Of a stretch of DNA of 64,000 bases, positions 1 through 64,000 are shown piece after piece. The notes below the pieces were generated by a model. It searched no databases. It was not told the origin of the DNA and saw nothing but the letters and a program-made list of their open reading frames with translations. The DNA comes from Panagrolaimus kolymaensis (lineage: Eukaryota; Nematoda; Chromadorea; Rhabditida; Panagrolaimidae): positions 8,742,001 through 8,806,000 of the forward strand of contig JAJQJQ010000004.1 in NCBI GenBank assembly GCA_028622995.1. Reading direction: 5' to 3'. Position 1 is the first letter of the stretch. The number at the start of each line of letters is the position of its first letter. A program made the translations under genes and the position numbers.

Positions 1-2425
1 ATTCCCCTTAATACATATAAATAAAACCTATGAAGTTCCATCAAAAAACCATAAAAAAACTCGAACTTTTCACTTCCATAGCCTCACTTAAAGTTCCACC
101 CCATTGCGCCAAAGCAACAAAAGAGAAAAAGTGATTGAAAAAATTTGGAGAAAATTTACATATTCAAACCCAAATGAACTCATTTCCGTCAAGTTGTATT
201 ATGTTGAATTTATAAAAATCAAATACTACATGAAATTTGCTACAGGAATATTTTCCGGACTTTTGAGTTTGATAAATACACCTAATTGACGATTTGAGCA
301 AACTAAGTTTGAAATGATAAAAAAAACGTGAAAAAATGGCTAAGTCCCGGTTTTACAAACCTTTACGAAAACTTTTTGAATTAGCATATCTTTACTTATG
401 ATAAAAAGACTAATTTTCCCGTAATCTCCATATGAAACTACCCCAGAATCTATAAATAGAAAAATCAAACAATCGGCCGGGTTTTTCAAACTGCTAACTA
501 CCCATACCTTTTTTACATATATATAACTAGGAGAACCGTTTAGGTTACAGAACTAAAAAAAATAGAGAACCGTATTAAAGGGCTTCACCAAATTTGATAA
601 TCACCTTGGACGACTAAGAGCTGTTGCTAGCCCTTCGGGTTTGAGGTCCTTAAAGAACCATTGCTCTTGAAAGTTATTAATTTTTTAATTCACCCAAAAT
701 GGGTATTTGAGAACCGTTAAAAAATCCACCCAAAATGGGTATTTGAGAACCGTCAAAAAATCCACCCAAATTGGTATTAGAGAACCGTCAAAAAATCCAC
801 CCAAAATAGGTACAAATGATTCCTCAACCATTTCATAATTAAATCACTTCAATCACTAAAAAATTCGAAAAAATATGAAAATTTCTCGAAAAATTTGCAT
901 ATTTAACTATCCCAATAATTTTAAAGAATTATAAAAAAATTATTCCCCTTAATACATATAAATAAAACCTATGAAGTTCCATCAAAAAACCATAAAAAAA
1001 CTCGAACTTTTCACTTCCATAGCCTCACTTAAAGTTCCACCCCATTGCGCCAAAGCAACAAAAGAGAAAAAGTGATTGAAAAAATTTGGAGAAAATTTAC
1101 ATATTCAAACCCAAATGAACTCATTTCCGTCAAGTTGTATTATGTTGAATTTATAAAAATCAAATACTACATGAAATTTGCTACAGGAATATTTTCCGGA
1201 CTTTTGAGTTTGATAAATACACCTAATTGACGATTTGAGCAAACTAAGTTTGAAATGATAAAAAAAACGTGAAAAAATGGCTAAGTCCCGGTTTTACAAA
1301 CCTTTACGAAAACTTTTTGAATTAGCATATCTTTACTTATGATAAAAAGACTAATTTTCCCGTAATCTCCATATGAAACTACCCCAGAATCTATAAATAG
1401 AAAAATCAAACAATCGGCCGGGTTTTTCAAACTGCTAACTACCCATACCTTTTTTACATATATATAACTAGGAGAACCGTTTAAGTTACGTGGATAAAAA
1501 AAATAGAGAACCGTATTAAAGGGCTTCACCAAATTTGATAATCACCTTGGACGACTAAGAGCTGTTGCTAGCCCTTCGGGTTTGAGGTCCTTAAAGAACC
1601 ATTGCTCTTGAAAGTTATTAATTTTTTAATTCACCCAAAATGGGTATTTGAGAACCGTTAAATAATCCACCCAAAATGGGTATTTGAGAACCGTCAAAAA
1701 ATCCACCCAAATTGGATTAATGAGAACCGTCAAAAAATCCACCCGAAATAGGTACAAATGATTCCCCAACCATTTCATAATTAAATCACTTCAATCACTA
1801 AAAAATAGAAAAAATATGAAAATTTCTCGAAAAATTTGCATATTTAACTATCCCAATAATTTTAAAAAATTATTTAAAAAATATTCCCCTTAATTCATAT
1901 AAATAAAACCTATGAAATTCCATCAAAAAACCATAAAAAAACTCGAACTTTTCACTTCCTTTGCATCAAAAAAATTTTCATCCCACTGCGCCAAAACAAC
2001 AAAAGAGAAAAAGTAATTGAAAAAATTTGGAGAAAATTTACATATTCAAACCCAAATGAACTCATTTCCGTCAAGTTGTATTATATGGAATTTATAAAAA
2101 TCAAATACTACATGAAATTTGCTACAGGAATATTTTCCGGACTTTTGAGTTTGATAAATACACCTAATTGACCATTTGAGCAAACTAAGATTGAAATGAC
2201 AAAAAAAACGTGAAAAAATGGCAAAGTCCCGGTTTTACAAAGCTTTACGAAAACTTTTTGAATTAGCATATCTTTACTTATGATAAAAAGACTAATTTTC
2301 CCGTAATCTCCATATGAAACTACATAGGAATCTGCCATTTGAAAAATCAAACAATCGGCAAGCTTTTTCAAACTGCTAACTACCCATACCTTTTTTACAT
2401 ATATATAACTAGGAGAACCGATCAA
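1..2425. repeat. 941-bp tandem repeat array, about 2.6 copies
   Basis: The same sequence starts at 1, 942 and 1883, a period of exactly 941 bp. The first two copies are almost identical. The third is more diverged and stops matching just after the shared AGGAGAACCG at about 2420. Each unit holds a short internal repeat of about 37 bp (four degenerate copies of CACCCAAAATGGGTATTTGA followed by GAACCGT). Each unit also holds a tRNA-like segment on the minus strand (first copy about 58-115): an A-box-like TGGCGCAATGGGG, then a B-box-like GTTCGAG. The block ATCAAACAATCGGCCGG recurs in the solitary element near 11.4 kb. The short ORFs in the array are low-complexity and I do not call them genes. 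The first copy may be cut by the window edge. Confidence 0.9.
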
Positions 2426-2666
2426 TAGTTAGGCTTTTGGCGTTGAACATAAATCGCTTCGCGATTAACGGCTGGTTCTAGCTTTAAAATTTGAAATACT
2501 ATCAAATTATGTAAATTTCGGATATTTGCCTACTTTTGTAAATTCCAAAAGCGTTTCTGCTCCTCTACCACGTCAAGGTTTCCGAATACAGAGGAGTTTT
2601 TTTTTTTTGAAAAAAAAATATATAAAAAAAACATAATAAAAAATATGCAACAACATATTTTTGCTT
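2426..2666. other. Non-coding; possible Helitron 3' terminus
   Basis: No gene. A perfect 6-bp-stem hairpin, AATCGC-TTC-GCGATT, lies at 2452-2466. On the minus strand it is followed 19 nt later by CTAA (2429-2432). Helitrons end in a short hairpin followed by CTRR, so this is a candidate 3' end for the minus-strand Helitron. However, the hairpin is farther from CTAA than the usual 10-12 nt, and the next base is not the expected T. A second, larger-loop inverted repeat (CTCCTCT...AGAGGAG) lies at about 2560-2599. Confidence 0.3.
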
Positions 2667-4265
2667 TTACATATTTAAAAGGTTTTGCCAAACAATATTT
2701 TTAACTGTTGGTTTTTCTGGAACTGCAGTAAAAATTCTGATAGAGTCTTTTGTTCTGACTCTGGACAGAGCAGTGTAAAGTTGGCCATGAGAAAAGCATT
2801 CGCTTGTTCTAAAATACAACCCAACTCTTTCTAAAGTTTGGCCTTGAGCTTTGTTAATAGTCATAGCAAAAGCTAACTTAATTGGAAATTGAGTTCGGAT
2901 AAAATGGATATCTGGTTCAGCTTCACAATTGCCATACTCGAATTTGACTCGTGGAATATAAACGACTTCATCTGATTTGGATGCTGGTCCTGTTAAAACT
3001 TTGCATTTTAAAAAGTCTTTATTCATCTCCACAATTTGCATTCTTGTCCCATTGCAAAGGCCTGTGAAAATTGATAAATTTTTTATCAGCATAACAATTG
3101 CTCCAACTTTTAGATTTAATTCATGAGGAGGCATACCTGCTGTTTCAATCCTATGCATTTTTTCGACGCTGTAATCATCGTCATTTTCTTCGAGAGGACA
3201 ATATTTGTCTTTATCTGATAATAATGTATCGATACTTGAAAAAGTTTGTTGAGAACCTGTTAGTTTTGATAAAATTACCTTATTTATCCTTTGCTGAACT
3301 GTATTTAGTGGAGCGAGAATGGCACTTCCACAAAGTTCCTTTGCGTACTTTTGTGGATTTTGCAACCACCCTGGTTCATAACAAAAATTAATCAAATCAG
3401 CTTCGTTTTTAACAGTAATGGCTGCTTCAACAGTGATGGAATCAGTCCCTTTAATATATAATGATTTATCGCCATTTCCAATAAGTTTTAATTCTTCGAT
3501 GAATGCAAGCTCATTCGAATTTACTCTCATATTTTGTTCGAGGTTTAGTTGTCGAGCATTTTGGAATTTATCCCATGATTTTATTGAAGCATTGATAATT
3601 GCCATTTCGCTTCCTCTTGGAACCACGGGTGTTAATTGTTTCCAATCACCTCCAATCAAAACAACGGTATTTCCAAAAAGTTGTTGGTTGTTTCTTAGAT
3701 CTTTTAGAATTCTATCGATGTAATTCATACAATCTTTGTGAAGCATGCTAACTTCATCAATAATTACTAAATTAAGGTCTTTAAAATATTCACCTTTCTT
3801 AGTATGAGCACCAATATTTAAATTACTATCAGGACCTAATTCTTTTGGAATAAAGAAAGCAGAATGAGCTGTCATCCCTCCTTTTAACAAAGTCGCTGCA
3901 ATTCCTGTAGAAGCGCATGATTGAACTTTGTATCCATGAGCTTGACAAAAAGTAATAAGAGTATTATACAAAAATGTTTTGCCTGTTCCTCCTGAACCTT
4001 GCAAAAAATAAAAGCCGCCTTTTTTATTTTCAATAGCATTCCAAATTTCATCGAATGCTTTTGTTTGATCATTATTTAATTTTGCTTTTTGTGCATCAGC
4101 ATATTCTTGAATGGTAAGCTTTTTACCATTGACAAAAGGCAAATCATCAGGAGCTTCATAATCATGTTCTGCTTCCTTTGAATGGCAATTTTCTTCAAAA
4201 TTATCTGGAACATTAAATCCAAGACGACGACAACTCGTGCCTATTTTTTCAAAAATATATTCCAA
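2667..4265 (-). CDS. Helitron helicase (Pif1/RecD2-type SF1), C-terminal half of transposase
   Basis: An ATP-dependent DNA helicase domain that unwinds donor DNA in rolling-circle transposition. The roughly 530 residues contain Walker A GSGGTGKTF near residue 90, the Walker B-like IIDEVSM near 168, a GDWKQLTPVVP motif near 205 and the late Pif1 motifs INKAQGQTLERVGL and YTALSRVR near the C-terminus. It ends at a clean stop. There is no ATG at the head: the frame is open upstream of the TTG-encoded first codon. It clearly continues the Rep ORF, because the frame just upstream reads on into the Rep C-terminus. The domain is otherwise intact, so the break looks recent, or it could be a sequencing or assembly error. 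Confidence 0.9.
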   Translation of the reverse strand: MEYIFEKIGTSCRRLGFNVPDNFEENCHSKEAEHDYEAPDDLPFVNGKKLTIQEYADAQKAKLNNDQTKAFDEIWNAIENKKGGFYFLQGSGGTGKTFLYNTLITFCQAHGYKVQSCASTGIAATLLKGGMTAHSAFFIPKELGPDSNLNIGAHTKKGEYFKDLNLVIIDEVSMLHKDCMNYIDRILKDLRNNQQLFGNTVVLIGGDWKQLTPVVPRGSEMAIINASIKSWDKFQNARQLNLEQNMRVNSNELAFIEELKLIGNGDKSLYIKGTDSITVEAAITVKNEADLINFCYEPGWLQNPQKYAKELCGSAILAPLNTVQQRINKVILSKLTGSQQTFSSIDTLLSDKDKYCPLEENDDDYSVEKMHRIETAGMPPHELNLKVGAIVMLIKNLSIFTGLCNGTRMQIVEMNKDFLKCKVLTGPASKSDEVVYIPRVKFEYGNCEAEPDIHFIRTQFPIKLAFAMTINKAQGQTLERVGLYFRTSECFSHGQLYTALSRVRTKDSIRIFTAVPEKPTVKNIVWQNLLNM

Positions 4266-4270
4266 GTAAT

Positions 4271-7200
4271 TTAATGCCTTCGCCTTCTTTGCTCCCGATT
4301 TTTGGTTGGATCTTCCCCATAACCAAGGAATAATTCATCGAGGAATTTATCCAAAAATTTATCTGGGTTTCCAGGTTGATTGAAAGCAATAACCATAGCA
4401 AAGAAATGTCTTTTTTGTCTTTGATTACGCATTTCGTTAATTGCGTCTTGAATTACCCGAAAATGAATATCATCATTTTCCCAAAGACCTAATGCCTGAG
4501 CTGTGCTTAAAAATGTTGGATATTCAACACCATCAACCGTTCGAAGATCCTTAAAGCTTTTTGGACCTTTTACATACATCAAAAGGATGCGAAGAGCATA
4601 AAGCTCTGCTTCTCGAGGAGAAACATGATGAATTCTCACGAAAAAGTTTGTTGGTGTTCTTTTTCTTTTTATCCATGTTTTACTTTGCTTATCAAACCAA
4701 TAATGATATGGAATATCTTTATAAGTGTATTGGCATGCTTCAGGATCGTTATTGCAAAGTTCAAAAAATGAAGTCAGTTGTGTTTTTGTTGGTTTATTTG
4801 CAGCTTGCTCTTCTGCACCTTCTTCAAAAACAACATTTTCTTGACCTTCTAAATGGATTTGAAGCGCTTCAACAATATGAGATTGTTTGAAAATCCAAGT
4901 ACACAGCAAACGCATTAAAGCTTCGCAACTTGTCATAATACGGGCATTTATATGTACCTCGCCTTCATCATAATCCACAACTTCTTCTCCTTTTTCATTT
5001 ATTTTAATTCGTTGTTTTTTAATGTAAACAACGTCGCCACATTTTGTTGTATACTTACATGTATATTTTGGACTTCCTGTTTGTCCTACAGTACATTCAA
5101 CATTAATGTGGCAATCATATTTTAATGATAAAAATTTGTTATGTGGAACAACATGAGCATCATCAATTTGGAAGAAAACATTTTTTTTAATTTCTTTCAT
5201 GTATGTATTGCCAAAAAGATGCTCATTCGTGTCATCAATTGTTACATCCTTTGGTTTTGGTGGAAGTCTTCTGTATTCAACAAAAGTTTCTTCGTCAAAA
5301 TCTTTACGCGGTACATCTTGAAAATCGAGTTCTTCCATTTCGTCCTCATTATTTTCAACATTTTTCGCGTTTTCATTTTGGTTTTTCGTTTGATCCTCGC
5401 CTTTTTCATTTGGCAAATCAGATTTTTCTGTTTCATCTAATTTTTTATTGATAGAGGATTTTGGAGGAAGCCGTTCATATTCAGCAGGCTTATGCTGATG
5501 TATAATTGTAGTATTTGAATAGGGCTTTTTATATCCTTTACTACAAACTCCGTCGATCTGACATCCTGAATTTTCATTGCAATAATGAATATTATTTCTC
5601 ATAATGATTTCATGGTATCGCCTTTGCTGTTCGGCTTCCTCAGATTTGTCTTTTTCATCTGGCAAATCTGGAATTCGAGCTGAGATATAATTATCGATGT
5701 CTTCAACAGTTACTTTCTCTTGCATAATTAAAATGGCATGTAAGTGTGGCATTCCACGTTTTTGAAATTCCATTACCACGTGATAACCTTGCACTTTTCC
5801 CAAGACATTACGTTTAAAAAGGTCATCAAGGAATTCTTGTGCTTTTGCCAAAAAGACGCGACATTTAAGATCAAATCGACTTTTTTCATTTTTATGAAAT
5901 TTATTTCTTTGAATTTCTGGCCAATTTGGATTGCCTGTAAAAGTCACAAAATATGACGGCAAATCAGTGTTATCAATAATCGTCATGATATTTGAATATG
6001 CTTTTTGCATATGTTTTCTACCACCTTTAAAAGTCGCAGGAATTGTAAAAAGCTTTCCAAGCTTTTTTCCTTTCAAAACTTTTTTTTCAATGTATTGTCG
6101 TAATTCAGCTTTTGTCGCTGACCTCTTTTTTGATTGTTCAATTTCTCTTTTAGCCGTTTCTAATTCACATTTTTCTGCTCTGCAGACGGCATCAATTATA
6201 TATGCTTCAGCCAAAGCTCCTTTACTATAAAGCCAATGGGATTGTTTGAAACCTTTTTTATCTCGTGGAAACATAAAATATCGATAGAACTGTTTCCGAG
6301 ATACATATTTCCTTCCAAAACCCTTGCGAAAGCCTTCAAGCTCTTTGACTGACTCCTCAAATTCTTCTTGAACATCATCATCACCGCCATTGATGTAATC
6401 ATCCCTTTCATTGTCAGGAATATCAATGTCATCATTCATTAAATTCTTTTTACTTTTTTCACTTTGAATGGTGGTATCATTATTTACTAAAGGTATTGCA
6501 TTATGATACATTTGATTACCATGTGGAAAAAGTAAAGGATAACAAAGAGGATCAATGTTTGGACTGTAATAAGGCATATTATGGATTGCTCCTTCCTTTC
6601 CATGAAGCCATACACCTTTAAATTCAGGTGGTTCTCCATCATCATTAACCCAAATCATGCCAACCAATTCATTTTGGGGCTTTTCAGCTCGATGAGGATG
6701 AATGCTGGGATCATGTGCGGTGAAATCTTTATCTTCACGAGCATCAACAATGATAATTCTAAATTTTGGAATTTCTTTATTTTCAGCTCGAGCTTTTTCA
6801 ATTTCTTCATTCATACGCTCGCTTCCGCTTTTATAAAGTTTTGCTAAAGAATTATAATCATTAAGCATTTTATGCAATTGATTTAAAATTCCTTCATCTA
6901 ATTCTTTTTCCTTTGCTGCTTCAGCTCGGATATTTTCTGCATCTTCCAAGTCTAAAACATAAATTTGACCGAATGCTGGTCTTTTACCTTCTGGAGGCAA
7001 TAAATCACTTGCAAGATGTTCAATATTTCCATTTAATCTCACAACGGGTGGACCTCGTGTTGGAAGAGGAGGCACTCTACCATCAGTGGAAATGGAAGCA
7101 AAAGCCACTTCTGAATTATATGCGCGACTTTTTTTTACAAGCTCGTCATTGTATTCAATTTTATATGGATCAAGCATATGTTGCAAAACGTAAGGAATTT

Positions 7201-9526
7201 TATTTTGTAAAATATCATGTGTTTCACTGAGATCAATTTTGCCATCTGCGCAACATTTGTTTGCTTGGCTTGGAGTCTCAGCTTCATATTTTGACATCCA
7301 TCGTCCACAAAATTTACAACGATATGTGAAATCACCAACATCAAAGTATTCTACTTTATGGTTGACACTTTCAGCTGCACAACCTTCTTTGTGAATTTTG
7401 CCAGTGTGGTGACATTGTGGAGTGATATCTTTTAATTTTCGTAATTTTTTGGCTAACCTTGATGAACGTCTTTTATTAGTTACTTCATCATACGTTGTGC
7501 CAAGTTGAGGAGGTGGCATTTGTTTTTGTGATTTAGTTAATTCAGAACTCATTACAACTTTTACATTGTCTTTGGTTTGATTAATTATAACTTTAGTCGA
7601 ACTGTACCGATTCTTAACTTGTTTTTTTGAAGGACGACCTCCTTTGTTTTTTGTTACATTAATGTTACCACTTTCAAAATTAATAGAAGTGTCTGTGTCT
7701 TTGTTTTTATGAGAAATAATTTGGAAAGAATTTTTATATTCTTCATATCTCTTACGTTCTAGAGGAGTATCCCTTTTTTTTCTATTTTTATAAAAGTCTT
7801 CATAGCTTTCAATATCGACATTCATTGAATCGGAAGTTAAAGAAATATTTGAATTTGTATTATTTCTTGAACTCATATCATTTTTATGATCTGCCGATAT
7901 TTCTTGGAGGCTATCACCATTTTCAGAGATTGCTATAGTTTCTTCTTCTGATTCAATGGGTATAAATTGTTTATAATAATTATAAACATTAGTTCTCCAA
8001 GCAACGACTTCGGTATCATCAAAATCCATAGGTTCGTTGGTGAAATATCTTTTAATCAACATACAAATTAGTGGACCACAATTGGAACTGTCGTGAGGAA
8101 GTTGATATTTAAAGCTATCTTTTGGTGGAGTAATAATACGGCATTCAGCTCCACACAATAAAAAGCAAATTGTTTTTAGTTTTTTAAAATAAGGATCAGA
8201 AAGATTCCATTTTTTTGTACAAAAATAAGTACATTCTTTTCTTGCTTTATTTAAAATACCAAAAGCCCAATGGGTGCTTCCGATGTTAATTGGAATGATA
8301 GCATGCTCAAATGTTGAACTGAATTTAGGAAAAGTTGGAACACGATTTGGCATATTAGTATCAGAACTCCAATTATCAAAAGTAGCATAATCATACCAAA
8401 CTGATGGGAAAACTAAAAGCCTTTTTTCCTCATGTTCATCAATGATTTCACGGACAATTTCTTTAGCTACAACAATGTCGCTTATCCACCTATTTTCTTT
8501 GATTGTCTTTAAAAGACCTGATGTAAGCGGGGCTTGCAGATCTTGCATATCGATATCGGCAAAATCAAAAGCAAGCGAATTGTTAACAGCATAATTCGAT
8601 GTAACATTAACTTCATCCATCTCCATGGGCTCCTCATTTGTTGCAATTTGTTTGATGTTACCATCATGCAATCTTTTTTGAGGTTTATTACGAAGTGGAG
8701 TTACATTTGTATTAAATAAAGCTTTATTGCTCTTGTTTGGTGTTTTTAAAGATAATGATTTTATACCAAATGAAGGAGTTTCAGTTTTCGATTTTTTAGT
8801 TGCAATCGATTCATCATCAGATGAACTCGAAATGATTGCTTGCACATCGTCATCTGAATTTAAATTTATTACAGGAGCTATAAACAGCTCTTTTAGTCTT
8901 AAAATGACATAATTTTTGTAATAATTTAAATTGAAATTTTCTTCAATAAGGTTTTCTAATCCTAAACGAATGAAACTTTGACCATAAAAACAAATCAAAA
9001 AGCCACAGCTTATTGAGTCAGTTTGAATGTTATGTTTGTCAAAAATGATCACTTTTGGTTTAAGCTTAGTGTTTTTTGGTCCGATAGTGTTAATGGCATT
9101 AAGCATAATCCTTCGTACATGAGTAGGAATGGATTTAGCGCCATAAGGGTCGAGGTAATACAACGTTTTTGTTGCTTTAAAATAAATACCAAGCACCCAA
9201 TGACCTTTTTTATCATAGGCATTCTTAACCTTTGTTTGTGAATAATAGCAAACGGGAATAAGAATATATTCATAATCTTCCACAAAAGGTTTGCCTTTTA
9301 ACAAATGGTGAGCACGATGAGTGTCTTGTTTTGGCCCATTTTGAAATTGGTGCCCGGCAAACATCGAATCGACCGAAAGAACTTTTTGATGTGTTTCATA
9401 AGTTAAACTTCCAAAGAATAACGAAACAGCATCACCTGACATAAGTTCGTCAGGATTTAAATTTTCTATTGTGCCCGAGTTTAAGCCTTTGGACAATTGG
9501 CTCCTTTCTTCAATGGATAAATCCAT
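4271..9526 (-). CDS. Helitron Rep protein with two N-terminal Ulp1-like (C48) protease domains
   Basis: A 1751-residue ORF with its ATG at 9526. Residues about 80-180 form a Ulp1/SENP-like cysteine protease with a plausible full catalytic set: His109 (GHW), Asp126 (LDPYG), Gln168 and Cys174 (SCGF). Residues about 345-515 are a second, diverged copy with His419 (THW) and Cys483 (NCGP), but the expected Asp position reads YFCTKK, so it may be inactive. A Cys/His-rich region (HHTGKIHKEGC ... CKFCGRW ... CCADG) lies around residues 705-765. The Helitron-like Rep domain follows, with HUH motif MPHLHAIL near 1260 and the two-tyrosine motif KYTCKYTTKCGD near 1490. The last 120 residues match the Rep-helicase linker of Helitrons. 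The protein stops where the frame shifts into the helicase. Confidence 0.9.
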   Translation of the reverse strand: MDLSIEERSQLSKGLNSGTIENLNPDELMSGDAVSLFFGSLTYETHQKVLSVDSMFAGHQFQNGPKQDTHRAHHLLKGKPFVEDYEYILIPVCYYSQTKVKNAYDKKGHWVLGIYFKATKTLYYLDPYGAKSIPTHVRRIMLNAINTIGPKNTKLKPKVIIFDKHNIQTDSISCGFLICFYGQSFIRLGLENLIEENFNLNYYKNYVILRLKELFIAPVINLNSDDDVQAIISSSSDDESIATKKSKTETPSFGIKSLSLKTPNKSNKALFNTNVTPLRNKPQKRLHDGNIKQIATNEEPMEMDEVNVTSNYAVNNSLAFDFADIDMQDLQAPLTSGLLKTIKENRWISDIVVAKEIVREIIDEHEEKRLLVFPSVWYDYATFDNWSSDTNMPNRVPTFPKFSSTFEHAIIPINIGSTHWAFGILNKARKECTYFCTKKWNLSDPYFKKLKTICFLLCGAECRIITPPKDSFKYQLPHDSSNCGPLICMLIKRYFTNEPMDFDDTEVVAWRTNVYNYYKQFIPIESEEETIAISENGDSLQEISADHKNDMSSRNNTNSNISLTSDSMNVDIESYEDFYKNRKKRDTPLERKRYEEYKNSFQIISHKNKDTDTSINFESGNINVTKNKGGRPSKKQVKNRYSSTKVIINQTKDNVKVVMSSELTKSQKQMPPPQLGTTYDEVTNKRRSSRLAKKLRKLKDITPQCHHTGKIHKEGCAAESVNHKVEYFDVGDFTYRCKFCGRWMSKYEAETPSQANKCCADGKIDLSETHDILQNKIPYVLQHMLDPYKIEYNDELVKKSRAYNSEVAFASISTDGRVPPLPTRGPPVVRLNGNIEHLASDLLPPEGKRPAFGQIYVLDLEDAENIRAEAAKEKELDEGILNQLHKMLNDYNSLAKLYKSGSERMNEEIEKARAENKEIPKFRIIIVDAREDKDFTAHDPSIHPHRAEKPQNELVGMIWVNDDGEPPEFKGVWLHGKEGAIHNMPYYSPNIDPLCYPLLFPHGNQMYHNAIPLVNNDTTIQSEKSKKNLMNDDIDIPDNERDDYINGGDDDVQEEFEESVKELEGFRKGFGRKYVSRKQFYRYFMFPRDKKGFKQSHWLYSKGALAEAYIIDAVCRAEKCELETAKREIEQSKKRSATKAELRQYIEKKVLKGKKLGKLFTIPATFKGGRKHMQKAYSNIMTIIDNTDLPSYFVTFTGNPNWPEIQRNKFHKNEKSRFDLKCRVFLAKAQEFLDDLFKRNVLGKVQGYHVVMEFQKRGMPHLHAILIMQEKVTVEDIDNYISARIPDLPDEKDKSEEAEQQRRYHEIIMRNNIHYCNENSGCQIDGVCSKGYKKPYSNTTIIHQHKPAEYERLPPKSSINKKLDETEKSDLPNEKGEDQTKNQNENAKNVENNEDEMEELDFQDVPRKDFDEETFVEYRRLPPKPKDVTIDDTNEHLFGNTYMKEIKKNVFFQIDDAHVVPHNKFLSLKYDCHINVECTVGQTGSPKYTCKYTTKCGDVVYIKKQRIKINEKGEEVVDYDEGEVHINARIMTSCEALMRLLCTWIFKQSHIVEALQIHLEGQENVVFEEGAEEQAANKPTKTQLTSFFELCNNDPEACQYTYKDIPYHYWFDKQSKTWIKRKRTPTNFFVRIHHVSPREAELYALRILLMYVKGPKSFKDLRTVDGVEYPTFLSTAQALGLWENDDIHFRVIQDAINEMRNQRQKRHFFAMVIAFNQPGNPDKFLDKFLDELFLGYGEDPTKNREQRRRRH

Positions 9527-9814
9527 TTTAGACGTGATCTAATCACATTAAAAAATAAAAAATAAAAAACGCGAATGTTTAGTCCAAAAAATGAACTAAA
9601 ACTTCGATTGTAATCTGATGTAGTATCTTAGTATTGTAAGAAGCAAAAGTAAACCTTTGAATCTGAAAAATGAACGATTATTAGATAATCACCAAAAAAT
9701 TGCACGAAAATTGATAAAACACGGAACAAAAAAAAAACACGAAAATAAATAGAAACGAATGAAGAGAATAATGATGAGAAAATAAAATAAAACAATACAA
9801 ATAAAAACATTAAT
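9527..9814. other. Non-coding leader of the Helitron
   Basis: An A/T-rich stretch between the Rep start codon and the minisatellite. It probably contains the element's 5' region and promoter, but I see no recognisable 5' terminus (TC on the minus strand) or promoter motif that I can defend. Confidence 0.3.
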
Positions 9815-10738
9815 CAAGCTTTATTTAATTGTTAAAAAGCATGCTTGATATTGGTAAAAACCATTGATCAAGCTTTATTTAGTTGCTAAAAAGCATGCTT
9901 GATATTGGTAAAAACCATTGATCAAGCTTTATTTAATTGCTAAAAAGCATGCTTGATATTGGTAAAAAGATAGCTGATCAAGCTTTATTTAATTGCTAAA
10001 AAGCATGCTTGATATTGGTAAAAACCATTGATCAAGCTTTATTTAATTGCTAAAAAGCATGCTTGATATTGGTAAAAAGATAGCTGATCAAGCTTTATTT
10101 AATTGCTAAAAAGCATGCTTGATATTGGTAAAAACCATTGATCAAGCTTTATTTAGTTGCTAAAAAGCATGCTTGATATTGGTAAAAACCATTGATCAAG
10201 CTTTATTTAATTGCTAAAAAGCATGCTTGATATTGGTAAAAAGATAGCTGATCAAGCTTTATTTAATTGCTAAAAAGCATGCTTGATATTGGTAAAAAGA
10301 TAGCTGATCAAGCTTTATTTAATTGCTAAAAAGCATGCTTGATATTGGTAAAAACCATTGATCAAGCTTTATTTAATTGCTAAAAAGCATGCTTGATATT
10401 GGTAAAAAGATAGCTGATCAAGCTTTATTTAATTGCTAAAAAGCATGCTTGATATTGGTAAAAACCATTGATCAAGCTTTATTTAATTGCTAAAAAGCAT
10501 GCTTGATATTGGTAAAAAGATAGCTGATCAAGCTTTATTTAAATGCTAAAAAGCATGCTTGATATTGGTAAAAAGATAGCTGATCAAGCTTTATTTAATT
10601 GCTAAAAAGCATGCTTGATATTGGTAAAAACCATTGATCAAGCTTTATTTAATTGCTAAAAAGCATGCTTGATATTGGTAAAAAGATAGCTGATCAAGCT
10701 TTATTTAAATGCTAAAAAGCATGCTTGATATTGGTAAA
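9815..10738. repeat. 54/56-bp minisatellite, 17 units
   Basis: Units share a core that begins TCAAGCTTTATTTAATTGC and ends GCATGCTTGATATTGG. Each core has internal complementary arms (ATCAAGC / GCTTGAT) that can pair. Cores are joined by one of two linkers, CCATT (54-bp unit) or GATAGCT (56-bp unit). Read left to right, with A for CCATT and B for GATAGCT, the linkers run AABABAABBABABBAB. Minor core variants are TTAGTTGC (units 2 and 8) and TTAAATGC (units 14 and 17). The array borders the Helitron's 5' side and may belong to it. Confidence 0.95.
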
Positions 10739-11089
10739 AGAAAAATGAACATTATTTAAAATCAAAAAGTAATATTATACAACAACAAAAATGAAGAAAA
10801 ATGCGGCGCGAAAAATAGTTGAAAAAATATTAACAAACAAAGCAATATCTAAATTTTGCGACAAAGAAAAAAAGATTTTTCCAGAAGGTTCTACTGTATT
10901 TTCTTTTGGTTTCGTGCAATCGTGCTATGAGTTTTATTTTTGACAAAGAGATTACGTTAAACTTTCTAGAAAAATCTTTTTTTTCTATTTCCAAAAATGA
11001 GACGTGAAAAATTAGTTGAATAATCTCAAAAAAACATTAAAAAAAATAATTTGCATTTTATTTTTCCTTCAATTGCATAAAAAAATATA
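10739..11089. other. Non-coding, with a short inverted repeat
   Basis: No gene. An imperfect inverted repeat, about 25 bp per arm (AAAAAAGATTTTTC-CAGAAGGTT against AACTTTCTAGAAAAATC), lies at about 10866-10983. It may be a remnant of a small foldback element or part of a transposon end. Confidence 0.45.
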
Positions 11090-11465
11090 AAAAAATCGAT
11101 TTTTGACAAATTTCATAGAAATTTGCATATTCTATATATCGCTAATATTTTTAAAAAACATTAAAAATAATCGAAAACATAATCCTTTAGATAATCTCAT
11201 CAAAATAGGCGAAAAACAGCATCGGGGATTCGAACCAACCATCTCCTTTCTCATTGTCAAAAGCCCCACTACGCCAAAAAGAAAAATTTTGAGTTAAAAT
11301 TTGAAAATTTGCATATATCTCGAGATCCATATTGACTTCATATTCCTCCGAAAGTTTTTCTGAAATCTACGGGTGATTTTACCCCATCCTAGCTAGATAG
11401 AAAAATCAAACAATCGGCCGGATCGCTCAATCTGCTAACTACTCCCTTGTTTTTTTCATATTATA
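11090..11465 (-). mobile_element. tRNA-related short interspersed element, relative of the 941-bp repeat
   Basis: A single diverged copy of the family that forms the array at 1-2425. Shared blocks include GAAATTTGCATAT near the left end and AGAAAAATCAAACAATCGG followed by CCGG at 11401-11423, then TCTGCTAACTAC. Between them, on the minus strand (about 11218-11283), is a tRNA-like segment with a good A box (TGGCGTAGTGGGGC) and B box (GGTTCGAATCC). The anticodon arm is poor, so this is not a working tRNA. The limits are approximate. SINE-like by composition, although the tRNA part is not at the usual 5' end. Confidence 0.6.
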
Positions 11466-11482
11466 ATAAAATGATAAGCGCT

Positions 11483-11582
11483 AGCAGCATATGTCCAACC
11501 CATCGTATCTCCGCTCCATTTTGCACTATGACGGTTTAGACACATGCGCAAGACAATTGCGCAAGATGATTAATCGTTTTTT
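11483..11582 (+). repeat. Maverick left terminal inverted repeat
   Basis: Starts AGCAGCATATGTCC and continues to GATTAATCG plus a T run. It matches the reverse complement of 16277-16378 almost base for base. Confidence 0.93.
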
Positions 11583-11687
11583 TTTACCAACAAAAAAAAG
11601 TATATTTTTGGTTAACATTATTTTTTTAATTCACATGTTTTTTTAACATAAAATTTATTATATCGACAACAAAAAAATTTTTATAAT

Positions 11688-12122
11688 CTACCAACTCGAA
11701 ATGTTTTTTTGAACAAATATGTCTGGATGACTATGTTTCATTAAAAGTTTTACAATCTGTTTCATGGAAAAACCACGAACTCTATTAATAATAAAAAATA
11801 AACAAAAATGTGCACAAACTTCTGAAAAATAGCTCTGAAGTTTTATTCTATTAACATTATTTTTTTTAAACTTCACCATCCATTGTTTGATTGGAGGTGG
11901 AGGAGACATTCCATAAGAGTCGAAATAATCGACATTTTGATTTATATCTAAATAAAGCGCAACCCAATGAGAGCCTACTGTGTTGGAAGGTGATAAATTA
12001 GCAATTAGAGCAGCGGGAAACTTGAAAAGAGTGGGTAAAGTATCAATACTAAACGTGCCCTTATAAATTTTAACAAGAGATTCAGATTTGGACACATGGT
12101 TTGTTATTTGTCGGACGTCCAT
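11688..12122 (-). CDS. Maverick cysteine protease (adenovirus protease/Ulp1-like)
   Basis: A 144-aa protein of the Maverick PRO family, thought to mature capsid proteins. The catalytic set appears intact: His in SHWVALY (about residue 53), Asp in YFDSYG, Gln in LQSYFSE and Cys in VCAHFC. The motif FPAALIANLSP before the catalytic His is typical of Maverick proteases. The ATG at 12122 is the first in frame. The reading frame of a small membrane protein overlaps its start by 41 nt. Length is near normal for the family, so this gene looks undamaged, unlike its neighbours. Confidence 0.85.
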   Translation of the reverse strand: MDVRQITNHVSKSESLVKIYKGTFSIDTLPTLFKFPAALIANLSPSNTVGSHWVALYLDINQNVDYFDSYGMSPPPPIKQWMVKFKKNNVNRIKLQSYFSEVCAHFCLFFIINRVRGFSMKQIVKLLMKHSHPDIFVQKNISSW

Positions 12123-12282
12123 TTTTGGAATAAGTAATCAGCTCGTGTTCGTTTCTTCTCAGAATACTATTTAAAACTCTGGAAAAAAATTGTCTACTAT
12201 TTTTTTTGGAAAATATTAAACCAATAACACAAATAATAGAAACGGTTAACCAAATAATAAGAGAAATATTTTCACAAATCAT
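12082..12282 (-). CDS. Small single-pass membrane protein in the Maverick
   Basis: 66 residues from an ATG at 12282. One strong hydrophobic helix near the N-terminus (LIIWLTVSIICVIGLIF) is followed by a basic tail (KKNSRQFF, LRRNE). It sits between the capsid-like fragment and the protease on the same strand and overlaps the protease start. Mavericks carry small membrane proteins of unknown role. I do not recognise a family and no function can be given. Confidence 0.45.
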   Translation of the reverse strand: MICENISLIIWLTVSIICVIGLIFSKKNSRQFFSRVLNSILRRNEHELITYSKNGRPTNNKPCVQI

Positions 12283-12315
12283 TTTTGCGTGTGCACTTGA
12301 TCATAAAAAATATGT

Positions 12316-13035
12316 CTAAATGGTTATATCAGAAATGACCTGACGCCATTTATTTATCATAAGCAACGATGGGATTTGACTATAACTCAACATATGAACT
12401 CCCGATAATGGTGTTTTAGTTCGAAATTTAATGTGAACCGTTACAACACCTGATTTTATAAGATCAAAACATGGTTCAATCAATTGATTTGAAGTTTGAT
12501 TGAAAACAAAAAAGCATAAACGATCTTTATAAGCTTCCATTGTTATACCGTTTGATTCAGTTGTGTTTGCAAAACCAAGTGCTTCTTGCATTTCATAGTA
12601 AGGTCTACTGTATCCATGATTCCAATCAATTTGATAAAGAACATTGGGAAAAGTTTTCCCTGAAAATTGAACTTCAATTTGTTGGATATCAAAATTTTGG
12701 AATGGAAACGGTGAAGTTGTTCGACTTGAATTAAATCTTTCATTTTCAATGAAGCCTAAAATTAATCGAGATGGAATAGCATCATGCTGGATAGTGGTAT
12801 TGTAATCGTAAACACCCGGTGGAATATACTGGTTTTTGAGGGTGGACTTCATAACATTATAACGAGCTGGCTCTAAAGCTAATTTAGTTTCAAGTTGAAG
12901 ATTTAATGTGTCAAGAAGAGTCAAAGTTTTCATATAAAGTTTACAAGATTCAATTTTAAGGCGATATTCAGTGACATCGGCAACAACAGGAGCAATTAAT
13001 AAAAATTTACTATCATGAGGAGCATACATGGGCAA
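12316..13035 (-). pseudogene. Maverick capsid-like protein, C-terminal half
   Basis: About 239 residues resembling the C-terminal half of the Maverick protein family annotated in animals as 'F54H12.2-like', which I take to be the jelly-roll major capsid protein. Supporting blocks are YRLKIESCKLYMKTLT, the ARYNV segment, PSRLILGFIENERFN and PFPFQNFDIQQIEVQ followed by RPYYEMQEALG. The N-terminal half is missing: the frame is closed by a TGA just upstream (first in-frame ATG at about 13029), and the DNA upstream is unrelated A/T-rich sequence with a decamer repeat. So it is a 5'-truncated relic. The family match is firm from memory of its pattern. The capsid role is less certain. Confidence 0.65.
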
Positions 13036-13568
13036 GTGGGTGTGTCAAGATTTTTTTTGTTACTAAACCTCAACCTTTTTCGTAAAACTTCGTTAAACTT
13101 CGTAGGACTTTGTTAGACTTCGTAAAGTTTTGTTAGACATTGTAAGGTTTTGTAGCGGTAGAAATGAATAAAAAGGATAAAATCTTTATTTCTTTAATAA
13201 CTTAAAGAATTAAAGCTTTATAATTAGAAATAAAAGGTTATAAACTATAACACCATCACTCACAAAAAAAGTGTCTCTTTTTGTTTTGGAGTTTGATATA
13301 CACTATTTTTTCCGACTCCAAAAGTTGTTTTCGTCTTTTGGGTTGTACATATTGTCATCTTTTGATGGACAAGTTATAGTATCTACCTTATTAAACAAAT
13401 GTGTCCATGAAAATAGACAAACTATTTTTCTTTGGTTCTCTGGCACGCAATTTCGATTCATCGCTTCTTCATTTTGGATGATAACGTAAAGGTTCAAGCT
13501 TTGGTTGTTTCAAGCATAAACCGATCTCGTTATTTTTGAGGATTTCTGCATGACTATCAATGGTGTGA
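13036..13568. other. Internal Maverick DNA without a clear gene; decamer repeat
   Basis: Contains a degenerate 10-bp tandem repeat at about 13078-13155 (TTCGTAAAAC, TTCGTTAAAC, TTCGTAGGAC, TTTGTTAGAC and further variants). A 64-aa minus-strand frame at 13303-13497 is the only candidate coding scrap. It may be leftover capsid or polymerase DNA around the deletion point, but I cannot identify it. Confidence 0.5.
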
Positions 13569-15990
13569 CTTTTAATTGTGCCGGACCCTTCCAAAGAAGA
13601 CTATTGTTATGAAACTATGACTGTAAAAAAGCAAATGGAATTTGATGTTTGGTATGCTGAAAATTATAATACAGAGTTCCACTTAGCCTCAGAGTTGAAA
13701 TCTTACTGTGAATCGGATGTTTCCATTCTTGTACATGCAACTGAATCTTTTTATAAGTTATTTACAGATGCCACTGGTCTTGATCCATTTGTTTCTTGTA
13801 CAATTTCAGGAGCTTGTATGAGAGCTTATTGCACAAACTTTTTACCTGAACAAACTATTGCAATTTGTCCTGAATATGGATATCAAACTCAAGATAGAGC
13901 AAGTGCTTTGGCAATAAAATATTTATTATGGGTTGAAAAAAATGAAAAAATTGTTATTCAGCATCGTAATAGTCCTTTGGGTGAGAAAAGGATAGGCACG
14001 TTCAAAGTTGATGGATATGCTCCTGAAACAAATACAGTCTATGAGATAATGGGAGACATCTGGCATGGATGTCCACGATGTATTAAAAATCGTCAACAAA
14101 TAATGCCTACGGGTCGAACTGCTAATACGGAATATAAAAGAACCATGCAACGTCTTAACTTTATTAAATCCAATGGTTTTAATATGGTTGAAATATGGGA
14201 GTGTGCAATTATGGATATGCTAAAAGTGAATATGGAAATGAAACATTTCTTTAAAACTGAAATAGTAGCGGGTCCGATTCTACCAAGAGAAGCTTTGATG
14301 GGTGGCAGGGTGGCTCCGCAAAAGCTTCATATGGTTGCTGATGATGATTATTGTATCAAACATTATGATTTCAGGTCGTTGTATCCTTCAATTTTGATAG
14401 AAAATTCTTTTCCAATTGATATCCCAGAAGTAATCGAAGTCCCATATTCGGAACAATCGGTTCTATGGACAACTCCAGAGGATATGGGTGGAATTAAAGG
14501 AGTTTTGAAGGTGTTCGTATTACCGCCAACCAATATCATGATTCCTGTTATTCCATTTAAGCATAATGATGCGCTCCACTTTTCCTGTTGTCGAAATTGT
14601 ACTATCAAATTTGAAAAGATCAACACTCGAAGAACTTATGTATGTGAATCAGGGGTGAGCGGATATCCGTGTCCGTGTCCGTTTCCGCGGATATCCGTGG
14701 TTTTTTCACGTCCGTATCCGTATCCGCGTCCGAAAAATTTTTTTTTAATATCCGTGTCCGTATCCGTATCCGTGTAAGCCTTAAAAATGAAAATTCTAAT
14801 ACAAAATTTCCGTGTCCGTGTCCGTTCCCGCGGATATCCGGGCACTTTTGGATTTCCGTGTCCGTATCCGCTTTTACGGAACTGCCTGACGTCCGTTTCC
14901 GTATCCGTCCGTCTAAGGAAAAGTCATGTCCGCTCACCCCTGATGTGAATGTACAGATATGCAGAGAGGGTTTTTAACAACAATAACTCATTGGGAGTTA
15001 GGAGCTGGATTACTCAGAGGATATAAGGTACTAAAATTTTATTATGCCTATAATTATAAAAATTGGAGTTCCGACTTATTCAAAGATTATATTTCTCATT
15101 TTTGCACAGCAAAAGTACAAGCAGAAGGATTTCCAGTTGATATTAAAACTGATGAAGAAAAAAAATATTTTATTGAAACATATAAGCAAAGATTTAATGT
15201 GAATTTGGATGAATCAAAAATGATAAAAAATGAAGGATTAAAATTTCTTGGTAAAATGATGTTGAATAATTTCTATGGAAAATTTTGTGAGAAAAATGAT
15301 AGAGATAAAACTATTGTTACTTATGATCCATTGGTGATTGATTCAATCATGTATGATGATTGTAAAACAGTCAAAACTTTTGATATTTTAAATAACAATC
15401 TCGTGATGATGGTTAGCAAAGATAAAGCTCCAATTGTAAAAGAAATTAAAACATCCAATATTATAATTGGGGTTTTTACAACAAGCTATGCTCGCGTAAA
15501 ATTATTTACTGCTCTTGAAAAAGTGCATAATTCTCCAGGATGTGAGGTGGCTTATTTCGATACAGACAGTATTTTATTCAGATGTCCTAGGAATAATATT
15601 CCATTAACATGTGGACCATTTTTAGGAGATCTTTCTGATGAATATCCTCAATTTGAGATCTTGGAAACACTCTCAAATGGTTGTAAACAATATTCAGTAA
15701 AATTGTTGAAAGATAATATTATTAGTTATATTCTTAAATTACGTGGAGTTACTATTAATGCTGCTGTGGCAAAGGTGATTCATTATGAGCGGTTTAAGGA
15801 AATGGTGTTAAATTTTGGAAATAATGATACAATTACTATTAGCTTGTTTCAAATTGCTCCTGATAGGACTGGACATGTTTATACTAATAAACTTACCAAA
15901 CGATATAAAGCTGTGTTTCAGAAAGGTTTAATCCAAGAAGATTATAGTGTAGATATCGAGGTAATAATTAAAAATTGTTTGTACTTTTAA
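13569..15990 (+). pseudogene. Protein-primed family B DNA polymerase (Maverick pPolB), truncated and interrupted
   Basis: The replicative polymerase of the Maverick. The first frame (13569-14649) begins inside the exonuclease domain, with the ExoIII-type YCESDVSIL near its start, and includes palm motif A, DFRSLYPSI. The second frame (14951-15990) carries motif B (KMMLNNFYGKF) and motif C (YFDTDS, the catalytic Asp pair). The first half of the exonuclease domain is missing, since a TGA closes the frame just upstream. A 293-bp MITE plus its 8-bp duplication (301 bp, not a multiple of three) separates the two frames. Apart from the insertion they lie in the same register. No other break is visible, so the MITE insertion is young relative to the truncation. 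Confidence 0.88.
14650..14942. mobile_element. hAT-type MITE, 293 bp, inserted in the polymerase gene
   Basis: TIRs CAGGGGTGAGCGGA are flanked by the 8-bp direct repeat ATGTGAAT (14642-14649 and 14943-14950). Eight-bp duplications and a CAGGG start are typical of the hAT superfamily. The interior is built largely of TCCGTG/TCCGTA-type hexamer repeats with a palindromic CCGCGGATATCCG near both ends. It has no transposase. Target site and frame arithmetic show it landed in an already assembled polymerase gene. Confidence 0.93.
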
Positions 15991-16035
15991 AAATGTAAAA
16001 AAAAATAAATGTTTTTTTTATTAGCCCCTTTTCTC

Positions 16036-16115
16036 ATTTACCAAAAAAAAAACAATTAATCATCTTGCGCAGTTGTCTCGCGTGTCTAAACAGACATAGT
16101 GTAAAATAAGGTGTG
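16036..16115 (-). repeat. Internal degenerate second copy of the Maverick right TIR
   Basis: AATTAATCATCTTGCGCAG followed by TTGTCTCGCGTGTCTAAAC and CATAGTGTAAAAT matches the inner two thirds of the true right TIR (16277-16378), with about 15-20% differences. It lies about 240 bp inside the element, immediately after the polymerase stop codon. It may be an older end that was replaced, or a trace of a nested or tandem insertion. Confidence 0.8.
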
Positions 16116-16276
16116 ATTTGTTGCTGTTTTTTTATAACCATAGGTTTAGTTCTCATTGAAAAAAATGTGTTGTAAAAAATTAACAATAAACAAAAAACTG
16201 ATATATATATATATGTTAACATTAAATGATAAAAAAAGCTGACTTTAAAAAGTTAACTCATTTTCTCATTTCCAAA

Positions 16277-16378
16277 AAAAAAAACGATTAATCATCTTGC
16301 GCAATTGTCTTGCGCATGTGTCTAAACCGTCATAGTGCAAAATGGAGCGGAGATACGATGGGTTGGACATATGCTGCT
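16277..16378 (-). repeat. Maverick right terminal inverted repeat
   Basis: Reverse complement of the left TIR, ending GGACATATGCTGCT, followed by the GCGCT target duplication at 16379-16383. Confidence 0.93.
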
Positions 16379-16496
16379 GCGCTAATCAATAAATTTTAAG
16401 TGAAAAATAAAGAGTTGAGAATCATTCCATTCGCCGTCATTTAAAATTTTCATTCATTTTTTTTGTAATTCTTTATTTTGTTTTGTTTAAAAAAAA

Positions 16497-18593
16497 ATGA
16501 GTGTTGTTGCGGGTTATGACCCTACTAATGGCGATTTATGTTTATATGATATTGATAGAGAAACAACGACATATATAAAAATTACCAAATGTAAAATTTT
16601 TATTTTGTTATTTTATAATTTTTTTTAATATTTTTAGTAAATAACGAAAATTTGAATAATATCGAAGTAGTCGTGAATGAAATAAAGAGCAAAATTCAAA
16701 ATAATGTTAAAATACTTTGTGTTATGATGGGTGGCACTTACAAAAATATTTTTCGAAAATGCTTCCTTGCAACCGCTGAAAAACACCTTTCCACAAATGT
16801 GAAAATAATTAGTTCTCATAAAGCATTATTAATTGGTGCACTTACAAAAATGGTTGAAAAACCTTTGGCTAAAAGCGAGTTATTGATTTTAAATTATCAT
16901 GAAAATTATATATTTTGCACAATATGGGAAAATAATGAAAATATCGGTTGGAAATTTAGAAACAATGTTTCCCAAATGAAGACGAACTTAGGATGGAATA
17001 ACTTACCAACAATTGAAGATTTTCAAAAACTTTTTCAAGAAATAAAAAACTTATATTCACAAGCTGTAGCTTTCGTTTATAGCGAAACTGGAATGATAAA
17101 TGAAAACGAATTCAAAGCTATTTTTACAAACCTTAGAAATGTTTATTGTTCCAAAAGAGAATTTACTTTTTGTTCAATGAAATATGCACAATTTTTAATT
17201 AAAGATAAAAATATTAAAGATTATAGAATGGAAGAAGTTTTAGAAAGAAGCATTTATTTAAAATACAATGAAACTTCGATGATTTTAGTTCCGCTATGGT
17301 CCTTTTTACCATATAAAAAGAGTATTATTCTTCCTCAAAATATCTCGAATAAAATAAAAGTTGGTACCATTCTTTGTAATGTCACATTTAATAAATGTTT
17401 AGATATTTGAATTTGGAACTATCACTCACGAGAAAATATTTTGCTCGGCTGCGGATGTAACTGTATCGCTCAATATCGATATAGATGGAATTTTCGATGT
17501 TACATTGAATTATGCAACAATTTGCATCACAAGCAATTCAGTTGCGTATCTAAACTCACTTTTTAATGGTATATTTTCTCTCATTTTGTAAAATAATATG
17601 ATAATTTATATTTTAGAACCAACTATTTTCTCAGCCACTGTTAGTTTCAATGGACTAACACCTCAGGTTGGAATGATAAATGAGCCAAACTCAATTACAA
17701 GTAAGCTATATGTTTTCAAATTTTGCCAAGAATCATAGAAATATTTCTAAAGCAGTTTTTTAGATATATTAGACATTTTGGGCCAAAATGTTCCTCCGAA
17801 ATTAAAAAGTTTTCCAATGAAAAGATTTTATTCTCAAGGTTTTCCCGAATTATATTTTTATTTTAAAGATTCTAAAACTTTTGTTAATCCTGAATCAGCT
17901 ATGGCGGAATTGTTGAAAGAAGTTGTACGACGTTTAGGTCCATCTGTTGACACTTATCATTTAACCATTCCTCGACATTTTAATAAAAAACAAAAGCAAG
18001 CTTTTAAAAAGGCCACAGAATTTGCAGAAATGTCAAAAGTTTATTTTGTTGATGAAATGATTGCTTTGGCTTTTGGATATAAAGACAAATTTAAACTTGA
18101 AGAAGGTGCAACTTTTGCCATTATTCAACTTTCTGCATTCAAATTTGTTGGTGGTTTATTCAACTCAAATAACATCGATGATAAAAATTCATTCTCCGTG
18201 GTTATTGATGTTGGTGACATTGATTATACTAGAGCGAATTTCTATGATGAAATTATTTGCAATAGTGAAAATGATGACGAAGATAAAAATGACGGGTAAG
18301 CTTTATCGCATAAATTTAATATTAAAAAAATAATATATAATTATAGTGAAACTGAATATTCAAAAATGATAACTAATCTTACTGAAAATGGGCTACTATT
18401 TTTGGCTTCAATCGATTCCCTTCATTCCATTGTTATAGCTGATGAATGGTTAAAAGATATAATTAACTTTTATTGTGCTGGAGAAAACATAGTTAAAATT
18501 GATGAATACTCAAGTTTAGCTGCTTTGGGAGCTCAACAATGTCAAATTCTTGAAGATAAATATTCATCACAAAAATTGCTCGCTGCCAGCTGA
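16497..18593 (+). CDS. Degenerate, internally duplicated Hsp70-like protein, gene A (6 exons, 614 aa)
   Basis: Exons 16497-16590, 16638-17359, 17403-17568, 17617-17700, 17764-18295 and 18347-18593 all join in frame through GT..AG introns of 43-63 bp. The first unit (residues 1 to about 270) has a reduced nucleotide-binding-domain (NBD)-like region, and a substrate-binding beta-like segment (VSLNIDIDGIFDVTLN) follows. A second NBD-like unit then starts. It has FSATVSFNG for PSYVAFTD, then PESAMAELLKEVV, LTIPRHFNKKQKQAFKKA (Hsp70 VPAYFNDSQRQATKDA) and YSSLAALGAQQ (PDEAVAYGAAVQ). The phosphate motifs are gone (DLGTT reads DPTNG; DLGGGT reads LNYHEN and IQLSAFK), so ATPase activity is unlikely. 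There is no C-terminal lid or EEVD. Function is unknown. A tandem paralogue follows. Confidence 0.85.
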
Positions 18594-19125
18594 TTAAATT
18601 TTAAAGATAATTAAAAGTTATTTGCAAACTTTTTTTTGCGTTTGATATTTTTTTAGAACATTTTATTATTTATACGTTTTTTTTATAAAAATCAAATATG
18701 TTTAATCCTTGAAAACTAACTGTTATTTGCATTCAGGTTTTAACCTGGTTTTAATTTTTACAAAACCTCTATGTAATTTTATAATCAATAATAATAATTC
18801 AAATAAAACAAAATTGGTTTTTTACATTAATAGGTTTACCTAAATGTCTTTCCAATAAATTTTAACACAAGGATTGCTTAATTTACTTTCCAATTACTCA
18901 TCTATATAAAATGTTTTCATCCTTAAGAAAAATATCAATCTCTATGTTAAATTTTCAAATAATTACATCGTTAAAACTCAACTCATATAATCCCTTGCAT
19001 CATAATATTCGACACTGATAACAAACAAACAATCAATAAATTAAATCGAGGAAAGTTAAAACACTAAAAAAATTTTCTTACATCGTTTACGTTAAACAGT
19101 TGCTGCCGATTATTTTTTGTTAAAA
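18594..19125. other. Spacer between the two Hsp70-like genes
   Basis: A/T-rich. It should contain the polyadenylation signal of gene A and the promoter of gene B. No coding frame or repeat seen. Confidence 0.4.
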
Positions 19126-22092
19126 ATGAATATTGGTTATGATCCCTCTGAAGGATGTTTGCATTTGTTTGATCCAGTAACAAAATGCATCACTGAATTA
19201 AAAATAACCAAATGTAAAAGTTGTAATAATTTTTATTAAATTATAATTAATAATTTTATAGTGCTTCCAGAAAATATCACTGATATTGAAAATGTGATGA
19301 AAGAAATAAAGTTAAAAATTCAAAATGATGTCGATCACTTTTGCGTTTACATGCCAAACGTTTACCGAAACAACTTTCGAAAAGAATTTGTTGCATCAGC
19401 AAAAAATAATGCTTTCAATAATGTATATATTTTGTGTGGTGAAAAATTACAGATTATTTTTGCTCTTATGGAGACGCCTGAGTTTTTTTCGAATAATGAT
19501 GAAGACATAGAAAGATTTGGTTATTTCTTTGAAAAAAAAAGGTTTGATTATCATTGAACTCGTTATTTAACGCGCAACTATGGTGACTTTTTAAAAGCCT
19601 ATCCATAACTTTACAGTTATATAATTTTAGTAAAAAAATGTTTGTATTTCATAGCTGCACTGAGAAAAATGGATGGGTGAGTGTGACGAAAATTGTGTGA
19701 AATTTTTTTAATGTGACCAAAAATAAATGTGACTCGTCAAAAAGTGACGAAAATTAATGTGACAATTTTTAAATGTGACCAAAAATTAAATTTTCACAAA
19801 AGTGTGACCAAAAGATTACTGTAGCTGGTTGGTCCGATAAAAAATTACTACCAAAAAATATTTTTCTTCTTAGTTTTGGCTTCTCTCGTTCATTCTTGAA
19901 AAAAAAAATTTTTTTCTGTAGTAAATTTTTATCGGGCCAACCAGCTATAGTAATCTTTTGGTCACACTTTTTTGACAAAGTTAATTTTTTTTCACACTTT
20001 TGTGACAGCTGTGACAAATGGATAAAGTGACGAAAAATCTGTGACATTTTTGGGTGGGACCAAATTTTGTGTGAAAAAAATAAATGTGACAAAATTTTTT
20101 GTGACGAAATTTTTTGGTCACATGTTTATTGTACAATAACGTCACACATTTTTCTCAGTGTATATAACATAGACTATTAAAAGGAAATTTTTTTTATTTC
20201 TATTTGAGATATTACAAAAATTAAGTCGTTGTGAAAAAGATATCATAATATTTTTATTTTAGATATATGATATTTCATAATTCAGAAGAATATTGTGCAA
20301 TTTATTTGCACGAAGCATATCGTTGGGATTTATTTAGAATAAGCGCATTCCATAAAAAGAAAAATTCTGGTCCAAACAAAAAATTAAGACTTGAAGATTT
20401 ACGAGAAATTAAGAAAAAAAGTGATAGAGAATTTTTTGGTGCAACTAGAACTCTTATTTATTCAAGTCCTGATTCAATAAATCAAGATGAATTTAAAAAT
20501 CTTTTTCCTGAGCTTAAAAAAATTATATCTTGTGAAAAGGTGCCAACACAATGGAGTTTGTATGCTATGACATATGCTCGATACTTGTCAAATGAAAAAG
20601 GTTTTGAAAAATATAAAATACAAGAAGTCTTAGAACGAAGGGTTGAGGTCAAAAACAATGATGATTCATTGATTGTAGCTCCTTTATTTTCATCATTAAG
20701 CTTTTCTGAACGTGCAAGTATTCCAGCAAATGCCACAAACAAAATAAAAGTAAGTATTGTAACTTAACTTGAGATTATAATTTTAAATATTTGTTAAAGA
20801 TATTCGAAGATGGAAAGTTAATAGCTGAAAAAATAATTTGCTCTGATTCAGAAATATGTATCAAACTTGTTATTGACAAAAACGGTATATACACAGTGAG
20901 CTTAGATTTTGCTAGTGTTTGTATTACCAATAAATCCGTCTCATATTTTGCTTCTCTTTCTGAAGGTTTTATTTTTTTTTTAAATCAATCAAATTAAAAA
21001 CTTTGTCTTAGATCCCGAAATTTTTCCTGCTACTGTTAATTTCACTGGAGCAAATTGCAAAGTCGGCGACTTAAATTCACCTAACTCAGTGAAATGTAAG
21101 TTACATAAGTTGTTACTATGTTTTATTTAAAAAAATTTGCAACGTAATTATGGAGCGTGTTTTGATAATAGTTCTAGGTGTCACTTGTATATTTATTTTT
21201 TAATATGGTCGATTTTAGCGATTCTTGATTATCTTGGAAAATCAGAGGTACCAAAGTGGGCAAAAAATAGAACCAGAATTATATATTCTCAAGGCTATCC
21301 TGAATTATTTTTTGTTTTAAATAACGGATCTATTTTGGTAAATCCAGAATCAGCTATGGCTGAATTGTTGAAGGAAGTTGTACGGAAATTAGGGGATAAA
21401 ACATATTATCTTACACTTCCCCGGTATTTTACTGAAATCCAAAGGGAAGCTTATGAAAAAGCTATTGCATATGCAAAAGTTCCGAAATTTTATTTTGTTG
21501 ATGAAACAACTGCTTTGGCTTTTGGATATAAAGAAAAATTTAAAGTTCCTGAAAAAACTGCTTTTGCTATCTTGCAAATATTTTTATCCAAGCTTATTTT
21601 TGAACTTATTGATTGTGAATATTATGAAAAAGAGGAGTCTCCTCGCATTCGTTTTGTGGGCGACGTCGAACTTGAAAAAAATAGTTTTTTTGATGAGATT
21701 ATTCTGAATATTGAAAATAATGAAGAGAATGACAAAGCGTAAGTTTAGTTAATGGAGGAAAAATAATAATATTTGATACTTTTATTAGGTCTGCAAAATT
21801 TACTAACAATAATATAATGGTCTTAAAAAGCTTCTTACCTTCATCTATTATGGAATCCCTACATTCAATTGTAATAACAGATGCATGGCTCAGAGATCTC
21901 CTAAGCTATCATTATCCTACATTAAACATCGTTTATATTGAAGACCCATCACCTTTAGCAGCTTTGGGGGCCCAACAAGCATATATGAAAAAGATCACGA
22001 ATATAAAACGTCTAATTTCATCTGATTCCAGTTCCAAAGATGAAGAGCCGCCAATAAAAGAAACACCTCGACGTTTTTTTGGCTTAATATAA
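19126..22092 (+). CDS. Degenerate, internally duplicated Hsp70-like protein, gene B (7 exons, 642 aa)
   Basis: Paralogue of the preceding gene. Exons 19126-19213, 19262-19541, 20263-20749, 20800-20965, 21012-21095, 21219-21738 and 21789-22092 join in frame. Exon 4 (166 nt) and exon 5 (84 nt) have exactly the lengths and phases of their counterparts in gene A. Gene B has one extra intron (19542-20262), which holds a 503-bp foldback element. Conserved second-unit blocks are FPATVNFTG, PESAMAELLKEVVRKL, LTLPRYFTEIQREAYEKA, VDETTALAFGYK and PSPLAALGAQQ. The first NBD signature again reads GYDPSEG instead of GxDLGTT, and phosphate-2 is lost. The C-terminus is longer and acidic/serine-rich (SSDSSSKDEEPP). 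The pattern suggests a pseudo-chaperone family under selection for fold, not ATPase activity. Confidence 0.85.
19658..20160. mobile_element. Foldback element, 503 bp, in intron 2 of Hsp70-like gene B
   Basis: Ends in CACTGAGAAAAATG and its inverse CATTTTTCTCAGTG. The whole element is nearly palindromic. For instance TGTGACCAAAAGATTACTGT near 19801 is mirrored near 19950, and both arms have repeated GTGACGAAAA/GTGACCAAAA tracts. CACTG ends recall CACTA/EnSpm elements, but I find no target duplication. No coding capacity. The host intron is spliced out in the inferred gene model, and the gene A counterpart has no intron here. Confidence 0.85.
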
Positions 22093-22192
22093 AGAAGCTC
22101 TGCAAAAGAGTACTTTAATTTCAAAACTAACCATTTTTATAAAATGATTTAATATAAATTTGATATACATAATTTACATAATAAAACAAAAT

Positions 22193-23524
22193 TTATTTTC
22201 TCAAAATCCAACAAAACAATAAACTTAAATTTATACTAAAACAAAGAATACAATAAATAACAATAAAAATGGTGAATTGAAAATTATTTAATAATTTACC
22301 CAAAAATGCAAAAAACAATAAATAAAATAAATAAAAACCCATCGGAAAATTACATAAAAGTCGGCGTTTCCAAAATTTAAGGCGATAATATTTTTGTGAA
22401 AATTTACACAATTTTCGATGGATTCGATTTAGTTTGATTGTGATAAAAACAAAATTAGACATAATCGCACAAAAGAAAATGAAAAAAATCAGAAAAATTG
22501 AATGAAAAACAATAAATTCAGGAAAGCCTTGAAAATTAAAAAATTTGCATAAATTATGGATCATAAAATGCAAAATAGTTAAAACACAAATTAATTGAGA
22601 AATGAGAAAATAAATATCGATTGAATAATTTTTATATGCTTTTTTAACTTTGAAACATCGACATCGAGAAAAAAGTTTGTTGAAAAAATTCCAATTTTCT
22701 CGAAATTCGTAGGATTTATCTTTGCTAAACGATTTTTGATATGTTATTTTCGAAGAAGATTCAATATTTGAATTATTATTATTCGGTATAATAATTCTTG
22801 AAATATTTGGTGAATGATTGGTTTCAAAAAGAATTTCACTGCAAAACTCAATGGTTAAAAATTCCAATTTTGGACAAACATCAAAAATATCGGCTTCAAT
22901 GAAAATATGTTTGTTGAGAATTAATTTAGAAAATAAAAGAGTCGTTAAATTTTTTGAGGATTTTAATAATTCCACGAGCGCTTGACTCGAAAGTTTGAGA
23001 TTTGTGAAAGAAAATGAGATTAAAAATGGAGCAGCTGGAGTAATATAGAAAATTATAGAATTCCATAGCAAATTATTCAGAATCCCAAAATTATTGGATT
23101 CTTCTTGTTTGACAATTAGAGTCTCGCATGGAAATAATTCTCCGTCATCGATTGCTTGGATAATTTCTTGATTCAATTGATTTTGATCCAAAATTTTTTT
23201 ATTTTCATAATCCAATCGAATTTTAATAATATCTCCAATTTCGATGACATTTTTTCTAGCAATAATTTTTACTTCCATTTTTTTCGCTTTTTTATTCCAA
23301 TTTTTTATTTTTTCCATACATAATTTTCTCAAATTTTTATTAACTTTTGAAAGATGGCAAAGTTGTAAATAGGATAAATACTTTATGACAGGTTTCCAAC
23401 TTTTTTCATTTGTGCTTCCAATGGCGGGACTGCCATGCATGTCGCAGTTATCATCGCCAGCTTCTTCAGCATCAATTTTAATTTTAATAATATTTATGTT
23501 TCCAAGTAATTCGCTTTCTTCCAT
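22193..23524 (-). CDS. F-box-like protein with C-terminal membrane region, 443 aa
   Basis: A single-exon ORF. I take the ATG at 23524, because the frame extends only to a TTG 33 nt upstream. Residues about 40-75 resemble an F-box (WKPVIKYLSYLQLCHLSKVN followed by LRKLC). The middle has leucine-rich segments of the kind found in nematode F-box/FTH proteins (SFTNLKLSSQALVELLKSS and CPKLEFLTIEFC). The last 140 residues hold about four hydrophobic helices (e.g. YFLISQLICVLTILHFM, FLIFFIFFCAIMSNFVFI, FYLFYLLFFAFLG and IVIYCILCFSINLSLLF). A soluble ubiquitin-ligase adaptor would not normally have these. It is convergent with Hsp70-like gene B, 100 bp apart. Function unknown; no close family recognised. 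Confidence 0.65.
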   Translation of the reverse strand: MEESELLGNINIIKIKIDAEEAGDDNCDMHGSPAIGSTNEKSWKPVIKYLSYLQLCHLSKVNKNLRKLCMEKIKNWNKKAKKMEVKIIARKNVIEIGDIIKIRLDYENKKILDQNQLNQEIIQAIDDGELFPCETLIVKQEESNNFGILNNLLWNSIIFYITPAAPFLISFSFTNLKLSSQALVELLKSSKNLTTLLFSKLILNKHIFIEADIFDVCPKLEFLTIEFCSEILFETNHSPNISRIIIPNNNNSNIESSSKITYQKSFSKDKSYEFRENWNFFNKLFSRCRCFKVKKAYKNYSIDIYFLISQLICVLTILHFMIHNLCKFFNFQGFPEFIVFHSIFLIFFIFFCAIMSNFVFITIKLNRIHRKLCKFSQKYYRLKFWKRRLLCNFPMGFYLFYLLFFAFLGKLLNNFQFTIFIVIYCILCFSINLSLLFCWILRK

Positions 23525-24129
23525 GAAAATAAGAGTTTTTTTATTATTCAGAAACAAAATAAAAAATCTTTTAACAACAACAATCCAAATTCAGAAAAAG
23601 AGCAAAAGAAGAAGTTAAACCCATTTAAAAAAAACGAAAAAAAAATGGGTTGAAAGCCAGCCACTAAAACAAAAAAACATTTTATTTGTTAGAACATAAC
23701 TTTTTTTTTGTTGAGTTAATCCATTAAAAAAAAGAGAGAATAGAATCTCTTACTTTATTTTTGGCATCTATGTTCTTTTTTTGGAAAATAAAAAAATCTT
23801 AAAAAAAGGAATAAAAATAAAAAATGTGCCACAACAAACTCGCAAAAATAAAAATAAAATAAATGAAGAGGGACTTCTTCTTCTTTCTTATTGATTCTCC
23901 TTCCTTTTTTCTTTTTTCTTTCTCTCTCATCTTTTTTTATGAAATTGACTCTTTTCTCCTATTGCGGCTCTTCTTTTTTGTTCCAAATAAAATAAAAAGT
24001 TTATTTTAGATATATATTTTTTTGAAGAGGTTCATAAAAATTTATTTAAAAAGGATAAACTTGGGAATACATATTTTTGCTTGTCTTTTTTTAAACTTTA
24101 AAAGCAAAAAAAAATGGAAAAAACATTTT
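23525..24129. other. Intergenic
   Basis: Low-complexity A/T-rich DNA with T- and CT-rich runs. Presumed promoter of the minus-strand F-box-like gene. No further feature seen. Confidence 0.4.
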
Positions 24130-24201
24130 GACCCCGACGTGACTTGAACACGCAACCTTCGGAACTGGAGTCCGACGCGCTACCAGTTGCGCCACAGAGT
24201 C
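24130..24201 (-). tRNA. tRNA-Trp (anticodon CCA)
   Basis: 72 nt. The reverse strand folds as a cloverleaf: acceptor GACTCTG/CGGGGTC (with wobble), A box TGGCGCAACTGG, anticodon stem TCGGA/TCCGA with loop CTCCAGT (CCA at 34-36, T33), and B box GTTCAAGTC. No intron. A T run follows on the transcribed strand. Confidence 0.92.
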
Positions 24202-24635
24202 ATCGAATTGCTATGTAAATAAAGATAGTTTTAAAGAAATATAGAAAAAAAATAGGCAGCTGGCCAAGAAGAAAGAAAAAAAGAGAAAAAAAATGCGGCC
24301 ATCTAATGTTCAAAGCGCTGGTGTTGTTTAATGTTTTCATTTTTTTCTTGCTTATAAAAAAAAAAGCAATGAAAGGGTTTTCATTTTTGCGACCTTTAAA
24401 ATATTTGAAATAAAAATTAAAAGGTTTAAAAAATAAATTTATGTATGTTATTTTTTGTCATAAATTTTTGAAAATGCATTCAGTAAAAAAATATTTTAGT
24501 GAAGAAAAAGCAAAACAATTAAATAAAATTATTTTTCTGCAAAGAAACAAAGTACTATACATTTTTTTTACTTTGCTTTATTAAAGATTCGAAAATTACA
24601 TTTTTCCACAAAAAAGAAACTTTGGTCGTCTTTAT
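24202..24635. other. Intergenic
   Basis: A/T-rich with no recognisable gene. It ends in the left copy of the target duplication GTCTTTAT (24628-24635) of the next element. Confidence 0.4.
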
Positions 24636-25446
24636 TAGGGTTGTTAAATTTACCGGTAAATCAAAAATCGGTAAATTTACCGGTAAATTTACCGGTAAAT
24701 TTACAGGTAAATCGGTAAATCGGTAAATTGGTAAATTTACTAAAAAACTCAAAAATATCCATATTTTAAAATGGTTTTATTTAAAAATAATATAAAACAA
24801 AAGTATTTTATTTATTTTACTATTAATTTTCGTAAAGCAAATGCGAGAAAAGTTTTGAAATTAGGAGGGAAAGTTATATTATTTATATTAAAAAAAAATA
24901 GATTTTTTAAAGAGTGAATGAAATGTTAAAACAAAATAATTATTAATCATTTTTTTACCAACTGATGCATCAGAAGTGACAACCATTTCTCCTGAGTTGT
25001 CACCTGAGCTATCTTCTGAGCTTATTTCAGGATATTCTAATATTAGAGCTATTTTTCCTTCAATTAGTTTGAATAAGTTAAGGTTGTGTTTAATAAAAGT
25101 TTGTTGTGAAACTTTTTTTTAAACAATAAATAAATTTCAAAATTTTAAATTTAGAGATTTTGTGAGAAAAGTGAAATAGGAAAAACACATTTAAAGGTAA
25201 TTGAAAACAATTTTTTATACTTCAAAAGTTAAAAACAGACGGCTTTTTCGACCATTTTTAGAAATTTTTTCAAAAAAACACGAAATTTACGAATGTAGAA
25301 AGACGATTTTTTGAATGGTAAATTTACCGGTAAATTTACCGATTTACCGATTTACCAAGGAGATTTTTTTAGTGGTAAATTTACCAGTCAATTTACCGGT
25401 AAATTTACCGGTAAATTACCGGTAAATTTACCGAGGCGCAACCCTA
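24636..25446. mobile_element. hAT-type non-autonomous element, 811 bp, with transposase relic
   Basis: Ends TAGGGTTG...CAACCCTA with an 8-bp duplication GTCTTTAT on both sides (24628-24635 and 25447-25454). Both ends are packed with the palindrome GGTAAATTTACC and its half sites. On the minus strand, about 24955-25105, a short frame containing FIKHNLNLFKLIEG resembles the extreme C-terminus of hAT transposases (FLKxNL-type ending), followed by an acidic Ser-rich tail. So it is an internal deletion derivative of a coding hAT element. Too decayed to transpose alone. Confidence 0.9.
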
Positions 25447-26092
25447 GTCTTTATTAATCATGCTCAGATTTAATTTTTAATTATTTGCTCTTTATGTTTC
25501 TCGGGTTTTTTGTAAGATGATTCACAAAGCTTCCGATGTTAAAATTTTTTTATCATTGATGTTTGCGCATCTTCAATCGAGTTCTTATTTGTCAATTTTC
25601 ATGACAATTAAAAAAACATAAAACAAATGTCAAAATATATACTCATTTTATCTCATGATATTTGTGAATCATTCATTTTCTGTCCAATAATTTTCAACAA
25701 ATTTGTAAACAAATTTCTTTTTTCTCTCATGTTTTTCTTATCATCGATCAATAATACCCAAACTTTTTTTTCTTCTCCTTACTTTTATCGATCATGTAAA
25801 AATGGAAAAAAACAAGTTTCAAACAAATTTTGTTTTTCCAAAATAACCAAAAAAAGTATTAAAAAAAAGATGGAAGGTGTGTAACAAAACAAGAAAAATA
25901 AAACTTAAAAAACTAATGCAATTTCCAAAAACACAGCCACCCATTTCTTTGATTTTTTTCTTTGCCTAAAAATTCACCTTTTTTCTTCTTTCATATTTTT
26001 TTGTTGTTGCTTCTTTGGCTGCTGATTCATTTCTTCTTTTATTTTATATTTTTCTGGAACAAAAAAAAATCAGAAGCAAACGACCGACGAAT
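25447..26092. other. Intergenic; promoter region of the Rab gene
   Basis: No gene. T- and TTC-rich sequence leads up to the Rab start codon at 26093. An in-frame upstream ATG at 26015 would add 26 hydrophobic residues before the normal Rab N-terminus, and I consider it part of the 5' UTR. Confidence 0.4.
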
Positions 26093-29000
26093 ATGGCTCG
26101 AAAGCAATATGATATGTTATATAAAATTTTGTTGATTGGTGATAGCAGTGTCGGAAAAACATGTTTAGTTTGTAGATTTTGTGATGAAAATTTTAATTCC
26201 ACTTTTGTTACTACAATTGGAATAGATTTTAAAATTAAAACGATTGAAATAAATAATAAAAAAATTAAATTGCAACTTTGGTGAGTCAAAAACTTTGTTT
26301 TTATTTTTTTGAGGAGAAAAATTTTGGCCCCAGCTAAACTTTTTTACTTATATCTTTTTTGGATAAAAAACTTAAATTTTTTTTAATAACTTTTAACGGA
26401 CCCGTGAGCAAAGGTTTGGTTCCTTTATTTCAATAATTTTAATTTATCTTTGTTTCAATTTTCGATGAGATTAATTTTCATGAATTTTGTTTAAAAAAAT
26501 TTAAAAAATGAGCAAAACTCTTTTTAAACTTTTTTCTTGTGTACGCTCTTTCTTGCTTTGAGCTTAAAATCAAAAAGTTAAAAAAGACAAAAAAAATTTG
26601 ATCAGAATATTCAAAAAAAAAATAATAAAAATTATAGCAAGCAGCCGATTGCTTTGAACCAGAAAAAATAAAAGGGGGAGAAAAAAATGCTAAATAATTT
26701 GTTTGTTATTTTACACTTTTTTTATTTTGTTGAACAAAATTTCTCGAATGATAGCTGCCCGTCTGTTAACCTTTTGTAGGAAAGGTGTGGCAAACAAAAA
26801 ATCTAAGACATTTATTTGTAATGCAATAACAAAAAAACATTATTTTGATAAAACGCTTTTTCAATTTAAGAAAAAAGAAATTAATTTTCTGTTTTTTTGG
26901 GTTTTGCTTTTCATTATTCTGAGAGAGATAATTTTTTAATTACATATTTCCTTATTAAATTTGTTACCATCTCCTAAAATTTAAAATATTCCTTTTATTG
27001 ATTTTGTAAATAATTTAAAAAATCCAAAAGTTTTTTTTTCAAATACTTCGATCCTTTTTTAACAAAAAAATTAAATCTATCTTTTTCATGCTTCCTGCAT
27101 TCTGCAGTTTTTTCGAGCATTTTTCTGAAATAAATTCTTAATGTAATCATTAAGGATTCTTTGAAAATGCTTGCTATCATACTTGGGCACGGTCAGACGA
27201 CAAATTTCGAAAATTTGCGCTACATAATTCGAGCAAAGGGTCCCCCCTGTGGTTTTTTGGATGATTTTCTTATAATTTTTTGGTCTTTCCAGTTCTATTT
27301 AAAATAAAATTTTTATATATATAAACGAAAGATATGCAGCCCAGCTATGTAGCAATTTTAAATTAGTTAATTTTTTACTTTGAGCACTCTTGATTCTGAC
27401 TATTTTTTCAATTTCTTTTCTGAGCTTTAATTTTTGGCAAATTCTTAAGACAAATATAAAAAATAGTTCTAATTTTCTTTTTTTTTGATATTATTAGTTA
27501 ATAGATTTGATTTAGAAAAATTTTCATCGCTTTATTTTAAAATTTGTTTTCCCAAGTTATTTTTCTAATCTATTTATTTATTTATTAGTTTATAATTTTT
27601 GAATTCTTAGTTTTAAAGGGTTTCTGATTTTAATGAATTTAATAACTTGAGTCAAATAATATAAAAAACACCTTTCGATACTTCGCTATCATAGTTATTT
27701 TTAAAGAGTCAAAATTTTATTTCTTCTCAAGCATTTATGCATTCTAGCGCGAGCTTTCGGTTCATCGGAAATTCTTCGAGTTGAGTTTCAGTGTGCATCA
27801 ACTCGACAACACGAAACTTAAAACCAGAAAGCTCTGTTTCCAAATTATTTGTTTGTTTATCAAAGCTTTTATGATTCCAAGAAAAATATGCTTAATTTTT
27901 TTGCAATTAATTCCTTGATATAAGGCGCCAAAATAAATATAATTTTTCAACTTGGTCGAAATACAATGTCGGTGAATGAAATGAAGTCATTTTTATCCTT
28001 TTCAATCCTGTTTCATCCTTTTTCATCCTGGCGTACTTCGCCAAAAGACACGGAAACTTGAAGCTTTTTTTGCTTCAATTTTACAACATTTTTTTTGTTA
28101 TATCGAATATTCTTTAATATTTTTATTGGTAATTTTTGTTTTAAATAATGATGAGAAAATATTTGCAATATTGCAGTAAAAAATAATAATGAAAGCAAGA
28201 ATTAAATCATGTTTTTCCCCAACATTTGACATTGCAAACGTTTTTTTGTTAATGTAAAGGTGAAAATGATGGGACATTTGGTTTTGGATGATTATCAAAA
28301 AATAAAGAAATTAAGGCGGTTTCAAAAGAGAAAGCATCTTTCCTTTTAATCAAAGGTCGTGAATATGCCCCTAAGAGCCCCTTCATCCTCATCCTCCTCT
28401 TCTTCATCATCATCTGCTACAACTTATTCCTTTATCTCGTCATCATCTTCACCTTCGGCTTAAAAATTTAAAAAAATATTCTAGCCATTTTTAAATAAAA
28501 ATGCAAATTAAATAAAATGTGGTTCGTTTCACTAACCTTCAGAAGCATTGGATTGTTCCTCGTCCACAATGGCTGCAATGTTGCTTTTACTCCTCTGTTG
28601 CAAAATTGAAGCAACTCCAAGAAACAAACTTTAAAAGATTTACAGAAAAATAACAAACTTCATGTGAAATTCTGTCAGAATAATTCACAGTTGGTTGTTG
28701 TGAAATTCAACGGCTTCTTCGAGATTCTTGTAATATGTTTTTTGAATTTATCAAGATCCTCTTAATAGTATTCTTAATGTCTGAATAGCGTTCAATCACA
28801 GCTACATTGAGCTGTTGTTTTAAAATGAGTAATTCGAAGTCAAACTTCAGAAAGTTGGCTGAAATTGATTCTATAGAGGTCTTTGTTAATTAACTTTTAA
28901 AATTTGTAATAAAAAAAACAAACGTTGAAACAAGATCTTTAATACCCAATTCAATAGCTTGGATGTTCTGTTGCGGAGTTGTTTAACACGGAAGACTTTG

Positions 29001-32000
29001 AAATGATTAATTTTTAACTTGATTAATATCAGTGAAATATCTTGAATTTCGTAAGTAAAAATTCACAAAAATGAAAAAAAATGTCAACAATTTTTCTCTT
29101 GCTTTTTAAAAATTTGCGGTAAAATAATTGGGCTCTTAGGGGCATATTCACGACCTTTGATTAAAAGGAAAGATGCTTTCTCTTTTGAAACCGCCTTAAT
29201 TTCTTTATTTTTTGATAATCATCCAAAACCAAATGTCCCATCATTTTCACCTTTACATTAACAAAAAAACCTTTGCAATGTCAAATGTTGGGGAAAAACA
29301 TGATTTAATTCTTGCTTTCATTATTATTTTTTACTGCAATATTGCAAATATTTTCTCATCATTATTTAAAACAAAAATTACCAATAAAAATATTAAAGAA
29401 TATTCGATATAACAAAAAAAATGTTGTAAAATTGAAGCAAAAAAAGCTTCAAGTTTCCGTGTCTTTTGGCGAAGTACGCCAGGATGAAAAAGGATGAAAC
29501 AGGATTGAAAAGGATAAAAATGACTTCATTTCATTCACCGACATTGTATGTGTTTATTTAAAAATCCTCTCACCCTTTTTCACATTCAAAAACTTAATAT
29601 TTTTACTATTCTCCCTCACAGAAAAGTTTCTGATTTAAAAAGACGTTTTTTCTCTTTTAAATTCTAAAAATTTTTTCATAGTAAGAATCCAATCGAATAA
29701 TTCAAAATGACTCAAAATTTAGAATTTATTCCCAGAGTAAAATTTTTTGACAAAAAATGTTTAAAAGAAGAGAAACCCGCATCTGACCCAAAATGGTGAG
29801 GCAAAAATCCAAAACAAACAATATGTCATTTGTGAGATTTTTTTGACGATGTTTTCCAAAGTCAAGCGTTTTATTCAAAATACCATATGTAAGCTTTTTA
29901 AAAAGAAGCCCTATTTCGGCCAAGTTGCAAAACTTTGTTTATTTGGGCATCTTATATTCATTACAAATAACTTAATTCTGAAATAATTATAGCTAACACC
30001 GATTTTTTACAACATTTTGTTTTATTTTTTGATAACTATGACATCTATTCTGAATGGGGAATTTACAAATATTAAAGAGGATTTTTTAAAGGTTTTAATA
30101 GTTCTAATTATATTAATAATTAAGTGTTTTATTTTTCAAGAGTATTTTGAGCTTTTGCTAGTTCCTAAAAATAAAAATAAAATTTCTAATATTTTAGCAA
30201 AATCCTCCTACTTCTTAATTTGAATTTCGGTTCATATGTAAGTACTTTGCTTCTATGCTGACTCTTTGTTTTCGCTTTGCAATCAAAAAATCGACAAAAA
30301 GCAAAGAAATTAAAAAATATGTTCACATGAAAGAGTTTTATTTTGTTTGTGAATCTCTTTTGATAAAATAACTTTGGTTATTTTATATTATTAAAATGAA
30401 ATGATTAAAAATTAAGGATTACTTTAAGGCGCTCTAAAGAATTTGGAAATCAGTGGAAGGAATGATACAATATTATCAAAATTTGGGTTAAAAAAATGTT
30501 TTCACTAAGAACATTGGTTAACATGCATTTATCATTTTATGAGACATTTAGTAAGTCGCTATGATAAGTAATAACACTTACGATAATAAAAATTAGTTAT
30601 ATAAGCGTTAACAATATCTTACTTGATAGCTGAAAGCAAAATTTATATTGAGCGAACATTTTCTTGCTTTATGGTGTATTGACCCATGTAAATACAGTTA
30701 ATTTTGCGAACTGGCTATGTTTAAAATTCCTGATTTGTTTTTTTTCTCCGCAAAGACTATTGTATTTGTAAATAAATTATTTTATGACTATAGTCTTTTA
30801 ATTGGTAAAAATTCACCTAATTATAATTTTGCAACCTAATAGCTTCCAAAATGTTCAGCAAAAAAACATGAATTAATATTTAGCCTACTTTCTTACTTTT
30901 TTGATCCTCTTCTTTTTTCCTTTTTCTTCTTTTTTTTCTCTTTTTCTCCCCTTATTTTCTCACTTTTTTATTTTTTTTTTTCACCAATTTTGCGCTACAT
31001 AACCCAAAATCATTGCGCAACATGCTACATAAAAGACGATAATCGTCTGGAATCGTCTGGGTTGCCCATGTATGCTTGCTATGATATTCCACAAAAAAAA
31101 TAAATTAAATATTTAGTGGCGAAGAATTAATATTTGGGACTAATTTCTTTTATAAAACTTTAAAAAAAAATAAAGATAAAAATATTCAAAGAAAGAAAAA
31201 ATTCGCAAAAAACCGTCTTAAGTGATCAATGTTGAAAACAGCCAAACAGCCAGCCGCGAAAAATAAAAAAAAGCTTCCATCAATAAAATGTGAAGAAATG
31301 AAGAAAAGAAAGAATAACATCAAAAAAGGGCATTTCGGCTGCTAAAATCTTTTTTTCATTTTTTTAATACCATATGTTTGTTCGTGCGATAGCTGTCCTT
31401 TAAAAGCTTGGTTGAAGGAAATAAAAAATAAAGAAACAACAAACAAACAACATAAAATAACGAAATCACCAGATGTGTTTCTTGTTTTACATTTTTTTGT
31501 TTTGGTAAATATTTTTTGCGCACAATATAGCTTCTCTGTATCGACATTTGGCAAGTTTATGCAAAAAAAAAACAAAAAGGTTTTTGTAGAATGAAAAAAT
31601 CGATTATTTTTTGTTTATAAATAAAAGCAAATTTCTACCTAATAATTTTTCAAAAATTTCTCGGATAAAAATTAGTGAACTTTTTAACTTTTTTTATTCA
31701 ACTTTTTCACGTCGCTATTAAATTTTTTAACTTTTTTATTATTTTGTTCGCGCGTGTGTTGAATAAGTGCTCTGTATCCCTATTAAAATTTACATACTTA
31801 AATCATTTGAAAATATTAAGAAATAACATTTGAGTTTACTAATTTTCCAAGCTCAACTTTTTCTTAATTTGTAAAATACATGCTTTATTGTAGCTATTAG
31901 TTAATTTAGAATTAAATAAGTTATTCAAATTAAATAATTTTAACAAAAACAAAACAAAAAAAAATGTTTCAAATATTTAAAAACTGAGAGATTGTTTAAT

Positions 32001-33376
32001 AAAAAAAGAAGAAATGGCCGGCATTGACGGGGTTTTAGTAAACCCCAAAAAAATGAATGTACTTCACAGACAAAAAAAGAGAAAATAATAGGAATCATTT
32101 GCTTTTTCCTTCCTCGATATTAAAATGCAATGGTGAATTATTTTAACAATAGCACCTTTAAAAGCTGTGCATTTTGATTTAAAAGAATTTATTGGTTTTA
32201 AATTTGAAAAAAGAGATATTGAAAAAGCATTGTATGAAAGGAATTATTTTTTTGTAATATTTTTTATACTTCAAAAAAATTGTGGTTAAATTAACATTTT
32301 TATCCAATTTTTTAATGTATTTTTAACCATTATATTCAATCCACTTTTTTATTATTCATTTCAAAGTTTAACAATTTTTAATTCATTTTTTATTTGTTGC
32401 TTCTTTTCTTTACAACAAAAAAGAAGAAAACTCTGATTAAGGGGATACAGCTAAATTCTAAAAAATCCATTTATCAAAAAAGTTTTGTATTGTTTTTTCA
32501 ATAAAAAAAACTTTTCAGTTTAAAAAGAAAAATAAATTATTCAAATAAAAAAATAAGAAAAAAAGAATATCTTTTTTTCGCAAGCAAAAAAATCATCTCA
32601 TTGGCGAAAAAATTGGTTTCTATCTTTATTACCAAAAATAATGGGCGTGAATTTTTTTTCGAAGCTCTCTATCATTGCAAAAATAAAAAGAGTTTGAAAA
32701 AAAAATCTTTTTACTTTCTTAATTAAAATTTTTTTTTCTCGTTGTTTCAGAATTTATGCTTTGGCTAAAAAAAGAATGCGCCTTTTTAAAAAAATAAAAG
32801 TAACTTTTAGGGACACCGCTGGACATGAAAGATTTCATTCTCTCACGACTTCATATTATCGAGGAGCTCATGGAGTTATGTTTGTTTATAGCATCGATCA
32901 ACAAAATTCATTTGAAAATATTATTAAATGGTTAAGAAATTTTGAAGATGTAAGCTTTTTAACTTTTATATTTTCCACTCCCAAAATTTGTCTCAAAAAG
33001 AAAATTATTATTTGAGCTCTCGAGGCGAAGACAAAATTTTTGGTGGTTTTAGAGCCAAAATAAAATTAATTTTTTTTAGCGATCTGACGCAACAGTCGTA
33101 AAAATTTTGATTGGAAATAAATGTGATTTGGAAGACACCCGTGTAATCACAGAAGAGCAGGGAGAAAAAATGGCCGCATATTTTAATATGGAATTCTTTG
33201 AAACTTCTGCTAAATTAAGTATAAATGTGGATCAAGCATTTTTTGAAATGGCAAAATTAATTATGGAATCTTTACCCGAGAAAAATGAAGTTCAAACTGA
33301 AAGCGTTGATGTTGAAAATTATGACAATGAAAATGAAAGAAGATGGGGAAAAAATTGTTGTAATTATGGAAAATAA
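26093..33376 (+). CDS. Rab8/Rab10-like small GTPase, 3 exons, 207 aa
   Basis: Exons 26093-26280, 32811-32949 and 33080-33376 join in frame. The protein should regulate membrane traffic (exocytosis, basolateral recycling) through GTP-dependent effector binding. P-loop GDSSVGKT, switch [12 protein letters not shown] (the Rab8/10/13 signature), switch II DTAGHE, base-recognition GNKCDLED and ETSAK are all present. The switch II glutamine needed for GTP hydrolysis (normally DTAGQE) is histidine. The C-terminus ends NCCNYGK: two cysteines for prenylation followed by four extra residues, longer than usual Rab endings. Intron 1 is 6.5 kb, about 100 times the local norm, and contains a 1.58-kb inverted-repeat element. 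Start chosen at MARKQYD because it gives a standard Rab N-terminus. Confidence 0.92.
27964..29546. mobile_element. Long-TIR element, 1583 bp, in Rab intron 1
   Basis: Two arms of 417 bp, 27964-28380 and 29130-29546, are near-perfect inverted copies (I saw one mismatch, CGTTTG against CCTTTG). They are separated by 749 bp of non-coding spacer. The ends read CAATGTCGG...CCGACATTG with TA on both sides, as expected for the Tc1/mariner superfamily, where long TIRs also occur. No transposase. Near-identity of the arms suggests recent mobility or arm homogenisation. ORFs in the arms are mirror images of each other and not genes. Confidence 0.9.
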
Positions 33377-36341
33377 AAAATATATAAACTTTTTTTGAAT
33401 TTTAAAGTTTTGTTTTTTTATACTAAATATATATTTATTTTCTTTGTGCCAAATTTGAATAAAAATGTATTTCTAAACTGTTAAAAAATTCTTCGATTTT
33501 CTGTTGAAAAATAAATAATTTAGAAAACTTTAGTCGTGGCATCTCGATTTAAAAAATAATTATTATTAAATATAATTAAAAAAAACAAAGGATTTTGTTT
33601 GTAAAAAAAAAGCAGACAATTTTTTTTCTTATTAAAAATTTTGTTTGGTGCTAAAGGTCCATTATTTTAATTTCTCAAGTTTTATGAAACTTTCGTTGTT
33701 ATCATGCCATTTTTTTGTGTTGCATCCACAATGACCATTCTAAATCAATAAAAGATACGATCTTTGATATTGAAGTGCTTAATAATTCTAATAAATACAT
33801 ATATGAAGAATAACTAAAAAAATATATGCTTTTAAAGCAGCTAGCTAGCTTATTTTTATTTCTAATTCTAATAAACGAAAGCAAAAACAAAAAGTTTTTT
33901 AAATATTCAAAGACAAATGGAGCCAAAAAAAAAAAAACTGCCACTAAAAAATTGATCAATTTTGTCAAAAGAAAATTTTATTTTCTATTTTTTTGCATCT
34001 TTTTTCGATGCCAATAAAGCCAAAATTTGTTGAGAAAGCAACCTTTAAAAGCGGATGGGTGTACGAATATTAGTCATCTCATAAAAAAGTCTTCGATTTT
34101 TCAAAAGCGGCAACAACACTTTTTTATTTTCTTTCTTTTTTGCGCAACGATAATGTTTTAGATATTATTTTTGTTTCAAATGGCCGAAGAAAATACGGAT
34201 TTTTTTCGTATTTTTTTAACACTTTTCTTTTTTGAATATTTTATTTCAACAGCATTAATTTCTTTGTTTTGTTTTATGATTCATGTTTCAAACAATTTTT
34301 AGAAGGATTTAGAAAAAAATAAATAGATTTAAAATAAAATTATGCCTCAAATGATTCGGTAAAAAGTTAAGAACAAAAAAGTTCCAAAAATTACTAAATA
34401 TATTGGTTAAACGCAAATTAAAAAAAAAAATTGAAGCCTTTTAAAATTTAAATGAAATATTCAAAAAAAAAGAGAGATAAAAATTGAGATAGATTCAACA
34501 AAAACAGAGGAGATGTTCTTTTCAAAATCTTTTTTCTTTGGCGTCCATACAGAAAAAAGTTGTCGGAAAAGCAACCTTTTCATGGCGGATGGATGTACGT
34601 ATGTTTATTATTCATTCCTTGAAAATGTCTGCGCATTTTTTCGACGCTAACATTAAAGAAACCTTTTACTATTCTCCTTTTTTTGTTTGGAAAATAATGG
34701 TTTGCTTTTAGTTTTAAAATAGCAGAGAAAAAAACGATAACATTTTTTAAAATTAATTTTTTTCTTTTTTGAATATTTTTTTAAATAAGTTTTTTTGTTC
34801 TTTTGTTTTCCATAGTATTAAAAAGTGGTTATTTAAGTTTAAAATAGAAAATAAATAAAAAATTAACTAATTAATGAAACATTAATTATTTAAAAATAAA
34901 AGGGTGCTTTGTTCTGCAAAATTATTGCAAACGAATAATTGTTGCATCTCATCGATAAATGATTTAATGGAAAAAAAGCCAGTCATCATGAATTCCATAA
35001 AAAATTAATAAATGACAGATTTTAGTTTAATAATTTTTTTCAGCCAACGCAGCGAAGATTTTTTGTAGAGTAAAAAAATGTTTTTAAATTTAAAACAAAA
35101 CAATAATCTAAATTTTTTTATTATTTCTGCTTGAAAGTTATCAAAGTTGTTTTATAGCAAAATTTTTTTTCATGTGGAATAATAAAATCTTTTTTAATAA
35201 CAAAATTGTCCATAATTTTTCGGCCCACCGCATTGAATTCTTTAAATTTTTTTTTCATCATTTTTTCAAAAAACTATTTTGTTTTGACTTACTATAAAAA
35301 CATTTTCTTTTCTTACTCATGGGATGAAATATTTTTTTAAGTTAAAAACAAAAAACAATCATCTTGCATGTATTTACTTTTCAAAAAAAAAATACAAAAG
35401 CAAAAAAAATAGCTTTAAAAAATTCAAAATCAAAACCAAAAAATAAAGAAAGACAACAGCGCAACAAAAAAAATAATTTCCTGCACTTTTCTTATTCCAT
35501 TTTTTATAAAACCTTTTTCCTTGTTGTCTATTTTTTTCTTCTTCTTTCTTTGAGCGATGCAACCAAAGCCAAAGGTTGATAGACCTTTTCGACGGTGGCG
35601 CCAAGCCGTATCATTCATTTCTCAATTGAAACAATATGCTTTTATTTTTTTCTGGGAAAATAAAAACATTTTTTCTATGTTTTTTTCGTAAAGTTTTGTT
35701 TGCGCTTTTTTGTGCATATTTTTTTTGAATATTTTTAAAAAAAAAATTTCTTTGATTTTTGTAACTTTTATTTAAAACTATTTTTTTTATCATTGTTAAC
35801 AAAGAAAATAAGTCTAAAAATTTAAAATAATTAATTTAGAAGTTCAATAAACTCATGACATGGAAGTTGCGAAAACTGCTGCCATACCACCCACCTAAAT
35901 AGAATAATCAAATCAATTGAGTTGCCTGAACTTTTAAAGAAAATTTAAAATATGCACAAAATTTTACAAAAATAAAGATATTGGGAAATTTTGACTCCAA
36001 CAAGAAAATATAAATTAATAAAAAAAACTTCTTTTTTTCCATTCTGTAAAGAGTCTTATTTCCCTGTTTTCCTTTGCAATTTTGTAAAAATAATAAAAGA
36101 TTTAACAAACAATTAAATATATCAAAAATATTAAAAGGTCAACAAGGCAAAGCATGAATTTCTTCCTTCCTTTTTATTTACATTTTCTTTTTCATTAATG
36201 GATCTTTTTCTTTTTATTATTTTTCATGTGTTTACATTTTTTATTATAACTTTTTTTTTCTGATATCGAACCATCAAATTTTTTTGCTTCAATTTTTTGA
36301 TTTTTGTGTAACATTTTTTTAAAAAATTTATTTTAATAATA
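33377..36341. other. Intergenic, 3 kb
   Basis: A/T-rich with no supported gene. AAAGCAACCTTT plus GGCGGATGG/GCGGATGGGTG occurs twice (about 34038-34065 and 34570-34597), a weak dispersed repeat. All ORFs are lysine/phenylalanine-rich low-complexity frames. Confidence 0.4.
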
Positions 36342-37190
36342 ATGAAAAAAACAGTGGTTGGTAAAATTGCATATTTTTTTGTTATGTGTATTTCATTTAC
36401 GTTTTCATTCACAGCTTTCCTGCTTCCACGTAAGTCAACATTAATTTTTTTTTAAAGTTTTTGAATATCAAAAAAGTTTTTGTTATTTTTTTTAGGTTGG
36501 AGCAAAGCTTTGTACGTCAAAGATCAGCCATCTTATCGAAATTTAAGTGATGAAAGAAATTCTAAAAGTCAGTGTTTAAAAATTTATTTTTTTCATAAAA
36601 ATACTTGAAATTAATTTTTTTTGCTTATCAAAAACCATTCTTTTTTTAAACTTTCTCGAAACGGAAACTCTGATTTACAAAACTTTTAGGTTAAAAAATA
36701 TTGAGACTAAAGTTTTAATTCAAATTTTTCGTGCTTTTTTGTTTTCTAATTTTTTTGTTTAATATTTTTAGGTGACTCAATTTACACCAACCTTTTGGAT
36801 ACCCAAATCCAACGTGGCTTTGATAATGCCATTTATTTTTATTGCGTAACTGCCGCTTCCGTGTTTTTAACTTTTTTTGCAATTTTAAATTTTCTTTGTT
36901 TTGGATTAGAAGAAATTCGGCCCATTCAACGATATTTGGCTTTGCGACGAAGTTCAGTTTTAACTTGTTTGGTTTTTTCTTTGCAACTTGATGTCGTCGT
37001 TCATTTACCTTTCAAAGTTATTGGCGGAACTAGCGTTCTTCGAGAATCTTATTATTTATTTATTGCCGCGGATATTTTTGCATTTCTTGGAATCTTTATT
37101 GGGTTTTTCACTTCTCAATGGCTATACAATAAATTGGAGAGAAAATTGGATGAACGATATAATTCATGCTCGATTTTAATTCCATATTAA
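36342..37190 (+). CDS. Four-pass membrane protein (claudin/PMP22-like topology), 3 exons, 192 aa
   Basis: Exons 36342-36429, 36496-36567 and 36772-37190 join in frame. The predicted protein has a first helix right at the N-terminus (KIAYFFVMCISFTFSFTAFLL) and an extracellular loop of about 50 residues starting RWSKALYVKD. Three more helices follow (AASVFLTFFAILNFLC, SVLTCLVFSLQLDVVVHL and LFIAADIFAFLGIFIGFF) and a short charged tail. Topology and the tryptophan after helix 1 recall claudin-like tetraspan proteins, but the canonical W-GLW-C-C signature is absent, so the family is not assigned. The small second exon has a GTCAGT donor, a little weaker than its neighbours. Confidence 0.75.
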
Positions 37191-37303
37191 TTTATTCTGT
37201 TAATCCATATTCTTTTTTCTCGATTTTATTCGATAAATGTTTTTTTCTATATATTTTTTTTCGAAGACAAATGAAATACATTTAAATATATAATGCGTTT
37301 CAT

Positions 37304-37385
37304 GGCGAGATGGCCGAGCGGTCTAAGGCGCTGGTTTAAGGCACCAGTCTCTTCGGAGGCGTGGGTTCGAATCCCACTCTCGTCA
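37304..37385 (+). tRNA. tRNA-Leu (anticodon AAG)
   Basis: 82 nt with the long variable arm of a class II tRNA. Acceptor GGCGAGA/TCTCGTC with discriminator A, A box TGGCCGAGCGG, anticodon stem CTGGT/ACCAG with loop TTAAGGC (AAG), variable arm TCTCTTCGGAGGC, B box GGTTCGAATCC. No intron. Confidence 0.97.
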
Positions 37386-38608
37386 GATAAAAATATTTTT
37401 TTCTATTTTCTTCATGAACGAAATAAAGTTTATTTAAAATAAAAATATAAACTTCTCATGAGATCTCAAAAAATTTTTCTAACAAAAATTTTGTTAACAC
37501 ATTAGTTATCCCTCAAAAAATAATTCATTACAAAACACAGCTGAAATTTATTTATAAACTTTTTAAAAATTATAATAAAACGATAAAAAGTAATAATTTT
37601 TTTTCTTTTTAATTTTTTGTCTTCATTAGTTTGGTAGTTCTCAGCGAAATTAAATTCCTATGTAGCTTGAGTTCTTTAAGAAAGCAACTATTTTTTGAAG
37701 CATGTTTGGTTTTTTATTTATAAATGTTTGATTCATCCAAAATTTATGCATTTAAAAATTGCCAAAAATAAATTTATTTATTTTTATTACTAATATTATT
37801 TAATTTAAAAATTGTAAAAAAAAAGTAAAATAAAAAATTCAAATAAAAAATATTAAAGCAAAAAAATGCATTTCTGCGTTTTATCACCAATAAAAAAAGT
37901 TGTGGAAAATAAAAGAATGAGAAATGTCACTTTTTTCTTAAGCTATAGCCTTCCCATTGCTATCCCACTCCTTTACAATTTTTTTAGCCGATGTTATTGT
38001 TTCGGCGCAAAAAAAGAGACAAAATAAAAAACAAGAAAAGAAAGAAGAAGAAAAGCTGACAGGTACATTAAAGACAATTTTTCGGAATTTCTTCTTTTTT
38101 TTCCCGATTTACTAACACTCTTTGTTTTTTTCCTTCCACCGGAGATAAGAAATTCTGGAAAAAAATAGTAAACAATATAGGTTTTTTTTTCGTTTCAAAA
38201 ACATAAAAAATAATATCCACTGAAATAATTTTCTTTGACATTCTTTTTTTTTTGCTTCATATTTACCTTTGTTACATTGGCCCTTGTTGTTGTTCAATTC
38301 ACAAATTGTTTCACAACCCTTAAATTTATGAATAATCTTTTCAATATTAATCTGAATGGGCTTTTGGGATAGCAAAAACTAAAAAAATAAAAAATAAAAA
38401 TATGTTAACATTCTCTTTCTTTCCACTTGGCCTCCTCGAATGGTGGAGAAGCTTCACCTTTATTTACCATTTATTCCTTTTCCTCCAAATAAATTTTAAA
38501 TCCAAACAAAAAAAATACGGAAATAAAAATTTCTTTTATTTATTGAATTGTATTTAAACGCTAAAAATTATTTACAAAGAAAAATAAAGAAAGTTTAAAA
38601 AATTCATT
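37386..38608. other. Intergenic
   Basis: A/T-rich DNA without a supported gene. An 87-aa minus-strand ORF at 38112-38375 is low-complexity. The CAGTTT motif that fills the next 25 kb is absent here. Confidence 0.4.
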
Positions 38609-41600
38609 TTAGTTTTCATCAAAATTCAATACTTTTTTCTCGGGATCAATGGTGCTTAGCCCACTGGGCCAATCAAAACAAAAATCTTCAGCAAGGCTAT
38701 CCCAAAAATTGATTCGTTCAGGCCAAAGATTTTCGTGAATTGTAAGTTCTTTATCGATTTGAAGGTATGGAATTTTTTCGGCTGTTACATGAGGAATTTT
38801 AATGTCAGTCGTTTCAGCTTTCCTAAAAAATATTAGTTTTTTTTAAATCGAAAAAATATGATTCAGTTTTAGAATCAATCAAAAAAATTTGTGTAGATAT
38901 TTTTAATGTTTCAAAAATAGAAAGAAATGATAAAATCAGAATACAGTTTTTTTTTATCATAAAAAGGTAGCAGCATGGCTAAAAGTTTTCTAAAGAAAAA
39001 ATGAGAAAGCTTGTGACAGTTTTTAATTGAAAAAAAGAAGAAAAAAATCATTCAGTTTTTTTTATTTTTTTATCAAAGTTTTAAAAGCCCAAATTTTTTT
39101 TTGCAATAACAGTATTTTTGGATAAAATAATAAGATTAAACCTGTTCGCAGTTCTAAAAATAAAGAAAAATCTTTAATATTAAAGATATAAAAATTGATC
39201 AAAAAGAAAGATGCTATGGCTTTATTCTATCCAGTTTTTTTTATATTCATATAATAAATATGAAAAAAAATTTTTGACTTCTATTATCTAGTCTTATGAA
39301 AAACAGTTTTTACTTTTGAGGATTTTTTTAAAAATATTCTTCAAAAAAAATTATTTCCCGTATTTTTTTAAATTTTATACGAAATAAGCTCAGCTTAATA
39401 AAAAAGAGAGTTTTCTTTGAATTCCCAAAAGACAAAGATACGCAGTTTAAAAGTTTTAAAAAAATGCAGCGATAAAATCAAAGTGCTTCAAAATCGAAGA
39501 AAAAACCGCACCAATAACTAAAAATGACACAGTTTATATTACTTTTTCAAAACTAAAAAATGCTAATTTGAGAAATTCGATATTAAGTTTTTATCATATG
39601 TCAATGAAGAACAGTTTTTGTTTTCAAAAAAAAATTTCCAAAAAATTTTTCAACTCAGTTTTATTTAATACATTACTTTTATGATGTCCCAAATGAATCT
39701 AAAGACATCGTAGTTTTTCAAAAAAACTAAAGCTTATTTTTCGAAATCTTACTTTTATGAATACAGTTTTATTTATTTAATTTTTAAATACATCTTTCAA
39801 ATAATCACCACGATTATTCGCTCTTATCAGTTAATAACTTAATATGAAACATTTTTTTTTTGCCGACAGTTGTTTTGGAAATAGCCTTTTAATTTTGTTC
39901 CTTTCCTCGTGTCACAGTTTTTAAACCAACCAAAATATTTTTTTTGATAAAGCCTATTTTTCCATAGCTAAAAAAAACTAAAAGAATGAAGAGAGATGAC
40001 ACAGTTAATTAATTTTTGTAAGGAAAAAAAATTCCAGCAATACAGTTATTTTTTGATTTTTATGTCCTTATTTTTACAGTTTACTCCTTTCCTAAAAACA
40101 ACAACAGAAGACTTGAACAGTTTAATTTTAAATTTTTAATTACCTATCATAATTTTTGCTGACAGTTTATTTATTTTTAAATTCTTATAAAATATCAAAA
40201 CCTACCCATCTTTAGCAAAATTCAAAAACAATTCAGCAAAAGCTTTTTGAACTTTGCTTTCGTCTTCTTTTTCATCATTCATTTCAATTTGGGGTTTTCC
40301 AACCGGGGCATCAAAAAAATTCGGGAGTTCATCAGCATGAGCGACGCCATCAAAATATTTACTTTTATATTTTTGATTTACGAAAGTATAAAGATAAAAA
40401 TAGACTTTCTGCCCTGCTGCCGCTCGAGATTTAGCTTCTCGAAGAGCGGGAATATTAAAATTTACATCCGAAATTAATTGGGTTAACATTGCCAAATATC
40501 GATGATGAGAAACTTTGACATTGGATTCATAAAAATTTATGATACTATCTGCATAATCTTTCGCTGCTGCAGTACCAAAGATTCGTTTATCAGCTAATTT
40601 GTTGGTGACATATTCAGAAAATCGGGCTTTATCCACATTGATAACATCATCGGGATGAATCCAAATATATTTTCCAGAAGTGGTTAATTTTCCAAATGGG
40701 TTCACAGCTGAAAAAGTTTTTTTTCATAATTACCAAAGTAAAGTTTAAAGAAAAAAGTAACTATCAACAACAACAACAAAAAAACATTTGTATAATATTA
40801 TCAAAAAAACAGTTTTAATTTTCCTATGATTTGCTTTAATTGTTTTTATATTAAAGATTCAATAAAACTCGTCGCAGTTTATTCATAAAACAATTGAATT
40901 ATGTGAAATAGAAATCAGTTTTTAGCTAAAAAAATTTCCATGATTCTGCAAATTACCGCAGTTAAAGCATTAAAGAATTGTTCTTTTTTATTTGTATGCA
41001 GTTTTTGTTAATTAACGAAGAAAAAACCAAATTTCATTGCAGTTTTTATTTTGCATTTTTTGGAGGTGTTGTGTCAGAAAATGAGTCACCGACAAACACA
41101 ATAAAAAATTATTTAACAGTTTAATTATTTTTTCTCCTGGATTTCAAAAAAAGAAAAAGCTTTTACTGCACAAAATATTTTTAAAAAATTTATAAAATAT
41201 GGATTTTTAAAAATCGATTTGTAAGTTCGAATGGTAAATTTTATTTGCCTTAACCTCAATCCAGTTAATTATTATCTAAAAATCGGAAAAAAACAGTTTA
41301 ATTTTTTGTTTTTGATAAGAAAGCTTTTTCAATTTTTTATAGTTCTCTTTTGTACCGAAGTAAACATACAGGGACAGTTTTTTCTATTATTTTTTGGCTG
41401 AATTTTTTTATAGGTTAAAATTGTTTAAAAACATAGAAAACACCAAGCTGCAGTTTAAAAAAATAAATTTAAAAAATTTACTTAAATTTTGTTTAAATAA
41501 ATATATGCTTATTGTGATACAGTTTTCTTAAGAACAATCAAAAATTTTTTTGCATAACTCTGGCTTAAAAATTTCTATCCAGTTTAAAAATCTATGAGAA

Positions 41601-44600
41601 AATGAAAAAATAAAATTATTTAACTAACCAAATAAAATAGCTTCTTCATCAACTAACCCCATTAAAATTGGTTTAGAAATATCACTCTTGGGAATTAATT
41701 CCGCTACAGTTTTTTCTTTAAATAAATCTCCATCAATTCGAGGTGAAAAATGAATGAGCACAACTTCATCGATGCGAAGCATTTCAGGGATCTGAAAAAC
41801 CAGAAAATGGTCCCAGTTTACAAAAAAAAAATTATTTTTCTTTCGTTTTTATTTTAAGAATAAAAGATTTTACAATCTCAGTTTTATTTTTATTTAAAAA
41901 AATTCCTAGAAAAATTTGAAGTTAATTTAGGAATTGAAAAGGTTTATGATCATATTCTTTCCAAAAACACATTTTTTTATTGCCTTGTCCATTTATTTCT
42001 TAAAAAAGTATTTTTTAAGACAGTATCCAACGGGCGAGCAACCGCACAGTTAAAATTTCTTTTAAAAAATCTTTTCTCTTCGTGATAATAAGTTTTCCGC
42101 AGTTTTTAATTATTTTCTTGATCGCCTATATTCTCCCGCTCCAGTTTTTATTTTATTTTCAAAAAAATCTACTTTTAAACCCAGAAAGTTATTCTACGAA
42201 CCTTAGAAGGGTTGGATTTTAAAAAATCCATATGAAATAAATTAATTTTAATCTAACCTTTTTAACATTTTCATCGCAGTTTTTTATATTTGTAAAAGCC
42301 GTGTGAACAAGACCATATATTTTAACCGGCAACAGTTTTTATTGAAAATTATTTAAAAAATTTAGCTAAAGTCGCCATTTTTTAAATATCACTTTAAGAC
42401 TATGCAGTTTAAATAAATTTATAAAGTTTATAATCAAATTATATCCGAAATCCCAAGTCAACAGTTTTATTTATTCTACCCACTTGCCGTAAATTAAATG
42501 ACGAAACATTTAAAGCTATCCATAAAGACAGCGAAATGGAAGTTTAAAGAAAATGTTTAAACTAAAATCCTCATTATGTTGTTCTCAGTTTTATTTTGAT
42601 TAAAAAAAAATAAAAAGCTAATTATGATTTTCTTTTCCTTTACTGTGCTTCTAAAATAGTGAAATGGATGAAATGGACCCAAACAGTTAATAAATTTATA
42701 ACCCATGGATATTCGAAGCTTCTCCCAGTTTTATTTACTTTACTCTTTAGATGACCTAAAAGTTACGTACACAGTTAATGGTATCCATCAAGGAACGTTT
42801 TGTGGCAGTTTTGAGAGAGAAAAAAAACTAGCAAATACAAAGTGCTTTTTATTCGTATTTATTAAAAATCAAAATTTTGAAGAAGACAGTTTTTTTTCGC
42901 CCAATATTCTTTCGTTACAGTTTAATTTTTATTTTTGTATTTAAAAAAATGTATTTGCTTACCATACTTTTAACTGCATCCACAATATCATCAGTTGAAA
43001 CTTCAATTATTTCATCCCTGAGTCGAAAGGATTCAAAGTTAATGCCTAATTTCTCCGCAACTTTTTTAGAATGTCGAACTAAATATGGATTATTTGATGA
43101 TTTACTTAAAGCTGAACCACTCATTGCTATAGCTCGAGCATAAAGTCCTTGGGTTTCAGGAGTCAAAGTTAAAAGTGAAGTAGCCATTCCACCAGCGCTA
43201 TGACCAAAAATAGTCACATTTTTAGGATTTCCATTAAATGACAGAAGAATTTCTTGAAGAAATTTCAGCGCCTGAATCATATCCCAAATTCCATAATTTC
43301 CAGGAATATTTCCATCTCCAGTAGTGAAAAAGCCTAAAATAGTAATTATAATGTTCAGTTTTAAGAAAATATAATTTTTTAAAATATGCCAATTAAAATT
43401 TTTTCTTTGCTTTGCGTCAACACAGTAAAAAAATTTTTTCTTTATCTCTGCCTATTGCAATACCAATTCACAGTTTTAAATTTAAAAATTGATTATGGTT
43501 TTCCAGAAAGATAAATAATCGACAGTTTTTTTAATTACAAGTAAAAATAAAAAATTGAAGAATATAATTTGTCAGTAATTAGTTAATTTCAAGGGTCTTA
43601 ATATGTTCACTTTGTCAGTCAATTCTTGAAATATGTGCACAAAATAATACACACAACATTTTTTATTTTATCTCTCTATCTTTTCCATTCGCCCTTAAAA
43701 AACAATATAAATTTTTTTGGTTTCTGCGATCGTGGCTTTAATATTAAATAGTTTCAAATATTTATTCATAAGAAATAAAGTTTTTCTGAACAAATTAATG
43801 TGTTCAAAATCTATTCAACCATATGATTACATATATTTGCTTAGTTTTTTTTTCTTAAAGAACTTTGTGTCAATAATTTACGATCGCCACATTTCACCAA
43901 ATGCCGCGGTTTAAAAAAAAATTTGACTATTTTTTCTAGTAGTCTTTTGCAGAATAGTTAATATTAAGCCTGCAGTAAATCAGTTTATTTTCTCTTAAAA
44001 TTATAAAAACTCCAACCAATAATTTTTTAATGTCAAACGTTTATGTCGAGACATCCACAGTTTTTTTTCTTGATTTTCAAAAGTTGTTGCTGTCCTGTTT
44101 ATTTTTTTACGAAAATCCAGAAACAAATAAAGTCAAATTTTTTTCATTAAAAATTGTTTTTGTAAAGACAATATTATGAAATACAGTTTAAAAAAATTAT
44201 TAATTTATTCTTCGAAAATTTTCCAGGGACAGTTTTTTTTAAATAATTTAGAAATTAATAAATTTTTCAATTTATTTCTTCCCCAAATTTGATATAAACG
44301 AAAAAAGCTACCATCATTAAAAACTTAAACCAATTTCACATCCAACAAATATTCTTATGTAATAAGATTTTAATTTGCCATATTAAAATTCCTGCAGTTT
44401 TTTTCCATTTTAAAAATAGTTAATGGATTTTTTGTTTTTCTAGATACAAAAAAAACACAAATAATGTTTAATTTTTATATCGTGTATTGATTTCTCAACT
44501 TTATTATTGCACAGTTTAAAATTTTATAAATTAATCCACTGATAAAACCTGTCGACAGTTTTTTTTAATAATATTTAAAAGATTTAAATATCAGTTTTTT

Positions 44601-45245
44601 AACCCTAAAACTTGATGTCCCCAAAAAAACACTACCCTGTTACACATTTTTAACCAGTTTTCGATTTCAAAAAATAATAGAATCTTAAAGGGTTTTAAAT
44701 TTTCCTCCTTTTTTTTTTACCGTCCCCAGTTTTTTTTAAATTTGATAATGACTTACCAAAAGGTCCAAGTCGGTAATTAATTGTAACACCAATAATTCCA
44801 TTTGAAACTAATTTCCTGCATGCTTCTTTATAACCCCATTCTCGACTTGATCCCGATACAAATCCTCCACCATGGATGTATACCATCACAGGAAAACCGT
44901 GGCCATCATCTTCAGTTTTATTTTTTGGTTTAAATAAATTCAATGTGAGACAATCTTCATCGCCATCTTTAAATTTTCTCATTGGAAATACAATGGCTGG
45001 TGCTCCAAATTTATCTGCCATTAAAGGTTTATTCCATTTTGTTGGAGGCTGGGCTTTCTGGAAATAAAATTCACAAGAGCTGATGCAGTTAATTAAAAAA
45101 AATTTACTTCAAATCGAAGTTCACCGATTGGAGGTTTAGCATATGGAATGCCTAAAAATATTTCCGTTTCCAACCCTTCAGGAGTTTGATGATTGAATCC
45201 TTCAATTAGGCCATATGGAGTTTCAATTGTTAGAGAATTTGACAT
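38609..45245 (-). CDS. Carboxylesterase/cholinesterase-like, gene 4 (6 exons, 562 aa)
   Basis: Exons, in transcript order, 45108-45245, 44757-45057, 42963-43333, 41629-41791, 40206-40707 and 38609-38822 join in frame. Alpha/beta-hydrolase that cleaves carboxylic esters. It has the family N-terminal block FLGIPYAKPPIGELRFE, oxyanion hole IHGGGF, nucleophile Ser about 192 in GHSAGG, acid Glu in LVDEEA and catalytic His in GVAHADEL. Introns up to 1.4 kb are filled with the CAGTTT motif. No signal peptide follows the chosen ATG (45245), unlike genes 2 and 3. A TAG acceptor (...GTCATAG) 9 nt upstream could join an unseen signal-peptide exon reading VQA before this Met, so the start is uncertain. 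Confidence 0.88.
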
Positions 45246-47462
45246 AGCTTGAACCTATGACAGCTCGTAACAGTTTATTTTTTAAATTTTAATAAAAAAA
45301 AACAAAAAGAAGAAATGACAGCTTTTAAAACAAAAAAGAATTGTAAAGATTATTAAAAATCGAAATGTTTTTTTCATTAAAAAAAGAGATAGAAACCAGA
45401 CAGTTTTTATTTACAAATGAGAGAGGCTAATGGCAGTTTAGTTTAAACAAATTAAATAACGAGACATTTTGAAATTTCAAACTAACTAAAAAAACATTGT
45501 AGTTTTAAATACATAGAAGCAACATGGTGGGCAGTTAACAAATATAAAAAAAATCAAAGCTTTTTAAAGAATTAAGGGAAGCAAAAACTATTCAGTTTGT
45601 TTTCAATGTTAATAAAAATCATTGCAGTTTTAATTCAAAAAATTCAAACTTAGAAAAAAAAATTAAAAAAGTAAGAGTTTTTTTAAACTTTCAAACTTCA
45701 AAAAAAAGTTTATTTAAATTTATATAAAATCAAGAATTGAATATCACAGTTATAAAATAGAAAAATCACAATCTGCCATAATATGACTTCAGTTTTTATT
45801 TATAAAAAAATTTAAAATCACTTAATAAATCTAATTATCAGTTTTATTAATAATCAGTTAAATATTTTTTTTATCTTCTTTTCGCGTAACCAATCCTATT
45901 GGAGTGACAATTTTTTTATACGAATTGCACAAAAAAATGAAAGTGGGATGGATTTCATTATTTTTAGCTGCAAAAAATTTGTTTTTCCAAAACGGTTGGC
46001 TCCTTAGTTTCAGTTAAACAAAAAAAATGCCAAAAGAAGTCGCAGTTTTAATGAATCTTTATAATAGGATTAATAATAAAACCATCACTGCAAATGAATT
46101 ATTTTTTCATTTATTCAAAACCAAAAAAATAAAAATCGAGCGCTGTTTACAAATGTTAATGAACGTGAACATGCGAGAGACATTTTTGATGAACTTTTCA
46201 ACTCACACAAACACAAAAAAATAAATGAAAACACAACTTTAATAATAATCGATTGAGACAGACTCGAATGGACTTTTATTTTATTTTTCCACTTGCTTCC
46301 GTTTGGGTTTGGTTGTTTACGAATATAAAAAAAGAAAGAAGAAAACAAGATGGACACGCGAGAGCGAACAAATGAGAGAGACAGACAGAGGAGACAGCGA
46401 ATTCAAAAACAAAAACACAAGAAAAATAAGAAAAGGACGAGATTTAAAAGTTCTGAACTTTACTAACCAGTTTTATAAAAAAAGAAAAAAATGTCATAAA
46501 AGAGAAGTTTTATTTTATTAGAGCTTATTTTTTGACCTTTTTTATTATTGTAAATTTAAAATAATAAATATTTAATGTCCTTAACGTGTTTGGCTGGCAG
46601 TTTTTTTTCTTTCTATTTATTTATCAACAAATGGAAAATGTAAATCATTTTTCGTGATTTATTCAAATCACTTTAAAATAAATCCTCCGCACTCGACAAA
46701 ATGACGCAGTTTTAAATATTAAAAACAATATTATTTGAAATAATTACTCAAAAAAAGATAATAAAAAAAGCGATTCATCGCTCTTTTACGTTCATAAAAA
46801 AAAGAAAGGACGAAAAAATTATTACTTTTCACCAAGACAAGGCCTTTATTTATTTACGTGGCGTTCTAAAGTCCTTGAGCGCACAGGTAAACGAAAAAAT
46901 ACTCGAATGATGTTATCCAAAAAAGATTCATATTTTGATAGTGAAAACATAAATAATGGGAGAAAATTTATACAATCCAGTTTTTTTTATATTGAGGCTT
47001 TAAAAGTTTTTTTAATCCCGCATAATAAGGTCGTCAGTTTATAAAAAAATTAATAAAATTCATAAATTTTTATTTAATGATTAAAATAAAAAGATGAAAA
47101 AATTCTCTAAAAATTCAGTTTGTAGAATGTAGCAAAAAATGCAACGGAAACATGTTGATTGAGTTTAAAAAAATCCTACAAAAAAAGTATAATAAAAGAA
47201 AGCTTGAAATCTAAAAATTCTGAAAGTTTTTTTTCTAAAAAATTAAATAAACGTTTGAAAACAGTTAATTGATAAAGCAAACATGCGAGAGAAAAAAGAG
47301 GGATTAAATTTTTCTGTCTTATTTGCCCAAAATGATTAAGCGGCTCCCAGTTTTATAATCTATATTTATTTTTTAAGGATAAATAAATTTAAAAATTATT
47401 ACATCTTATACAGTTTATTCGTCAAAAAATTATATACGCAGTTATTTAAAAGAAAAAAACAA
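45246..47462. other. Intergenic between esterase genes 4 and 3
   Basis: No gene supported. CAGTTT motifs continue, but thin out around 45.9-46.5 kb, where the A+T content dips and short purine-rich tracts (GAGAGAGACAGACAGAGG) occur. This may be the promoter or first-exon region of gene 4. Confidence 0.4.
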
Positions 47463-50059
47463 TTAAAATTTTTCACTTTTTTTTATTCTCCTAGCTTCAG
47501 GCCAGTCATATCCATATTCATCGGCTAAAGAATTCCAAAATTCCATTCGATCATTCCATAAATTATCCATTATTTTATTTTCTGAATTTATTTCCAAATA
47601 AATAATGTTAGGGGAATCATGATCGATATGGGGAATTTCAAAATTATTAGTTAATGGCTTTCTAAAAAAATACAAAATAAAAATTTTGAACAGTTAAACG
47701 CAGTTAAAAAATTCATTGAAGTAATATGTTCCTCGAAAATATGTGGGTCTGATAATACAAAAAATATAAGAAGGATATCAGTTTTATGTTTTACTTAATT
47801 TTTGAGTATACAGATAAATCTTCAAAAACAGTATTTTTCCAAACAAAAAAAATAAACTAACCCATTTTTAGCAAAATTCAAAAACAAATCAACCAAGGTT
47901 TTTTGAACTTTAGCAACGTCACCTTCAAATGGCAAACTTGGCACACCAAAAATACTTCCAAAGAAATTGGATAATTCCGATGTGTGTGGTGCACCATCAA
48001 GTAAATTATGTTTCTTTGGCACAAAATTATATAAATAAAAATAAACTTTATGCCCAGCTGCAGCTTTTTTCTTAGCTTCTCGAATCGCGGGAATATTAAA
48101 ATTAACATCAGAAAAAAGTTGGGTGTAAATTTGTAAATAAAAATTTCTTTGATAAGAATTTTGAGATTCATAAAATTCAATTATTCTTTGCACCGCTGAA
48201 GGGGAATTTATTCCAAAAGCATGTTTAACACCAAAAAGAAAATGAACGAGATCAATAAAATCGGTGCGAGAATAATTTGCTGCTTTAGCTTCCGGAATTG
48301 GAATATATTTTGATTCAGAGCCACTATATTTACTGGTAATAGCTGAAACAGTTTTAAATTAACAAAAACGTAAAATAATATATTAATAAATCTCAGTTTT
48401 TTTAGATTATTAAAAACATAAAAACTTTTACCAGTTTTTACTTACCAAAAGTGATATGTTCTTGACTGCAAAGACCCATGAAAATTTCTCTTTTCGGGGC
48501 ATTTCTAAAAGCATCATCAAAATTTGCGCCATGCAAAAACATGCCATCGTGTCTGGGATGGAAATGGGCCAAATTTACATGGTCGCAATTAAAAATATAT
48601 TTAGCAAATCTTAAAGTTGCATTTTTAATTTCTTGCATGGTTTTTGTTTTGAGGCATTCTTTAACATTAGATGCAAGATTGCAATTTGCTGCTTCAATAA
48701 GAAGTTGACTAGCTTCTGGAACTTCATCAGTATGCGCCCAGCCCGCTATTGCCGAACCACTCATAGCAATTGCTCGATTGAAAAGTCCATCGGTGGCTGG
48801 GGATAAAGTTAACCATGAAACAGAAGCTCCACCCGCGGATTCACCAAAAATTGTTACTGATTTTGGATTTCCATTAAAATTTGAAATTATTTTTTGAATA
48901 AATTTCAATGCTTCCACTTGATCCCAAAGTCCATAATTACCAGGGGCATTAGAATCGCCCGTGGAAAAAAATCCAAAGGGTCCCAATCGATAATTAATTG
49001 AAACAAAAATTATTTCTCCCTTTGAAACCATTCGATTTGCCACTTCTGTGTGATTATAATCTGCCGAAGAACCAGAAATAAAACCTCCACCGTGAATCCA
49101 TAACATTATTGGATAACCTTCAGAATTATTTGATTGTATTTTTGGTTTGACTATGTTCATAGTTAAACAGTCTTCTATTCCATTGGGAGACATTAAATCG
49201 GGAGAAGTTGCACATGGTAAACCAAGAAATTTGGCTTGCAATGGTTTTGTTGTCCATGGAATTGGTGGTTGAGGTTTCTAAAAAAGGAAGATATTAATGA
49301 TTTTCAGTTTTATTTTTCTCTATTTTTTTTGTTGCTTTTTTCATACTTTAAACCGTTTAAAAATTTTGAGTTAGAAAAAAATCAAATGAATTGTATTCAA
49401 AGCTCAAAATTTTTTTTACCATTGCCAGTTTTTAAAAAATAATTAAACTTGAAAATTAAAAAACAAAGAAAGCAGTGTTTCTTATTTTTTGGAGTGTCCC
49501 TCATTAACGGGATTTTTCAGTTTTAAATTTCTACTTCTTTTCTGAATATTCCTGTAACCTTCAGTTTTTATATATTTTTCTTTAAATTTTAGAAATTTTT
49601 GCCGAATAAAACAAATAAAATTCTTCTAAAACTTAAAAATTATAAAAGCTTTTTCTTTCCCAAATTAATAATTTAGAAAATTATTATAAACACAAACTAT
49701 AAAACATTTAAACAGTTAATTTTTGCTAACAAAAGCTTCTTTCTTTCTTAATTTTTTAGAACAAAATTTATTTTTAATAAGATAAAAATTCGTCAAACGC
49801 AGTTTCAAATTTTCCAAACAAATTCCGCACCTGCCAGTTTTTTTAAATATTTTCTTACCTCAAATCTCAATTCATTTATTGGAGGTTTGGCATACGGAAT
49901 CCCCAAAAATATTTCAATTTCTATTCCTTCTGGAGTTACATAATTAAATCCTTCAATTGGGCCATATTCAGTCTCCACAATCGGATTAATTTTAGCATGG
50001 ACAGTTAAAAATAAATGAATAAAAAATAAAATTGAAACAAAGCGATGAATTTTAAGCAT
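47463..50059 (-). CDS. Carboxylesterase/cholinesterase-like, gene 3 (4 exons, 570 aa)
   Basis: Exons 49859-50059, 48446-49277, 47862-48342 and 47463-47661 join in frame. Secreted or membrane-delivered esterase: the N-terminus (LKIHRFVSILFFIHLFLTVH followed by AK) is a clear signal peptide. Motifs: FLGIPYAKPPI, oxyanion hole IHGGGF, nucleophile Ser in GESAGG (about residue 213), acid Glu in GLCSQEH, catalytic His in GAPHTSEL. Length is normal for the family. Last exon is 199 nt, the same as gene 2. A recent tandem duplicate of gene 2, with about 100 identical residues around the nucleophile. Introns carry the CAGTTT motif. Confidence 0.93.
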
Positions 50060-50807
50060 TTTGATGATTGATAAAAAAGAAAAGAATAAAACAAAAGCTA
50101 AAGTTCATTCTCTACAGTTTTTTCTTTCTTTCTTTCTTTTTATTTTTATTTTTAGAGACATAAAAAAGATTTTGAGATAAGAAAATAAAATCGAACATTT
50201 TGTCTAATAAAGTTCAGACCATCTGACAAAAAGAATGAGGTTAGTCTACTCATTTTTAAAAAAAAAAGTTGTCTAAAGAAAAAAACTATGGGCCCCACAC
50301 AGCGTTTGTGTGATGATGATTGGTTGGCCGGGGTGTGTCCTTGGATGATAAGTGATAAGCTTTTTTTTATTCATTTTTTCTTTTTTCCTTTTTTTGGGTA
50401 TGTGAAATAAAAAAAAATTTCAATCACACGTATGATTTTTTTCTTTCCTCCGGGATTATCAAAAAGTCCATTTTTCATTTTTGTTGAATTCAGTTTTTCT
50501 CTCTGTGTTTTGTTCAACTCAAATAATGAACATGTATTTCAGTTTTATTGTTTTTTTTTTTCAAAAAATCCAGCTTTTGAATCAAAAATGAACTCAATTA
50601 TTTTTCAAATCTGCAGTTTATATGAAAACTATTGTTTAAAAATTATAAAAAATTTATTTGATCTTGCTACAGTTTATAATATTTTTGTATTTGTTTCAAT
50701 AAATTCTCATAAAAAAAGCAAATATTTATTGCATTTATCCAGTTTAATTATATCGTTAAAGTTTATAAAAAGTTTAAATTTTTTCCATGTGGCAAAAAAG
50801 TATTCAG
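50060..50807. other. Intergenic between esterase genes 3 and 2
   Basis: 749 bp, presumably the promoter of gene 3. Includes a GC-richer island at about 50290-50340 (GTGTGATGATGATTGGTTGG followed by CCGGGGTGTG). The plus-strand 174-aa ORF that crosses into gene 2's last exon is a shadow frame. Confidence 0.4.
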
Positions 50808-53800
50808 TTAAAGTTCATCATGTCTTTGAATCTTTTTTGCTTCAGGCCAATCATATCCATATTCATCGGCTAAAGAATCCCAAAATTCCATTCGATCATT
50901 CCATAAATTATCCATTATTTTATTTTCTGAATTTATTTCGATATATGGGATTTTAGAATAGGTGCTTTGAAATTGTGGGACTTCCAAATCATCAGTTGTT
51001 GGTTTTCTGGAATTTTAAATTAATTTCGATAAACAAAAATAATAAATGGTTGTAGACAGTTTTTAAAATAATTTAAATATGTAATAAATATAAAAAATTT
51101 TAGGTTATTGGAGCAAAGGTTTCAAGTATTCATAAAATAAAAAAGTATTAGCTGGTGCAGTTTTTTTTAAAAAAAAATTATTATAAAATTTTTTTTATTT
51201 GCCGTGGCAATATTTATAATGGACGACAGTTATTAGACGAAAAAAAATATACAAAAAATGCCAATCAATTATTTTCTTACTCCAGTTTAAGAAATTCCAA
51301 ACATAATATAAAGAAATAATAATGCAGTTTTTTAATTTTGGAAAGTTTAATAAAAAGTTTAAGGAAGGCCAAAGTCTTAAAATAATGTTTAAATCAGTTT
51401 TATAAAATATAAAAAATGTTGGAAACACAACGGTGCAAAAACCTATTAAACAGTTTTGAAAAATGTCCAAAATAGAGCAAGCTAGACCAGTTTTAAAAAA
51501 AATAACAAATAAATTTACCCATTTTTCGCAAAATTCACAAACATATCAACCATGGATTTTTGAACTTCAGCAACATCACCTTCCAATGGCAAAGTTGGCA
51601 TCCCAAAAACCGAACCAAAAAAGTTAGATAATTCTGAAGCATGAGCAGCGCCATCCAATAAAGCATGCTTTAATTTTTCTGGGGTAAAATTATATAAATA
51701 AAAATAAACTTTATGTCCTGCTTCAGCTTTTTTCTTTGCTTCTCGAATGGCGGGAATATTAAAATTAACATCAGAAAAAAGTTGAGCATAAATTTGTAAA
51801 TAAAATTTTGTTTTATAAACTTTGATAGATTCATAAAATTTTATTATTTTTTCTGCCGCTTCGTTAGCTTTGCTTCCAAAAGCTTTTTCTGTTCCAAAAA
51901 GATGGTGCACAGTTTCAACAAAATCTTCTCGAGAATAAGTGGTTGCTTTTGCTTCGGGAATAGGAACGTATTTGGTTTCAGGATCATTAAATAATGAGCT
52001 AATCGCTGAAATTGTTCATTAATAATAATAATAAAAAAATATTTTTCTACTCAAAAGTTTTTTGAATTTTTTTGTTTTTGTATTAAATCAAAATTTCTGA
52101 TCGTAATAACATTATTCAGTTTTTATTATTTTTTTATGAAACCTTTGATGTGTTTTGGAATTTCTTAGTTTCCTTGAAACGCTTCTTTTTTTAATCTTCA
52201 AATTATTAACGTTTTCTTAAACTCAGTTTTTTTTTAAATCTTAATTTAGTTTACATACTATAAAAAATTAAATCCAACTATTATTCAACTATCCAGTTTT
52301 GTTCTTTAAATAATGGCTAAAGAATGCTAACATTATTTATATTTTTAGCTCAGAAAAAACGAAATTTAAGCTTCTTTGTTTTCAGTTTTTTTGAATATCA
52401 AAACCTAGTATAAACAACTTTTACTGTTTTTTCCCCATTTCAAATTCATTCTTCAGTTTTTTTTAATGCTTAACTTTATATATTTATTAATTACCAAATA
52501 TGACATGGCATTTGAGTTACTCAAACCCTGCTACATTTTTTTTAAATATCAACAACGAAAGAAAATGTCTCTATTTCTACTCAGTTTAATAAATTTTTTA
52601 ATCTTTTTTGTTTTAGAAACTTACCAAAAATAATATGTTCTTGGCTGCAAATTCCAATGAAATTATCCCTTTTGGGAGCATTTTTGATTGCTTCATCCAA
52701 TGTTTTTCCATGCAAAAATTCTCCATCAATTCTTGGATGAAAGTGTGCCAAATTAATATTATCATTTTTGAATATAAATTTTGCGAAAGTCGAAGTAGCA
52801 TTTTTGATTTCTTGGGTGGTTTTTGTTTTCAGGCATTCTTTGACATTTTTTGATTCATCGCATCCAGCGGCTTTGGTTAAAAGTGTGCTAGAATGAATTA
52901 CATCGTCGGTGTGAGCCCAGCCCGCCAATGCTGAACCACTCATAGGAATTGCTCGATTGAAAAGTCCATCGGTTGCTGGGGATAAAGTCAACCAAGAAAC
53001 GGAAGCTCCACCCGCAGATTCACCAAAAATTGTTACGCTTTTTGGATTTCCATTAAAATTAGAAATTATTTTTTGAATAAATTTCAATGCTTCCACTTGA
53101 TCCCAAAGTCCATAATTACCAGGAGCATTAGAATCACCCGTGGAAAAAAATCCAAAAGGTCCTAATCGATAATTAATTGAAACAAAAATTATTTCTCCCT
53201 TTGAAACCATCCGATTTGCCACTTCTGTGTGATTATAATCAGAGGATGAGCCGATGAGGAACGCTCCTCCGTGAATCCAAACCATCACTGCATATCCTTC
53301 ACGGTCATCCGATGGGGTTTTTGGTTTGATAATGTTTAAAGTCAAACAATCTTCACTTCCATGGGGATCAAGCATATCGGGATATGTTGCACATGCATAC
53401 CCGTGTGCATGAGCTTGAAGGGGATTTGTCCATGGTTTAGGAGGTTGAGGTTTCTAAAAAACAAAACAAAAAAGCTTAAATATTTTCTCTTTATGCTCAA
53501 AAATTAGAACTCAGTTTTATTTTTAATAAATTAAGAAATTTACTTTCAGCAATTTAAAAAAATCATTATACTAAATTTCTTTACAGTTTTTTTATTTTAA
53601 TAAATTTTCCCAATTATTTTGCATTTATAATTATTTTTCAAAACTCAGTTTAACTTTAAATTAAATTTTTTACTAAAGACGTTAAGTTTATTACTAATTA
53701 TTAGTATTTTTTATTTTAAGCACCAAATTTTTTCCCCATCGATTTATTGAATATTCAGTTTAAAGCTTTATTCTTATTTATTCTCTACCTATAGATATTC

Positions 53801-54054
53801 TATCCAAAACAAGCATGTATCACCAGTTTATGTCTTTTTTATTTTTAAAAATATTTTCTTACCTCAAATCTCAATTCATCGATAGGAGGTTTGGCATATG
53901 GAATCCCCAAAAACATTTCAATTTCCATTCCTTCGGGTGTAACATAATTAAATCCTTCGATTTGCCCATATTCAGTCCCAACAGTCGGATTCATTTTGGC
54001 TTCAGTTAAAAATAAAAGAATAAAAAATGAAATTGAAAGCACGTTTTTAACCAT
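50808..54054 (-). CDS. Carboxylesterase/cholinesterase-like, gene 2 (4 exons, 568 aa)
   Basis: Exons 53863-54054, 52625-53453, 51519-52005 and 50808-51006 join in frame. I chose the ATG at 54054, because it opens a signal peptide (VKNVLSISFFILLFLTEA). The longer frame upstream is basic and unlikely. Catalytic Ser about 210 in GESAGG, Glu in GICSQEH, His in GAAHASEL. The oxyanion-hole block reads IHGGAF, with Ala where most relatives have Gly, which could alter rate or substrate range. Exon phases match gene 3 exactly, and the last exons are nearly identical in DNA. Introns carry dense CAGTTT motifs. Confidence 0.93.
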
Positions 54055-55027
54055 TCTTAAAAAAAAATTAATAGGGAATAAAACGTTAATTCTAGTGTTC
54101 TTTCTTCTCAGTTTTTTTATCAAGCAAAAAAAAATAAATAGATAAGAGAATTCGAGCGACCACCACTGCCAGCAGCTTCCTCCTCAAAATCTAATACTTT
54201 CGCTTCATTTTTTTTGTTTGCTTGTCTTTTTTGTTCCTCAATTTTTTTGTTTGTTTTGGCATTCTTCAAAAAATCAAAATATTTTTTTCTATAATCTTCT
54301 TAATTTTTTTTATTGCTGAAGTTAATAAATTCAGTTTCTTCTATACATAGTTTAAAAAAATAAAATGCAACGTTTACTGAATACAGTTTTTTAATAAATA
54401 AAATTATGGAAAACTTTTGGAAAGAAGCGACAGTTAAGATTTTCTTGTAATTACAGCGACGTGTTTCTCAGTTATATGTATTTACTATTATTAAAGATAA
54501 AACGAAACAAAAATAACTGAATTGTTTTTTCTTCCATTTACTCTTTTTATGGCCAGTTTATTTATTAAAAAAAATATCAAATAAAAGATTGCATTTTTTT
54601 CTGAAATTGTTCTTTCCAGTTTTGTTTTAATGTTTCAAAGAATTTAATACAATATATGACAGTTTAAAATTATAATAAAAACGATTAATTAAAAATTATT
54701 TAATTTTAAAAATGTGTTCATTATGGCATGATTTGAATATACAGTTTTTGGTGAATTGTATTACCCGATTTTATTTTGCAACCGTTGGATGAAAAATACT
54801 ACAGTTATTTTTTTTTAATAATTTTCTTCGTATGCTCCTTCAAAGAAAGCTAAGTAACAGCTAAATTATTAATTATACAGTTTTTTATAAAGAAATTTTC
54901 GGTGAGGTCAGTTAAAAAAATCTTTTATTTCCAAAATCCTAATTCTTCAGTTTAATTTTTATTTTAATTCTTTGATAAAGTTTTTTTTACATAATAAAAG
55001 CTTGATTCAGTTATTCTTATAATAAAT

Positions 55028-58000
55028 TTATTTTTTCATTTCAATTTTAACATTTCCCTTAAATTTTAAATAAGTTTCTTCATCCATAATTGTAACCCAT
55101 TCTTGAAGGGCTGCATATGCTTCAGCTTGAGGGATACATCGTTTTAGCCTTTCAACTTCTTCCATTTTAGGATTTTCACAAATTGTTAAACAATTTATTG
55201 GATTTTCTCGTTTCACGCAATCCCATTTAATATTGAATGAAGCTGAAAATGGATTGGTTGTTTCATCACCATTGGGGTTTCCAGTCTTTGCAAAATTTGT
55301 AAAAAATGTTGCTAAAAGTGTTGTAACTTTTTTATCGGCTTCAGTTCGAGTGAAAGGAAGAACGTAATAATTTACATCAAAAAGTGATGTTATTTCCGCG
55401 GCATGCGTTGCGCCTGAAACAAATAATTTTTTTTAATTTAAAAGAAAACCTTCTTTGTTTATTAATTTTCAATTTAATAATACATATATAAAAATAATTG
55501 TGTTTTCTTTAAGACATCAAAATTATTTATGCCATTCATATGGATATTCTTTTAAAACCCTTTCTTTCAAATAATCAGTTAAATTTTATTTAGAAAAATT
55601 TTTCTTTAATTTGTCGCCGCTTGGCTTATCAATTTGATTCTTCAGGGTGCAGTTTTATTTTGAAATCATTTTTCTTACTCACCAAGGGAAATATTATATT
55701 TCAGTTTTTTTCCTTCACAAAACATGATAACATTCAGTTTTTTTTAACATTCAAAAAAGTAGCAATTTTTAGATTTTTTTTTTTTAAATACTCAAGTAAA
55801 ACAAAACATTCATTGTGCATTAATATAACGCAGTTAAAATAAGTAAAAAAACAAAACACGCTAAATTTTAGTATTTTTTTTTGGAAATTTATAAAATAAA
55901 TTGTTTTTTCAGTTTTAAATTTCAAAAAAATTTTCGTTTAGCCCCGCAACACCAGAAGCAGTTTAATTCTTTTGAATTTTTTTTGGAAAGAAGATGAAAT
56001 TTTTAATCTTCATAAAGAAATTGCAGTTTTGAATAATTAAAAAAATATTTTGACCCTGAATTTGAAGGTGTTTTTAGAAATTGTTCTTCTCACCCCCAAG
56101 TTTTATCAGTTTGCAGTTTTATGATCTTTTATTTAATATGATACCGAATCTTTTTCTATGGACAGTTTTTTTTATCGAAATGTTTTTCTAAATGATTGAA
56201 TCCTTTCTTATATATGTTTTTTATTCTACCAAAATAAAATCCATATGTGTTAATTTATCGCAGTTTTCAATTTTTGTACCAAAATGTACCAAAATTTATT
56301 GTTCGTATACAGTTTAGCTCAATATTTAATAGAAGTTCATAAAAATTACTATTAATATTATCTGTTTACAGTTATAATTTTACTTTTTTTATTTAATTTT
56401 TTTGCTTTGATTAGGTAGTCGCGAAAATTAAACCGGCTAAATAAACATAAATCAGTTTTTTATTTCCAAAATATTAAAATTAGAATTTGTCCAAATTTGG
56501 GATAACATAAAACAATTTAAATAATAATAAATTTCGTGATTTCAATTTAAAATAAATATTTTAAATGCCTTACCTTTCTTTGGTAAATAAAACCTTATTC
56601 CCAACATCGCCTGCCAATTATAATGAACAAAATTAAATGCATACACTTTTGAGCCCTTTTGCAAAGATTTTTGAATAAAATTATACATTGGAATTGTATT
56701 TATTAAATCACTGCTTATCTGTTAAAAAAAAAGCTTCAATTTCTCATGCTACAGTTTAAAGTAAAAAAAACTTACAGCCACGGCAGTGTCAATTAAATCC
56801 TTTTTATTTTTTACTTGACCTTCGCTAATTCCATATAAATTTTCCCATTTTTGATATGTAAGGGCAGTTTTACTTTTATCTGATATTTGATCCAATTGTT
56901 GAAGTACAGTCTTTGTTCGATCACAAAAAAATTGCATCAATTTTTTGTTGATTTTTACTTGGCCAATTGAAACTAAAAAAAATCGAAATTTTAAAGTGAC
57001 CAGTTTGAAAAGAAACAATATCATCGAAGTACAGTTTTAAAATTTTCTATTCTGGCTAAATTATTACAATTTATTTTGATGATTAGGATGAAGCAGTTTT
57101 ATAATGAATAAAATTTTTATTATTACCCAAAAAAAATAAACAAAAATGTTAGAACCTTGTAAATCCCATCCAATTAACAAGCTACAGTTTTAATTCAAAA
57201 ATATAATTAAATAAAAATTTCTGTTATTTTTGTTCTCGAAAAAAGGTTTACGTTTTTGTTTTTTTAGGCAAACGAATTTTCACCCAGTTTTTTTTAAAAC
57301 TTATTAAAGTTGTTAATGAAAGCTAAGGCTTACACAATAATACAAAGATACCCAGTTACTCTTATCCCTATTGCTATTGAATTTTTAATTTATTCAGTTA
57401 ATTGATAAATATGAAAAAACCGTTTATTTATACAGTTTTTTTAAATATTTTTTCTTTCTCATCTTGCTTTTTTTTAAAGTCTTACTTAAAATTACAGTTA
57501 TTAAAATCCACACAACAATCAATAAAAAAATTTACATTACAGTTACTTTCTCTCCCATATAACTTAAATTTTAAAATCTCAGTTTGTTGTTCAAAAATAA
57601 AAAACGCATAGTAAGGTTTTCAGTTTTTTTTATTATTTAAAGCTTCTTTTTGTTCATTTTTTATTTTCCTTCCACTTTCAATTTTTTTGACAGTTTTTTT
57701 CTTCTTTTTTTGAACGTTGCCTTTGTTGGTTTCCATCAATTTTTACTACAATCAGTTTTTTGATTGTTTCTTTTTCTTTACTTTTTTCTATTTCTAGCCC
57801 CACCTTCTCAGACAAATGCAGTTTAGATAAAAATATTTGAAAAAGGCCATTGTTAGAATCCAACGACATCGGAATCCGCCAGTTTAAAAAAAAGACTTAC
57901 TAAAAAGCAAAGATTCAAATTCAGTTTCTCCAACAATAATTTTCTTTTTTGGAGCTTCGTCTCGAAGTTCACTCAAATTTTTTGGGAAAAAATCCCCATC

Positions 58001-61000
58001 AATCGATGGACTCACAAAAAGTTGAACGGATTCAATTAAATCTTTTCGAAATAACATCGTTGCACCCAAATTATTTGCAGGTTGATTTCTTAAATATTCC
58101 ATTAAAGCTTTATTATCTTCTTTAGTCCATTTTGCTCCATCGTTAGGTTTTTGAAACCCTAATTCCATGGCGCGTTCGCGACAATTTTTTGCTACTCTGC
58201 ATCGAGGTGACATAGCCCAAATGCATTCAGAATTTCCACCCATTATAATTATTTTATCAAATAAATCTGAAAATTTACTATTTTGATATTTGCCACAGTT
58301 TAATTTATAACTATTTGAATATTTTTTTATGTAAAAATTTTAAAAAATTCTTCCAAATATCTTTTTAAAAAAAGATTTTGAGTCTGCAGTTTAGTTTAAA
58401 AAAAAAAAAGATTTTTTCTTCTGAATTGGAATTATTAAAACTAAAATTAATGCTCGCCTTCATAATTTTATTTTTTGCACATCCACAATATTCTCACGCA
58501 CGACAGTTTAATTTATTTGTACCATAAATTTTTTGAAGAAGAAAAAATCGATCAACGAAAGTCGTGCACAGTTTTTTATTCAAACTTTTAATGTGTTTTT
58601 ACTCTAAAATTTCTAATAAGAGAAACGAAAAAAAATATAAGAATTTTTTTGCCAGAATTAACCAATTTTTTAGCGGCGAGTAGCACTTTGCGAACTTATA
58701 AAAACAAAATCTTTTAAGATGATGTTATTAGTCTTTTTCTCCGTTTTTTTTATTAATCTTGTAACAAGGGTTTTTTAGACTAATATTAAATTGCTTAGTT
58801 TAAAATCCTAATATTCAAAAAAACAGTTTTTAAATGTACCAAAAATGCGCCTGTTTTGTAAAAGAAATTTTTTTGTCACAGTTTAAACCAACTTTTTTCT
58901 TAACTACCGCCTCAAAAATAAAAATACAAATTAAATTTTATATTTTGATGCATATTTTTTGGCTTTTATCAAAACGGAAAGCAAATTTTCAGTTTTTTCG
59001 CTCACTATTTTTTTCTATCATTTCAGTTAAATTCAAATAAATTTCTTATGCAAATTTTCCACAAAATTTTATTACCTCTCGTATATGGCGAAAGCGCCAA
59101 TAAATCCACTGAAACTCCACCAGCTGATTGTCCCATTAAAGTAATATTATTCGGATCACCTTTAAAATTGGCTATATTTTTTTTAATAAATTTCAAAGCC
59201 ATGCATTGATCCCATATTCCATAGTTGCCTGTTGCAATTTCATCATCAGTAGTAAAAAATCCCAAAATACCAAGTCTATATTCAATGGTAACAAAAATAA
59301 CGTCGTTTGAAATAATGTTGCTGAAATTTAAGGGCAAATGATTTGTGTTTTAAACGCAGTTTAAAAAAAGTAAATTTGAATTTTATTGCGCAGTTTAAAT
59401 AATTAATTTAGAAATCCAAAAAAATCTAAAAGTTCGCAGTTATCAAAAAAAAAAGCAAAAATTAAAAAGGATTTTCGAATAATTTATATTCTTAAATTCT
59501 TTTCGCATTAAAATGCCTGGTCAATTCACCACAGTTTTTTTTATTAATTTTTTATTTAAAAATGATTGAGTAACCTAAATACCCAAACTTATGTAATTGA
59601 TGGCAGTTTTTATTACTTAAGTTTTTTAACTTCCCAAAAAGATACAGTTTTTATATATTTCTAGGGATAGCTGGAAATTCTAAAATTTAACCAACTTCAT
59701 AATGTTTTCGTAAAATAAAAAGTTTAAAGCTGTAATTATGAATTGGAGTTTTAAATTTTAATAAAAAAATACTTATACACTGTCACACCCAGTTTTATTT
59801 TTTATATTCAATTAACTCATTTATTTGACTTCATATCATAAATGGCACTGATTTACAGTTTTTAATATATTTCTAAAATGAATTTTTTTTATGTTTATTC
59901 GCTTTTTTTAGACACCAAAATTTTTGGTTTTGAATTGTAACATACAGTTTTGAATTTTTGACAACAGTTTTTTTTTCACCTAAAAATGAGTAACATGGAA
60001 AGCTAACATTTACGAAACTCATTTTAAATGATAAGACAAAAAATTCGTGACCTCAGTTTAAAAATAAATATTTTAAATGCCTTATTGGAATCTTTGATAA
60101 ATATAGCAGTGTTACATATTTTCTTTTTTATCGCCTCCGCCTCCGCCTCCGCCTCCGGAGGCGGAGGCGGACGCGTTGGAGGCGCCTCCAGGTCGCCTCC
60201 AGCAAGAATTTTTCCAAACCATTTAAATACAGTAAAAATAAGTGTTTTTTGAGCTTAAAAAGGTATTTTAGCTACTAAAATAAAATAGGTATGCATCAAT
60301 CAAGTAATTTTTGGTTTTTTATAATTTTTTCGGAGTTTTTTATTATTGGTATAATAGCTTAAAATGGTAATAAATCTTTTTTGAGTACATAATTTTGATA
60401 AACGAAATTGTTTTTAAGATAAATAATGTACAAATGAGTGATTTTAGGCAAATTTATCTTAATTTTTTAATTAAAATCTTGGCTGGAGGTTCGGAGGCGG
60501 AGGCGGAGGTGCGCCTCCGCCTCCAGCACATCGCCTCCGCCTCCGCCTCCACCTCCGGAGGCGGAGGCGCCTCCGGAGGCGATGGAGGCGCCTCCGGAGG
60601 TGGAGGCGTGTAACACTGAAATATAGAATATTATTGCGTTGATAGGTGTATCAACAGTTTTTATTTAAGAAACTTGAGAAAGTTTCCATAGAACTTAAAT
60701 AAAGCCAGTTTTTAGCCAAAATATTTTTTAATAAACAGTTAAAATTTTTTGATTTATAATTTTCTTCCAGAGCTCTCCAACTTTGCACCGATTGGGTATT
60801 CAGGCAATAAATCTCAGTTTTATGTTTTTGAAAAATTTGAAATTAAAAGCTTTCCTGCTTTGCTTTTAGTTTAAAATTAGACATTCATGTAAAAATAATG
60901 AAAAAATAGTTTTTCTTTGTGAATTTGTAATTCACTTTTTTATTTCCTCCTAAAAAGTTTTACAGTGACAGTTTTATTCTCTTAAAAATATCCCAAATTT

Positions 61001-62382
61001 TCAATGAATCAAAAAAAAACTAACTTGCAAACATTTTCATATTTTATTCTTGCAGCTGATTCCATAACAAACCCCCCTCCATGAATATAAACCATCACTG
61101 GGAAACCTTTCGATGAAGATGGTGGATTCCAATTAGGCATCATAATATTTAAATATAAACAATCTTCGCCTTTACCCACGCCCGTTTGAATTCCATCCCA
61201 ACAATAATCATTTTGAATTGGACGAGATTTATATTTAATTGTTGGTTTGGTTTTGGGATGCCAAGAATCAGCGGGTTGGGGTTTCTGAAAAATATATATT
61301 ATTCTTTTTTAAAAATGTATTTTTTGAACACAGTTAAAACTTTATTAGAAAAATAAATGATGTCAGCGTTTTATTAATAAAATAATCCTTAAAAGATTGT
61401 TCAAATAAATTTTATTCATTTTTTTTTAAAAAATCAAGTTTTTTTTTCAAATTTTACTTATTTTTTTTCCTATTTATTTAATAATTCCAGTTTTACTGAA
61501 CTAAAATAAAACGACTCATGACAGTTTTTTAGTACAAAAAAATGAAAAAATTTCGCAAAACTGTTGCACCAGTTTTTTTATAACAAATAAACCTATATTT
61601 TTATGGATATTAAATTTTTATATTATTTGAAACGATAGTTGTTAGTTACAGAAGCGCAAACATTTGATATGACAGTTTAAAAATGATAAAAAAAATATCA
61701 CAGAAATTTATCACTAACTAAATTAATTTTTTTTTAACTTTTTACATTAAAAAAATTCTTGTCCACCTATTTTAAATATACCCAGTTTAATTTGTTAATT
61801 TATGTGAAAATTTAATAGGAGTTTTAAAAAATAAAAAAATACAAAAACATTTCGAAAAACGTAGAACTAATTTATTTACGTTCAGTTTTAAAAAAGATTT
61901 TTTCTCGTGGCTTTTCTTACTTAGATAACTACAGTTTTTATATTTTAGACTAACAAATAAAATGCCGATTGTTTAAGTTCAATCGTTTTTAACATTAAAT
62001 ACACAATTTGAATATTGCAGTTTTAATATTTAATAGTTTTTTTCTTTAATTATGACCTTAGCGGAAATTAATAAAAACCTTTTCCGCCTACAAACGAGCT
62101 TGTCAGTTTTTAATACCAAATTTTTTATATTTTCGTGTACCTTTAAAATTAAAGAAAATGTCTGTTTTTTCGCAATTTTTACAATGCAGTTTAAAAAAAG
62201 TCGCTTACCTCAAATCTTAAATTCCCAATAGGAGGTTTAGCAAATGGAATACCCAAATACACATCAGCTACTCTTTCATCCGTTAAAACAAAATGTTTTC
62301 CTTGAATTCTTCCATATTCAATATCTATTTCAGGACGAGGATAAATATTATTTGATGATTTACATGAAAGTGCTGAACCCAT
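55028..62382 (-). CDS. Carboxylesterase/cholinesterase-like, gene 1 (7 exons, 590 aa)
   Basis: Exons 62209-62382, 61025-61284, 59076-59320, 57901-58266, 56776-56972, 56574-56718 and 55028-55413 join in frame. Motifs: YLGIPFAKPPIGNLRFE, oxyanion hole IHGGGF, nucleophile Ser about 210 in GQSAGG (Gln replaces the usual Glu), acid Glu in VGETEFES, His in GATHAAEI. No signal peptide. Instead the protein starts MGSALSCKSS, a good N-myristoylation context (Gly2, Ser6) with a neighbouring Cys7 that could be palmitoylated, so it may sit on the cytosolic face of membranes. The most diverged of the four genes, with the longest introns (up to about 1.7 kb), one of which contains a hAT MITE. The last exon adds a Cys-rich C-terminal region (CVKRENPINCLTICENP). 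Confidence 0.9.
60107..60618. mobile_element. hAT-type MITE, 512 bp, in an intron of esterase gene 1
   Basis: Ends CAGTGTTACA...TGTAACACTG with 8-bp duplications AAATATAG at 60099-60106 and 60619-60626. Both ends carry GC-rich hexamer tracts (GCCTCC)n/(GGAGGC)n arranged as palindromes, in sharp contrast to the A/T-rich surroundings. The middle is plain A/T-rich sequence. No transposase. It lies in the intron between exons 2 and 3 of gene 1, and the frames read across the tracts are glycine/serine repeats, not genes. Confidence 0.95.
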
Positions 62383-64000
62383 TTGTAAAAATTAATATAA
62401 AAAGTAAATAAAATTTAATAAAGAAAAATCTCTAAAAAGATGATGACTCAGTTTACAAAAAAATAAATAATTAAAGCTTTTTTAAAATAAAAGAATTAAG
62501 TTTTTTTGTTATTAATCATTAAAAAACATTGTTTGTCGTAGTTATTGGACTCTTCAAGTTTTATGTTTATAAGCGTTGTTATTGTTGTCATTGGTTACGA
62601 AGAAAGAGGAAAAGGAACTTTTTCGAGAAAGAGAGAAAAAAAAAGTAAAAACATTCAGGCAAATTCATAAAAAAACTTTTTTTATTTTAAATGCATGGTT
62701 GTATAATTTTGTTTAAAAGAAAAACTTTAAAAAATCTTAAATTTTTTTGGTAGAGTTAGCTATTACAGTTTTTACAATCCAGAAACTTAGAAGGAAGAAC
62801 CACAGTTAATTTTTTTTGAAAATAAAAAAAGCCCATAAAAAGTATGATTAAAATAATTATTTAAAAAAAAGTAAAATTTAAAAAAGAAATCAAAGACAGG
62901 CTCATTTAATCATTAGTTAATAAATATAATTTTCTGAATGGTTCAGCTGTCTAAAAGATAAATAAATCCGTTAATGAAATTTATACTGTAGTTAATTTTC
63001 ACATTATCATTGTGAGTAATGATGAGCAAAAGCCTTTTTAAAAATCCTAGAATGTTATTAGCCCGCAGTTTATTACATTTCCACAAACAATGAAAAGAAA
63101 TTTTTTATTTTTTGTATATTTTTGGTATTTATTTTTCATTTGTTCAGTTTTTTTTAAACTTTTATATTTGCTTTTTCACAATCTTAATATTTTTGAAAAA
63201 TGCTTTTTGGGGCCTGTACACAAAAAATGTATGCATTCGAGACAATCGTCATTAAAAAAAATTATACGTGTGTTAAAAAAAATGTGATTCATGAAAGGCT
63301 TTTTTAATTATTTTATTTAAAGAACAAAGAAGAAAAAATTTCTGCGATTGACATTTTTTTTCTTGCTCTGGAACTCATTTATGAAAAAGACAGTTTTTTT
63401 ACATAATTCTTAAAAATAGACTTTAAAACAAAAGCAAAAAAGCAGTTAAGCTTTTCTGTTGTTGCAGTTTAATGAAACATATTTAAAATTTTTAAGCCTC
63501 TCATCATTTTTATTTTTACACTTTACTCGAAGTTGCTTGGTTTTTACATGGATTCATTAGTTTCTTTTTTTTTCATAAATACCCACTTTCTTGGAAAGAT
63601 TTTTCGGTTTCTTCAAAAAGTAATCATCCAAGAAAAATAAGCCAAGTCAATTGATTCCTTTGCTTTTTTCCATCTTTTTTTTATTGCTTTTTTTTTGCCA
63701 TGGTTTTATTTTTTCGTTAAAAAAAATGTGAAAATAAAAAATGAAACGGCAAAGAAACAACAAACACTCGAAATTCATTTTCCAACCACCAAAGCCAAAA
63801 AAAGAAGAGTAAACCGTCATCTTTTTTTTCTTCACCAACAATTTTTTTTTAAAGAAGCAAGTAACTCTAGAAAATAAAAATAAAAAAAAGAGGTGCAAAA
63901 AAGGAAGGAAGGAAGGAAAAGATGATGAGAAAAGGAGTTAAGAAAAGGAAAAAAAAGAAGACTTCTTCTTCTCCATATTTTATTTACTCCACTCTTCTTC
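62383..64000. other. Upstream region of esterase gene 1; end of window
   Basis: No gene seen. The CAGTTT motif continues to about 63465 and then stops. The last 500 bp are T-, A- and GGAA-rich low-complexity sequence (GGAAGGAAGGAAGG at about 63901). Confidence 0.4.

Follow-up and report, generated by a model that had tools for sequence, protein, structure and literature searches.

CAGTTW-tagged 20-nt units in two chromosomal domains of Panagrolaimus kolymaensis and their possible relation to small-RNA libraries

The locus, the CAGTTW field and its distribution

The window analyzed here is a 64,000-nt stretch (C3:8,742,001–8,806,000) of the genome of the free-living nematode P. kolymaensis, which is described as a triploid parthenogen with a genome of 266 Mb (PMC10374039). 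The right part of the window is occupied by a cluster of carboxylesterase ORFs (Table 1). These ORFs are largely free of the hexamer CAGTTW (hereafter, the tag), and the introns and spacers between them are tagged. The best named matches of an esterase exon from the field were found in Panagrolaimus (72% to P. davidi).

Left of the field, the window contains mobile elements and other genes. Two Helitron-like copies lie approximately 100 kb apart, both in tag-free stretches, as would be expected if the insertions were recent. ORFs located beside polB on the other strand looked capsid- or protease-like by eye; one of them was searched against Pfam and gave no match. The one Hsp70-like ORF that was checked scored barely above the Pfam cut-off. 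A tandem array of 110/166-bp units is located at positions 9802–10739. In the window's part of the field, the only tandem arrays are a G+C-rich minisatellite of the CGCCTC type (60132–60608), lying inside A/T-rich DNA, and a 49-bp A/T array at 62459.

Table 1. Features of the window and of the 204 kb scanned around it (window coordinates; edges of the strand blocks given in kb were set by eye from 2-kb bins)
Feature	Position	Strand	Evidence or content
Field-free stretch, same domain	1–38800		Helitron-like element, polB ORF, Hsp70-like ORFs, Rab gene
Helitron-like copy, long open frames	2667–9538	-	Helitron_like_N, PIF1 helicase and Ulp1-like domains
Polinton/Maverick-like fragment	11688–15990		polB (PF03175)
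Run of diverged Hsp70-like ORFs	16619–22092	+	
Tagged-cassette field	38864–64000	+	218 CAGTTW from 38864 to 63465; extends beyond the window to ~81.5 kb
11 carboxylesterase ORFs	40205–61308	-	two by PF00135, nine by local BLASTP
Example unit	payload 44635–44654, tag 44655–44660	+	read from sequence; payload starting with CCC, CAGTTT, then A/T-rich tail
Second Helitron-like copy (C3)	104053–110922	+	same starting residues as the window copy
Field	-40 kb (edge of scanned DNA) to -3.5 kb	+	
Field	38.8–81.5 kb	+	
Field	82–97 kb	-	
Field	113.5–130.5 kb	+	
Field	138–154 kb	-	
Field	156–160 kb	+	

Between positions 38,800 and 63,470, the + strand contains 218 CAGTTW sites, 178 of which are CAGTTT, against 3 WAACTG. 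In 200 dinucleotide-preserving shuffles of this interval, the mean number of CAGTTW was 20.1 (sd 4.0, maximum 31). These counts confirm the strand bias and the rarity of the opposite orientation described in the original prediction, and they agree with its statement that low complexity is not the cause of the pattern. The densest 1,160 bp of the field, at 40,810, contain 14 CAGTTT, close to the 13 counted previously in a stretch of 1.16 kb. The first 38,800 positions contain 10 CAGTTW and 19 WAACTG; the flank at 33.4–38.6 kb and the Rab intron had been said to lack the motif. As for the proposed limits of 38,860 and 63,470, the start was found near 38.8 kb as expected, and the end was not reproduced, since the field runs on beyond the window.

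In 130.9 kb of field, composed of segments picked by eye from the 2-kb-bin profile, CAGTTT occurs 935 times on the field strand and 17 times on the opposite one, CAGTTA occurs 221 and 10 times, respectively, and the tag density is 8.8 (8.83) sites per kb. The tag is strict: among CAGTTT and its 18 single-mismatch variants, a strong field-strand bias is limited to CAGTTT and CAGTTA, and in the other 17 variants it does not exceed 3.7-fold, with small counts (CAGTCT, 10 against 2). CTGTTT is biased in the opposite way (26 against 99), which is probably due to the overlap of its complement, AAACAG, with the tag. A second-order Markov model predicts 230 CAGTTT, although it was trained on the field itself and its expectation is inflated by the motif; the observed number thus exceeds the model in the strand-resolved comparison that had been proposed along with the prediction.

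DNA scored as coding by a home-made codon score contains 26 of the 1,156 field sites, or 1.55 per kb, against 9.90 per kb in the remainder. Fourteen of the 218 sites of the window's field lie inside the esterase ORF intervals (14 stop-to-stop intervals, 6,360 bp in total), which extend past exon ends. The supposed absence of the motif from exons therefore holds as a strong depletion and not as a complete absence. The distribution of the tag through spacers, together with the anatomy of the units described below, speaks against its origin from splice sites.

Scanning of 204 kb around the window showed that the strand of the tag switches between blocks of ~4–43 kb (Table 1). The first blocks suggested that the tag invariably lies antisense to genes, but this rule was dropped since the block-wise coding scores were mixed. 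On the window's contig, five of the six further loci around tag-array matches are fields (L023 is not). The search was extended to the whole genome (265,843,910 bases, 807 contigs). Triplets of tags with 25–55-bp spacing gave 4,161 matches against 316 for the reversed pattern (the totals are complete, the positions are those of the first 100 places), and a narrower triplet pattern gave 97 matches against 3 for the reversed-pattern control. Eighty-four of these 97 are located on seven contigs, namely, C3, C18, C42/C40 and C5, C20, C23; of the remainder, seven come from small contigs in which these strings recur, two from a tandem repeat of C61, and four from other places. Dense CAGTTT is nearly restricted to two domains with sampled spans of ~2.3–3.1 Mb, each present in three homeologous copies, homeology being assigned from matching strings and, for the first domain, also from direct comparison of the homeologs. 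The genome-wide search thus bears out the predicted local confinement, and the same density everywhere was not observed. With 52 triplets found in 130.9 kb (0.397 per kb) and a density of 8.83 sites per kb, rough scaling gives ~9.7 Mb of field in the genome and ~85,000 units, that is, ~28,000 per haploid set.

The C3 segment at ~8.79–8.82 Mb is colinear and in the same orientation with C18 and C42, and distal anchors map in reverse. Because of this arrangement, an inversion seems to separate the homeologs, the tag strand moving along with the DNA.

Anatomy of the units

The structure of the field was analyzed using 1,473 sites, each accompanied within 1 kb by 8 or more sites on its own strand and by few on the opposite one. 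In this set, a unit consists of a 20-nt payload, the CAGTTW tag, and ~17 nt with 85% A+T, and almost all of the information is found between positions -20 and +22. The payload edge at -20 is sharp: the frequency of C is 0.30 against a background of 0.13, and G is scarce. Position -19 is mainly A or C (T, 0.18), so that C and A are favoured and T is avoided at the edge, and CC at -20/-19 was found 190 times against 34 expected. The payload is T-poor with a G+C content of 0.295, compared to 0.22–0.25 in the flanks, and after the tag the G+C content is 0.152 over +6 to +22. Predicted melting is high in the payload and falls steeply past the tag (+ reading, first 600 of the 1,473 sites).

Units nearer than 28 bp to each other are rare: spacings of 6–27 bp number 35 in total, against ~15 for each single distance at 30–70 bp, and the distribution is flat from ~30 bp. 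No positioned 4- or 5-mer was found within 100 bp outside -27 to +27, and T-runs are in weak excess upstream of the units. Tags on the minority strand have no payload edge (CC in 1 of 27). In 33 units of domain B, a set of strings that includes homeologous pairs, the payload has T of 0.32 and G+C of 0.30, the same as in the main set; C at -20 is present in only 7 of the 33, and G is not depleted there (5 of 33). The original prediction proposed no function for the motif and mentioned neither the payload and the A/T tail nor the exclusion below 28 bp, the switching of strand between blocks and the restriction to two domains.

Two other properties were considered and rejected. Base-paired structure inside the unit was not supported, as the pairwise information consists mostly of A/T-run pairs a few bases apart, and complementary pairs within the unit are fewer than expected. 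Copying of payloads from elsewhere was not supported either, as matches to other parts of the 204 kb are less frequent for payloads than for flanks. In addition, a ~10-bp A/T periodicity, which is a mark of periodic A/T clusters (PATC), was absent in a crude analysis of AA/TT power (ratio of 0.85–0.88 in three fields and 0.80 in the window at 16–38 kb).

Divergence between homeologs

The homeologs on C18 and C42 were aligned to the window from position 50,000 onward, and 24–25 kb of 30–34 kb could be aligned. In the ordered-pair set (1,228 non-independent comparisons), identity was 0.964 in the tag, 0.803 at -20 to -8, 0.766 at -7 to -1, and 0.892 and 0.871 in the flanks. The unordered-pair set was resampled over sites and required a mostly aligned neighbourhood, so that some sites were lost. 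The ratio of payload to flank divergence was 1.84 (95% 1.63–2.06, 188 sites) for the pair A–B and 1.81 (1.64–1.99, 197 sites) for A–C. The tag was intact at 160 of 188 sites in A–B and at 164 of 197 in A–C, against 57% and 44% expected, respectively. Among ten control hexamers, the combination of a conserved motif with a diverged upstream stretch appeared, in a weaker form, only in TTCAGT, which overlaps the tag, and in TGACTT, represented by 14 comparisons.

For comparison, fourfold synonymous sites differed at 85 of 511 positions in A–B and at 93 of 493 (0.19) in A–C; the nine sequences of this set are six esterase exons and three ORFs that lack independent gene support. Payload divergence was 0.171 in A–B and 0.228 in A–C, and flank divergence was 0.080 and 0.095, or 0.090 and 0.127 in the unordered-pair set. 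The divergence of the payload is thus close to, or slightly higher than, that of synonymous sites, and that of the flanks is half to two thirds of the synonymous value. Therefore, the length, edge and composition of the payload are fixed, and its sequence is best regarded as free of constraint; the flanks, being slower than synonymous sites, may be the unusual part. Where the tag was lost, payload divergence was 0.202 in A–B (28 sites), compared to 0.164 at intact sites, and 0.22 in A–C (31 sites), compared to 0.229. Since it is not lower at sites without the tag, payload drift need not depend on tag function. That the field is real, is built of units and is under selection can be stated with very high confidence.

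A possible small-RNA library and its alternatives

The two-domain arrangement was compared with that of known nematode small-RNA loci. In the type I piRNA genes, the Ruby motif CTGTTTCA stands ~40 nt upstream of the payload. According to published data, C. elegans piRNA loci occupy two 3-Mb regions, and nematode piRNA genes carry a high-to-low melting pausing signature (PMC6436959); for C. briggsae, 25,883 piRNA loci are reported, 17,751 of them clustered, with drifting sequences and preserved promoter features (PMC9683057). The fields of P. kolymaensis resemble these 21U-RNA clusters in forming megabase domains, two as in C. elegans, with thousands of short, largely non-coding units, and the number of units per haploid set is near that of the C. 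briggsae loci. Similarity with type I piRNA genes extends to the combination of a fixed motif with a free, unconserved payload of ~20 nt (here, 20 nt) and an adjoining A/T-rich signal, and the high-to-low melting across the unit, noted above in the + reading of 600 sites, is also shared.

However, here the tag is CAGTTW and touches the payload. In 131 kb of field, CTGTTTCA was found 2 times in forward and 12 times in reverse orientation, showing no association with the units, and GTTTC and GAAAC form no positioned peak within 80 bp, save adjoining the tag, where both overlap it. Composition tables show no enrichment of T or YRNT at either payload edge. In the range of 76–106 bp upstream of the U6 core, a distance taken from C. 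elegans, neither CAGTTT (0 of 15) nor AAACTG (0 of 15) was present. Furthermore, whole blocks are single-strand, and PIWI is reported as lost in clade IV nematodes (PMC4323106, PMC6436959, PMC6468775). The loss is reported to include piRNAs, and Panagrellus, a relative, is reported to have none (PMC4323106). Because the Ruby motif, the 5'-U/YRNT signature and a U6-type element were not found and PIWI is reported absent, the fields were not classed as a type I piRNA cluster.

Closer in taxonomy are the 21–22U RNAs of the clade IV nematode Strongyloides ratti, which are described as forming two clusters of 1 and 2.7 Mb on the X chromosome, in same-strand overlapping runs with 5' U, with no upstream motif found in that study and with an A/U-rich neighbour placed upstream in its text and downstream in its Table 1 (PMC9203780). 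The P. kolymaensis units share with them the clade, a similar length, megabase clusters, same-strand runs and the A/T(U)-rich neighbour; the 5' U and the X-chromosome location set the S. ratti RNAs apart. The third group, the 22G-RNAs, is reported to have 5' G and a length of ~22 nt (22–26 nt in Globodera, clade IV), and clade IV is reported to keep RNA-dependent RNA polymerases (RdRPs) despite the loss of PIWI (PMC4323106).

In the triploid assembly of P. kolymaensis, 86 exon-level matches to the RdRP profile PF05183 and 143 to the Piwi-domain profile PF02171, the latter counted across clades together, suggest that both families are expanded; RdRP genes, needed for 22G-type products, are thus present. 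Piwi_N (PF23278) gave 0 matches, but this profile was silent in all 14 control genomes too. By eye, one 600-base Piwi-domain exon resembles the Ago type. Known 22G-RNAs are made on targeted transcripts, and we know of no fixed template tag for them; here, in contrast, a fixed genome-encoded tag recurs tens of thousands of times. A literature search covering titles, abstract openings and a few subscription papers revealed no CAGTTT field and no piRNA-like loci of Panagrolaimus.

Considering all possible forms together, it is probable that the units yield ~20-nt RNAs, a step from payload to RNA that we infer. The chances appear even that the field is part of a piRNA-cluster-like, genome-encoded library of ~20–21-nt RNAs. 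This reading draws on the payload of the 1,473 sites, which is sharply bounded at 20 nt and distinct in composition, the few spacings under 28 bp, the melting drop from payload to tail that is similar to the nematode piRNA pausing signature, the conserved tag beside a fast-diverging payload, and the two megabase domains. In such a library, a freely drifting payload of ~20 nt would have CAGTTW and the A/T-rich tail as a mark at one of its ends, with ~28,000 units per haploid set sitting in the introns and spacers of the two domains. Long precursor RNAs of a single strand sense would traverse each block, and CAGUUW would work on the precursor RNA as a signal, most likely as the start of an RdRP. 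The polymerase would start opposite the C and copy ~20 nt, producing 5'-G RNAs of ~21 nt, which would provide piRNA-like guides without PIWI. The predicted products would resemble 22G-RNAs of the RRF-1/EGO-1 type. We prefer this mechanism, which we likewise infer, on account of the block-wide strand uniformity independent of gene strand, the lack of a positioned upstream element and the many RdRP and Piwi-domain matches, and we assign to it about half of the probability of the library as a whole. In its full form, a PIWI-independent guide library with tens of thousands of 20-nt payloads and CAGUUW tags for RdRP start that replaced piRNA genes in a PIWI-less lineage is a tentative proposal.

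Germline protection in clade IV worms, which are reported to lack PIWI, is only partly known, and a tagged library would be a direct handle on it: ~28,000 units per haploid set would be recognizable from DNA alone, and the tag can be searched across all related genomes. Within the genus, systemic RNAi is reported for P. superbus (PMC2453295). If true, this would be a second, differently built answer to the same problem as that of the C. elegans piRNA clusters.

Several observations count against the library reading. The -20 edge is also compatible with other rulers, and a copy extending from the C to the edge would measure 20–21 nt, a little below 22G-RNAs. Payload divergence does not drop at tag-lost sites, the domain-B units seldom have C at -20 and are not depleted of G there, and the flanks are possibly unusual. 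T-runs are in weak excess upstream of the units, and a PIWI may be present in this genome. Read on the - strand, A/T-rich DNA, AAACTG and 20 nt follow one another in a layout that is just as compact and resembles a promoter. The last point leads to autonomous tiny Pol II genes like the C. elegans type I piRNAs, an alternative that we consider rather unlikely. In its + version, payload, tag and A/T tail would be a short transcript with a dedicated terminator; in its - version, the A/T-rich DNA with AAACTG would be a core promoter with 20 nt immediately downstream. The melting profile over payload and tail speaks for short Pol II transcripts that terminate at the tag, the exclusion of 27–28 bp is near the ~28 nt reported for C. 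elegans precursors (PMC6436959), and the megabase, mostly non-coding clusters would also fit. However, the + version has no positioned upstream element, neither the Ruby motif nor the U6 copies show the association expected of such genes, and a single strand throughout a block is unexpected, as C. briggsae clusters are described as using both strands (PMC9683057).

It is unlikely that the units are DNA-level sites for a domain-specific chromosomal protein acting in silencing, pairing or looping, and that the payload is a freely evolving spacer. The strict 6-bp core, the two chromosomal domains and the very high copy number agree with this, but a protein site would not readily account for an edge that is sharp at 20 nt and has base preferences of its own, nor for the one-strand blocks, and the 20 nt beside the tag are conserved less well than the usual flanking DNA. 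An origin of the pattern from base composition, from simple repetition or from a family of fossil transposons, to which the A/T-richness of the region might point, is refuted here by the shuffles (218 against 20.1), by the presence of only two tandem arrays in the window's field, by the lack of common sequence beyond the unit, and by the poorer matching of payloads, relative to flanks, to other places in the 204 kb. Finally, a very unlikely explanation is a mutation hot strip, in which mutation of the neighbouring 20 bp is raised by binding or transcription at the tag, any RNA product being irrelevant. The polarised rate is indeed 0.0904 in the payload against 0.0368 in the flank, and changes of C>G and G>C are raised 5.2- and 5.8-fold, respectively. 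At the same time, payload divergence (0.23 in A–C) is near that of fourfold synonymous sites and is not lower at tag-lost sites; both results weaken hypermutation, which is not required. In addition, payload C is retained more often at -20 (0.82) and -19 (0.84) than elsewhere in the payload (0.72), so that the payload edge looks selected.
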